Shown here in pieces: positions 1-64,000 of a stretch of DNA of 64,000 bases. The notes below the pieces were generated by a model. It was not told the origin of the DNA. It did no database searches and saw only the letters and a program-made list of their open reading frames with translations. Source of the DNA: Strobilurus pachycystidiatus. Its lineage: Eukaryota > Basidiomycota > Agaricomycetes > Agaricales > Physalacriaceae. Position numbers and translations under genes: made by a program. Numbering within the stretch: position 1 is the first letter of the stretch; the number at the start of each line of letters is the position of its first letter. The stretch lies in the NCBI GenBank assembly GCA_019915135.1, contig JAHLMK010000019.1:1-64000 (forward strand), given 5' to 3'.

Positions 1-98
1 CCCCTAACCCTAACCCTAACCCCCTAACCCTAACCCCCTAACCCTAACCCCCCTAACCCTAACCCCTAACCCTAACCCTAACCCCTAACCCTAACCCC
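1..98. repeat. Telomere repeat tract (CCCTAA, C-rich strand)
   Basis: The + strand opens with CCCTAA repeats, the C-rich strand expected at the left end of a chromosome with TTAGGG telomeres. The number of C residues per unit varies (CCCTAA, CCCCTAA, CCCCCTAA), so the array is irregular. It stops at about base 98 and is followed within a few bases by protein-coding homology to a P4-ATPase. Confidence 0.97.
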
Positions 99-102
99 TC
101 TG

Positions 103-3100
103 GAAAAAGCTGGAAGTTGGCGATGTCGTCTTTTATTGAGAGATAACGATCAGGTTCGCCTCACCTTCCTTCCTGCCCTCAACGTATCTCCTCACGCCCC
201 GCAGGTCCCAGCAGACATCCTCGTCCTCTCCACCTCCGACCCAGACGGCAATGGCTACCTCGAAGCCAAGAACCTCGATGGCGAGACCAACCTCAAGCCG
301 CGCCGCGCAGCCAAGTGCACCATGGGCATCCAGAGCGAGGAGGATATCGGCCGCAGCAAGTTCATCCTCGACTCCGAGGCGCCGCATGCTGGGCTCTATG
401 CCTACCACGGTGTCATTCGTTTCTCTGAGAGCAACAGCGGGACGCGCACGGAGACGGTCGGCATCAACGAGCTCCTGCTGCGCGGGTGCATCCTGCGCAA
501 CACGCAGTGGGTCGTCGGGCTCGTGGTCTACACGGGCCAGGACACCAAGATCATGATGAACGGGGGCGCGACGCCGAGTAAGCGGAGCAGGATTGAGCGG
601 GAGACGAACTTCGATGTTATTGGTGAGTGGACCCCCCACATGTCGACTAGGGCTGACGCTGGGTAGTAAACTTTGTCGTCCTCATCGCGATGTGCACCAT
701 CGCGGCCGTGTTCAACGGGATCCAGGATGCGAAGAGCGGAACGAGTGCTGCGTACTTTGAGATTGACGTCGAGGCGACCGACATCAGCGCTGTTAATGCG
801 ATTATCACGTTTGTGTACGTGCTCACCCTACCTAGCCTATGCATGCATGAACAAGTGATACTGACGCTTCACAGCTCGTGCTTGATCGCGTTCCAGAACA
901 TCGTGCCCATCTCCCTGTACATCTCCAGAGTCGTCAAGACCATCCAAGCCTAGTGCGTAGCCCATCCCCATCCCCGCCTCTACCTCCCTTCCCTGACCCT
1001 GTTTATACAAGCTTCATCTCACAAGACCTGGACCTCTACTACGCCCCGCTCGACACGCCCTGCGTACCCAAGACGTGGAACATCAGCGACGACCTCGGCC
1101 AGATCGAGTACGTCTTCAGTGACAAGACCGGGACGTTGACGCAGGTGGGTTTCCCCCCTCGTTCTTCCCTCACCTCTCACCCACGCCCCCCCCCCCCCCC
1201 CCCACAGAACGTGATGGAGTTCCAAAAATGCAGCGTCGGAGGGCGGAACTACGGCGAGGGCGTCACGGAGGCGATGAAGGGCGCTGCGCTCCGCGACGGC
1301 TCCGGCGCATCCTCCGAGGACCTCGACGCGAAGCTCGCCGCGCTTAAGAGCCAGATGTTGGCGACCATGCGGCGGGCGGGTGAGAATCGGTTCGTTGACT
1401 TCAAATCCTTTGGTTTGGGTTTGTGTTCCTGAACTTTGTCGTTGGTCAGGTACCTGCAAGAAGACAAGCTCTCCTGATCTCGCCGCAGATGGCGCTGGAC
1501 CTCGTCGAGGGGAAGGCGCAGGCGGAGCGGTTGAAGGAGTTCTTGGCGCTTTGCCGTACCGTCCTCGCGGAGGAGGGCGAGGGGTGAGTTGCCCAGTTCC
1601 CAGTTCTGTGGTGATATTGACACCGAGGTAGCAACATCCTGACGTACAAAGCCGAATCGCCGGACGAGGCTGCGCTGGTGGGTGCTGCCTGCCCGGGATG
1701 TAGGGTTCCCCTTCCTGAAGAAGGGGAAGAGGGGCGTCGATGTGGAGGTGTTGGTCAGTCGTCTTTTCTTCCTCCTTTCCTTTTGGCTATGAATGCATTC
1801 CTGAGCTTGGCGCTTACAACAACAACAGGGCAAACCGGAACGCTGGGAAGTGCTCAAGATCCTGGAGTTCAACTCAACGCGGAAGAGGATGTCTACGATC
1901 TTCCGGTCGCCGCATGGGAAGATCGAGCTGATATGCAAGGGCGCGGATAGTGTCATCTACGAGAGGCTGGCGGCGAGGCAGAGGGGGGACATCGAGGCGG
2001 GTGTTGCGCAGGAAGGTTCGTATCCGTCTTCAGCAAGCTTTCCATTCCAAAGTAACCATATGTAGATGTGCCGACGCAGGGCATCAAGGCGCGCACGCGT
2101 GCTGACATGGACGCGTTCGCTAACGGGGGCCCCCGGACGCTGTTACGCTTCTCGGGAGATCGGGGATGGGGAGTGGAATCAGTGGTTGCAGGTGTACGAG
2201 CGCGCCGAGGCGAGCAGCCAGGATAGGGAGGCGGAGGTGGACAAGGCGTGTGAGCTGATGGAGAGGGATCTGCATATCCTGGGTAAGCCCACAAGCGCAC
2301 GTTGGTGAAAGCTAATCATTCTCTGCACAGGTGCCACCGCCCTGGAAGACAAACTGCAAGAAGGCGTCCCCGAGGCGATCGAGACGCTCCATCGCACAGG
2401 GATCAAGCTGTGGATCCTCACGGGCGACAAGCTGCAGACCGCGATCGAGATTGGGTACTCGTGCAATTTGCTCAAGGCGAATATGGAGTTGATGATCTTG
2501 GTGCGTACCCCCCTCTCCGTTCCCCCGTTCCGTATGCTGACCCGTCAACCAGTCCGCAGCGTCCTTCGAAGAAGCGCGCGCCCAGATCGAGGGTGGTCTC
2601 AACAAGATCGCGTCCGTTCTCGGTCCACCGACTTCTATCCCGGAGCGAGGGTTCCTGCCGAATGCGAAGGCGAGCTTTGCGGTGGTGATTGATGGGGATA
2701 CGCTGAAGTATGCGTTGGAGGGGCGTGGGGATGGTATGTGTCCTCATAACGAAAATCTTTCATCGACGTGACACGGTACTCCAGGTAATGGCAGCGAGTT
2801 GAGGGAGATATTCTTGAACCTCGGCACGCAATGCGAGACGGTTGTGTGCTGTCGGGTAAGTCCCAGGCGATGACGCTCTCGATTGGTTATGGGGCAAACG
2901 ACGTTGCCATGATCCAGGAGGCGAATATTGGTTGTGGGCTGTTTGGGCTCGAGGGTAGTCAGGTGGGGTTATTTCTTGTCCTTTCCTCTCAGATTGACGC
3001 TCACCCTTCTTCCTCCAGGCAGCGATGTCCGCCGATTACGCCTTCGGCCAGTTCCGCTTCCTCGTCAAGCTTCTCATCGTACATGGTCGCTGGAGCTATC

Positions 3101-4704
3101 AGCGCATAGCGGATATGCACAGCAACTTTTTCTACAAGAACATGATCTGGACTTTTGCTATGTTCTGGTATTTGCCGTTTAACAAGTGCGTGGATGTTGT
3201 CACTATCTCATATCTCCTTGCTGACGATATGGGTAGTTTCTATGGGACGTACCTGTACCAGTATACGTTTATACTGTTGTATAATCTTGTCTTTACGTCG
3301 TTGCCTGTTATTGTCCTCGGAGGTGTGTACATTTCCTCCCCTTTTCGTTTCGCATCCTTCTGACACTGCGATCCTCAGCGTTCGACCAAGAGATCAACGC
3401 GCGCGCCGCACTGGCCTACCCTCAGCTATACGTCCGTGGCATTCGTGGATTGGAATACACCCGCGCCAAATTCTGGGCGTACATGTTCGACGGCCTCTAT
3501 CAGAGTGCGGTGGTGTTCTTCATGCCGTACGCACTTTGGCAGGTCGGGGAGGGCGCGCTGGCGGTCTCGTGGACGGGCAAAGGGATCGACAGCGTGAGCG
3601 ACTTTGGAACGACGGTCGCTGTTGCTGCGATCTTTGCGGCGAATTCGTTTGTTGGGATGAACACACATTAGTGAGTTGCCAACTTTGGCTTTCCATTCAT
3701 CCGTTGACACCCCACGTCCTCCGTAAGTTGGACTGCCATGACCTGGATCGTCGTGTTTGGATCTACGATCGTCATGCTCCTCTGGATTGTCGTCTACAGC
3801 TTCTTCTTCTCGAGCGACTTCATCGACGAGGTCAAGATACTTTTCGGCGGCGTGACTTTCTGGGCTGCGGTATTGTTCAGCTCGGTCGTCGCCCTCGCGC
3901 CGCGGTTCTTCGTCAAGTTCGCATCAAGCTCGTATCACCCCTTGTATAAGGACCTGGTCCGGGAGATGTGGGTTATGGGTGACATGAAGGATCAGCTGGG
4001 GATTGGACATCGGAGCGGGAAAAGAAAAGGGGAGAAGAGTGGAGGCATTGCAAAGTGAGTGTCGTAAAATTTCTCATGTGTGTCCATACTGATTCATGTG
4101 CGTTTCTTGTAGGGATCTGGAGGCTGCGCCAATGTTTAGTAGTCATGCGAGGAACGGCAGTGACTTGTCGCTTCATCATGGGACACCGTATGAGCCGACT
4201 TCGCAGACGTCAGAGCCGCAGCCTACGTATGGGCAGGGTGAGTCCAGTCTCCCATACTTAGTAGCTGGAGTTGACCGAGTCAAATTTGCTGATCTTTCTC
4301 GAACAGATTACGACTATATTTCACCTGACCCGAACCACCTCACCGTTAATGCACCTTCGCCCACTCGAGGCGGAGCGGGAAGCAGGACATCGTATTACAG
4401 CGCGTCAGATATACCGCCACCGAGAACGATGCCTGAGGTGCGGTACGGAAGTGCTGGCAGTGGTGGGATGGCGTATGAGATGAACGTACGAAGTCCGCCG
4501 CCCAGCCATAGCCATCAACAACCACAGTCACAGTCGCCATCCGCATGTCAGCCGTACAGGCGAACGTCGCAAGGGTATGCGTTTGATAGGTCAGGGAGCG
4601 AGGCGAGTTATGTGACTGCCATGGATGGCGGTGCGGACGAGTTGGGTGTAGTGGGAGGGGAGTCGGAGAGGCCGTCAAGTTGGGCGGGCGGTAGGGCTTT
4701 ATAG
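103..4704 (+). pseudogene. P4-ATPase phospholipid flippase, truncated by the telomere (copy 1)
   Basis: This is the remnant of a Dnf-type aminophospholipid-translocating ATPase, an integral membrane pump that moves lipids to the cytosolic leaflet. Homology starts mid-protein at KKLEVGDVV (actuator region), followed by PADILVLSTSDPDGNG, the phosphorylation motif DKTGTLT (1121-1141), the nucleotide-binding region with NSTRKRMS and [29 protein letters not shown], and the C-terminal membrane helices plus a long polar tail ending at 4704. Many short introns are visible (for example 154-204, 623-666, 815-874, 1145-1206). The N-terminal part is missing at the telomere. Frameshifts lie near 131-136, 1475 and 1695. 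About 16 residues are deleted before MTLSIGYGAND, and the hinge motif GDGAND has become GYGAND (codon 2888-2890). It is therefore not a working pump. A second copy lies at 47.1-50.0 kb. Confidence 0.92.
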
Positions 4705-4844
4705 CCAATAGGAGGCTACTTGTTATGAAGCTAGATCTTATGATTGGGCTAGACGAGGAGAAAGAGGAAGTGATCAATCTTATTTGCATATATATCTGAA
4801 TTGATGGTGTACTGTAGAAACAACCGGACGAACGGACTGAGTCG

Positions 4845-5780
4845 CTACCATACGGCTTCTGAGACCGTAGACCTCAGCACAATATGATAATCAGGAGGTT
4901 GCGGTGGTACCATGATATCAATGTGCATGCCTGCGTCAATGAAGCCTGCCACAGCGGCCGTCAGCTCAGCGTTTGGACTATCATGATGTGCGTAGTTCAC
5001 AACCACAGTTTCGAGCTTGGCGACCTCGTGTTGGTCCTTCCAACGAGAGGCAATTAGCTGAGCCAACGCGACGGAGACGATCAAACCATCGCGAGCTCGA
5101 ATGTTCAGGTTACTCTGAGGTTACTAAGTGCGGGTAGCAATAGAGTCTTGGAGTTACCAGCTTGATTCGTACATGCAGAATTTAGGTTGCGGTTCGTGAG
5201 TGTTACTATGTGCTAGTTGCTGACCTGGGTTACCGCCTTGAGGATCTACAGTCTTCAACGCGACGAGCTCGTCCTCTTGGTAGGGACTCGGAGTAGGAGT
5301 ATGTACATTAGCCATGTAATTAGCTCTTACAACTCGGCCGTTCATCTTGGACCTTGTCGAGTATAATACAACTCCTTCCTTCCTTCCTTCCTTCTCCTCC
5401 AGAATTTGAAAGACGGCGAGGTTTCAGGGAGTCACAGAGTGTGTCAAATCCAAGGAGTTGACTGACTTCAAGCGAGGATACGTTGGGAACCGTCACGAGC
5501 ATGTTAATCTTCTCCGTGACGCTATCCCCGTCCATTGTATTGGAACAGTAAGGGAAAGGTACGCGAGACTGCTAGCGGTCGTCGGCGTGACACGCCCTAT
5601 GAAGCCAGGCCTCCGAACTCTCAACGGGTCAGGGAGGCGAATTGTTAGGGCAATGAGGTTTGGCGCTTCTAGAAACCTGAGCAGCCTGGGGGTCCTCGGT
5701 CCACGGATGGTAAGGTGGCGAAGTCTAGGAGCGCATGCTCGGCGTGCCCCAACAACAGACGCACCCGGGCCGAGGCCCAA
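4845..5780 (-). pseudogene. F-box/LRR-like protein remnant
   Basis: Three consecutive minus-strand reading frames resemble the leucine-rich C-terminal half of the large F-box protein families of Agaricomycetes. Examples are LRHLTIRGPRTPRLLRFLEA and LIALTIRLPDPLR (about 5780-5600), LVTVPNVSSLEVSQLLGFD (about 5500-5440), and LIASRWKDQHEVAKLETVVV (about 5060-5000). The frames are not joined by obvious introns and no F-box is visible. I read it as a decayed 3' part. Low sequence complexity around 5375-5395 (GGAAGGAA on the minus strand) interrupts it. Assignment is by style of repeat only. Confidence 0.35.
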
Positions 5781-5873
5781 GCATCGGTCGTGAATTCAGG
5801 GTCCCCGCGAGCCTGTTCTGCTTCCAACTACGACCGGCAGACCGTCAGACCGCATTGCAGTCAACGCTGCAAG

Positions 5874-8800
5874 ATGGGAAGGGCAGGGAAAGAGAACGGA
5901 ACCACCGGGAGCAAAGACAAGGCGGCAAAGAAGGGTACGCTCCTTCTCACTTACTGGTGGCCCCACGGTACTGGCTCTGACGCGTGCTTAGGCAACGACG
6001 CCCGGAAGAAAATCAGCAAAGCCTCGGAAAAGAAACCTGGTGTGTTTGTTCGAGTCTTTGTTATGGTACACTGACCCTTGGTTTGCCAGCCAACAAGGAA
6101 ATCAAAACTTCGCCAAAGGTGGTCAATCCCACATACGAGGCCGTACAGTCAAAAGTGCGTTTTTGTTTTGGTCTCGCTAGCATCTAGCTCACCACCAACC
6201 CCAGTTGCTCCATATAACATTGCGGCAAGAATCTTACAATATCGACCAAGCTACCGTCAATGAAGACTGGATCCTTGAAACGATTCGATTCGACGCGTCT
6301 ACGGACTGCTTCCACGCCTCGAACACGGAAGGAAATATTCTCCACTCCTGCAACCATGGAGACCCCTCTCTCATTGACGGGCATCTTGATATGTCCTGTT
6401 CAGCTCTCCGCCCACTCGGTATCTACATATCTGACGTGTTCGAGCATTTCACACACTGCCAGGTCGCCATCGGTGTCGGGAACCCCCGTTCGAAGAAGAG
6501 ACGTGTCCCTGGGGGCGTCATCTTTGACCGAGACGATCTCATCGAATACCTGAAATGGAACGATCTTCTTCCACGCGCGTATACGGCGAACAAGCAAAAT
6601 CTGCAGCGCAGCCACGAGAAGCTCCTCGATGAGCTTTGCCAGCATATGGTGCAGTTACACCTGTTCTCCATCACCCGAGACGAGTTTCTGAACCGACAGG
6701 TCAACTACCCCATCCCCATTGAGGTTCCCGGGCTTGAGATCCGATGGATTGGAGTCTGCAACGCGTGCGACGTGGAAGAGGGAGAGCACGCCCGCTTCTC
6801 TATCCTCCTCAATCAGTCAAAAACGGGCTACCTAAAACGACAATACGCTGCGGCATGTGATCTTGGCGGCTTGTCGAACACCAAGAGTCGCCTCAAGGAA
6901 ACGACCAAGCTGAAGAGTTGCCTCGAGGAAACGTCCAAGCCGAATGACGGTCGCCTCGAGGATATGGAGGGTGAGGAAACGTCTGAGCCAAATGACAGTC
7001 GCCTCGGGGATGTGGAGGGTGAGGAAACATCCGAGGCGAATGACGGTCGCCTCGGGGATGTGGAGGGTGAGGAAACATCCGAGGCGAATGACGGTCGCCT
7101 CGGGGATGTGGAGGGCGAGGAAACGTCCAAGCCGAATGACGGTCGCCCCGGCGATGTGGAGGGTAGAGAACCCAAGAAGTATCATGGTTGTATCTGCTCC
7201 GGTAGTAGCGTGCCCACGGTGGTGATAAGCCGGGGAACACATCTCCAGGAATTCAGACTTCCGACGGTCAGGAAAATTGTCTATGTCACCTCGCCCGTCC
7301 CCCTTTCCTCTCCATCCGACAATGCTAGCTCTTCTACGCCTGCCGCCGCCACTGCTCGTGATGGGTCCGTCCCGGACATATCGCTTTTCCGATGGTACCA
7401 TCCTAGTCTCCAGACCACGACTCTCCTCTTCATTCCACTCCAAAGATTTCTAAAGATCGGTCAGAAGTTGGGGAATGTCTGTCCAAAGTCGGCGCCGAAG
7501 GGAATTTCCCCTAGACTCTTCATACTCCAGCAGCAGGCGTATGAGTTTAGGTGTGCGGGAGAACGGTATATGTTTCATGGCGAACAGGCCCTAGCCAAAG
7601 GGAATCTTCATACGACATGTCTCATGCGATCTGCGTAAGCCAATTTCAGATCCCGTTATTCTCGATTGTTGATGTCCTTACTCTAGGACTCGCCTCACCA
7701 TCAGGACGTTCCAGAAAGCCCAAACATGCCGTAACTACGCCAAAGTTGCCACAAAGCTCCTGTTCCTTCCCCTCCTCCTCGAACTATACAACGAGAAACC
7801 AACAGGGTTTCACTTTAATCTCTCCGCCAAACAACAAAAGATTCTGGACATATACAAACTCAGGATCGAACCAAAGGCAAGCGGGGACAAGGAGATCGAG
7901 CCTCTCGACCATTTCACCTTATGGCATCACTTCATGGCCGAGTCGTTTCAGCAATTTACAAGTACGACTTCGAGCGGGTCTCTTCCACTTGTCTTCCAAG
8001 TGCTTTCAATCATCGTCATCTCACTCAAGGGACAAGGACTTAATAGCCCCAGCACATTCACCGGCCTCATCGCCAAGCTTATCAGAAACGGAGTCTCCGT
8101 CATGATCAACACCGTAGCGTCAGAGGATGCTGAAGCTCGTTTTTCGGGGTCTGTCGAGCCGGACCCACTCTCTGGTTTGGCATCGTGGAGGCCCACAGAG
8201 CGATTTATGGCGGGTTCGGAAGGGCTGGGACCGGAGAAGAAGAGACGGAAGAGTGACGAGGGGATTGAGAGTGCAGGGAAAGGCGCAGAGGTTGAGGGCC
8301 CTGGGGCCATGCGGGACCAAGAGGGCGGCGGAGACAAGAGCAATGTTGATGACAAGAGGGAGAAGGAAAGGGAGAAAGAGCAAGATGAGAAGGATGACGA
8401 CGGCGGCGATGAGGACGACGGCGACGATGAGGACGACGGCGACGATGAGGACGACGACGACGACGACGACGTGGATGACGACCAAGAAAAATTTGACGAA
8501 GAGGATCTCGATGATGGTTTTCCAGAGATTGACGGTCCATTGAGGGTGAGTCAAGTCTTTCATCTCGCTGATGTGTCTGATCACAAGAAAGATGTTTGAG
8601 GATAGCCGGAAGAGTACAGATGACCGTGAGGCTGTCGATCGGAGCAAGGCTTACCAAAGGTTTGATTGTCTGACTCCAACGGATCCTCGCTAGTAAGCTT
8701 ACCTGCCCACAGAGAGCTACTGGATGTCATTGAGCGCCACGTCGGGAGTGAGTTCAGCATCCACCGTGGGCTGAAGAACTACTGGCTTGTCGCTGATTTG

Positions 8801-10814
8801 GCGAGTCGCGGACAGCAAGGTTCAACGTCCATTACTTGGAACGAAGCACGTACCACCGCAACCATCACCGGAGGCCAGAATTCACTGGAGAAGACTGTCA
8901 GTCTCGGCTCGCTGGTCTCATCATTCAACAGCCTGCTGGCCGATCTTACCTCGGACTTGGAGGGCGATCCGGGATATTCAGAATTCTGTCGTACCGGGGT
9001 TGTCCATCTTCAGGATAAGTACAACACACCCACCAGCTTCCTTGAACAAAACAGGGAATTTTTCCAGGCATATGTGCCGGCATTGCGTCCAAAGAATGGG
9101 AGGAAGAATGCCTTCAACTTCCAGCGGCAGGGTCACGAACGGCGGAACCAGATGCTCGGTCTCATCACGCACTCCAGTATCTCTCAGCGAAGCTTCCAGC
9201 TTGCAGACTACAGGTTGGAGTCTGCAACCGAGGGTGACGCCCATTTCCCTCATCGAAATATCCGGTACAAAGACGGCCAGATGGTTCTCGGGAACCCACC
9301 GCGCAAGGATGATAAGGACAAGGAGTACGCTGCCTATATCATACTCCCGAAATCACTCACAGCCATCTCTGCCTGGGTCCTGGGTCCTATGAGACTCGTA
9401 GAGCTTGAGCTGGTCGAAAAGGACCTCATTTCTCGGTCGCTCTACCGCACCTATATTTTTGTCGTCCCACTCCCCGGGAATAGGACGACCAGGCCATATG
9501 CAAGACGTTTCACCCCCGCGGATGTCAACGCCGCCCTCAAGGACGTCATGCTGGGGATGGGCGTACTCACACTACGCCACTTCTTCACCTCCCTCATACG
9601 AGAGCTATACCCGGCGCTCAATTTTGGTAGGTCATGATTCTGCTATCTGTTCATCCATCCAACCTTCACTCAATCCTCGCTAGGAACGCTCAAAGACGCC
9701 CTCCGTCGGACGACGTCGCCTCTCAATATGATGGGCCAACACACAGATAACACCTCCGATAAGAATTACGGAATCGACAAGGCGTTCGAAAACTCTGGAT
9801 TCTCCATCACCCGCTTTAGATTCCAACAGCCAGTGGCCCAGGCAATTCATCTTCTCCTCAAGCAGACAGGCTCATCCTCCACCGGATCAAACAAGGAGGC
9901 AGTGATTTCGACCCAAGTTGTACAGCTTGCGCAGACCGTTGTTCACGACTGCATGAAGGCACTGCAGTTTGTCAAACCCCGGCAGGACTTCGCTCGAGAT
10001 TTCCTGGACGACTGCAATGGGACATACTTGGCTCACGAGATTGTCTGTTCCGTTGTCGCTGCACTCTCTGAATATCCACAACAGCTCACGTACGAATACT
10101 CTTATGTTGACGAGTTGTCACCAAGAATAGTAGCCCAGGGACTGTCCCTCGTGCGTATCATCTTCATTCTTCTCTGCATAGATATGTCCTGAAGACGCTT
10201 CTGTAGGTGCGATATGCAGTGTACGAATGGAAGACTGGACACCACGAGAGATCCCACATATGGGCACAGCTGGTCAACAATTCCTTTTTGAAGGATCACG
10301 TAGAGCTCGTGTCGAAGCTAGAGCAGCTGCTTGACGGTGTCAAGAGCAATCCTTCCAATCTCTGGCAAAAGCTGGCTCACGGGGTTTACCAAAGTGCCGT
10401 TCGAGACCAGAGCACAGGGACGGTCCCATCGGCCATGTTTGATTTGCGTAGCAGGGTATATCAGGACCTCGATGCGCCTTCCGACGACTCTGACCCTGCA
10501 GAGGCCCAGAGGTAGGTTTCTTGTCCTCTATGGCCTATGCTTTGACTGAAAGTTTCAGTGACAACAGGAAGCGAACGAGGGCGGAAGGGATAGATGGGTG
10601 TGACACTACTGGGAAGACCAAGCGACAAAGGCGTCTATCGGCAGAGCCTGAGACAGCTGGACGACACAGGCAATGGCCCCGATACCATGTCTTTGTTGAA
10701 GTTCCTTCACTCCGGCTGGCACTCCTTCAACCACAGTCAGCACCCGAGAAGGAGCTGTCGGAGATGGAGGGTAAAGAGGGTTCGGAGTCAGAATGGGAGG
10801 AGGATTCGGAATGA
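5874..10814 (+). CDS. Uncharacterised subtelomeric family 1 protein, copy A (10 exons, 1487 aa)
   Basis: Exons read as 5874-5934, 5992-6039, 6090-6154, 6205-7634, 7687-8545, 8601-8659, 8713-9626, 9684-10150, 10207-10511 and 10559-10814. All junctions are GT...AG and the frame stays open, giving 1487 residues. I do not recognise the family. The N-terminus is basic and Lys-rich (MGRAGKENG). The first large exon carries GVGNP, GGVIFDRDDL and PIPIEVPGLEIRWIG, then five 16-residue acidic repeats. Exon 5 ends in a long Asp/Glu run. Exon 7 starts the conserved second half and ends in TLRHFFTSLIRELYP, followed in exon 8 by GQHTDNTSDKNYG. The C-terminus has a basic nuclear-localisation-like stretch (RKRTRAEG, TKRQRR) and an acidic end. 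Copy B at 58969-63495 has the same ten exons and identical intron phases. Nuclear function is an inference from composition. Confidence 0.82.
6925..7168 (+). repeat. 48-nt coding minisatellite (five 16-residue repeats)
   Basis: Inside exon 4 of family 1 copy A a 48-nt unit is repeated about five times in frame, encoding ETSEANDGRLGDVEGE-like units. The two central units are nearly identical, pointing to recent expansion. Copy B has no equivalent block, so the array arose after the two copies separated or was lost from B. Confidence 0.85.
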
Positions 10815-11084
10815 GAGGCTCGACCGATTAGGATTAGCGTACTTGGAACAAATGGGATGGCGCGTTGTTTGACACAATCACATATTGCCTTTGCTTTTCG
10901 ACCGTCTCCTTGACACTTGACATTCCGTGTACTCAGTAACTGCACCAAGTGGTGTACAACAACATTTCAGATGGCCGGCGATGCGGGCAAAATGAACGCA
11001 AGCCGGGAGAAGGACAATGCTGAAGGGTCCAAAACACCTCCCAGTTCTCATAAAGAAGGTGCAAGAGACAGTTGCATGCTGAGT
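10815..11084. other. Intergenic stretch, nothing recognised
   Basis: The 3' flank of family 1 copy A. I see no convincing coding sequence, RNA gene or mobile element on either strand. Confidence 0.5.
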
Positions 11085-11373
11085 GAAGCGAGTGAAGCAC
11101 CACTTCTGCACTCTTGGGTGTGTTGGTCCGATTCCTTCAATTGTGGCCATTCCTACATGTCTTCTGCCACTCTGTGGTGTTTTCAGAGTGGAATCCATGT
11201 ACCTGGGTATCCTCGCAGCGCGTGACTGCGCCACGCATGCTGAGTGAAGCACCACTTCTGCACTGTTGGGTGTGTTGGTCCGATTCCTTCAATTGTGGCC
11301 ATTCCTACATGTCTTCTGCCACTCTGTGGTGTTTTCAGAGTGGAATTCATGTACCTGGGTATCCTCGCACTTA
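11085..11373. repeat. Tandem duplication, about 152-bp unit
   Basis: The segment beginning ACCACTTCTGCACT at 11099 reappears at 11251, giving a unit of 152 bp. The second copy runs to about 11373 and differs at only a few positions. Both units are preceded by GCATGCTGAGTGAAGC. Neither unit has a convincing coding frame. Confidence 0.88.
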
Positions 11374-11853
11374 CGCGTGTAGATAAGCCCGTTGAATACA
11401 ATCAAGCAAATAACAAAGGACGCACCGGGTCTCGCCATTGATCTTCGAGGTGTCGTACCAGAAACGCTCCCTTTTCCAACCCTCCCCTGATGGCTTTTTC
11501 AAAGGCACCCTGGACGATGGCAGAGAGACTGAACTGGATGTGCCCGTACTGGATCGTCCCGGGTACGATTGCTAGGAGGGCACCCGACGCATGGAGCCAG
11601 GCCGTCGAATACGACTCACAGACGACTCTCGCACGTCCGCCGTCCGCCGTCCGCCGTCCGCCACCCACCTGGGCCTGAGTTTAGTACGAATTGTGCTTCC
11701 CATCCTCGATTAGTGATGAAAATTCTTCTCTACTGATCTATCAGGTCGTCTTTAGAATTCGGGCACAATGATTTTCACGAAAAATTGTTCCTTGTGGCTA
11801 CTTCGCCAGCCATCTCGTATGTAGTATCTGTACAGTACCCTATCAGTAACTAT
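11374..11853. other. Intergenic stretch with a CGTCCGC microrepeat
   Basis: A minus-strand open frame of 88 codons (11668-11402) contains LLAIVPGTIQYGHIQFSLSA but matches nothing I know. At 11636-11665 the 7-mer CGTCCGC is repeated about four times. No other feature is visible. Confidence 0.4.
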
Positions 11854-13706
11854 CTAGTTATTTGCAGTATCACTGTTATCATGTAAATCGATGGGAATCC
11901 CATACTTGACATTGACGCCATGCTCAAGCCATTCAAGGTATCCATCACGTACACGCTGGGTGCTCGTCATTGATAAACCGTAGTTTATGGCTCCGCCACT
12001 GAATGTCGATCCATGAAGATGGTTCGGCTTGAACGCGGTGAGGGTTGCAGGTGCCGACCGTACAACCACCTGCAGTCCCAGGTCCACGTAACTCGAGCCA
12101 TGCCCTGGAGGAAGACAGAAGTCGTCCGGCTCGTAGCGTGTAACGGTCCAGCCGAAAGCCCAGTCGAGCCATGCTGGATCGGTATGGGTCCAGCTGTGAT
12201 TAAGTGAGCGTGAATTGAAAATGGTTACACTGACTACTTACGCTGAGTACCCGCCCGTTGCAATTCCCTCTGGGGGTGCACGCTCTGCGGTCGAGAAGTT
12301 GTATTCCGTATTGTCGATGACAACGGTGTAGCCCGTGCCTGGGCAGTAGGCATGTATGAGCGGAGAACTGAGGGCAAGATAGAAAAACTACCTGGAGGAA
12401 TATGCGCAGTTCCCATAGGCGGATATTCCTCGCGCAGCTTGGCGCGCACAGGATCGATGATATCCGATGGAATGAATCCCACAACGAGTGCCCAAAGGAA
12501 ACTCATCGCGCCAATCAGCTCTGTATCATGTTCAACCTTTTCATTGTCGGTGAGATTCTTCACAAATGACTTGGCATATCCGAGAACACGCGTTGTTTTC
12601 CCCGCCCAGTCAGGCCGGTACGTCGCTGGTTTCGAAGGAGTCTTTCCTCTCTTCACTTTCGGAACCGTGCGGGCGCCTGTGTTCCATCCAATCTGTACCA
12701 TGCGGCCTCCGTGACCAGGCTTGATCAGTGAGCATAGATCATCATGAAGAGATATAGATACTCACACGAACATTCTTTCGCACATCGCACGCACGGAGAA
12801 TAACGTCGGTAAGATAAGTGAGAATCCGTTCAGCGTGAGGCGAGGCACATGGCACTCCACGAATTACAACAAGTTCGGGTGACAGATCTAGGAGAAAAAA
12901 ATTATATAGAGCGACTAATGAGACATAAGAAAACAGCCTACTTTCTGGATCGACGAAGATGACCGAGTCGGCTGGCTCAACGATATGAAAACCTGTCTCT
13001 GCTGAGCAAATATATGCATTGGTAGGAACATCTGCGTAGCTGCTTTCGACAAGAGGGCGGTGCTGCACGTAACCCAGTTTGCGCGTGTCATACCGTTTCC
13101 GCTTCACAAGATCAATGTTGTATTGTTCGAGCAAGGTTGTGCGCACGGCCTCAAAGTTGCCCAGATGAGCCAGGAGAGCGGAGACAGATGGTGGTGTACG
13201 CCCAAGACCAAGAGCGTTGACCTGGATGTCGTTACATAGGTGGTTACATACACGACAGGCTAAGAAGTCAAAACTCACAATTTTGCGCTTTTCTTGATGG
13301 GTAGCGCGGCCCGGAGCATCAGCGGTATATTGGCGGTGAAGTGCATCGAAGGTGGTGCGGATGTGCGTGTCCTCTTGGTCGCGCGCAAGCTGTTGACCTG
13401 AGGCAACGAACGTGGACCACTACAGAGTATGTTAGCCCTGGATACAGTGCATATTACAAAGTGTGACTTACTGTGCGCGTGGGTCCAAATCCTGTAGGAA
13501 GATACTCCGGTGCTTCATTGAGGATTTCCTGCTGCTTTTCAGAGGTGGGCAGGCGCAGAATATCATCGAGGCGTTCGAGAATTTCTATAGAACTGATGAA
13601 AGCACGAACTAGGGGAATATATTAGTACACATCCGAAACAAAGCAGCAGTAGCTTACAGGCCTGGCGAGCGTCCCGCTGGGCCTGGGTTGTACTTTTGCG
13701 GACCAT
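11854..13706 (-). CDS. Putative 2OG-Fe(II) dioxygenase-like protein (HxD...H C-terminal domain)
   Basis: The gene is read on the minus strand from MVRKSTTQAQRD at 13706 to the TAG at 11854-11856, through several short introns (for example 13660-13610). The reading frame stays open upstream of 13706 to about 13810, so the true start may lie further out or be lost. The N-terminal part is helical (SSIEILERLDDILRLP). The middle holds GYVQHRPLVESSYADVP and DWAGKTTRVLGYAKSFV. The C-terminal exon has WTHTDPAWLDWAFGW, then DFCLPPGHG, PNHLHGSTFSGGA and STQRV. The spacing His-x-Asp (12184-12178) then His (12013-12015) then Arg resembles an Fe(II)/2-oxoglutarate dioxygenase core of the type fungi have in TET/JBP and related families. 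That is a motif inference. The substrate is unknown. It is unrelated in detail to the second candidate at 38.4 kb. Confidence 0.58.
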
Positions 13707-13814
13707 GAGGAGATGATGACGGTAAGAGTTCGAGATGCGGGCTGCCGCGTGATTCCTCTTTTTACCACGTTGACAGACGGCCCATAGGAAGGCGATTATA
13801 AAATCATTTCCAAA

Positions 13815-13902
13815 TCGCTATGGTCTAGTGGTCTAACGGGTTGTCGTGGCTGTGTGTAACGCTGACACCTGATTCGGCTGGGCACCGGTTCAATTCCTAC
13901 AG
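13815..13902 (+). other. tRNA-like pol III promoter element (tRNA pseudogene or SINE head)
   Basis: TGGTCTAGTGG at 13821-13831 fits a tRNA A box and GGTTCAATTCC at 13887-13897 fits a B box, 56 bases apart. The flanking sequence does not fold into a good acceptor stem, and only two of five T-stem pairs form. I therefore read it as a decayed tRNA or the head of a tRNA-derived SINE rather than a working tRNA. It sits at the point where the open frame of the neighbouring minus-strand gene is cut off. Confidence 0.4.
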
Positions 13903-15619
13903 CAGGTAAGAGTACACAAACTAATTTAGGTCGAATACGTGTGTTTTGCCTTTTGACACGGACGCCTGACCGTCTTCTCTTACTGTAGGAATCAGGCGTC
14001 GTAATCCGCACAGCCCCTTGCTCCAAAAGTGTCTACATCATGATGTAGACTCTGCGCTAACCGCGACGACAGAGAGTGCGCCTCACAGGCGGCGAGAAGA
14101 CGGCGGAGAAGGTAGCCGCCTGATTGACAAAGATTTAGCCGGGAGTCGTCTCTCACAGACGTGGACCGGCATGTCCATAGGAACGCAGACCCTGAGACGA
14201 AACCGCAGCGCGTCGCGGTGGCGCTCAGCTCGACTGACGGGGCACTCGTGGCGTGCCGGAGAGGATCTAGGAGACCCCGGCCGGTGTGTTCGAGGTAGGA
14301 GTCAAAGTCTTCAGTCCTTTTACTTACGAGAACTGCTGATACCTCCATTTTCAGATCTTCTCTTACCTCAAGCCGCTGGATCTCCTGCGCATGATCCGCG
14401 CAAGCCATGATTGCTCATAGCCAGATCGACCGCCTTTGTGTGGGGAAGAGCGCATGAGAATGGTCACGCTGCCGCCTATTCTGAAGGGCCTCAACAAAGT
14501 CCAATCAGCAGACCTTGTGGTCAAATCTCTGCCCCCCGCTGGCGGTAGCCCTCTTCCCCCTGCGCGTTGTTCTTCTCCGTCCCCTCTTCTCATTCATCCA
14601 GCGTTACGCTCATTGCTGTACGTATTCCTGCTGCCTGCTGCCTAGTCCACTCTGTGGTTTCAGTCATGTAAAAGTGACTCTGCCTGGACATGACGTGAGA
14701 GCCAATAGCATTGTCAGGTCCGTTCAATACCGACCATCCTGCGACCATCACACATGCATGTGTCCTGCAAGAACCCCCGCTCTGGTCAGGTTCACGCAGA
14801 GAGTTTTCATTCAAAGTCCGCTGTCGCGCTGAATATTCATAATTGATCTATACTAATATAATTATTAGCACCTGGCGGGCGGCGAACGGCGGACATGCGT
14901 CGTCACCTAGAATCGGACGCGATTGGCCGTGACTACCCTTCACGTACATATTTAGCCAACGTATCCGACGCATTGTTGACCAGGTCCAAGTACTACGTGT
15001 GAAATGCCAACCGACGCCGCGGTCGATTGTGTGAGTGACCCGCGTCGCATGAACGACGCCACACTTTCCAGCTTCATGCGGGAGTCGACCAAACATCTCA
15101 CGATGAGTCTATACAGATCTCGATTAGACCGGTATATAAGAAGAAGAAAAACAACTCATGAAACGAAGGCCAACTTTCACTACATACTCGTCGTGATCGT
15201 GTCATTTCCGTCAGATGCGTACAAATCATCATCGGCACCCTCATCAGCGAGGTCAGCGCGGCCAGTTGCTGCGGCAGGCACACTGGTGCCATCGCCCTCG
15301 GGGAACTTGAGGTTGTTGCCAAATCCGTGTGATTGGTGGAAATTCTACAAGTAACGGGTGAGGCCCGGTGAGCGAGACACATAGAAGAGAAGGAAAATCA
15401 CGCACCTGGGCGGACGGCTGATGCCCTGATCAGACACGGAGCGACGAGCATACTTCATGGCCCCTCGCTGCGGATGGTGGTGCGCGTGAGGGAATCACTG
15501 GCGCAGGGTTAACGTCGGTGATGGCGGTGTTGTCGTCAAAAGCAGATGAATGATCTGCTTGGGTCCGGTCCGATCATAGGGCTTCGACATCAACCTCCAC
15601 CACAACAAGTCCTCTCTTC
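13903..15619. other. Long stretch without a recognisable gene
   Basis: Several overlapping open frames exist on both strands (for example 14018-14410 plus and 14408-13992 minus), but none has recognisable motifs, consistent introns or a paralogue in the window. The 3' part (15100-15619) is the upstream flank of family 2 copy A and may contain its promoter. No element is assigned. Confidence 0.45.
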
Positions 15620-17471
15620 ATGGCAAGCCCGTCAATCTCTAATTCCGTGGGCTCCTACCAATCCAGTCGTCCGCCGTCTGCACGTGTTCGGATTGCCACG
15701 ACTGCTCGCTATAAGATGCGCGACGTTGCAGATTACACGACCTTGGAGCAGTGGCAAGGTTTACTTCATCCCGACACCGACACCGACTCCTTCCCACTTC
15801 CACAGCTCCTATCAAATGAAGACGTCACTCCTCCGTGGCTAAACCCTGGACAACCACAGCTGCAGCCATTGGCCGCGACATTTGCTCATCCGCCTGGCGC
15901 GAAAAAGCTACGTGCAACGCCCCGCAAATCATCATCCAGGCGCAGCGGACGTTCCGCTTTACCAGAAGACGTTGCGGATCGCACACACAAAACTGCCAAA
16001 AAGCACCTATGGTCGGCTATCGCAGCAATGGGAACCGTCGGGCAAGACGTTCGCATCCTCGAAGACGCCGGGACTCCCGTCCGCACCGTTGCGTGCTGCC
16101 TGACCTGGTGTGCCGAGCTCCCGCCGTCGCCCATCGTGGCAGCCCATTCCTTTCGCCAGGCGACACCGACACACACACACGTCATGTCATGCCGTTTGAT
16201 TGGCGGGTACTTTCACATTTACACACGTCTGATATTTGTTTCCCGTACGTGATAACCTTTTGCTGTTTCTGTAGTCTAATGGTCTACAAGTTGAACCAAC
16301 ACACCACAGCAACTGGGATGCAAACCACTTCACTATTGTTCTTGATCCAGGCGAAGTCGCTGTTCGACAGGCGATGGTGGAACACAATACATTCCTCGAG
16401 AAGGTGGAAAGAACACCCAAAGCAACCTATTTGGACTGGTTCGCATTGATGCGACTTTATCATCCAGAACTTGTATGTCCCTGTGTTATTTCCTTCTTCT
16501 TCCTGTCTTGAGGGCATTCATAGCACCAAGGACGCCGTTTTCGTATTCGCTTCATTCCTCTGGGTGGGAGGGCCATTGTTGGCGATGATCGGACTGAGTC
16601 GTATGCGCGCATGTCAACGATCACAGCTTGGACCTTTGCCCATCCGCTTCTCCTCATGTTGCGGTTCATCGATACCATGCATGCTCACGGCGCTCCCTGG
16701 CAATACTGGTCAACGGATCCTTCGGATATCGAAGATTGGCTCAGCCAAAACTTCCCTACCCTTCTGATTGACGAAGTCGCTTGTTTTGCCACCTTCGCAA
16801 GGGTTGCGGCGCTATATTACCGACGTTTTCCAACGGAGCCCCAGTGGTACCGCGCCGGCCAAGGGAACACATCTTCGGCTGCCTCCTCAAGTCGGAGTAT
16901 TGGTACGACGAGTACCGGCACAATGGGCACTGGGATGAATGTGTCCGATTTCATGGGCCCTTCTCCGCCTGGTCTATCCGGTGCGGGAACGAGGCAGGGT
17001 GAAAACGGGCACGACAGCAGCAACGGCGGCCAAAGCAGCTTCACTAGCTTTGCCCAGCTCTCGCCTGCTCAGCGTATTGCATGGGAGTGGCGTTCCGCAA
17101 ATGGGATCGATCCAGTCACGGGCGCCTACTCCTCTTTGCCGGGATTTGTCAAGAAGACATGTACCGCTTTCCAATCCTCTCTCATGCACGCGCTGCTGTC
17201 GACACCGCCACCTTCTCAATCACCGAGGCCTTCGACGCCATTGTATGCTTCGAGCGCCAAAACTTCAACCCCCACCTCTTCAACCACTTCCCTTCGTACT
17301 ACTGTCGTTGGGTCCGAAGGTCCGAGCATTCCGCTGCCCGCGATGTGGCGCTCAAGCAGTGCGGACCACGACGACGGACGGTTGCCAAAGTCGCAGGTTG
17401 GCAACATGGTGCCATGTGGAAAGGTTTTGTCTGACCTTTACCGAAACACGCAAATGGGTGTGGTGAATTAA
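15620..17471 (+). CDS. Uncharacterised subtelomeric family 2 protein, copy A (3 exons, 587 aa)
   Basis: Three exons give an open frame: 15620-16237, 16275-16472 and 16524-17471, ending in TAA. The first donor is a weak GTTTCC; the stronger GTACGT just downstream would break the frame, so the 3' end of exon 1 is the least certain point. I do not recognise the family. The N-terminal 200 residues are Ser/Arg/Pro-rich and basic, ending in CRLIGGYFHIYTRLIF. Exon 2 has NWDANHFTIVLDP and TYLDWFALMRLYHPEL. Exon 3 opens HQGRRFRIRFIPLGGRA, then FAHPLLLMLRFIDTM, DWLSQNFP, a low-complexity Gly/Ser linker, and LSPAQRIAWEWRSANGIDP. The C-terminal tail is Ser/Thr/Pro-rich. The same landmarks occur in the same order in copy B at 20.2 kb. 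No catalytic motif is evident. Confidence 0.75.
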
Positions 17472-17639
17472 TTTGGAAGGATAACACAAGTGACATAGAA
17501 TTAGAGGATACCACATACCTACATACCAATGGAGTCGTTTTGCTTCTATTGTAAAGTCTCGACCAGTTACTTTGCTTCAAGATGAACGGGCCTTGTTGTT
17601 TGCAGTCCCATTCAGCAACTTGGCGCCGTTACAGAGTCT

Positions 17640-18640
17640 TCACAGACGTATATGTACGTCTTCCGTATGTCCCCATCCCACGTCTATATGGAACATTGCT
17701 TCCTGGCCTTGATTGCATGTATATGGTGCAGGATCTAGACTTGCACTGTAGGATGCTCCAGTCAATGTGACGCTTACAGATGTAGTATACGATCGACGTT
17801 GGCGTCGATGGCCTCGGCATCCAAGCATTTTTGGGCCCCGGACTAAGCCGGTAACCAATCATTCGTGTTCCAGTATCCGTCTGTCGCTCCGCATAGCTGT
17901 CCGACATGAGCAATCTGATAATCCAAGCCAGGCGTCGTTCGGACCAGTTCTTCGGCAACCCACTGTTCGATGCGCTATATCATTGTCCGTCAGCGTGTGG
18001 GACGTCTGTAGCTGCCTCTGGGACGGTCATATTGTGCGGGGCGTTTAGTGAAGTAAAGATTGAAGCAAAGAAGACCGAAAAAGAACAAGACTTACTGAAA
18101 GAAATGCTGATCGAGCTGATAAAGGTCAAGCGAGTTTAGAAAGCCAGAGCGAGCGTAATGATATCTCGCAGTCCGCGTATATAGGGCTCAAAAGAGGGAG
18201 GGTCATGTCTGAACCCTGACATGCCAAGCTGCCCGAACGAGGTGAAGGTGAACGTAGACGCCGGACGGTAGACGTCTGCCAACGGATCGAGAACATACCA
18301 TTATGAATGGTATGCGTCACGTCCTTGAACATCTAAGTAGAGCATTGTGTGAGCCCAAACAAAAGTTGAGTGGCAGTTCATACCGGCAGTGTATTACGCG
18401 TATAGGGCGCAACCTCGAGAAGTGTGAGCCTCGATGAGTTTAAGCAAGTGCAACATCGAGCCCCTTCTCCGACAGAGACCTCCGAAGCCTCTCTTCCAGC
18501 GTCTGCCCGTTGATGGACGGCGGTCAATTCACGGCGTAGACTCGAGCAACTTTGGGATCCAGTAGCAGCGAAGAAAGGATGTAGCATCCTAGCGCAACAG
18601 TCGTTCCGGTGACTAGGACAACCTTGGACATGTGCACGTC
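17640..18640 (-). pseudogene. Terminal thioester-reductase domain of an NRPS-like adenylate-forming reductase, decayed
   Basis: Minus-strand pieces match the NAD(P)-binding thioester reductase domain (NAD_binding_4, Lys2/NRPS-like type) in order. They are a Rossmann start KVVLVTGTTVALGCYILSSL (about 18613-18560), INGQTLEERLRRSLSEKGLD, DVTHTIHN (about 18325), PPSFEPYIRGLRDIITLAL, then WVAEELVRTTPGLDYQIAHV and GQLCGATDGYWNTNDWLPA (about 17950-17850). Such domains reduce a carrier-bound acyl group to an aldehyde in fungal secondary metabolism. In-frame stops (TGA inside the expected VNRP) and several frameshifts break it. Adenylation and carrier domains are absent. Family-level identification is firm; the product of the parent gene is unknown. 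Confidence 0.85.
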
Positions 18641-18839
18641 CTCGGTAAGGTAAGATGCTCAATAGATAGTAGAATGTAATTACATCGTGCCTCAAAGCCT
18701 CTTGAAAAAACTACGAATGAAACGTACAGTAAACGAATCAGCCGACAGCTGTGCTACTCTCTACTAAACCCTGATGTATCTTACTACGGACCACGGAACC
18801 CTCAACGTAGTAAGATATTCTAAGGCACAAGTCAATGAC

Positions 18840-19974
18840 GAGTACGATCGCAGGAAGAATAGATACACGTACAGGTCCATCTCGTTGAAAGGAATGAGCT
18901 TGGTCTTGTACCGGTAATTCCATCCACCGTAGAGGATAGTTACGAAGACTATGTTGACGTATGTAGAGAAGAAGTCAGGCGCTGACTACGGCACGAGTGT
19001 CGCCCATCCGGAGGAGAATATGATGATAATGGATGAGACGAGGACGAGCCAAGCGCCCATGGCTGCACCCATGACGTGAACGGCAGGATGTCACGGGAGA
19101 GTCCCTGCACACTCATACCGCGGTAGAAACGGATGTGTGAGACGACGATACCCAACCATGTAAGCATGGAGCCGAAGGTGGTGACGTTGGTGAGCCAATT
19201 GAGCGCTTCATCAGCACCGCCGACGCCGCAGTTGGGGTAGGCGAGACAGGAGAAGGCAGAGGTGAAGAGAAGCGCGTAGATGGAAACACCGCTGGGTAGC
19301 ACCTTGGCAAATAAGCGGGGAGCTTGACCTTGCTGGGCGAGCATGAACAGTGTTGCCAATGTGGTCGAGGACCGCGATACCCGAGTTTTTTTATGACGAT
19401 GGCGAAGGGTGATTGATTCTGCGGCGGTTCCAGTGTCTTCAACATTGGCCTGGAGGAGGTTGGCTTGTCACGGCCGACGCGCATGCTCGCAAGCCAGATG
19501 GACACACTGTCTGAGATATGTCAGTCGGTTGGCATGGACCAAAAGACAGCTGGGGACACCGTTATGGTGGTCACGGATCCTGGCGTACACGGCATTCTGG
19601 TGGAACGAAGCACCGAATGCGAAGAACAACCAATGATGGAGGAGATGTAGACCAAACAAGTAATTCCCTGACTCCGACCATGGTTGTTTTGGAACCTGAG
19701 GGAGGTGACGGCAAAGAACAGGCAGACGATAGCTCAGGCAAAGGCGAGCAGAGGGGGGAAGAAGAAGACGACTGGCTCGCGAACGAGGAGGATGAATGCG
19801 CGGGTGGTCAGCGCATACGGGAGAGAACCAAGGGACGGGTCTCCAGTTCGGATGGTGCTGCCACCGTGCGCGATAACGGTCATGGCAAGTGTCGGCACGA
19901 AGCTTCTTTACATGCTTGGCGAGGAGCAGACTTCCACGCGATTCGGTAAGGAAGATCATCTCGACGACGAGCAC
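18840..19974 (-). pseudogene. Amino-acid permease (YAT/AAP family) pseudogene
   Basis: The best-preserved segment (19359-19080) reads ATLFMLAQQGQAPRLFAKVL followed by hydrophobic helices and NWLTNVTTFGSMLTWLGI, VVSHIRFYRGMSVQGLSRD and ILPF, the usual order in the C-terminal half of fungal amino-acid permeases. A later piece (about 18950-18870) reads FVTILYGGWNYRYKTKLIP then FNEMDL, the conserved cytosolic tail. The N-terminal part (19974-19400) is present but split between frames. The segment between the ILPF motif and the tail is shortened. A plasma-membrane amino-acid/H+ symporter would be the ancestral role. The copy cannot encode one. Confidence 0.82.
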
Positions 19975-20052
19975 TTACATACCAGCTGAGGAAAATCAAG
20001 CTTTGGAGTCCATGGTCGAGTAGAGCTAAGTGATGCGTGTGGACAGAAGAAG

Positions 20053-20073
20053 GTTGTTGTTGTTGTTGTTGTT
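20053..20073. repeat. (GTT)n microsatellite
   Basis: About seven GTT triplets in a row between the permease pseudogene and family 2 copy B. Not coding. Confidence 0.9.
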
Positions 20074-20206
20074 CAACTTGTTGTACTAGTAGGCCGTGGT
20101 CAAGTATTAAAACAGCCGAAGCGTTGATGTGATGGGGTGACAAAATCGCAATGACCGGTCACCGCATTCGGACAACAAGCCTTGGTTCCTCTCCGCGACA
20201 CCACCA

Positions 20207-22019
20207 ATGTCATCTCGCAGTCACCGGTCCTCTGTTGCTTCAACAGGCTCCCGAATCGCCCCTTCGCAGCGTCTCGATGCCCGGCATTTCAACAGCCTTC
20301 CCACTGTGACGACTGTCCGTGGCTTTACGAAAGTCAAGGACTGGGAGCGACTTCCCTTCATCGATACTACCGACAGCCGCCCATCGTCTTTGCGCCTCCC
20401 CCCCGGGATCTTTCTTCCAGATTGGTTGGAGACCCCCCAACTACAAACCGCCGCAACGGACTTCGATAAACTGGACGCCGACGAGTCCAATCCAACCGTT
20501 ACCGCGGTATCGCTCCGCCCAACTCCACGCAAACCGAGTTCTGTACGCAGCGGACATAGTCACCGAGCCGCATCCACGCCGGACCCTCGCCATCGTACCC
20601 ATTCGACTGCGAAAGACCACCTCCTCCAAATCATGGTGCAGCAACGTGTGGGTGTCTTCAACGGCGTAGTTGTGTGCGCTCTGACAGGTGATACGCGCAT
20701 ACAAGCAAGCCACTCCGTCCGCGAAGCCACTTCGGAAGTCACCCGCGTCGCCTGTTTCTGGGTCATCGGCGGTTACTTTCACAGCTGCTCCCGTCTCATG
20801 TATATCCCTCGTGCGTCCCTTCCGTCCTTGCTGTTTCACACACCCTCTGATCAGATTATCAGTCACGCCTACTGAGCACATTTCATGGGACCGCAACGAT
20901 TTCGCCGTCATTGTGGCTGATCCTGAAATCCTTGCCGCCCTCGACACCTATGCCGAATTTCTCCATGACTTGGACCAGAAGCCGGATTCCAAGTATCTAG
21001 ATTGGTTATCTCTTGTGCGGATGTACCATCCGGTGCTTGTGAGTACAGATGCTCTTTCAATGTTACTAGCTTGACGCCTTTGGCAGCACCAGGGACGTCC
21101 CTGCAAGATTCGATTTATCCCTTCACGCCGACTCACGAAGAAAGTCTACAATGACACTACTGAAACGGCGCTCCCCTACTACCAAGTTACAGCGAAAATT
21201 TTTGCCCACCCTCTCTTCCTCATCCTTCGCTTCATTGACACGCTGGCCTCAATGGACGCCATGTGGCAAGCTTGGGCCCATTCCGACGACCCTCAGCCCG
21301 AAATCAAGAACTGGCTCACTACGCACTATGGGGATAGCGTTCCTGAAGAGATACCTATGCAGGAGCTGGTGGCTTTCACGCTCACGGCCGCAAAGTACTA
21401 CAAGCGTTTTCGTAAACGGCCAGTTTGGGCCAGATCGCCTTCTACATCCGGCATCAGCTCTCAGCTGGGCTCGATGTCGCTCAGAACCACCGAACCCAGT
21501 GACGGCTCACTCTTTAGTGCGAATCCTCCTCCATCTGATCGTTCTTCGGCAGAAGGAAGTCGTAACAACGGCAGTAGTAACCAGAGTCTTGGCACGGAGC
21601 AAGCTACCACTCAGAGGGCTGGTGGCGGAACTCGACATGGCGCAGCAAGGGAGGGGTCCAATGAAGAGGATCGATGCGCTGCTGGGGCGCAACAACCGTC
21701 AAGCGGGCTGACACCCGCACAGCAGATTGCATTCGACTGGAGGCGTGCAAATGGCATCAGCGACCTTTCGTGCCTCGCCGCAATTGATACTCCTCCCACT
21801 TCCGTCATCACGATTGACGACAGCGCCCAGCAAAATCACCCGCTCCCTTCCATCCACCCCCTTCTCCACATCTCGCCCAGCGTAGTGCAAAGACCTACCA
21901 AAACGCGGATCTGGCGTCGACGCGGCGTCGTTCTATCTCAGCATACTTCGCCGCCCAAGAGGGTGTCAGGTGCACAATTCCACAGTCGCATACGCTCTCC
22001 ACTTGGACTGGCAAATTGA
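20207..22019 (+). CDS. Uncharacterised subtelomeric family 2 protein, copy B (3 exons, 570 aa)
   Basis: Exons 20207-20810, 20863-21038 and 21087-22019 join without stops into a 570-residue protein with standard GT...AG introns. The order of features repeats copy A. There is a basic Ser/Arg/Pro-rich N-terminus, CFWVIGGYFHSCSRLMYIP at the end of exon 1, and EHISWDRNDFAVIVADP and KYLDWLSLVRMYHPVL in exon 2. Exon 3 opens HQGRPCKIRFIPSRR, then FAHPLFLILRFIDTL, NWLTTHYG, KYYKRF, a Ser/Gly/Asn-rich linker and LTPAQQIAFDWRRANGISD. Divergence from copy A is large in the linkers but the landmarks are kept, which argues for selection on protein function. The function is unknown. Copy A lies 2.7 kb upstream on the same strand, separated by two minus-strand pseudogenes. 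Confidence 0.8.
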
Positions 22020-22597
22020 TGCATTTCTGTCAAAGATATCTCATACTGCATACATACTAACGGACATCACTTGTATAGACCGTAGCCCGTATTCTCTGTT
22101 AGCGCTTTTGTGAACGGACATTGATACCCATCAGAACATTTATCGATTTAATCTCCCAAATATCATGCAGTAGAGGATGAGGGAGATCTATTTATCGTAG
22201 TGACTCGCCCTCGAGTCCGCATGATTTCATGTACGCCGAGGATACCTGTGGCCAACAATTTCGCCAGGATCGACACTCACCGATAGCAACACTAAAAACG
22301 CTCCTATAGACAGTAGGTCATACCATGAATACCTTGAACTTGAAGCGCCGTGGCAAACCTCAGCTTTGGCATGGCGGACGTGCTTCAGAAGAACCGGGTT
22401 CCTTCATCATGGCGGCGATGCAAGTCGACATTTCTTATGTAGAGCTGCTTGCAATGTCAGGTAAATTCTATGTATACTTGATATCTTATTTACACTGCTA
22501 AGAGGACGAGAACGGTCCAGAGGATTGGGATTAGTCTGTTGGTTTGATCGGGGTCGGTACAGCACTCTTCGTTGTTACATAAGCTACTCAATTAAGA
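22020..22597. other. Intergenic stretch, nothing recognised
   Basis: AT-richer than its surroundings. It contains the 3' flank of family 2 copy B and no open frame with recognisable motifs. Confidence 0.5.
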
Positions 22598-23190
22598 ATG
22601 CCTGCCTGTCGGCACTTGTATTATTACTGCCACCGCCGCGACGCGTTCTGGCGCCAAATGCCACCTAATTATCGCTGGGATCATCCTCACGGACACGAAA
22701 TTATCCAACAAATTGTCAAGAAAACGGTCTCCAAGTGGAAGGACGGGCTCCGGCCATCTCAGCTCGAATATGTACTGGACTCAAGAGATGTCTTGTGTGT
22801 GGAAGTCACTGGCGGAGGGAAATCTGCATCGTTCTCGGTGCCAATTCTAGTACACAACAAAGTTGCCGCTAATCCGAGCCTATACCCACGCTTCGGAAAT
22901 CCGCTGTGGGAATCATTGTGATGCCGACCAAAGGTTTGGCGGGAGATATAGTGCGTTCTTCTAGACGGTTGCATGTCTTGGGCACTGAGACATATCTAGG
23001 TTAAGGAGCTCGAGGCCCTGGGCATCCAAGCACTGGCTTATACGGCTCAAAGAAAGACACTGGCGCGCAAGAACGGCGAGAAGTTGGGCGAGGAGATCGC
23101 GTCATGCACACGATGGCAAGTCATCTGTGTTGACCCGGAACACTTGCGCGACGAAGAATGGAGGAAAACAATTCCTTCCCGTGATTGCAT
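22598..23190 (+). pseudogene. RecQ-like telomere-linked helicase, N-terminal half of the ATPase domain only
   Basis: The frame reads KWKDGLRPSQLEYVLDSRDV, a Q-motif-like region, then Walker A VTGGGKSASFSVPIL. After a frameshift near 22890 comes GIIVMPTKGLAGDI (motif Ia region). An intron follows, then VKELEALGIQALAYTAQ and EEIASCTRWQVICVDPEHL up to RDEEWRKT. This matches the RecQ-type helicases common at fungal chromosome ends. Homology stops before the DEAH box, so the copy is truncated as well as frameshifted. The helicase C-terminal half is not in this neighbourhood. A different copy, C-terminal half only and on the other strand, lies at 44.8-45.2 kb. Confidence 0.8.
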
Positions 23191-25090
23191 AGCCGGTGGT
23201 GCGTTTCTGCGGACCAGTGACAGCGATTCGCCGATAGATCCTCGCGGGTTCTCCGTTCGATGGAATAGCGCGTCGTTGTCCAAATAAATCAGGCTATCTG
23301 ACTGGGAAGGAGCAGCGACGGTCCCCAGTCTCCTTGGCAGACGGAATCGTTGGCGCAGGCAGCGTCGGTGTTCGTTGGGAGAAAGAGTTGGCCGGACCGG
23401 ACGTTGCCGGAACTTCGGATCGATGGTCATAGCCATCGACCCAGACACCCAGACTCATCTTTCGTCATCATCAACAGCTCACACTGAGTCTTCGCCGAGA
23501 GCTGGACATGGTGTGCGTCGGCGCGAAGTTAAATTAGAACGTCAGCGCGTGAACACAGGCGAGACATGTTTTATACATATGAGAACCGAACTACAAACTT
23601 CGGCTTGTACAAAGGCATGCAGAACAACTCCGAGTCGGAGCCAAGCTAGCGAAAAGCACAGCGAACATTTGAACGGAGAATGCGGTAGTAGATCCCCGTA
23701 ATTAAAAATCTCCGGCGGGGGTCGAATTCGAAAGTGTCATGATCAACCCGAGCAGCAGACCTTCTAAGCCTGTATCCTCGACCAACGGACTTGGAATCGG
23801 ACTCGAACTCGGAGATTCTGGAGTGGAGATGATGTCGACTTTAGACAGTCCAAATGAGAAGAAGGGGATGAGCATTCGAGCCACAGGCAGACAACTCTAA
23901 CGATTCATGATAAGTACAAAGAGCGATAAAGAAAAGATAGGAACCGAATGGAATCCCATTTTGGAGAATCAAAAACATCTGCCATGACGAGAATACCAGA
24001 CCAGAGAGAAGAAGTGCCCCACCGTTCACAACCGAAGCGTTGGGCGCCGAGTTAACGTTACAAGAGAAAAACGACGCGCTCAGCATTGGGAGGGAGAAAG
24101 TGAGCGAGCCTGCAGAACGTCATTCACGGACATCCGCAGTCCTACGCAGAATGTCATCCGAGCATAAAATGTCGGCGCCAACTGGGCAGTGAGACGCGAT
24201 TTACTTGTATGCGCTGCACCAGGAAAGGAAGACAGCCGGCATTGCACTGGTAGTACTTCAAGTTCTCCGCCACGTCGTGCATCCTTTTCCTATCGTCTAG
24301 TCCTGGTGGTGAAGGAAGTGCGGAAGATTGGAAATGGTAACAAGGACAGAGAGAAAGGTGTGTCGCCGTGGTGGAATCGGCGTAGCGTCCTATTCATTGA
24401 TGGGCGAGGAGAGCCTCGTCGCAGCATCCCCAAGTCCGCCATTTCGCCCTCCTTGAGCGGAACGGCAGGCGGCTGGACTGCCTCGAGACAAAGCCTTTGT
24501 AGACCCTAGAGAGAGCCGCTTCGAATAGCTTCACCCTCTGTGCAAAATGCCCTGGTCATGCTCCTGCCGAATTGTGGCGTGCCAGGCCCGGTCTGCAGAT
24601 CTAAACCTTCGACCCGCTGATGCAAACGGTCTTGAACCGACAAACGCCCTTGAGCCGGACGGTGGCTTTGGGATTACTCGTGCCCAAAGGTTTGGCAGAG
24701 TGGACGACGAAGACCCGGAGTGAGAATGGATTCAAATGCGGATTTTGGTGCTACGGATATACGCATCGGGCGAGGATAGACGGCGGAGCACCCATGCAGA
24801 GTGCAAGACGGTCCCGAAGGATTGTAAGGCGCTGTCCTGGGGTGTAAAAGACTTACTGCTCACGAGAGAGTATGAATCGAGTAGAATTCAACAATACGGG
24901 TGAACGATAAGTAAAAGACTAAAGAGCGACGTGGCTCGATATGAAAGGAGACCGACTTAACTTAAGATACTCCTAGAGTGTCATCTTTTTGGCTCGATCA
25001 ACGAGCTATGTATGTGCTTAGTAAGGTGGCGCGTAGCGCCGTATGGTAACCCCTCCTTACACACCCCCACCTAGATGACCGCCAGGGGAT
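23191..25090. other. Long stretch without a recognisable gene
   Basis: Short open frames occur on both strands, such as a hydrophobic minus-strand frame at 24086-23841, but none carries family motifs or splices convincingly. I can assign nothing. Confidence 0.45.
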
Positions 25091-27080
25091 CTAAAGAGAT
25101 AACTTAGTGAGGGAGAAGGAGAATGAGATGAGATGCAAACTTCGAGATTCAACGGTTGAGTTCTCTGTGTCAATGGCCATTGCTTGGAAACGTTGCTGAA
25201 CCTCGGTGGTCCCCGATTCCTCTTCGGCCTCGTCGTATGATTTCTTCGGTCCGTACATGCGGAACGTCTCAATGGTTGCATGCGCGAGAACAGGATGCTC
25301 GCCAACCAAAAGCCATCTGTCCAAGTCATCAAAACGATCGAACATCTGTCCATGTCTCTTCGTCAACCATGCAGCGGAACATCTCGACGGCATGGCCACT
25401 GGGTTTTAACCATGCGTCCCACGACTCGTAAGGCTGAACAAAGTACGTTCTCGACAACACACGGCGACGGAGGCGGTCGACCTCCATTCAGCATTGACGT
25501 GTTTGCCGGATGAGTGCTGTAACGCAGGTGGTGACGGAGAGTATGGATCCCGTAAGAGCGAAGGAGAGCCAACGTCTTCGTTGTGAAGCGGCTGCGATAC
25601 AACAAACTAAGAACAAGTGAGTCGTCAATGCGAGTAGATGGTTCGATGACGGCACGACGGATCTCTGGAGGCCAATCCTCCTGAATGATAAGTTCCTTGC
25701 GTTCAACCTTCGTGTTATGGCGCTTGACCATTTCGTCAAAGTACTCGGGGATGGCGAGGAATGACATGAGGATAAGTCGGAAGCGGGACAATTGCTGGGG
25801 GGCCAACTCGCCGTAGACGCCCTTCTTTCGACGAATCATTGGAGTGAGAGCCTGTACAAAGACGTAAGCCAGCACAGATGGTGCATACGCATGTAGGGCG
25901 GCGTTGAAGACAACACCGAGGTCGTAGAGCTCCGAGCCAGGACTGCAGTGAATGAGCAGATGAGACGCGATGTCCTCGAGGGAGTATTCGACGCCGTAGA
26001 TATTCGGCATGGTAGGGGCGCTAGCACGCCAGTTAAAGCTCGCACGGTCAGTCGATACATATGTTCCGACAAAGAACTTACCGAATTCAATGAGCCGTTG
26101 CGCTGTGTAACCTCAATGTCCCACGCTTCCTTGACAATCTTGGCGTTCTTCGAGTCGTGAATTCAGTGCCAAGCAAAGGGAGCAACATCGTCGGATGCAT
26201 TAGCGGTAGAGCGCTCGACTGCGCGGCTCAAGATCTTGAGCATGACAATCTTCTGCCTTGCGGATGGGTGATATGGGTTGCCTTCAATTTTGCGAGTGCC
26301 TGCAAGACTTCAGTAATGCATCGTTCAAGTGTGTTCGCACGTCACCTTCCCAAAGGTCGTTCACGGTCATGGGGAACCCTTTCCACCAGAAGCCAGGCAT
26401 TGTTTTCTCCATTCCGGTGAGAGTCCACGAAGACTGATTCTGCATGACGCCGTTGAAGTACGCGTTTGCTGGATTATTCGCGATGACGAGATTAGCCTCA
26501 CTTACATGGAGAGAGACGTCCGTTAAAGTCATTGCGTCGCTCGTCGACGCCGTTGATCTTGATAGTGCCAATATTCGGGGGAGGTCGCGGCGCAGTGCGT
26601 GCGAGGGCCGTCTTATAAACCGGGGGAATTGGCAGGCGAGCGGCGCGCGCGTTGTCTGTGGACGTCGTGGTGGTCTGGGAGGTATTGACCTGACGGTCTC
26701 CTTTGACTGATATGAGCCAACTGTCGTCTTCGTCGTCGCTGGCGTCACCATCGTCATTGTCGTCGTTGTTGTTCTCAATGACCTCAGTAGACGTGTTTTC
26801 CTGAGAAGATGTTAGATCAAAGCTCCAGATTCCACGGCTACACACTTTGTTATCCATCGTTGCCTTTGAATTTCTGGTCCACTGGACAATCTTCTCCTTT
26901 CGTGTATCATCCATATCGAGTTCAAACCGCTTGTCGCAGAGTACGCTCTCGATCTCCGTGCAGAGTATCCAGTCGGCACTTGACCGGATCCAAGTAAGAC
27001 TGGGATCTTTCGGAGGGCCTTCAGATCCTTTGACGTTGTCGGCGTTGCGTCCTGAGTGCGCGTTGCACGGGTCTGGTAGA
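25091..27080 (-). CDS. Unassigned multi-exon gene, possibly damaged
   Basis: Minus-strand pieces line up as one gene. An N-terminal exon (26914-26500) has VQWTRNSKATMDNKV, an Asn/Asp-rich acidic stretch and a Thr/Ser-rich linker. The next exon (about 26490-26290) contains NAYFNGVMQNQSSWTLTGME and WWKGFPMTVNDLWEGDVRTH. A further exon holds QKIVMLKILSRAVERSTANA. The longest exon (26010-25440) has MPNIYGVEYSLEDIASHLLI, IRRKKGVYGELAPQQ and TKTLALLRSYGIHTLRHHLR. The 3' end (25399-25091) has DDLDRWLLVGEHPVLAHATI. An in-frame TGA lies in the third segment near 26160 unless spliced out. I do not recognise the protein and no catalytic motif stands out. The acidic and polar linkers suggest a nuclear or scaffold protein at most. 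The 5' end is uncertain. Confidence 0.45.
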
Positions 27081-27289
27081 CATTAAAGCAGCCTAGAACA
27101 GTTCAGTTGTTTCCACTATGAGTGATCTTCACGTAACCCAACCTCACCAGAGCGGGCTGTATCCTTGGGCATATTCAGAGTCACACCGATTCAACGTAGT
27201 GCGAGGCAGGAAAGGGGGAGTCGACAGGAAAATCTGACATTGCGATGCTTGAAGTTCGAGTTCGAGTACCACCGGCCCACGCGTCACCG

Positions 27290-29245
27290 ATCAAATCACT
27301 GATCCGAATTTCAAACTCCGGTGGCAATTCCTTAATTTCAAACCATGATCATCTCGCGACCACACTACGCGTCTCGCGCGTCTGCGGCGACTTTTCGAAG
27401 CTGGCGCGGATGTTTGACGTCCTGCAGTGTCAGATAGTTGTCCAGAGCCGCCAAGTCTCGCGCATTGCTGAACGGTTCCCAGGTAACGCCGCCATCGGTC
27501 CATTGCACTCGGAACTCAACTTCGCCCTCTATCCAACGGTGGGTCAAAATGCAATCTACAAATGTTTCATCATTATTCAACGCCCAAGAATCATAGGGGC
27601 CCGGTACCATTCTTCCCAGGAAAAAAGAATTTAGTCGCTAGGTACGTGTTTCCGCAATCTTGTGATGTGGAACACAGGATTGATACCTCGCAAAGCCAAC
27701 AACGGTGGCAGTTCCAGCTCATACGCGTCGTTCTCTGGCATATATTTCACCACAGGATATGGACCAATGTATCTAGGCTGTAGCTTACGCGTACGGCGCT
27801 TCGGCAGATTCAGTTCTTTTGTCGGCAGGTACACGAGATCTCCATTCTTGATGTCTAGACTGCGCTGACGCCGTTTACTTGCCTGATAGGTTTGAAATAC
27901 ACGGCTAGCTATTATTCCGTCATGTGCAGCAGCTAGGTTCACAAGCGCATTACGAGCAAATGAACGAATTCCCGGGGAAACCGGTCAAGTCGGCCTGACA
28001 GTAGCCAACATTCTGGGCAGGTACCCATAGATAATTTCAAACGGTGCGTACTTCGTAGTCGCACTGATGCTGGAGTTTATCGCAAACTCGGTCAGGTCGA
28101 CCTTCTCTAACCAGTCTTTCTGATCAGGTCTCAGCTCGGCCCGGAATATCTGGGCTACATTTCTATTCATTCGTTCTGTGACTCCGTCCGCCTGGGGATG
28201 AGAGGATGTGGACATCAGCAGCCGTGCGCCCAGAATCCTGTGGAACTCGCGCCACCACTGAGACGTGAATTTCGAATCACGGTCACTGACTATAGACCGC
28301 GGTAGGCCATGCAGTCTCACTATCTCGCGTAAGTGAATCCAAGAAGGTTCAGAAGTTTTCATTTTTGTAGTCACAGGTATTAGGTGCACCATTCCGGTGA
28401 GGCGGCAAACTATAACCCACAGGTAATTGTAACCCTTCACTTCGGGAAATGGTCCAATGAAATCCATCCCTATAGAGTCCCATGGACGTTCAGGAACGGG
28501 TAAGGTATGTAACAATCCAGAAGGTTTCTGATTCTTGTCTTCGTCCGCTGACAGAACTCACAGGAATAGCAGAACTTCTCGCAGTCACCCTGGATCGAAC
28601 GCCACCAGTACCAGCGTCGGACATACTCACTTGTCCTCTAAGCACCGTAATGTCCGAGTACACGATGTGCCTGCTACAAGATACGAGGACTTTGTCCGAG
28701 CATGGCTCCGATCCCGGTTTGTGAAGCATCACAAATCACCCAGATTGGGTCCTTCTGTCTTGCATCAACTGGCGTCAGCACTGGAGTATGCTCGCATACC
28801 CTCTTCACCATTTCGAAGCATCGCTGATGTACCGGTAGCCACATGAATGGGTGTCCGTTTTGAGTCATACTCATTGGCGGTCCGGTGTACGCAGTGATAT
28901 CCGGCAAGAACGCCGCGATGTACTACTGTACTAATCCCACAAACTTTTGGACGACATGGTAGCTCCGCGGGGTCCTCCAGCTAAGTATCTTCTGTATTTT
29001 GTCTTCATCAACATGAATTCCTTCGTCATCTATCAGATATCCAAGGCAATCGACTGCTTCAGCATATAATTCGCATTTTGACCGCTTTAGGTACAGTTAC
29101 TGTTCACGCAATCGCGTCAGCACCAGTCGCAGGTGAGCTTCAAGATCTTCCATGGAGTCAGAATATATGAAGATGTCATCGAGATACACGTGGACGTAGA
29201 CACCAATGACATCACGGACGCGGTTGTGCTGGAAGTAATTTGCTC
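27290..29245 (-). mobile_element. Ty3/gypsy (chromovirus-type) retrotransposon relic
   Basis: On the minus strand from 29245 downwards the order is that of a gypsy pol gene. It runs reverse transcriptase YLDDIFIYSDSMEDLEAHL with DCLGYLIDDEGIHVDED, the RT-RNase H junction with ICDASQTGIGAMLGQ, and an H2C2-type zinc region (CEKFCYSCEFCQRTK). The integrase core has D (GMDFIGPFP), D (SIVSDRDSKF) and E (HPQADGVTERMNR), followed by LQPRYIGPYPVVKYM and a chromodomain (WIEGEVEFRVQWTDGGVTWE, near 27540-27480). Most of RNase H is deleted, and the zinc region and integrase are in different frames. Gag, protease and the start of RT are missing, and I see no LTRs. It is dead. The chromodomain class is known to target heterochromatin. 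Confidence 0.92.
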
Positions 29246-29701
29246 AGCTTTGAGGTGCGTTGGACTCATCCATCACACTGAATCAGTCTCTGGCAAATCT
29301 GTGTTGCGCTTCGCGCCAGATCTCACGCTCCATACCGAGTCGTTCACTCATAACGATAACGGCATATGTCCATCTCTCGAACCCCGAGGTGGCCTTACTG
29401 CTCGTTGTCGTCATTCCAGCATGCTTTCGGCGCAGTTGTACAGGCAGGGCGGGCTACACGCACCGAGAACGAGAGATACGAGCTAGTCTTCTGTTTCTCA
29501 ACTACGAACGTCGGATTCGCAAAATCTTACCCAACCCTTTGTCGATCGCCTTAAGGAGAGCGGGGCCGATAGGAATGCTCGCTTTCATCCTGCTCAAACT
29601 GTATGTTCTTATAACTCCCGTTCCCTTCACTCGCTCATCTCGCCTAGTATCAGGTCGCTGCTGACCTGGATAACACTGGACGTGGTGAAGGGTACAAGAC
29701 A

Positions 29702-30459
29702 ATGAGCAAAGCCGCCAAAAAAGCCTACTCGGGAAAGTCAAAGCCCGTCACTGTCACAACCAAGAGATACACTGTCGTCTTGGTTGAGGGTACCAAGTCT
29801 GTCGCATGTGGGAAGTATCCAGGACCAAACGCTACAAAGTATATCTCCAATGTTCATTCTGCAATGATTTGACCGTATTCTACAGGATGGCCGCCCTTCT
29901 CAACGAGGGATACATATCCGCCGTCGACCTCGCTTTGGATACTGGTCCCCTGAGCCTCGAATATACTGTTGAATCGGCGTTCAGTTCATCTCACCGAAAC
30001 CTCTATCTTCGTATGAGGGATGGCGTGTGTTGACTGTTCAGGAGCCCGTTGTGGCAGTCGAGCGTCCGGCAAAGTCCTCTGGAAGGGGAGGTGCATCAAA
30101 GACTCTCTTTCGGCGAAGAAGCTTCCGGGTGTGTCACATATCCTGTGGCCCATGTTCTTCAAGGGAGGACGAGGCTTGAATGCGACAGAATTTGGCATGT
30201 ATGTTATTCATTCGATCATCCGTCTGATCTCTGTCTGAGCATACCACAGGGCAACTGTCAATACTGCTGTTCTGGGTGCAATATCTTGTTCAATTCTCTT
30301 CTCCCGACGGAACCGAACTTGGCACTTCGTGGTATCACGAGTGCCGACTATGAAGACGTCACATCGGACGTGGATTGGGATACCCTCATGACTGGCGGTC
30401 GAGACATCGCCTCAAACTTTGAGACTCTCTCGGATGACGATTCATTGTCCGACTCATGA
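29702..30459 (+). CDS. Unassigned spliced gene with an acidic C-terminus
   Basis: Candidate exons start at MSKAAKKAYSGKSKPVTVTT (29702). They continue through MAALLNEGYISAVDLALDTG and LSLEYTVESAFSSSHRNLYL (29887-30010), KKLPGVSHILWPMFFKGGRG (about 30118-30177) and a last exon with NSLLPTEPNLALRGITSADY, ending DDDSLSDS at TGA 30457-30459. The pieces are in different frames and need introns, for example 30200-30251, so the exact model is uncertain. I do not recognise the protein. It lies next to the retrotransposon relic on the opposite strand. Confidence 0.35.
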
Positions 30460-30567
30460 AACTTCCTTATTTCAATGTAAATACTCGCTGAATCATATTT
30501 AACTCGTTGCAACGCACTGTGGGAACTTGGAAGTGAAGGGTTAAGGCGTAACGGCCTCTCCCGCCGC

Positions 30568-31075
30568 GGTGATCGCCGATGGTAATTGCCTCGGGCGTTC
30601 CCACTCTGCCTCATAACTCCTTCCTCGTTGCCGCCTTACACTTTGCAACATCTCCCACTTGCATCCCACCACACGCCTGAACAGCTCACCACTCTGGCTA
30701 CTCTGGAGAATCTGTCGTCGCTCTCTTCCATGTCCGCGATTCCCTCTTCCCTACTTGCCTTCCCCAGCGTTTCATCCTCCCTTCATGCTTTGCCAAGGGC
30801 AAAGCATTTACGAGACGTCATCCTACATCCTACCACATCGTTCTATCGCCTTGCGAGTCAGCAAAAGGTGTGTGACCCTTCCCTACCTCTCAATTGTAAG
30901 TCTGATCTTTGATTTAGCTTCAAACCGCTATGCTACTTGCCCCGTTGACGCAGAGCCCACCGCCGCCTCAAGAGGATCTTTCGCGGCGGGTTCGTCGCTC
31001 TCAACTTGTCCAAGCACGCTGCTGACCCCGTCTGTCCTTTCAGTCGGCGCCATCATTGACTGACTCTGCGGAGCA
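30568..31075 (+). other. Unassigned Ser/Leu-rich reading frame
   Basis: An open frame from 30586 contains LHALPRAKHLRDVILHPTTS and FYRLASQQK, followed by a possible intron (30869-30917) and a Pro/Arg-rich continuation broken by a stop. It resembles a short fungal hypothetical protein rather than a known family. A decayed gene is possible. Confidence 0.25.
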
Positions 31076-31859
31076 TCTGATTATGCAAAAGCCAGTAAGT
31101 CTTGTAGCTCAATCCTCCATAGCTGTAGTGAGTGGATTTAAATTCTAATTCGTCGCTTTGCAGCACAAATAAAAGTGACTGTCGCTCTCTTCACTTCGCC
31201 TTTTTAGTTCGACACTTGGCTGGGTTGCCGGTTGTTGCAATTGTGTATATGTATAGTTTCCTGCTCTCGCTTGCTGTCATTGCTCACATATCATTCTCAT
31301 CGCATCCATAGAATCATGGACTGTCATGTATTATTTTTGTCCAAATATCCCCTCCTGTAACTTGAGAGCGTGTGATTTGGTCCGTCCTCCGGTTCTTTAC
31401 CTATGACTATGATTCATGGTTGTCCTCGCTGGAGCGGGTTGTGCTGGTAGGAGCGACAGCTAGCCGTGCGACGAGAGCGGTCATGCCGCTGGTCTGCCCA
31501 GGAGGTCCCCATCGTGCTCGGCACCATGCTCCATCGCTTACCGTTGGCGCCGCCTTTGATCTCCCCTCCTTTTAGTATCCGTGTGGTCGTTAGATCCATG
31601 CTGACCGTATCATGCAGTGCGCATCAGTCATCCGGAACACCCGTGGAGCTGCGTAGGATGAATCCCAGATGGTTGAGACTGGATTGATTTTCTCTTTTAC
31701 ACCAAAGACTGGCGCAATTTTTTGTGCGTACCGTACTTTCGAAGTCGGATTTTCTCCTACTAATAGTTCGTCAGTGCGTAGTGAGCCGAAGGATGTGCAC
31801 TCACTGCGCTACGTGACGTTAGATGAGTATGAGTTCACCAAAGCTTGTCTTCAACTCAG
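31076..31859. other. Intergenic stretch, nothing recognised
   Basis: AT-rich sequence with scattered short frames on both strands. No recognisable gene or repeat. Confidence 0.45.
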
Positions 31860-32442
31860 CGGAGATGGCACCGCGTCCTCAAAAACACAGATCCCAAGGT
31901 GCGAGGGCGGGCCATCGATCAATTAACAATGTCAGCATCTTTACCAATCCAGGGTTGGCCGGTGTCAATCAAACAGCTCACGGACAACCCTTCAGCTTCA
32001 ACTTATTCTCCTTCCACGACATGCCTCCGGCGGCTATCGAGGTGAGCACTCATGAGGCCGCAAGAGAGAAGGATCAATGCTTACCTCGGGGCTCCTAGAT
32101 ATATGTCGAGAGTGTCGTGGTTACTACTGACGCCACATCATACAGTATAATCCTTCCAAGTCTCTGCTTACGGGCTCAGTCTCCCCATGGTTCGCAATAA
32201 ATATTGATCCCATTTACGGTCCACTGAGGTGTATTAGAATCCAACCGCGACTACACGGCCCGACTCGAGCATGAGTTAGAAAAGGCTGCCACAGTCGCAG
32301 CAAGCAACTTTCGTGCCTCCTTTGTGACGGCGCTCAGGGAGGCCCACCAAATGGGTCCCCAGGTAGAGGAAGAGGGAGAGAAAGGGAAACATGCTGCATG
32401 GCCACAGGGCAAGAGATTACTGGACTTCTTCTGCTCGTAGCA
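31860..32442 (+). pseudogene. Duplicated unassigned gene fragment, copy 1
   Basis: The plus strand reads NPGLAGVNQTAHGQPFSFNL and SFHDMPPAAIE, then a probable intron from 32040. After it come a segment with VESVVVTTDATSYS and a last exon RDYTARLEHELEKAATVAAS with NFRASFVTALREAHQMG, ending DFFCS. The parallel segment at 42340-42805 has DDMPPAVE, HVQTDVVVTDAPLS and YAVRQEREIEKAATIAARTF with HASYVTAL. The two are clearly homologous with intron positions preserved, but both are short and diverged. The family is unknown. Confidence 0.5.
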
Positions 32443-33237
32443 GGCTCGTAGTGACATGATGATCTTTGCTATTGACATATGAGATGTGACACATATTAAT
32501 TTGTACAAGTGAAGCACAAGGTAATGGCCAGTCCCATTGTATGTGTGTGCACATGGAATCCAACGGCAGCGCCATCGAGCAGGAGTGGGACGAGGCTTGC
32601 AACAAGATTCGTCGGGTCAACCTTTTGTTGATGGCGGTTGCGTAGTGATTGCTCCGGACCAATAGAAATGACTCGTCCCCGGTGACTGCCCTGTTTTGGG
32701 CGATGCAGGTTTCCCTCTAGTCTCGAACTTCCAGCCTCTATAATGGTTCACTTTGCGTACGTCTCCCTCTCCCAATCATATCGATACTGGACGACGGCAA
32801 TGAACGGCCTTTTGGACGGGATCCTTTTCGAGCCTGCCATCGCCGAGGCCTAGCTCGCTGTCAGCCCGCCCGACGTCGCGCCGCTGCTCCCCGGATCACG
32901 CTCAACGACGACGGCGAGCACGGGTCGGATATCGACGGCGGACGTTGATGGGATGTGGGATAGGGGCTCGAGGGAGGGTGCCCAAGGATGTACGAGGCGC
33001 TGCTGTTTGCACAGCGGCGGGAACGCGCTGGGCAATCTGGTGCGTGTTCTACTCGATCTTGCTGCACCACTCTGACTGTAAAACCAAGAAACAAAAAAGC
33101 GAGGCGTCCATTCCGGCCTCTCTGCCCCACATCCGACAGGGAACAATGGAGAAAGCAAGACAGAAGGTGCCGATTATATGCTTTTCGCGGGGAAGTCGAA
33201 TCTTATCTGTTCCGAGCAGGCATACGCACTACACATT
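32443..33237. other. Stretch upstream of the eIF3a pseudogene, no assigned gene
   Basis: A short plus-strand piece near 32562-32645 (GSAIEQEWDEACNKIRRVNL) looks like the end of an unknown fungal protein. The remainder has no recognisable frame. Confidence 0.35.
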
Positions 33238-36200
33238 ATGGCGCCGTTTTCAAACCTGAGCACGGTGCTCAAGCAGGCGGACGGCTTGGTCAGCGTCGGG
33301 CAGCCGCATGCCGCGCTGCAGAGCTTGTCGGATTTGTTTGCCAGCAAGCGGTTCCGGAGCACGCCGTTACCAATGCTCGAGCCTATCATGATTAGGTGCG
33401 CTGTCTGCCTGCCTTCCCGCACGCCGTCCTCATCGTCTTACCTCCCGGAAGATTCGTCGAATTATGCGTGGAAACTCGCCGTGGACGTCAGGCCAAGGAG
33501 GGGCTCATATAGTACAAGAACATTGCCTAAAACGTGGATACATCGTCGGTGGAGCGCATCGTTCAGCGGTTAGTTGGAGAGGCGAGCAAGCGCGTGACAG
33601 AGGCTGTGGACAAGGCTGCCACGGTCACTGCCGGCGGCGTCGAGGTCGAGGATTTGGAGGCGTCCAAAACGCCCGAGTCCATTCTGCTCGGTGCGGTCAG
33701 CGGCGATCAGAGCAAGGACAGAACCGCGCCCTCGTCACTCCTTGGCTCAAGTTACTGTGGGAAGCTTACCGGACGAGTCTGGAAACCTTGAAGAACAACG
33801 CGCGTCTTGAAGGCATCTATCAAGTAAGACATTCATCTGATTGGTATACGAATAGAATTCCTAACCAGTTGTTAGCATATTGCACAAGCCGCCTTTAAGT
33901 TCTGCTTGGCGTACAACCGTCGTGTCGAATTCCGCCGTCTCTGCGAAACCCTCCGTCTCCATCTTTCCAACGTCGCCAATTACTCCCATCAACCCCATGC
34001 CATCAACCCCTCCGACCCGGAGACCCTCTAGCACCATCTCGATACACGCTTGGCCCAACTCCAGACGAGCGTCCAGCTCGAACTTTGGCAGGAAGCCTTC
34101 CGCAGCGTCGAGGACGTACACATGCTCCTCACCATGGCCAAGGCGTTCACCACCACCAGCGGGAAACAAGCACGCCCAACGATGTTGGCCGGCTACTACG
34201 AGAAATGCACCAAGGTCTTCTTGATGAACGGAGGCGGAGGAGCAGGCGCTTTGTGGCACGCTGCCGCTTGGGGACCGTACTACACCGTCATCACCAGCAT
34301 CCCGAGGGAGGCTGGATTACCGTCACAAGAGGAGCTCGCCGGCCAGGTCCTTGTCAGTGCGCTCGCTGTCCCCGTCAACACCGACTTCGACGAGAGCGGC
34401 ACGGAGGCCAAGGGCAAGACCGCGCGTTTGACAGCGCTTCTTGGACTGGCGCGTCCTCCTACGAGGAAGCGTCTTCTGGATGAAGCCCGAGTTGCTGATG
34501 TCCTGCGCTTGAGCCCTCCCCTCGTGCAGAAACTGTACGACGTCCTCGAGGTGCAGTTCGACCCTCTGACGCTGTGCGCTGATGTCGCTCCGATTTTGGA
34601 GTCATTGGAGGCCGAGATGGTCTACAAGGATTATGTCCCTCTTCTGAGGGAAGCTGTCTTCTTGCGCTTGTTGTCCCAGCTCAGCGAGGTGTACTCCACC
34701 ATGAAGCTATCTCAGCTCCTCGATCTTGTCAAGCCATTGGGCGAATCCTGGGGCGAGGGACGCGTCGAGGCCTACGTCATGGGTTGTGCTCGTCGTGGAG
34801 AGCTCAGCGTCCGCATCGACCATCTCGCCGGCTCCGTCGAGTTTGTTGACGAAGGCTTCGCCGGTGTCAACGAAGACAGCATTGGAACTGGCATCGGCGC
34901 TAGGGATGGAGGTATCCAACCCAGCATCGGCGAACTCGTCAGGAAGCGTCTCGGCAACGTTGCCATGTGCCTACACAACAGTCTCGCCAAGATTGACCCG
35001 CCCCCAGAGACACCTGTTGAGGACCAGAATGCCAAGCTTGACGTTCTTCTCAAGGCCGTCAATGCTGAGCGTAAGGCGCTGGCCCTGCGTCGGGCGCTTG
35101 TTGCCAGGAGGCGCGAGTTGAACTCGGAGTTGAGCGTGAGGAAGGAGAAGGAAGAGTTCGCGGTTGGCGGAGAATGCGCGGAAGAGGAAGGAAGAGGAAG
35201 GCAAGCGGGAGCGCGAGGCGATGCGCGCCACACGGGAGCGGGAGAACATTCAGCGTGTCGAGGCCGAAAAATACGCACAAAGCCTCCTCAAAGTTGGTAC
35301 ACTCAAGGGAAAGGACTTGGAGGTATGCAGATTCGTTTTTCGCTATCTTCTTCAGTCATTGATGATGTCTTCAGAAACTCGACAAATTTGATACCGAGAA
35401 CCTCCTTGAGATGCAAGTCAAGCAGCTGGAAAAGGAGAAAAAGGAGACCAGCCAGCGTCTGCGCGTCATCGCCAAGCGCGTCGACCACCTCGAGCGCGTG
35501 TATCGTAAGGAGGAGGCGCCGCTCCTTGCGCAGGACTATGCCCAGCAGCAGCTGACCGACCGCGGGACCCATGCCATTGTTCAAACCCAACTCAAGGCGG
35601 CAGCCGTGCAGCACCCCAAGGAGGAGCTGGACACGAAGAAGCGCATGCTCAGGATGATGGACGATTACCAGAAGAGGAGAGAGGATTTGGTGAGGAAGAA
35701 GGGCGAAGAGTTCGCGAGGAAGAGGGACGAGGCGACGAGGAGATGCGAAGAGGAGAAGGCTAAGCGGAGGAAGGCGGTCGAGAAGAAGAAGGAGGAGGAG
35801 CGCAAGGCCAGAGAGGAGGAGGAGAGGTCGAGGAGGCAGGCAGAGGAGGAGGAGAGGAGACTCGAGAGTATGTTCTTTTTTTCTGCGTTTGATCTTCCCC
35901 GTTCTGACTGTCATTCCAGAACGAGCCGCAGCAGAAGAAGCAGAGCGTGCCGAAGCAGGGCGTATCCGCCTCGAATCTGAAGCCGCTGAAGCCGCCAAGG
36001 TGGAGAAAGCCCGTAAGGCCCACGAGGAACGTGAAGCAGAGCGTGCTGCCGCTGCAGAGAAAGCCCGTCTCCAGCAGCAGCGCGAGGAGGAGGCCGAGCG
36101 ACGTGCAGCGGAGAGACGCAAAGCTGCCGTCGCCCCGCCGGCCGTGTCTCGCAGCGCATTCAGCCGTCGCGATGGCGGTAGCAATCCTTGGCGCCGCAGC

Positions 36201-36516
36201 TCGACGCCCCAGTCGTCTGTCCCCGCTACGTTTACGCGTGATAGCACGGCACCGCCCCGTTTGGACATCCCTGCAGGAGGTGCTGCACCTACGAGATTTA
36301 GGCCTGGTGCGCCTGGCGGCGGAGGCGGCGGATGGAGAGAGAGAGAGAAGCTAGCCCTGAGGGTGGTGGTGGCGGTGGTGCCGCACCCCCGCCTCCCCCC
36401 GCTGAAGCGAGACGCCGGTTCAGATCCAGAAAAAGGACAGCGCGGACGATGATGGCTTGCAGATGATGCCCAAGCCACGAGGAAGGTGGATGGTCTTAGG
36501 TTATATGCTAAAATGA
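33238..36516 (+). pseudogene. eIF3a (translation initiation factor 3 subunit a, TIF32-like) pseudogene
   Basis: The start MAPFSNLSTVLKQADGLVSV, the segment HAALQSLSDLFASKRFRSTP and LEPIM are the N-terminus of fungal eIF3a, the largest scaffold subunit of the eIF3 complex. There follow [53 protein letters not shown], a long helical (PCI-type) region (34050-35130), and the very charged coiled-coil tail with NIQRVEAEKYAQSLLKVGTL and KRREDLVRKKGEEFARKRDE. Introns are visible (33395 to about 33440, 33822-33874, 35323-35372, 35870-35920). In-frame stops occur at 33510-33512 (TAG), 33528-33530 (TAA) and 34029-34031 (TAG). Frameshifts lie near 33722 and 35156, and the 3' end near 36350 is also out of frame. 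An essential gene must therefore exist elsewhere; this is a dead duplicate. Confidence 0.93.
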
Positions 36517-38433
36517 CAAACGATGTAGAGAGTTGTTGGGCGCGCGCGTAGCTCAAGTCCAGGACCTCTGCTGACATCCCGACCATTAAGATAGGGCAGA
36601 ACACTGAGACTAGACACTTGCCGACAGGTGTATCATTTCGTTAATTGGTCTAGTTGGCATATGTAAAGGCCTGGAAGTACTCGTCATTTGTTTGTTTGGT
36701 GATGAAAAGCGACTCTTGCATACTTTGTACCTTCTCAACTGAGCTATAGACCTCAGCGGTGGACGAAAAGCAGCCGGTAGCAAAGAGTACAACCGAGTAC
36801 GGCTCCAGGACGAGGCCAAGTAGTGATTATCAACGTCAGATAAGTTCCTCGTCCGACGATGCGTGCACATCACGCGCCACTCGCACTTGCTAGCCCCATT
36901 CGACGTTGACGCGTTGAAAGGAGATCCCGATGCCGTCCACACCGCACAAGCGCACCTGCGCAATGCTGAACACTAGGCACGTCGAACAAACCTCGACGCG
37001 ATGACGGATGAGGATGAGCAGATTAGGGAGACTTCCAGCAGACCTGATGTGGAAAGGTCACGGACGCCTCTCGAGACGAAGAAGACCACCCCTAGGTTGC
37101 GAAGACGTTCACGGCGGTTTTTGCTCCACGAGTATGACGTTTTGTCCTTGGAATCATGTACTCTCAGAAATGAGATTTTGATAGCTGGAGAAAAAGATCT
37201 ATTGAATCAACACACTCGACAGCAAACCCACACAAAGAGTGTCACAGTGCTTTCGAACGACGCCTGTTTGTTAGGGTTGAGCGGTGGATGTAGGCCATCA
37301 TTCGCAGATGAAATTCTAGCACGTAAGCAGGTGGAGAATGGCGCCTGATTGCGGTCCATGCCTGTGTGTTCGTTCCATGATCATGAGCGGGGTGAGGGCA
37401 TACGGGTAGAGGAACCACAGACCGTGCAGCGTTGTCATACAGCTCGAACAGCGTAATAGCGACTAGTCTCATGTTTCAGGGAACAGCGAGGACCTCTGCA
37501 AGACGCGTCAAAACGTATAGACGCAGAACAACCATAGGACGTACTGCGTTCGGTCATCCGGACAAGGAACAGCTTTTTGCGCTTTTTGGGGGTGTGCGGG
37601 TATGCAGCGCATCTCAGTATGGGCAACCACGTAAGCGAACACGAGCACGCACCAAGAACGTCTTGAAGTTGGGTCCCCACCACCGCGCAAGGCAGTCACC
37701 GATAACCCATCGCTTTCCGGGTCCTTCTCAACGCCGGAGGCAGTCGTCGAGGCCGCTTGAACCCTTTGACATCGTCCTCGCCAGGCTTGGAATAGTCGCA
37801 TTCGCGAAGCATGAGGATGCGCGGGTGGCCCAGGGCGGCGCGCTATTTGTTTGGATCTAAGATGGATCTATCATCTATAATGATAATCTAATCTGAGCAG
37901 AATCTGAGAACGCGAGAACGCGTGAACGTGCTACGCTGCGTCCGGCGATCCTTTGGGTCCGTGCCGTGTATTGATTGATTGATTGGAGTCACGTTCACGA
38001 GACGTTGGAGACAGGGGCATCAAATTGCATTCCGAGTCCTTCCACGTTCTTGTTTTTCTTCTCACCCTCCTTCATCACGGCGACTACACTCCAACGTCAG
38101 CTACGCCGTCAACGCGTCAACCTCGACCGGGCTGGTGCATTTCATCTGTCTTTGAAAAGTACGTTATACGCAGTGTTTCCCCCTTGTCATTCTTTTCTTC
38201 GGGACGCACCATTCCTGCACCATTCCCTTTTCTTCTTCTTCTCTGTGTACGCATCGCATGCCCGTACAGGATTCGACCCTGGGCATCCTTGGAAAGGCTT
38301 GCAGATGTTGTACATTGGCCCGAACACCAGCGTACGCGTGCCGACCTTGGACTATGTCGGAAACTGCGTGCTCGTGCCCTTACTTGTTCCTTTTTTACCT
38401 TTCTTTTCCGTGTGAAAACAAGCCTCTTACACA
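36517..38433. other. Long stretch without a recognisable gene
   Basis: Overlapping frames (for example 37432-37860 plus, 37801-37508 minus) show no family motifs. The part after 37975 is the upstream flank of the dioxygenase candidate and probably holds its promoter and 5' leader. Confidence 0.45.
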
Positions 38434-40282
38434 TTGCCAAGCCTTTTACACATTGCCACACTGCTAGGTACTCTTATGGCATTCCCGGACTGTTCGGTTG
38501 GAGCGCCCATCATGGTACCCATCGACATTGCAGATTATCTGCGCAGGGCACGGGAGCGGGTCGTAGACCCAGACTACGAAGAGGAGGTACTTCCTCTGGA
38601 GGACCGTCCTTCGGCCGTGCAAAGTGACGATGATTCGCTGTCGTCGCTAACTTCTTTGGACGACCAGTCTGATTTGGACCTAGACGCGTCTTCTGCTTAT
38701 CTCCCTCCCTCCCTCCCACCAGTCCAGCCTGGCAATCGCAAGTCTCAAAAGCGCAGAGCGTATCGTCGTCGCAAGCCCTCGGCTCGGCGCAAATGCGGGG
38801 ATGTTGATCCGCGCAAAATTCGTCCCCTGCCGTCTATCCCTCCGAGCGCTCAGGCTCGCATTTACCTTCAAACGACACCGGATATTGGTGTGCTATCCCC
38901 TACGCACGTACCTTCTGTGTACCCGGAGTCTCTGAACTCAGCCTCGTCGTCGTCTTCCATCCACCCTCCCTACTCCTCTCCTCCCAGGGCACCCTTCCTT
39001 CCGTCTTCTTCCTTCCCTGACGATTTGACCCCACTGGCTCCCTCTGGCAGGAAGAAGAACCGCAAGAAGCGTAGCCACGAGCAACAACAGCGCCACAACG
39101 TCAACCGCAAAGTCAAGCGAAAGGAGAACCGGCAGCGCGAGCAGGCTCTCAATGGTGGCTTGAAGAAGATCTCACTCAAGCGAAAGCGTGAAGAGGAGCC
39201 TATCTTCCTGCCCGAGTTCGATGCTCATACTCTTCCTTCGACCCGTGGTGCATGGCTTGGCCGGCGTCAGTGGTTTGAACGTACTCGTCGCACCCTGGCC
39301 GATATTCGTGAAGCAGGGCTTTATGTAATCGAATGGGAGGGCCACGACACCCATCCCCTCATTGATAAACTCAGTCGGGCCTTCATTCTCCTGTCTGCCC
39401 CTCCTCGTGACGAATCATGGCCAGATCTGTGCAGGAAGATGCAGGAACTCATCGAGGAGGCGGAGAAGGAGATCCTCTTCACGGAGCATCACAAGGACCA
39501 TCTTCGGGGCCCTTTCCCCGCCATGACCATTGGCGTCTCTCATGGTGGAGGTAGAGAGGTATTGACACCCACAGAACACAATTGTCTTAAACTTATGTCA
39601 TTTTTCTTTTTTTTAGGCGCCAGGAAATGTGGCAATGTCCAAGACTAATCGTCGAGTGTTGGAAAAGCTCATACACTCGCCGGAATGGGTAAGATTTGTT
39701 CGCCATAACGATCGTATGTTTTCCGCACTACTAGTAGACCAGTGTGTTGATCTTCTCTCAGGTGTATTCCAGGCGCACAACCCGGCCATGTACAACATGT
39801 ACAACGAGGTTCTCACATCCGTCTGCGACGACGATGGGTCACTTCGTCGCAACCATGAGCGCAGCCCGTATGCCGCCACCACAGTGAATATGAAGGGCGA
39901 AGTGGTCTGCGACGATCATACCGACTCTGCAAACCTTCCTTATGGTTGGTGTCGTGTTACTCCCTTCGGCCCCTTCAACTATCGGCTGGGTGGTCACATG
40001 GTGCTATGGGATCTTGGGATCGCCATCCAATTCCCCCCTGGTACCACCATCTATCTACCGTCTGCTCTCCTGGTCCATTCCAACTTGACCATCGGGGAGG
40101 GTGAGAAGAGATACTCCATCACTTCATACTCTGGCGGTGGTCTCTTTCGTTGGATCTGGAATGGCAGCCAAACAGACGAGGCATGGGAAGAGGAAGCTAC
40201 CGATGAGGACCTGCTCATGCGAGAGCGGTATCGTGACACTGCCTGGGATACCGCCATGCAATACTTTCCCTTGTGGTCCTGA
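38434..40282 (+). CDS. Candidate TET/JBP-like 2OG-Fe(II) dioxygenase (2 exons, about 596 aa)
   Basis: Exons 38434-39558 and 39617-40282 join in phase through a 58-nt intron. In-frame Met codons at 38476 and 38512 are alternative starts. The N-terminal half is disordered, acidic then strongly basic (RKKNRKKRSHEQQQRHNV, LKKISLKRKREE), like a nuclear or DNA-bound protein. The C-terminal half has FPAMTIGVSHGGGRE, a helical segment RRVLEKLIHSPEWVRFV, and then a double-stranded beta-helix-like core. In that core His and Asp (DDHTDSAN, codons 39917 and 39923), His (LLVHSN, 40076-40078) and Arg (EKRYSI, 40109-40111) are spaced as the Fe(II) and 2-oxoglutarate ligands, followed by GGGLFRWIWNG. This is a very common Agaricomycete domain that resembles the fungal TET/JBP-like dioxygenases associated with 5-methylcytosine oxidation and KDZ transposons. 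The class is an inference from motif spacing. The frame is intact. Confidence 0.6.
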
Positions 40283-40414
40283 TTATTATTCTATCCGTGT
40301 CATTTGTAATGATATTTAGTCCATTACTCAGCAGTGTCTGAGTTTATTGTGGAAGATGTTTCAAAGTTCAGAGTCATAGTCTTCTCAGCAAATAGTACCA
40401 CGTCTACTTAAGAT

Positions 40415-40610
40415 TGTGGACTCACCACGTAGTCCACACTCAGAGGCACGTTCCCGTTCATTGTCAGAAGCAACCGGGTTCAAGAGTGTTCTTATGAATC
40501 GTGAGGGTTATTCGAGTGTGCACTAGCAATATGGCACCATTGGTCGGCGGTGAAAATAGCAGTCGGTGGGTGAGTCCAACATAAGTGTGGACTCACCACG
40601 TAAGTCCGCT
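40415..40610. repeat. Short inverted-repeat cluster (GTGGACTCACC motif, three copies)
   Basis: TGTGGACT (40415-40422) and AGTCCACA (40431-40438) form a perfect 8-bp inverted repeat with an 8-nt loop. GGTGAGTCCA (40569-40578) and TGGACTCACC (40588-40597) form a perfect 10-bp inverted repeat. The 15-mer GTGGACTCACCACGT occurs twice as a direct repeat. This could be the remains of a small MITE-like element or a structured regulatory site just upstream of the LINE fragment. Confidence 0.6.
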
Positions 40611-40682
40611 GAGATCGAATGATCGCAGCGATCGCAACTTGTCTTCCAACCATCACCATCCCTGTGCCATTAAAGTATGTAA

Positions 40683-41270
40683 TCTGACTTCTTTCAGGTC
40701 TTTACCCTTCTCGTGGAGGGACGTGCAATTGAATGGGAGGCCGACGTGGGGATTATACCAGATACCCAGAATGGTTTCTGGCGCGGGAGGCGAGGATCAA
40801 ATAATACCTTCATCTTGCGATGCGCTATAGACAACGCGAAGCGGCTGAGGAGGAAGCTCTATGTCGTGTTCATTGACCTGAAGAACGCCTTCCCCGCGAC
40901 CGACCTTCCTACCCTCTGGGTCAAGCTTTTCCGACGCGGAATGCGCGGCCCTATCTTCGACTGGCTGCGTATGCTCTACGCCCGCATGCGCTATGTCGTG
41001 AGGCATGATGGTCAGAGAAGTGGGGAGTTCAAGTCACTCATTGGCGTGCTTACGGGAGACTCCTTCTCGCCGTTCTTGTGGAACCTCTACTTCGCTGATG
41101 TCAGCCGGATGATTCCTGCCATGGACGACGACATTGTCTTTGGGACGCGAAGAGTGGGTAATATGGAGCATGCGGACGACGTCGCTATGTGGTCCACAAG
41201 CATTGTCTCGTTGCAGCAGAAGGTCGACGCATTCTTCGATTGGTGCAAGACAAACTTCAACGCGCAGTAG
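40683..41270 (+). mobile_element. LINE-type (non-LTR) reverse transcriptase fragment
   Basis: The frame contains QNGFWRGRRGSNNTFILR, YVVFIDLKNAFPATDLPTLW (catalytic Asp in motif A), GPIFDWLRMLYARMRYVV, SLIGVLTGDSFSPFLWNLYF (motif B) and HADDVAMWS, where the usual FADD has His in place of Phe but keeps both Asp. It ends LQQKVDAFFDWCKTNFNAQ then TAG. Both the endonuclease side and the 3' half of RT are missing, so only a core fragment remains. This RT type is widespread in Agaricomycetes. Confidence 0.85.
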
Positions 41271-41365
41271 TCGCATCCTGCGACTCTGCGAGGACTGAAG
41301 CGGATTCTACGCGTTCGTTTCTCCTCTCGTTGTTGCGCGCCTCCTCTGATGGTTCATAGAACACG

Positions 41366-42065
41366 TTGGCGTGGACCAGTCTAATCACTTTTGCGACCGC
41401 GGCGCGGCATCCCCCAGACGTCCTCACCTCGCACCTACGCTCGCACACTAAAAAGTTTGTCTGTCCATTACCTGGTAAGTGTTGCTTCTCATCACGATTG
41501 TCAAATCATAACAGTACCAGCATGCAACAAGCCATTTACCCGCTCCGAACCCCACTGCATCACCAACACAATGAATCTCCGCCCGCACCCGGCCGCGGTG
41601 GCTCGCGCAAGCGCCGGGCGACACCGAAGTCCCCGCCATGCCCTCCCCCCGCCGCCTCACGCCCACCCTCAGCACGTTCGCATTCAACATGCACCCCGAG
41701 GGCGGGAGCATGGATATTTCCAACCGTGGCACCAGCACCGGCTCACCGTCTCCCATGTGCCACGACGACGACGAGGGCTACAACTTGCTCTCGTCCGATG
41801 TAGTCCCCAACCATCTGATGCACCTCTTTGACAAGGACACGGGCCGGATACAGGGCCGCTCGCAGTACAAAGTCATGTACCTTACGCGCAGGACCAGCAT
41901 GACTTGCTCTTGCAGAGGCAGCGCCTCGCCAAGGACCAGCTCCAGCGCGGAAAGGACAAGAAGGAGAATGCCGTCCATAAGGTGCTCATAGGGCTTCACG
42001 GAGCCAAGTCAGGACAGTTCGTCGCACCCATCGCTCCGCCGCTCGTCGTGCCAGAAACCGTCTGA
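41366..42065 (+). pseudogene. C2H2 zinc-finger protein remnant
   Basis: LTSHLRSHTKKFVCPLP, an intron (41471 to about 41512), then ACNKPFTRSEPHCITNTMNL match two adjacent C2H2 fingers. In the second, the zinc-binding Cys pair is present and the His pair is lost. Downstream LTPTLSTFAFNMHPEGGSMD and a basic coiled segment (LLLQRQRLAKDQLQRGKDKK) lie in different frames. The first finger has lost its Cys pair. I read it as a broken transcription-factor gene truncated at its 5' side. Confidence 0.55.
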
Positions 42066-42339
42066 AGGTTCATTCGGCTATCTGCCCTTTTCTTGCATTC
42101 GTACTCTGTTGTATCGTAGCTGTATACCACTGTACTACATCATACATTAACTCTGAAGCCACCGTGGACCGTCACTTTGAATTAGTGAGTTGATATTTAG
42201 TTCAATGTGTACCGCTACCGCACAGCGTCAACTGCGTTGGGAGGTTGATGGAGCGCATGTAAAATAACAGTTTCAGAATGGCGGCCACAGCCCTTTCGAC
42301 GACAGAGCGCGGCGATGAGGATAGCGAAGCCCTGTAGAG
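42066..42339. other. Intergenic stretch, nothing recognised
   Basis: No recognisable frame on either strand. Confidence 0.4.
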
Positions 42340-42805
42340 CCTTTCCTAGAGTCAGGGTTGCTAAAATCAATAGCACGACCCTTCAAGTTCTATCTTATTC
42401 TTGTACGACGACATGCCCCCTGCTGTCGAGGTAAGCACTCGAAGAAAAAGTGTCAATGCTCAGCTCTCACCTCTGGATCCCAAGATACATGTCCAGACCG
42501 ATGTGGTTGTGACGGACGCCCCACTGTCACTCACGTTCATATTATCAACATTCTGCTCACGCGGTCGCTCTTCCAACGGTGTGTGATAAGTGTCAATCTT
42601 GCTCACATGTCCACTGAGAACCAGTAGAATCCACATTCGACTATGCGGTCCGCCAGGAGCGGGAAATTGAAAAAGCTGCTACAATTGCAGCAAGGACGTT
42701 TCACGCTTCATACGTGACGGCGCTAGGTACACCAAGTGAGGCCTCGAGTAAGGGAAGATGGAGAAAGAGAACAAGGAAATCATACTGCATGGCTGTCTGA
42801 CCGCC
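42340..42805 (+). pseudogene. Duplicated unassigned gene fragment, copy 2
   Basis: Homologous to 31860-32442 in the same order: DDMPPAVE, a splice-like junction (42432), HVQTDVVVTDAPLSLTFIL, then STFDYAVRQEREIEKAATIA with ARTFHASYVTAL, after which the frame diverges and stops. This copy has kept less of the 5' part. Function unknown. Confidence 0.5.
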
Positions 42806-43182
42806 CTCGTCCTACCTCCTCCCTGGACTCAGTGGCGCAACAACATTCTAGTTCCATCCTCCCTTCTCTGAATGAGGCCCGGGATACACAGCTCTTGCAC
42901 GGCGCTCTTCTATTGGGAGCCACGTACACCTTTTCACGGGCCCATAGCACGCCGGTACGTAGTCATGTAATGCTTGGTGCACCGCGCTCACTGGCTATGC
43001 AGCGCCATTGTGTACCCACGTAATTGGCACCTTCCCTCTCGCTCGCATCAAGCTCCGCACCCGCGGTTGCTCTTGTCACAGTCCACTCCGATTCGGCGGC
43101 GTTTCGCCTTTGTTCAAAGTGCGCCGTACGCGTTCTCTTCACCACTGACTCATCCGCTCTTTGCCAGCGGCCACTTCGTCGG

Positions 43183-43891
43183 TCATATCCGCTGTCCCTT
43201 CCTCTGTAAAATCATGATCCTTTGCAAATACATCGGTCCGGGCGTCCTGGCTCTCAGCCAGCTGCTATTAGTATCAGATCGTTCACCGGGTTCGAAGATC
43301 TTGATGGCTTGTTGTCGGCGACGAATCTTGGCGCGTTCCTGAGCAGGAAGCGATCCAGTGGCTTGCTGAACCGCATCGCTCTTTTCCGTAGATAGCAAAT
43401 TAAATGTATTGTTACTGTTACGGCGGGCATGTTTGAAACCAACACCTTGAGACGGCGAAGAACGCAGCGTCTCTTCCAAGGAAACGGTGCCGTCGAATTG
43501 AGCTGTGTCCCAAAACCGTTTGCCACCGTCCGCCGTTGATGGGTTCAACGGGTCCATGGTGGTTCAGCCAGTCTCTATCTGACTGGGTGAAGCTCTCATC
43601 CGGCGCCGGGTTGACTGAGTCTCCCCTTTGCTGGAGAGGCACTTCCGAGTTCTCCGACACGGCCTCACTGTAACGTGGAGGAGGCGCAGCGTCGGTCCTG
43701 AGATCGCTCGAAGTGAACAGACCCGAGGAGGAGTTGCTAATGGAGGATTCGTCAGCCAGGCGGGGCTCTGATGATTGCTCACCAGAAAAGTCTGTGGTGG
43801 CAGGGACAATGACATTCCCTGGGGGAAGTGTCGTTGTCGCCGTTGCAGTGTTTTGTCGGTTCCGAAGTGCATAACGCGATTGCGAAGACAT
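43183..43891 (-). mobile_element. Gag-like open frame of a fungal retroelement (fragment)
   Basis: The minus strand reads MSSQSRYALRNRQNTATATT, LFTSSDLRTDAAPPPRYSEA and FTQSDRDWLNHHGP. After a shift it reads LNPSTADGGKRFWDTAQFDG and GSLPAQERAKIRRRQQAIKI. The start, the Ser/Pro-rich body with a PPPRYSEAV motif and the basic helical end resemble the gag-type first ORF of Agaricomycete retroelements. There is one frameshift near 43550. No pol is adjacent. Identification is by resemblance only. Confidence 0.45.
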
Positions 43892-44799
43892 GCCGAATTA
43901 TTGAGTCAAAAGTACGAGTGAAAAAAATAAAGCAGAGATACGAGATAGAAAAAAGCAGAAAGTTGTCGCCAAGGATTTCCGGGTTGATCAGACCAGGGGT
44001 TTCCAGTTGACGGTCTATAGGTTGTCGATAGGGTAGACGGTAGGCCCTAAGACGTCGACGCTGTTTTTTGGATGAATAGTGAGGCTCCGTGCTTTGCCTA
44101 ATGCTGAAAAAAGAAACGTACTTGGAACGTCTTCGCGCGAAGAATCTCTGGAGATGATTCCCCATTTGTTTGCCCGTTCGCCTCTCCGCAAGAGGACAAC
44201 TTCAGTTTTTGACGGCCCGTCACTTCCGGATACTTGCAAACCTGAAGAGGACACCGTCAGACCTACATCTTATCCTAATGAAAGAGTTCGCCGCACATCA
44301 TGTCACAATATGCCTTCCGAGTTCTGTCTGAGTCATCAATCGTTTCACCAAAGTACCTGCAGATCGACTCTCATCGAGGTAAGTGGTAGGGGTTCCAAAT
44401 AAGCGAGAAGTACGTACTATATGCCTGCATGTTGTCTTACTCGAATCTCGATGAGCTGTGTGTGTGAATGAGCTTTCGATGATGCAAAACAAAGCCGACA
44501 ACGAATTGAGGAGTTTCACTCTGTGATTTGTAGAGCAGTGACCTTACGAACGAGGAATCTTCGCGTGCTATCTCTATGAGTACAGCGTCTCACTGAGGTG
44601 CCTATAGCTTACCGTAATACAAAGTGCATTTCGCTCGCTGTACAAAGAGATGTCAGCGGCATATCTTTGCAGATTGTTGTGGGGTCGTACCAGGCCGTCC
44701 CAACCAGCACGTTCTAGAATGGGCACATGAAAACGAGACTTACAACTGGAAGAGAAACGCACCGGTCTCTTAGTAGTATCCTTGACAATAATGAAGCAT
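43892..44799. other. Stretch without a recognisable gene
   Basis: Short frames only, on both strands, with no motifs I can name. It may contain decayed 3' sequence of the helicase fragment that follows on the minus strand. Confidence 0.4.
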
Positions 44800-45240
44800 T
44801 CAGAAACGCTCAGAAATGCAGAGACCAACCTTCCATACCCTGGGCAAATCGTAGTGTAATATACCGGACATCGCCTTTATCGATGCCCAATCCAAAGGCG
44901 ATCGTCGCCACTACCTTACAATTTGTGAGTATGACCACGAAAAACAAACGTTACTATACAGACCGCAGTGACGGACCCTTCAGTCCACTCCGACGACAAT
45001 GATCTGTCCAAGACGTTCGCGCTAGGAGGACCGGTGAGGCTAACAAAGAACGATGACTGGGCCGAGCCTCAATCCTCTGTGATACGGGCGAGCACTGAGT
45101 CCTCTACTTCGCATGGTGTTGACAACCTCGTCGCATGTTTTCCGGGCGCGACAGTATACGATACCGCGTGCGGACTTGGCCATGTTGAGCTTGAGAGAAG
45201 AAAGTGATCGGAGGGGAGCAGTCCGTATGGAAGTGAAGTC
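44800..45240 (-). pseudogene. RecQ-like helicase, C-terminal helicase lobe fragment
   Basis: On the minus strand 45218-45040 reads SSLKLNMAKSARGIVYCRAR, KTCDEVVNTMRSRG and LSARPYHRGL (motif IV region of RecQ helicases). After a gap comes VVATIAFGLGIDKGDVRYIT (44930-44870), the signature of motif V. Motif VI (QxxGRxGR) and the N-terminal lobe are missing. This is a different fragment from the one at 22.6 kb, which carries only the N-terminal lobe, so the two cannot be one split gene. Confidence 0.85.
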
Positions 45241-45728
45241 CGTATGTGGGATCTTGAGAGGCGAGTAACCGCATTGGGCGACTGGCACCCGGGGTAGCTA
45301 GCTTGATTTCTGCCTTAAGTCCACCACCGGTCTCGCACACGCCCACATCCACACCAGCCAACGACCGACATCCATCTTTCCGCCTCCAACCTGCCGGTGT
45401 CATCACCGCTCAACCCGTCTGCTCCAACCACACGCGCACAGTCGACAACCCCGCCTACGCCCAAGCTACTTGAAGCGGCGCTCCTCATCGCTAAGAACGA
45501 CTCGTCCACTTTCATCCAGCGAACACGGTCTCGCCAAGTCGTTGAGGAGTCCGTTTAGAAAAAGGCGGTCTGGTGGAACAGCGAGTCACGCATGCGGTCA
45601 TGGACGGGCTCGCCCAAGTGCAAGCAGAACGTCGTTTCCGCAGAGCAACAGGAAACATGGCAGACAACTAAGGATGTAAGTAAATGATCAATGACCCCGT
45701 TTACGCGTCTAACGTTATATTGTTACAG

Positions 45729-47087
45729 CGCGTCATCAAGGCCGCCTAGTCCGTTCTGGGCACGTCACTGCAGGTGGGCCACGAAGTGCTCGAACTGAGT
45801 GCGGAAATTCTTGAATTTGCTCCAATACCTGGCCTTCAGACCGTCGCGCGGACATTGCTCCAGATTTGGGATACGCCTGACCTAGTCGATGTGCGTCATT
45901 CGATTTTGCTTTGACTCGCTTAACTTGAACCTAATCTATTCTGTAGATGAATCGATCTGCTTGCCTTGGGGCGATGCGCCGGATACTTCTTTCGGATCGT
46001 CAAGAGATCAAAGATGCGGGAGATCTAGTCGACGAGGAGCTTCGTGCGCCTATAGCAAAGCTTTCAAAGTGTGTTGCTTCGCTCGCTCTTACGTATAATT
46101 TCCCCTCACACGCCTAGAGCCTTCGAGACTGTCCGCGACTTCCTTATGGGAGAGGCGGCCCGTCCTTTCCTCAAACGCTACCTTAGACGTGATGAAGAAC
46201 GAGAGATCGCGGGTTGCGGTGGCTTCCTACACGAGGCAGTCGGCATGTTTAGCGTGAGTCATAGGTCCTTGACATCGGCTTAACAATGAGCTTATGTTCT
46301 CCAACAGGTTTCCATTCAAATCCGCATCCTCAAGCAAGTACAACGCGCTGAGAGCAGACGACAGGAAGAGACCGTGGCATTTTGGAGGCCATCCAGCGCT
46401 CCACCGTCTCGACTCAATTGGACAACAACGCTTTGGGCCTGTCTGGAATCAACCAGGAGTCCCCCTTCGGCTCTACCACCCCTCGCATTGAGCAGGGCTT
46501 ACCACCGTCGAGCTCTAACACATCTTTGCAGGCGACGCGACCATCTCCTTCGCCAATTCCATCGGGCTTGTTTCTTTCACATCTTTCGACGGACGCCTTG
46601 CGGGGTGGACTTTCGCCAGATGTCGCTCAGCCACAGTCATCCGTCTCCACGCTTACTCTCACCCCTACTCCCGACCCTTGAAGACATCAGAGCCAGACAG
46701 AACGAGTACAATGCCGCCTTGGATATGGCTGATCTCCGGACTGTCCTTCGCACGACCCTCAGCGCTGGGAGCGACGCTGAGATGCTCGAGACCTTGGGTA
46801 TCTCGCACGACCATATGGCTGAGGCGATCAAGACACTGCAGCGAGCTTTGGAGCGAATCTTCGAGCGACAAGGCAGCCACATTGCCCAGCCTGCACCGAT
46901 GCCCGTCGTTGAAAGTGAGCCAGAACCGACATCGACAAAGTGCAAGGACAAGGACAGCCGCAACAAGTTGGCCAAGATCGTTCGTCGTATCAGTCGGAGT
47001 TCGGCGCGCTCGGTCATCCACGAAGCTGATGCTTTGGACCGCAAGTTCATTGATACCGGGATCGACGCCTTGAGGCGGTTGAGTTGA
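45729..47087 (+). pseudogene. MLKL/HeLo-like N-terminal domain protein, kinase domain missing
   Basis: After an acceptor at 45728 the exons read SVLGTSLQVGHEVLELSAEI, LEFAPIPGLQTVARTLLQIW, MNRSACLGAMRRILLSDRQE, then EELRAPIAKLSKAFETVRDF, KRYLRRDEEREIAGCGGFLH and SIQIRILKQVQRAESRRQEE. This is the helical-bundle N-terminal region found in Agaricomycete proteins related to the MLKL/HeLo signalling domain, usually followed by a protein kinase. The linker (46670-47060) ends DRKFIDTGIDALRRLS and TGA, just where the kinase would begin, and no kinase motifs follow. An in-frame TAG sits early in the first exon (45747-45749), and the part at 46380-46680 is frame-broken. Proteins with such domains act in regulated cell death and heterokaryon incompatibility; this copy is a remnant. 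Confidence 0.6.
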
Positions 47088-47096
47088 GGTGCCGAA

Positions 47097-49983
47097 ATGA
47101 ATTTACCGAGCCGGACTACCGACTACTCCCCTTCCCCGAATGACCTGCCGTACACATCCAAGAATACCCAGTCCGCGAATGCACCCCACGACGACAATTC
47201 GGACTTTTACTCCCCCAACATCGACTCTGCGCTCCGCTTGCGCACCGTCCGCACCATGGCCGGCACCATCGCCAAATCCGTGCGCGCCGAGGACAAACAG
47301 CGCCGCAAGAAGAGCAGGAAGTGGTTGCTCGGGCGGAGCGGGAGCACCAAGTAAGTGTATTCTGTCTTAGTTCCGAGTCCAAGTGTTGACACCACCACGC
47401 GCACCAGGTGGAAGCGGGATCGGGATCACTCGCCCTCCATCGCCACAACCCCAAGCCCAAGCCCAAAGTAAAGAGCCAGAAGGAATGCGGCGGAACGTGT
47501 ATGTGAACCACGCGTTGCGGGTGGATGAGGATGAGTCGAGTGGCGAGCTGATCATGAGATAGGAGAGGAACAAAGTGCGGACGATTAGTGAGTGTTTTGA
47601 TTTGATTTGGCCGCTTGCTTGACCTGACAAGTGTCCTCCAACCAGAATACACACTGTGGACATTTGTGCCCAAGAATCTGTACGAGCAATTTCGGCGTGT
47701 CGCGTGTTGTTCTTAGTAACACTGGTTATCCTGCTATCCTGCAGCGTAAGTACTCGCTGCTGTCCCTCCTAACACTATCATTCTGATTGTATCCACTAGT
47801 GTACCCGATCTTGACGCTGCGCCCGAAGCCATCGCCTTTCTCCCATCAGCCTTTATCCTCGTCGTCACAGCCCTCCAGGACGCCCTGGAAGATTGGAGAC
47901 GCGCCCAGCTCGACGAAGAAGTCAACACCAGCGCCGCGACAAAACTCGGTAGCGAGTGGCGGAAGGTTAATCAGCCGGCGGACGGACGGGAGCGGTGGGA
48001 GAAGATCTTGGGAGTGGGGGAACGGCCGGGGAAAGTGAGCAAGGATGTAAGGCGGTTGAGGGAGAGGGAGATAGCGAGTGCGAGTGCGATATCAGGAGGG
48101 GGCGGAATTGGGATAAAGGGGAGCACGTCGTCCTTTGATTTGGAGGCAGTGAGGAGCGGGAAGCATCGTGCGTACTCTTTCATCTCCTTCCATTCCCACC
48201 TCCCTCTGACCTTGTTTTATCTTGCAAGACTTGTATCTGTACTACGCCCCACTCGACTCCCCATACTCACCCAAGACGTGGAACATCAGCGACGACCTAG
48301 GCCAGATCAAGTATATCTTCAGCGATAAGACCGGGATGTTGACGCAGGTCAGTTTCCTCCTCCGCTCTTCTTCTCACCTCACCTCATCAACACCCATCTC
48401 TTCTAGAACGCGATAGAGTTCCAAAAATGTAGTGTCGGAGAGCGGAATTACGGCGAGGGCATCACGGAGGCGACGAAGGGCGCTGCGCTACGCGATGGAT
48501 CCGTGAACAGCTCCGACGACTTGGACGCGAAGCTTTCAGCGCTGAAAAGCTAGATGCCGGTAATGGTTAATAACCGGTTCGTACTTTTTGTTGAATTGGG
48601 TATTGGACGCTAATCTGGTTTGGTTGGGTAGTAGGCATCTGCAAGAAGACAAGCCGTCGCTCATCTCGCCGCAGATGGCGCTGGACCTCGTTAAGGGGAA
48701 GGAGCTGGCAGAGCGGTTGAAGGTTCTGAGGGCGTTGGCGCTCTGCATACGGCGCTTGTGGAAGAAGTGGAGGGGTGAGGTTATTTCTTTAATTTCGTTC
48801 GCTTGGCGCGAATCATGCTACTCTATACTGACAACCTCGTAGTGACATACTGACATACAAAGCCGAACGGCCCGACGAGGCTGCTTTGGCGGCTGCTGCT
48901 AGGGATGTGGGCTTCCCGTTTGTGAAGAAGGGCAACAAGGGTGTTGATATGGTTGTCTTGGTGAGGCAATCTTCCTTTCGGTTCGGCACGTAGGGCTAAC
49001 ACATTCCAGGGCACACCCGAACAATGGGAAATCCTCAAGACGCTCGAGTTCAACTCCACGCGGAACAGGATGTCTAGGGTTCTCCTTTCTCCTGAAGGCA
49101 AGAAGATCGAGTTGACCTGCAAGGGCGCGGATAGTGTGATCTACGAGAGGTTGGCGGCTCGGCAGAGGGGGGTGGATGTCGAGTCTGGTCTTGCTGATGC
49201 TGGTTAGTCTCTTTTCTAGTTTTCTTACCCACGTTGGCGCATGTAACTTAGATGTGCAGACGCAAGGTATCAACGCACACTCGGGCTGACAGGGACGTGT
49301 TTGCGAATGGATTTTTGCGGACGTTCTGTATCGCTTCTCGGGAGCGCGACGAAGTGGAGTGGCAGTGGGTGCAGGTGCATGAGCGGGCTAAGGCGAGCAG
49401 CCAGAATAGGGAGGCGGAGGTAGAGAAGGCATGTGAGATGGTTGAGAAGGAGCTTCATATCTTGGGTAAGCCCACGGAGTTTGTTGTGTCTCCTCTTCCT
49501 TTCTCTTCCCCTTGTTTCTTCGGCTGACGGTTGGTTCATGGTCCGATTGTCCTTTGACGAAGCACGCGCCCAGGGAGGTCTTAACAAGATCGCATCGATA
49601 CCTGGCCCACCGACTGTAATACCGCAACGTGGGTTTCCGTCGAATGCAAAGGCCAGCTTTGTAGTCGTGATTGATGGGGATACGTCCAAGTATGGTCGTG
49701 GGGATGGTATGTGTTCGTAATAAGATCCCTCTCGATGTCCGTAGTAACGATTGTCTATGCAGTGGAACCAAATCGAGGGAGGTGAAGATCCTTTCGGTGG
49801 CGTGACTTTGGGCAGCGGTGTTGTTCAGCTCGGTCGTCGCCCTCGTTCCACGGTTCTTCGTTAAGTTTGTATCGAGCGCGTACCACCCGTTGGTTAAGGA
49901 CCTGGTTGGGGAATTGTGGCTCATGGGTGATCTGCTGGGGATTGATCATTGGAATCGGAGTGAGGTGCATGGCGTACTGTAAC
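47097..49983 (+). pseudogene. P4-ATPase phospholipid flippase pseudogene (copy 2)
   Basis: This copy keeps the N-terminus that copy 1 lacks: RKKSRKWLLGRSGSTK, YVNHALRVDEDESSGELIMR, TLWTFVPKNLYEQFRRVA, ALEDWRRAQLDEEVNTSAAT, then NISDDLGQIKYIFSDKTG. The phosphorylation motif is DKTGMLT (48324-48344) instead of DKTGTLT. It continues with EDKPSLISPQMALDLVKGKE and [18 protein letters not shown], and jumps from about residue DGDTSKY (49690) to the last membrane segment near 49790, so a large central part is deleted. In-frame stops occur at 48551-48553 (TAG) and in the N-terminal exon after ELIMR (47560s). It overlaps in content with copy 1 at 103-4704, so the two are independent duplicates of one gene type. 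Confidence 0.92.
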
Positions 49984-50189
49984 AGATATCAACTGGCCTT
50001 AAAACGCTAGCATGGAATGGATGGTATCTGAGATCTTGTTTGGCGCGTGAATGAAGACGGTTGCGGTCTGACCGGATTGAACTTGCAGTGTTTGATGTCG
50101 GTCTCAAGCATCGGGAGAAAGGTAGCGAGGGGATTATTGGATGCAGAAAGTTACATAATTGTACAGCTTGGACGCGTCGTCGAATATAC

Positions 50190-51260
50190 TCGTGAGTTAT
50201 CTATCCTTGCCACACAGCAGGGCCGGCTACACAGAAGACACTCACGAGCGACGTATCCAGCATACCCCGCTGGATGGGAGTAGATGTCTGGGAAGTAGAA
50301 CCATGATCAGCACTCGGATATTCTGCGTCTCGTTCGTGAAGGACGTACGGATTCAAAATGCCAGGTTCATTTCCCGGGGATGGATACGGTCGGCGATGGG
50401 GTACCACTGCCACCGTTGATGAGATTCAACTGGGCGCATCCGAGATAGAACTGCGCTCCGCCGAAGCTGCTGGCCGAATGGAGCGCGATGTGTTCGCCGC
50501 GGAGGAGGTATTGGCTGTTGATTGAGTACAATTCCGTGTCAGCGCCCGAGAAGAAACAAAGACAAAGATTGGGATGACGTACCCACTGGGCAGGCTCTTC
50601 GGGACGGTAAACGTGAACTGGGTCATGATTAGACAAACGATGAATATGGCTGTTCATCAAATTTGAACAGGATCACCTACTTTCATATGGGAAGACGAAT
50701 CCAGTACTTGCGGAATACGTCGGGGCGAGCTCCCATATCTTGAACCACGTCTGGCTGGTGCCAGCACTGGTCGACTTGGCGCTGGGTGAAGCTAGTGACA
50801 TGTATGAAGAGACGTACTGATTTACCAAGAAAACGTTCTATGATACGTACACCAGGATGGAAGATGGCATTGTTGGCCTTGAAGCCAACGGTAGAGCCAG
50901 CTTAGACAGTCGCGATACTGGTGGCACCAGCAGACGTGCTGCCGAGTTCGTTGCAGCGAATGGCGGTGCTGGTGACGTCGGTAAACTATTGATTTATTAC
51001 TTGTTGAGCACTTTGAAATTAGCGACACAAAGCGTACAGGTCCATTGCTGTAATGGTTTGCCAATACGCAGCGGTCGCGCCATTGTCGATCAGGTCTGGG
51101 GACGTGTCCAGAGACGCAGAGAAAGTTTAGTACATGCGGGGAGATCGTGAAGAGGGAGACGGACAATGAGCTAGAGCAGCCGAGAGGACGGTGAAGGTGA
51201 GAAGGTACTACAACATTGTGTTCGCTCGACTTGGCGAATTCCAATACATTTGCGGTATAT
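50190..51260 (-). pseudogene. AA9 lytic polysaccharide monooxygenase (GH61) pseudogene
   Basis: Minus-strand pieces run in AA9 order. A signal-like segment ending AALAH is followed by DNGATAAYWQTITAMD (about 51100), then VTDVTSTAIRCNELGSTSAG and STVGFKANNAIFHPG (50990-50850). Next come TSQTWFKIWELAPTYSASTG (50770-50710), [30 protein letters not shown] (50520-50450) and [13 protein letters not shown], ending AGPAVWQG. The conserved HxA...GAQFYxxC block with its His, Gln and Tyr is intact. A stop inside the expected ATV-AG, frameshifts and a damaged N-terminus, where the copper-binding first His would be, make it non-functional. The family oxidatively cleaves cellulose in wood decay. Confidence 0.88.
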
Positions 51261-52029
51261 ATCCGTGGCGGAATATTCATGGTCCGAATAAAGTACGCAA
51301 CGAGGGATATAACCAAGAGGTCTAAATGTCAATGTAAACAGCAACCCAGGAACGGTACCAGGAAGATTAGCACCTAATATAACTTTCCGAAATCGAGCCG
51401 GGCACAGAAATCAATGGAAGCGGTGATTACGATGGGAGAGTGGATCGAGTCTGGGTGATTCAGTAGATGCAGGATCTGTGCGTGGGTAATGAGCCAAACT
51501 GCTCGCTACAGCACTGAAGGGATGCTACTCGCGGAAACATCTTGTGGCAATGGCGTCAGCCGAGTTGATGTACCGCTACGGTTTACAGGGCGTATCAGGA
51601 TTGAATTCATATTCGGTTTGAACTTGCTTGGCTCGGATCGTCGCATTCGCTGGTTTTGGAACGTTCCGGTGACGTAATAGAAGCACCGTTCCCTTCCTCC
51701 CGCCATGCCGCCCATTGCCAGCGCCTCCGCTACTAGTTGCTCGGCTCAATTTCCTATCTTTCGCCTGTCAAAGATTCTTATTCCATGCTGTCATGATTGT
51801 CACATATCTTCTCCACCTCCCTCTGACTGAATGCTGCTGTTCATGCGCAGTACTGCCCCCAATATTCAGTCCGGCCGTATCCGAGTCATCAAGTAGCGAG
51901 GCGACCATTGACAAGGACGAGACTGTGGTCACCGCTAGCGCTGGTGATATGACTACTCACTATCGATAACTCCAAATGACGACTATCACCAGTTGTCGAT
52001 GCCAACAAACGGGTTGTCCGAGAACTCTG
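51261..52029. other. Intergenic stretch, nothing recognised
   Basis: Short frames only, for example 51489-51677 on the plus strand and 51715-51506 on the minus strand, without motifs. Confidence 0.4.
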
Positions 52030-52640
52030 ACAGTGAATTTGTACTGACCATTTGATTAGCTTCAAGATGACTTGTCTGATGTTCAGGTCGGTTGATTGGG
52101 GATTGCCGAACAACTGGCGGATCCGTTGACGAGGGCGGCGCAGCCGCCCAAACCATGCGCTGGGTCCGAGTCTTCCAGGTCAGTATATCGAACTTTTGAT
52201 TGTGAATTTGTACCGACCGTTCGATTAGCTTCAAGACTACCTGTCTAATATTTAGGTCGATTTTCTGGCGCACTAAGCCCCGCCGGCGAGGCCCAAGACA
52301 GGCTGCAACACCGGGATTATTGACGATTGGATGTAGAGCTTTCGTTGACGAGGGCGGCGCAGCCGCCCGTAGATGAAGGTACGCGTCTAGTTGTTGATTT
52401 CGAGTTTGCCGTTATCAAGTCAACAATCTCCAGTCTTCGGTAAGTCCTCATTGCATTTATACTAACTACAACCTCACAGGTCCCAAACCATCGCTGCCCC
52501 GCCGGCGAGGCCACAATTACTGAGACTATGTCTGTACGAATACTATCGATTCGATTTGGTTTGGTTTGCGATGGTGCTACGCTGACTAGCGTCAACGGGG
52601 GCGGCAGAGCCGCCCGTTGAGTCGTTCCGGCTGTTCAAAG
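52030..52640. repeat. Interspersed GC-rich hairpin repeats
   Basis: The hairpin GGGCGGCGCAGCCGCCC (7-bp perfect stem, 3-nt loop) occurs at about 52132 and 52352, and a variant GGGCGGCAGAGCCGCCC at about 52602. A second motif, CCCCGCCGGCGAGGCC, occurs at about 52269 and 52498, alternating with the first. Flanking segments around 52060 and 52240 (GATTAGCTTCAAGA with a following TTCAGGTCG/TTTAGGTCG) are also repeated, so the unit is roughly 200-250 bp. The intervals are AT-richer and non-coding. Confidence 0.75.
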
Positions 52641-54429
52641 TAAGTCTTCGTTGACACCTTCCCCGATAAGTCTACTGACTTGCTTGATTGTTCATTCAAG
52701 ACTTACCTCGCTAGCTCTAGAGCCCTAACTTGCGCGCCGGTTGTTTGAATGGGGACATTACGACCGTACCGTGGACGGGACTTTGACGATACGGGGAGAC
52801 TATTGTCCAATTCGGTCTCGTTCACGCTGCGACTCGATGAATGAACGCCGGCTTCAGACTTGGAGAGGTGAACGTGGACCTGACGCCGGAGGTGTGACTG
52901 TGGTTGGAGTTCTGGATATGTATGGTCTCTTTCGTCAAATTTTCAGGTTCATGCTACTTATAAATGTCGCTACCATATCCATGTACCGTAGCATATAGCT
53001 TTAATGATAATCTTATCCTTCGGTATCTACTGTACATGTAAACAAGTTTTCACCCTCACACGTTCCTTTTCTTTCTTTCGCCATGATGACAACGGTAAGC
53101 GCCTACCTTCTCTCGACGTGTTCGCTGCCTTATTGACCATTGCTCTCTAGGATTCTGAATGCATCCTCCGACTCAGCCATGGATCGACCACCGGATGGAC
53201 TGTCGATCGGTACAACTTGCTGTTCGTTGGCCGCCTCTCCCGTTACTCGCAGGACTCGTTCATCGGATGGTTTGCCCTAACTGGTACGTTCATCCATCGA
53301 CTTACGTGTATTCAATCACCCATCCCTCGCCAGCAGCGTCGAGGGGTCTGGCTCGGACACCAGGCTGCGAACATGGTAAGCGCCCGTCCTTACTGTTCGC
53401 TTCGTGCTAACCAAGATGTGTTCTACAGGAGTGGAACGACCTTCTTTTTACTTGACTTGACGAGGAGGTGATGAAGGGAGCGCGGGGGTGGTGAGGACGT
53501 GAGGAGGGCACGCGCGTCCTTCCATAGTTCATCCAGGGCAGTGAGATTGAAGAAAGGGGTTTCACTGGCTATAATTCAGGGTTTGAACGATAATTATGTG
53601 CGAAGAAGACTTCATGATTGAGCGCACCCGTCGAAATGTGAATACCGGAATCATAAACGCCATGATCTCGCTCCCAATGGAAGTCACCTCCGGGGTTATC
53701 GTCATAGGCGGCGAAGCACGGTGTGATTCGAAAAAGCTGTTTATTTCGTGGACCTCAGAAGGGGTGTTCGCACTCGCCGCAATGCGAAGACATTAGAGAA
53801 AGAATGACCGACCTGAACGACTAGCAGCTGTTCAACGCGTACATTGTCTTGTTCTGTACACAAACATTACAGAGCTTCATCCGCATTGCCATGCAACTTA
53901 TTTCAAGGGGCGTTTAGCGCAGTTCTTCAAGACATCGGGAAATGAGTCTTGCAGGGAGGATGCGCACCGTACATCGAGCTCGAAGATAAGATGCGCGAGC
54001 TATGGCTCGCATAGGTCGCATAGCAGTTGACGCGGGTCTATATCAAATTTGTCCAACGAGGCGATCCACACAAAGCGACAGCTCATGGTCGGTAATACTA
54101 CTAACAGCCTATGAAGGACTTTTGATGGCACGCCAGCTATGCGCACAAGTCCAAGGGTTTCAGATGCGAGAAGATCCAAGGTGATTTCCATCGGATAACC
54201 GAAGCTGACGGGCCCCAGCGCTGCGCTGCGTAACAGAGGAAGCAAAACACAAACCGTATAGAGTTTCATGTTCCTGATGACGTGGGTACAATGACACGAG
54301 CGGCAATTGTAGACATCATAGACCATCTTGGCTTTCTACATCCGTGTTCCCTCCGCTGGTTTCCATAGTCCTTGCTCTTCCTGCTCACGATCCCACCGCC
54401 AGTCTTGCTGCTTTGGATTTGGCTCGATG
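52641..54429. other. Long stretch without a recognisable gene
   Basis: Contains small unassigned frames. A plus-strand piece around 53165-53260 (RLSHGSTTGWTVDRYNLLFV) is followed by a splice-like junction, and there is a minus-strand frame at 54326-54000 whose start is hydrophobic (LYTVCVLLPLLRSAALG). I cannot name either. Confidence 0.4.
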
Positions 54430-57400
54430 CTGTTGTCGTTCAACAACTTTCTGCCTAGCGTGCTGCAGAAAAGGCCGTCGCTGCCGCCATCAGCATCGTC
54501 GATCCAGATGGACGACGAAGAGGACGACGAGGAGAAGAAGAAAGACGACGGGGGTGAAGAAGGGAAGGAGAAGGACAGAAAGGCAAACGAGGTCGAGCTT
54601 CCTTCTCTGCACTTTCCTACGATGCTGATCCAGCCATAGACATTCATCTTTTGTTCGCCCGCCACCCGCGACATCGAACCACCCCCTTTATCTGCAAGTA
54701 CAGCTCGTGCCGCCAAACACACGCGGCGGGCGGACTGGCGACCGCTGCTACTCCCCGCCAATCCCTCGACTCTACCGCTCCTGGGTCAGAAGAAGAGGTC
54801 CCGCTGTCACGCACGTCGACCAACCGGTCGTTTACTCGTCGATGTCCACTTCCTCTTTCGCGTCCTTATCCAGCTCGGGCTCGGGCAGGAGAACCATTGT
54901 GCTGCTATACAACCTGCAGGCGCACAATGTCATGACGAATACGATCGTTGACGCCGGCACGGATGCAAAGATCGCGACATTCTCCAAACGACGGCTGGAT
55001 ATGGTAGATCTGGCGGCGATGGAGGTTGTGGAGGTCTGGGCGGCGAGCGAGACAGCGGCTGTGGCAATATTGCAAACGTCTCCTACCTTTGGTAACTCCC
55101 ACCTCCATGTTTCTCAGGTGATTAACTAAAGTTCGGTAGATTCGCGCCGTGGATCGTCGCACAGTGGACTGGGCGGAAGCAGACCAACCACTCCCACACC
55201 TGAATCGTCCGCTATATCTCTATCGTCCGCTGGGTCGCAGAATCCCCTTCATCCATCTCCTCCCAACCCGCCAAGAAAAAGGACAACCTGTTTGGACGCA
55301 TGTTCAAGGAGAAACCGGACAACACCATCGTGCCTATCCCGATACCCGACATCCCCATTCCGCTACCCTCTACACCCCCAACACCCGACCCGTTCATGAA
55401 GACTCCAACCACTGCCAGACACTCTCGTCATCTAAGCGCGTCCTCGCCGTATATGCCCCGAAACCTGAGTCCGTCGCCAAATCGGAAACGCATGTTGCTC
55501 AGCGCAGAACCAAAACCTACGCCTGAGGTTCAGGCACAAGTTCTGTTGCCCGCCACGCTTGGTGTCCAGCCCCTTCTCAACATCAGCGTCCCGCCTCGAA
55601 AAGGTAAGTTCATGTCTAAAACTTGGGAAATCAGTAACTTATGAACGTAGGACTTCTAGTACTCACCGATGGCTCTGAATCCCCACCACGAAGCACCCAT
55701 GAAGCTCCGATGTCGATTCCGGATAGACTATGAGTGTGTGATTCGTGGCGTCGCCGAAAAGGTAAGTTCATGTCTAAAACTTGGGAAGTCAGTAACTTAT
55801 GAACGTAGGACTTCTAGTACTCACCGGTGGCTCTGAATCCCCACCACGAAGCCCCCATGAAGCTCCGATGTCGATTCCGGATAGACTATGAGTGTGTGAT
55901 TCGTGGCGTCGCCGAAAAGGTAAGTTCATGTCTAACTTGGGAAGTCAGTAACTTATGAACGTAGGACTTCTAGTACTCACCGGTGGCTCTGAATCCCCAC
56001 CACGAAGCCCCCATGAAGCTCCGATGTCGATTCCGGATAGACTATGAGTGTGTGATTCGTGGCGTCGCCGAAAAGGTAAGTTCATGTCTAACTTGGGAAG
56101 TCAGTAACTTATGAACGTAGGACTTCTAGTACTCACCGATGGCTCTGAATCCCCACCACGAAGCCCCCATGAAGCTCCGATGTCGATTGCGGATAGACTA
56201 TGAGTGTGTGATTTGTGGCGTCGCCGAAAAGGTAAGTCCATGCCCGAAACTTGGGAATCCAACAACTTTTATTTCTACTAGCTTTGGATGGCTCTGAATC
56301 CCCCCAACGAGGTCCTCATGAACCTCCGATGTCGACTTGGGACAGACTTTGAGTCTATCATTCGTGGCGTTCCCGAAAAGGTAAGTCCATGTTAGAAAGT
56401 GAATAATTCATGAACTTACGAACGTTGGATTTGTACTAGCCGTGGATAGCTCCAAATCTTCCGTGGAGATCCCTAATGAACCTCCGATGTCGATTTCGGG
56501 CACAGTTTGAGTCTGTCAATCGTGGCGTCCACGAGAAGGTAAGTTCATGTTAGAAAGTTGGGAATTCATGTACTTACGAACGGACGATTTCTACCAGCTA
56601 TGGATGGCTCTGAATCTCCCGTAAGATGTCCAAATGTACCTCCGAGGTCGTTTGGGGACATACACTGAGTCTATCATTCGTGGCGTCCCCGAAAAGGTAA
56701 GTTCATGTTAGCATGTTAGAAAGTTGGGAATTCATTAACTCACAAACGCAAGATGTCTATGACCCACCGATGGCTTCGAAACTCCCCTACGAAGCTCTAA
56801 TGAAGCTCCGATGTCGATTTGTGACAGACATTGAGTCTGTCATTCGTGGCGTCCCCCAAAAGGTAAGTTCCTGTCCGATAGTTGGGAATTTGTTAACTAA
56901 TGAACGTAAGATTTCTATTGCCCACCGATGGCTACGAATCCCACCCTCGAAGCCCGCATGAACTTCCAATGCTCTGAATCCCCCCATGAAGCCCGTCTGA
57001 ACTTCCGATGTTCACGAGGTGGTGCGGATCGGGGAAGTCGACCCCGCTGCATGTCAAATAGATTGAAGAGTTGGTGGATCTGGATAGCCAGGCTACCGTC
57101 GAGGAAAATGGCTATGGGACCGAGATGGGGGATACGTTAGGCCGTCTGGGGGTGAATGATTACGCAGAGCCGGAGGGGGATGGATGCTCAGAGTACGGAG
57201 GACGAGGGATATGCACCTTCGCCGCAGAGGAAGACGCAGGAAACAGAAGAGCGCATACGACCGCCATCCGTATGGCATTGGCACCCACAACCAACCTCGC
57301 CCACCACCCGCGAAGGACGATACATTCACTATCCCTACTTGTCGGACATCTTCTGGCCACCACACAGATCGAAAGGGTGGAACCGTCGCCGGAGACGTCA

Positions 57401-58213
57401 TACAAAAGCAAGAATACCAGTGACAAGGCGGACGCCGAAGAGTAGTCTCCTTGCCATGCTGCAGCTCAGGACGCGACAAAGCCGCGGCTGACACCGACGG
57501 AGATCTTCCAACATTTCTCTTGTCAAGAGCCCCCGAATGGATCGACTCGATACGACATACTCCTCGTCCGGCGTCTGGTAGAGATACTCCTCAGAGATCT
57601 TGTTGGAGTGCGGATATTGAGCGAGCAAGGGCAGAGCAGTGCTATTCAGGATCTTGCTCGTTCGTATCTGAACGGCGGGTCTATGAGTGCTTTACGGTGT
57701 TGAGATTCTCGAACACTCCCGATGCGACCCAGACGACGTTGTTGCAATCGGCAGTAGCATTGTTCGCCAGTGCCGATGGCTATGCTGGCTCTTCTGTGCA
57801 AGCCGGCATCGATTCATTGGTACGTTCACTCTCATCTGCTCCTCATTCTGCGGGCTAATTCTAAGGTAGCTTGGCAAACCTGTCTTCGGGGCATACGAGG
57901 ATGACACGTTGACACTTTGTCAGACCGTGTGTCGGAGAACGAGCGAGTCATCGAGCCTCCCCCACCCGCTACGGCCGTCGTCGATACTGCTATAGATCTG
58001 TTCTCGAAGTTGCTTCACCAACAGGATCTCACGTCCACGACGAAGACTATCACCCAACTCCTGGACTCCATCCGATCTCCCAAATTGGTGAGAAAGACCG
58101 ACAGAAAGGCGGCAGTGACTGTGAACACAGCTATCGCACTGGCGCTGACTTTACGCAATGCGAGTAAGTCGTCGTCGAATGGTGATGAACATGCGGACGA
58201 CGAGTCGAGCTGA
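54430..58213 (+). pseudogene. Broken gene of unknown function hosting an intron-exon tandem array
   Basis: The 5' exons (54430-55603) include an acidic/Lys-rich segment (MDDEEDDEEKKKDDGG), TIVLLYNLQAHNVMTNTIVD then AGTDAKIATFSKRRLDMVDL, and a Pro/Ser-rich region ending LGVQPLLNISVPPRK at a GT donor (55604). The repeat array follows. The 3' exons (57063-58213) contain ELVDLDSQATVEENGYGTEM and GDTLGRLGV, then PRLTPTEIFQHFS, VRRLVEILLRDLVGVRILSE and QGQSSAIQDLARSYLNGGS. Next come YAGSSVQAGIDSLVRSLS and a final exon IEPPPPATAVVDTAIDLFSK to NTAIALALTLRNAS with TGA at 58211-58213. Pieces lie in different frames; a one-base slip is evident at the poly-A run near 55275. I do not recognise the protein; its core is helical. 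The array sits exactly between two exons of this locus. Confidence 0.5.
55604..56990 (+). repeat. Tandem array of at least nine intron-exon units
   Basis: Each unit is a short intron (about 50-60 nt, donor GTAAGTTCATG or GTAAGTCCATG) plus an exon-like block. The blocks are 55660-55761, 55818-55919, 55974-56075, 56130-56231 (102 nt each), 56282-56380, 56440-56538, 56598-56696 (99 nt each), 56761-56862 (102 nt), and a partial one from 56919. All eight complete blocks are multiples of three. The frame reading MALNPHHEAPMKLRCRF and VIRGVAEK is open in all of the first eight but one (a TAA in the seventh). The alternative frame, continuous with the upstream exon, reads TDGSESPPRSTHEAPMSIPD with a TGA at the same place in most units. 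Units 1-4 are nearly identical and units 5-9 are diverged. The last two blocks have CTAT where the acceptor CTAG is expected. Confidence 0.85.
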
Positions 58214-58968
58214 GGAAGCAAGTATCCCAGGCCACACGGAAATGAACATGGGCACGCAGTAGCTCCTTCGTGTGTGTGAACAAATAAACAGTGTTTTTTT
58301 TTCAGTACTTCGTGCGCCGTACAATGCGGTGTCAGAGAAAAGAGCCGTTCAGGTTCCTTCACTTGATTACCCGCTGATCAGGTCGCGGCGCTGAACTAAG
58401 TACGGTACGGCCTTGCAGGGGTTAGCTTGGATGTAATGGGCCTCATTTTATATACTTTGGACGCGTTATACCTACAATCCGATGCCCCATCTACCTTCAA
58501 CCGACTTGGCGTCATGTGTACGATCTCGAATTCTCGCGGGTGGGATGACAATAACAAAGGATGTGCTCACAAAGATCGTCTTCGATGCAGCGCATCCAAA
58601 ACGCGCTTAAGCCGGGCCCTCGAAGACCAAGTGATGACATAGTACTAGTATACAATCAGGAAGCCAGTACTCGAGTAATACATCGTATATATCATATGTG
58701 AGCGTGCGCGAAGCGGTCTATAGAAAATGTGTCTGTTCATCTCAGGTCGTGATTATAATGAGAGACACCGAAGCGTCCGTGCATATTGTATATCGTACCA
58801 AAACTGAAGACCAATCTAGCATTTGTGCCGCATTTTGATGGGTATTTCGCTGACCTGGACCATCATCATCATAAAGGGGTATTCGTGGCCCTGGCTCGCT
58901 AATTTCTTTCGTCCCTTCCACGTAAACAACAATAACCCGGCTGCGCTCACAACCTTGCTTTGACCATC
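58214..58968. other. Intergenic stretch upstream of family 1 copy B
   Basis: No recognisable gene. The part next to 58969 is the likely promoter and leader of family 1 copy B. Confidence 0.5.
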
Positions 58969-61900
58969 ATGGCGAAACCGAAAGGACGAAAGAGTGGAGG
59001 TGTGTCCACTCGAGACTTCTCAAGTTCCATGCTCTGAACCCGTCTGTAGCTCCACCGGCAAAAAAAACCGCCACGGTCAACAGCAAAAAGCGTGAGTGGG
59101 ATGCTACCGGAATCTTTGTGAAAAGACCCTGAAACTTTGCGTGAGTAGCCCAACCCACCAAGAAGATTGGAGACCAAGTGGAACCGCCACGAGTCGTTGC
59201 CGCTAATTACGAATTTGACTCGCAAACTCAGGTGCGCAGAACATGTTCAGCGTCCATTTCGGAGCTGGCTACTAACCACGAATCTAGCGTCTCCATCACG
59301 TTCTGACAGAACACATAAAAGACAAATTCCCTCGCGCGCACCAAAAATTCTCTCCCTTGGATGGCCTGAAATATGACGCCGAGCTAGACATATTCACGGT
59401 CAAGACCAAGGGCGGAGCGAAGATCTCCTGTACCCATGGTCATCATCAGCCAGAAAGTGACCGTCTCGATGGCCACATGAGTTTGGAGTGTGTTGCTTTG
59501 CTTGGAATCGGCTGCTACATTACCACCATCTTTTCTCCCTTCACCGGACACCCCACCATCATTGGCGTGGGTAATCCGTCTGCTACCACCCACCACAAAG
59601 CTGGAGGCGTCATACTCTCCATGTCGCATCTTTCCGACTATCTGAAGCGCAGGAAGCTGCTACGCCCCAAACCGGGGCGAAAGGCCTCTCGCGAGATGAC
59701 TCTCCATCTCATGGAGCAACACCTTACCGCCCAAGGCCTCTTTGAACTCCCCTACGAGGAGTTTATTCGGCTGCAGCGTCCCCATCCCATCCCTATTGAA
59801 TTGCCCGGTCTTCCCATTCGTTGGTTGGGACAGTGCGAGGCCGAGAAGACGGACGGGGACCTCTGCTATTTCCGTTTTATGATCACCAAGGACAAGGCGA
59901 GAGTTCCCCGCTTCCAAATTCCCCGACATCGGATCCTGGAAACGTCTCAGAGGGCGCACGTCAACTGCCCAGACCCTCCCCTCCCCCTCATGATTCGGGG
60001 GACCATGGCTAGGGATTGGGTTCCCCCAGGCAACCCGAAAATTCCATACTCCGAAAAACTCGAGTACGTGACGAATCCCGTCCTCCTCCCAAAAGCATTC
60101 ACTACCACTACCACCTCGTCGTCATTGACTGAAGCCACTGCGGTCGCCAACAGCACGTCATCTCCATTCCTGTTGTCTGTCAAAGAGGCGAAATGGTTCC
60201 ATGATATCATGCACCGTCCTTGCCTCGCCATCGAGGACTCTCCCTTGCTGTGGGTTATGATCAAAAGGGTGGGTTCCGCTTGGGGTAATCTCGCGAAGGG
60301 CCATCCTCGCCTCCAGTGCTTGGGCGGTCTGGCTGTTGGATTCATGAAGGCGGGCATCGCCTATGGATACAACGCTGATAAGGCGCTTACTAATGGACAT
60401 CCCTCCACGAAGAGACTCCTGCAAAGACAGTGAGTTAAACATATATGACGTTGAACTTGACTGACTCCGCTTAGAGCCCGCGTTACACTCGGCGAGTTGC
60501 AGACAGCTTCGTCACGGGCCTCTTATGCGAAAATGGCCACGAAGATGCTATTTGTCCCCCTTCTCCTGAAGCTCTTAAAGAAGGAGAACGGCATTTCTTT
60601 CACCTTTACGCCTCGCCAGCGAGAGGTTCTCAAAATCTACGCCGACGCGATCAACCAGGACAACAGCGACCTCGACCAGTCCCTTCAGATGAAATGCTGG
60701 CACCATTTTATGACGGATGCATTCCAGCAATCTTCGAAGCCGGGCGGCGCCTTGCCGCTTGTTCTACAGACGGTGGCGATTTTGGCGCGGTCATCCGATG
60801 GGAAAACCATCTGTACCGCCAACTACTTCACGTCTCTCCTCTCCAGATTCATACGAAATGGGCTCTTCTGCATGATTAATGCCGTGGAGAACAAGGAGGC
60901 GAAGGCTCGTTTCTCCAACTCTGGGATTGATACAGCGGGTTCAAAGACATCTGACACTCTGTCTTCCTGGACCCCCGAGTATGTGGATGGCGACAAGGCT
61001 GCAGCCGATGGTGATGATGAGGATGATGAGAGCGAGGGCGAGAGCGAGAGTGAGAGCGAGAGCGAGGGCGAGGGCGACCCAGCGCAGGCGGTGCAGATAG
61101 ATGACGAGGATGTTGACGAGCTGGAGGAAATATCAGGGCCTCTTGAGGTGAGCGCCTCTCTGTTTCTCGCCTGGAGCTACGAATCTGACTCCGTATGAGA
61201 TTCACGAAGAGCCGGAGTGCGACCAAAATGCTTCGGTGGGAGTGGCTTACGAAAGGTTTGATTATTCCTTAGGCCGTCAAATGCTGCTAACTTCTTGGTT
61301 TACAGAGAGCTGCGCGAGTCTATCCGCCAGCAACTAGGAGATGGCCCGGAAGACTTCACGGTTCACCGGACGGTGAAGGACCTATGGTCACTGGCAAACA
61401 AGGCCAGCCGCGCCGAGCAAGGATCGACATCCGTCACTTTCAACGCTGGCCTGACGGAGGCGACCATCGTCCGAGGCTTAGCAAACAACTCTACCACCAC
61501 CATTGTTCCAGTTCTCAAGCTGAGAGACGAGGTGGACACGTTCCTCCGTCAGATGATGGCCGAGCTGCAAACAGATAAAGGCTTTGATAAATTCTGCAAA
61601 AGTCTGGATCAGCTGAAGGACGACGTGACTAGTCCCGTTGGCGTCTTTGAGCAGAACTTCGATTTCCTCGAACCCTTCGCCCAAGACCTCTTCCATTCCA
61701 TCCCCTCCTCTTCTGGCCGTCACTTGGACTTCATGCGAACTGGTCTTCGACGCCGGGACACCGCGCTCCCTCCCATGACGTGCAGTGGAGGTATCCCTCC
61801 ACGTGCTTTTCAATGGGCTTGCGCCCTCCTTGTCTCCAAGCATGCGGAGGGTCTCCATCGCAATCTGCGTTTCCTTGCTCACATTAACGCATTCATGTTT

Positions 61901-63495
61901 GGTAACCCGCCCTCGAAGCCTAACAAGAACAAGGAGTCTACCGCTTACTTCATCTTTCCATCGCAGTTCACTCCGCTCCTTGCTTGGATTCTGGGTGTCT
62001 GCCGTAGGGTGGAAGTCCAGATTCTCGACCTCTACTCGCACGTCAAAGCCAAGAAGCTTTATGAAACCTACATCTTTGTTGCTCCCCCGCGTACCATGTC
62101 AGCTTCGTCGAACGCAAAGAGATATAGCGCCGCAGACATCAATGTGGCTGTCAGCGCTGCATTTTTCGGCGCCGACATTGCTTTGCTTCGCCATTTCTGG
62201 ACTGCGCTGATGCGTACGTTCTTTCCTACGCTGAACCACGGTACGTGTTGTCCTGAGCCTTAGATCCTTCATTATCTCACAATGCCAAAGGAACTATCAG
62301 CGACGAATTATCACGGAAAGGAACCGCTCCGCTCAACAGTGCTGGTCAACACAGCAACGCGACCAGCGATGCCAGATACGCCCCGGAAAAGAATTTCTAC
62401 GCATCGGGTTACCATGTTGTGTCCTTCGAGTATCAGCTTCCTGTGTCCGTGGCGGTCCATCGTTTCCTTGGATTTGTTAAACTGGCTCGCACTCAATCGA
62501 GCGAAGAAGCCAAGGATGAGGATTCGAGGATCCCTCACGCTGCAGAGCTGTGCCAATCGCTTGTTTACAGCGCAATGGCTGGACACACCACACAAGTGAA
62601 GAAGGGCATTTTTGCGCGGTCCTTTCTAGCCCACTTCGACGCCAGAATTTTGACTAGCGACATGGTTTGCGCTGTCGTGGCGGCCCTGGGTGCTCCACGC
62701 TTCGCAGCCTTTGACTTCGACGCTGTTCAAGCACTTACTACCAGCCAGGTTGCGGCCGGCTTGGCACTGGTAAGTCATGATTGCCGCCGATAGCATGATC
62801 TGATCAGGATGGCCTAGGTACGATACGCCATCGGTGAATGGGAGAGCGGAAAGGGGTACTCTCGTTCTGCTCTCTGGGAAGGACTTGTCCGAGGAATTCC
62901 GGATCTGAGGCACAAAGACTTGGTAGCGAACTTACAGCAGCAGATGGAGCAGGTCAAGGCAAAGAGTCCCGAAGTATGGATGGAACTAGCCAGGAAAGTT
63001 CACGATAATGCGGTCCGTGGTACCAACACCGGTCATATGACCATGGTTTCGGACGCAGTGTTCGACATCGGAGACGCCTTTACTGATATTGAAGTACCCG
63101 TTAGAGCTTTCACGGTTGCCAAGAAGGCAGTCAGGTAAGCCACAAGTCGGAAGCTCTGTATCATCCATAACATCATTGACAGAAAGCGCAAACGCGCAGA
63201 CTCAGAAAGCGAAAGTAGCGAGGATGAGGAAGATACGGAAACGGACACGTCAGAGGATGAAAACGACGATGTAGATCTGTTCGGGGATGACGATGCGGAT
63301 CTGTTCGGGTCAGATGACGAGGAGCTCTTCGGGTCAGACGACGATGGCGACGACGAAGTCAACAATGTGGATTTGTTCGGGTCACTCTTCGGGTCAGACG
63401 ACAATGGCGGCGACAATGGCGGCGACGATGACGATGATGACAGCGACGATGACGACGATGGCAGCGACTATGGCGGCGACGACGACGGCGTTTGA
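58969..63495 (+). CDS. Uncharacterised subtelomeric family 1 protein, copy B (10 exons, 1356 aa)
   Basis: Exons 58969-58999, 59050-59091, 59149-59231, 59288-60429, 60475-61147, 61200-61255, 61306-62240, 62291-62769, 62818-63134 and 63183-63495 give 1356 residues with no internal stop. All nine intron phases (1,1,0,2,0,2,1,0,2) equal those of copy A. It starts MAKPKGRKSGAPPAKKTATV (basic). It then has GVGNPSATTHHKAGGVIL, PIPIELPGLPIRWLG, LQTASSRASYAKMATKMLFV, and an acidic Asp/Glu/Ser run (61010-61130). Exon 7 carries the conserved half with LYETYIFVAPP and LLRHFWTALMRTFFP, and exon 8 opens GTISDELSRKGTAPLNSAG then QHSNATSDARYA. A second acidic tail with DLFGSDDEE-type repeats ends the protein. 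The function is unknown. The family was not recognised by me, and no enzyme motif is certain. Confidence 0.84.
63289..63493 (+). repeat. Acidic coding repeat at the C-terminus of family 1 copy B
   Basis: Imperfect in-frame repeats of about 27 nt encode DLFGSDDEE-like units and then a GGDDDD-rich end. Copy A ends in a different acidic tail, so charge rather than sequence is kept. Confidence 0.75.
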
Positions 63496-64000
63496 TTGAG
63501 GTGGGGTACGTCAAGATGTAACGTTCACAAACCCAATGCAATCGTTCCATGCCAAAGCCAGCTTCATTCGTGTGAAGGCGTAATTCTTGTGTTCGTTTTC
63601 AACGACCGAAACAGCATAAATAGAATGATGCATTATTTGCTTGCACCGCAACGAGTTCACAGAGATTCAAATGACCTACGAGTCCATGTTAAACATACGC
63701 GTATCGTGAAGAATGGTGTCCCGGCGGCTTTATCTCTTCCCGCGAACAACATGATTGTCTGAAAGGTACAGGGGAATCTCGCACCTTGTGAGCCTATCTG
63801 TCGATGCAAAGGGTGGTAGACGAAGAAGGAGCAGGGGAGAGTCTGCAAGTAACCGGTCAATTAACGCAGACCCAATCGTCCGCCTTGGTGTCGGAATAGC
63901 CCGATCTCAAATATGCGCTTCGGCTATTCGTTTCTCGATTGCTGGTGCGTGTTCCAGACTGCATACATGCTTCGGGTTAGGAAAGAAAACAACAGGGGAA
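63496..64000. other. 3' flank of family 1 copy B, nothing recognised
   Basis: No gene, RNA or element recognised up to the end of the window. Confidence 0.5.

Follow-up and report, generated by a model that had tools for sequence, protein, structure and literature searches.

Family 1, represented by two intact ten-exon genes close to a chromosome end of Strobilurus pachycystidiatus, is best explained as a large, free-standing and very divergent tyrosine recombinase (probability roughly 0.6). Its fold and kinship as a tyrosine recombinase are very probable; that it is an active enzyme working on chromosome-end DNA is a reasonably likely reading. The window analyzed here covers the first 64 kb of contig C19, in a genome of 51.8 Mb and 61 contigs (designated C1, C2 and so on). 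It opens with ~97 bases of CCCTAA repeat, which places copies 1 and 2 about 6 and 59 kb from the telomere.

Both genes were rebuilt from sequence. All 18 introns of the two copies are GT-AG and 45-67 nt long, the intron phases after exons 1-9 are identical (1,1,0,2,0,2,1,0,2), and neither model contains an internal stop. The original prediction of two ten-exon copies with all nine phases in common is thus confirmed, and its landmarks (GVGNP, GGVI, PIPIE-PGL-IRW, TYIFV-P, LRHF-T-L and GQH) are present in the copies. The coordinates hold as well; the rebuilt proteins have 1483 and 1352 aa, as against 1487 and 1356 aa in the original prediction. Splice junctions were picked by hand, and the tiny exons (1-3 and 6) were chosen partly for frame, so phase identity is weaker evidence there than at exons 4, 5, 7, 8 and 9. 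BLASTP aligns the copies in three segments that jointly cover most of both proteins, the best of them with identity in 213 of 612 columns (E 1e-97).

Table 1. Family 1 genes, protein regions and candidate catalytic residues in the window.
Feature	Position	Strand	Remarks
Copy 1	5874-10814	+	ten exons, 1483 aa, rebuilt from sequence
Copy 1, exons 1-5	5874-5934, 5992-6039, 6090-6154, 6205-7634, 7687-8545	+	
Copy 1, exons 6-10	8613-8659, 8713-9626, 9684-10150, 10207-10511, 10559-10814	+	
Copy 1, exon 4	6205-7634	+	C-H...H-C quartet, GVGNP and PIPIE-PGL landmarks, in-frame 48-nt tandem repeat
Copy 1, exon 5	7687-8545	+	first ~130 residues match the pre-recombinase region of OrsD/helicase genes, then acidic run
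Copy 1, tyrosine-recombinase-fold domain (exons 7-8)	8713-10150, intron 9627-9683	+	AF2 model, VIA-align
Copy 1, candidate Box I Arg (SISQR)	9188-9190	+	invariant in 4/4 members
Copy 1, candidate Lys (NPPRK)	9305-9307	+	invariant in 4/4 members
Copy 1, candidate Box II Arg (TLRHFFT)	9575-9577	+	invariant in 4/4 members
Copy 1, candidate Box III His (GQH)	9740-9742	+	invariant in 4/4 members
Copy 1, candidate nucleophile Tyr	9767-9769	+	nine residues after His; invariant in 4/4 members
Copy 2	58969-63495	+	ten exons, 1352 aa, rebuilt from sequence
Copy 2, exons 1-5	58969-58999, 59050-59091, 59149-59231, 59288-60429, 60475-61147	+	
Copy 2, exons 6-10	61212-61255, 61306-62240, 62291-62769, 62818-63134, 63183-63495	+	
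Copy 2, exon 4	59288-60429	+	same N-terminal region, no tandem repeat
Copy 2, exon 5	60475-61147	+	equivalent pre-recombinase region and acidic run
Copy 2, equivalent domain (exons 7-8)	61306-62769, intron 62241-62290	+	alignment
Copy 2, candidate Box I Arg (GIPPR)	61802-61804	+	
Copy 2, candidate Lys (NPPSK)	61916-61918	+	
Copy 2, candidate Box II Arg (LLRHFWT)	62189-62191	+	
Copy 2, candidate Box III His (GQH)	62350-62352	+	
Copy 2, candidate nucleophile Tyr	62377-62379	+	

Where else does the family occur? Six-frame genome searches with exon 7 of either copy return the same four places, if with small differences in their ends, those outside the window being C2:3,059,315-3,060,214 and C1:69,673-70,557. 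The C2 and C1 members were modeled with provisional 3' ends and have an open reading frame over the modeled extent. Both carry introns 3-9 at corresponding places with phases equal to those of copies 1 and 2. All nine phases agree in the C2 model (compared with its exon 2 placed 2 nt off, which affects a few N-terminal residues), while the C1 model has no intron matching 1 or 2 and one extra in its tail. Shared intron places and phases across these members exceed chance. A search with exon 4 added a fifth locus on C9, near 1.16 Mb of 2.06 Mb. It is a stop-ridden 5' piece, and tblastn of the four proteins against 6 kb around it found no recombinase part.

The family had been described as subtelomeric. 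This is clearly so at three of the five loci, namely the two window copies and the C1 member, which lies 67-72 kb from a telomere-capped contig start. The C2 member is ~14-19 kb from a contig end that has no telomere repeat, which makes a subtelomeric position likely rather than clear, and the C9 relic is internal to its contig. In each of the four intact genes, transcription runs away from whichever contig end is closer. The suggestion of recent activity is not supported: members are 26-38% identical, and a DNA search with positions 6300-7100 found only that piece and its own tandem repeat, with no copy elsewhere in the genome. A repeat search listed no repeat pair bracketing copy 1 and, at copy 2, one 22-nt pair (77%) whose inner arm lies within the acidic-tail repeat. 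The flanks of the copies are unrelated except for a short match between two members. This 16-mer, CATAGATGTCCCTGGT, lies upstream of the C2 and C1 members (L011:7310, minus strand; L012:824), ~70 bases before the modeled C2 start and ~147 before the modeled C1 start. It occurs at these two places genome-wide and at no others; no site in the window matches the surrounding 17-mer with up to two mismatches allowed.

Are these genes kept by selection, as their intactness had led the original prediction to propose? We compared 1166 gap-free codons in the six pairs among the four intact members, whose amino-acid identity is 26-38%. In all six pairs pS is close to saturation (0.72-0.75) and pN (0.43-0.55) is clearly lower. 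The observed pN/pS is 0.58-0.76, against a mean of 1.01-1.03 and a lowest value of 0.93 when codon columns are shuffled (100 times per pair), although the protein alignment itself biases toward low pN. In each pair, changes are fewest at the second codon position (0.39-0.51 versus 0.67-0.70 at the third). Since the second position changes least and pN/pS falls below its shuffled values, purifying selection on family 1 is well supported. The saturation of pS allows no precise dN/dS, and a formal estimate was therefore not relied on; the observed pN/pS stands below ~1, the value that shuffled codon pairing gives.

The recombinase assignment centers on exons 7-8. The AF2 model of this region has modest pLDDT and pTM, and VIA-align of the model places the tyrosine recombinase superfamily in rows 1-37, which a wide gap separates from what follows; Foldseek with the same model gave no significant match. 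Columns invariant in all four members include I..R..Q, which reads SISQRSFQ in copy 1 and GIPPRAFQ in copy 2, as well as a Lys, LR with a T four residues on, and QH with a Tyr nine residues after the His. We take the Arg, Lys, Arg, His and Tyr to be Box I, the catalytic Lys, Box II, Box III and the nucleophile, respectively, as assigned by motif order and spacing rather than by structural coordinates. An exon 7 motif, GxxRxVE, was considered as Box I and dropped, the alignment with the sister domain described below having put Box I at GIPPR/SISQR and placed the Lys. The Box II His of the HxxR motif is missing, with L, A, A and R at that position in the four members; known tyrosine recombinases vary at this residue. 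The predicted fold agrees with the earlier guess of nucleic-acid binding, which was drawn from basic ends and acidic runs, and would make it more specific.

A second line of evidence comes from genes that join OrsD (PF12013) to a helicase. OrsD is found at 26 places in the genome, many near contig ends, and four of them, on C12, C37 and C49 and at C1:6.41 Mb, show an OrsD piece, a long open frame and a helicase domain in succession. Pfam finds this order in the C12 gene too, with OrsD just under the cut-off there. We take the OrsD/helicase genes of this genome as telomere-linked helicase genes. Four middle frames were compared, three from OrsD/helicase genes and one from an OrsD gene on C14 in which no helicase was seen. 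They share, much alike and in the same order, the blocks (S/A)GxPxRGxE, RNL (RTI at C14), a KT pair, RH, GH and a Tyr nine residues after the His. No Pfam family except OrsD reaches its cut-off in these frames. The domain on C12 (L014/L028) is 100% identical, as listed, to those on C37, C6 and C41 (L029, L030 and L031), a sign that chromosome ends may have exchanged it by recent spread or conversion.

Is this domain a sister of the family 1 recombinase? The sister profile was built from 19 of 23 places (L029, L030, L031 and L034 were omitted as near-identical to others). By hhalign, family 1 matches these 19 relatives with a probability of 96 and an E of 1-2e-9 over 219 columns, and a set of four with an E of 5.8e-5. 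The score, 78.9 over well-filled columns, compares with a maximum of 26.9 in 200 column shuffles; one shuffle of an earlier 100 scored 134.3 over 13 columns at the profile end and was treated as a program artefact. Family 1 is not among the matches listed when single sister-domain sequences are the query, and an HMMER profile of family 1 reaches the domain only at E 0.036; it is therefore profile-profile comparison that carries the link. A structure model from an 18-row alignment (15 sister and three family 1 rows) has a pLDDT of 79.5 and a pTM of 0.80. Against 524 chains, VIA-align gives it 36 leading rows of the same kinds as for family 1. The two best Foldseek rows are XerH (E 0.25 and 0.5), none being significant.

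The correspondence extends upstream of the recombinase-like domain. The region encoded by the start of exon 5 aligns with that preceding the sister domain (hhalign score 34.2, against 21.4 for the best of 100 shuffles). The N-terminus resembles OrsD in layout, but its hhalign score of 20.3 does not exceed the best of 20.7 in 100 shuffles. Its C-H...H-C quartet is kept in all four members and may bind zinc. Exon 4 of copy 1 also contains five in-frame copies of a 48-nt repeat (positions 6925-7164) that are absent from the other three members.

Searches of reference collections return little else. Scanning exons 4, 5, 7 and 8 of the two copies (8 of 20 exons), and two pieces of them a second time, brought no Pfam family to its cut-off, PF00589, DUF3504, GCR1_C, DUF3435, OrsD and RecQ-type helicase domains included; TypeIII_RM_meth (E 0.04) and ALTTAQ_rpt (E 0.0097) fell below theirs and were set aside. 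In this sense the family is unnamed, as claimed, although it has kin by VIA-align fold and, by profile, in the domain of the OrsD/helicase genes. A set of 5.8 billion proteins yielded nothing with full-length copy 2 or the exon 7 alignment at the limits used, which does not show rarity because that set may hold few fungi. Sole rows for Contactin-1 (E 0.92; PDB, exon 7) and Ecotin (E 0.22; PDB, sister alignment) and one row in a phage tblastn (E 8) were taken as chance. Against nine phage integrases, with 100 shuffles, the family 1 profile scores 17.3 by hhalign (best shuffle 22.3) and a pooled family 1 and sister profile 22.3 (best shuffle 22.9). The sister profile scores 24.5, against a best of 20.1 in 100 shuffles, with its GHS...Y paired with theirs.

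What would such a protein do? Its C-terminal half, which keeps the Arg-Lys-Arg-His-Tyr set, has a predicted XerA/XerH/Cre-like fold, and its middle, which corresponds to the region preceding the sister domain in OrsD/helicase genes, is followed by an acidic linker. The protein would bind DNA as a multimer and cut and rejoin strands through a Tyr-DNA bond on chromosome-end DNA. It could serve as integrase to an element now low in copy number, or have been retained as a recombinase reshuffling subtelomeres. Catalysis is argued for because the five residues are invariant; caution is warranted because the Box II His is lost, the copies are single and divergent, and no clear element ends are seen.

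The same cautions fit a domesticated protein. Following a proposal made for Crypton-derived genes, family 1 could be derived from a tyrosine recombinase yet no longer cut DNA, serving as a DNA-binding or architectural protein in subtelomeric chromatin or transcription. Single divergent copies under purifying selection, no second DNA copy of the piece searched, the lack of clear element ends and of the Box II His, and the acidic and basic tails are all consistent with this, and there are precedents: in the part of PMC3212892 available, DUF3504 and the central parts of Gcr1 and Cbf2 are described as recombinase-like with an incomplete catalytic site. We nevertheless consider it fairly improbable, since the invariance of Arg, Lys, Arg, His and Tyr in all four members at 26-38% identity would be needless for a protein that only binds. 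Is family 1 a mobile-element gene, whether for a Crypton-like integrase or from a relative of telomere-linked helicase elements that lacks the helicase, spread among chromosome ends, with the copies as old insertions? The very similar sister-domain copies on C12, C37, C6 and C41, the decayed 5' relic inside C9 and the upstream 16-mer of two members, confined to two places genome-wide, speak for it, but the divergence of the copies, their unrelated flanks (save the short match) and the want of a repeat pair clearly bracketing either window gene make it unlikely on balance. It overlaps with the preferred reading of a free-standing tyrosine recombinase and does not exclude it.

Could the fold list instead be an artefact of weak models of an unrelated helical protein? 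Foldseek silence, modest pLDDT and pTM, and family 1 scores against phage integrases that do not exceed shuffles would fit. Two models from different query proteins, however, both rank the superfamily first with a wide gap, the conserved residues come in a fitting order and at fitting distances, and the hhalign match stands clear of its shuffles, so this explanation is very improbable.

The window holds other features. In positions 1-5000 the telomere repeat runs directly into a gene that carries the motifs LDGETNLKPR and SDKTGTLT and is presumably a P4-type flippase, as if a chromosome end had healed inside a flippase-like gene. A second diverged paralog pair lies at 15554-17471 and 20141-22019 (first frames 36% identical, E 1e-19; second frames 33%, E 3e-28, with no Pfam match). 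At 34032-35555, 34 kb from the telomere, a frame with an eIF3a PCI domain (E 1.7e-41) marks a housekeeping gene, and a frame at 39617-40282 has a below-cut-off Tet_JBP oxygenase match (E 0.00051). A tandem array of ~9 copies of a ~156-158-nt unit (55597-56971) lies ~2 kb before copy 2.

We tentatively propose, at somewhat under even odds, a fungal chromosome-end superfamily of tyrosine recombinases in two forms, one joined to OrsD and a RecQ-type helicase and the other free-standing (family 1). If true, the helicase genes would be recombinase-helicase elements, which would explain their spread between telomeres, and eukaryotes would have an added recombinase lineage beyond the reach of Pfam profiles here. 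A recombinase domain beside the helicase, with a helicase-less sister family, gives an enzymatic hypothesis testable by one point mutation. The superfamily is old; the chromosome-end lineage unreached by Pfam and its tie to helicase genes appear to be new.

How does family 1 compare with known systems? It has no sequence similarity to Xer recombinases (XerA 4a8e/5hxy, XerH 5jk0) or Cre in the exon 7 PDB search or by Pfam, lacks the Box II His, and at 1352-1483 aa is longer than their chains of 266-349 (Xer) and 322 (Cre entries) residues. Starship captains (DUF3435) are likewise fungal tyrosine recombinases, but DUF3435 is unmatched in the family 1 exons scanned; a genome search with it gave two matches, both on C17. 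Crypton elements and the genes derived from them (DUF3504, GCR1_C), some retained by the host, are also eukaryotic tyrosine-recombinase genes with extra domains, according to the portion of PMC3212892 at hand; their Pfam domains are not found in the exons scanned. Another parallel is with telomere-linked helicases, such as UTASa/UTASb of Ustilago and the RecQ genes at Agaricus subtelomeres. Descriptions of subtelomeric RecQ helicase genes go back to 1998, and their function is left unsettled in the sections of PMC7473861 available. An excerpt of a 2020 paper describes telomere-linked helicases with no domain besides the helicase core, and the accessible part of an Ustilago maydis study (PMC10532341) mentions OrsD and a conserved core for UTASb and does not contain the word "recombinase". 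Among the matches listed from open-licence PMC articles, preprints aside, nothing in the text retrieved ascribes a tyrosine recombinase to telomere-linked helicases or to the RecQ helicases of subtelomeres. Family 1 differs from these genes in having no helicase domain in the exons scanned, and resembles them in that, by profile, its middle and recombinase-like regions are those of the OrsD/helicase genes.
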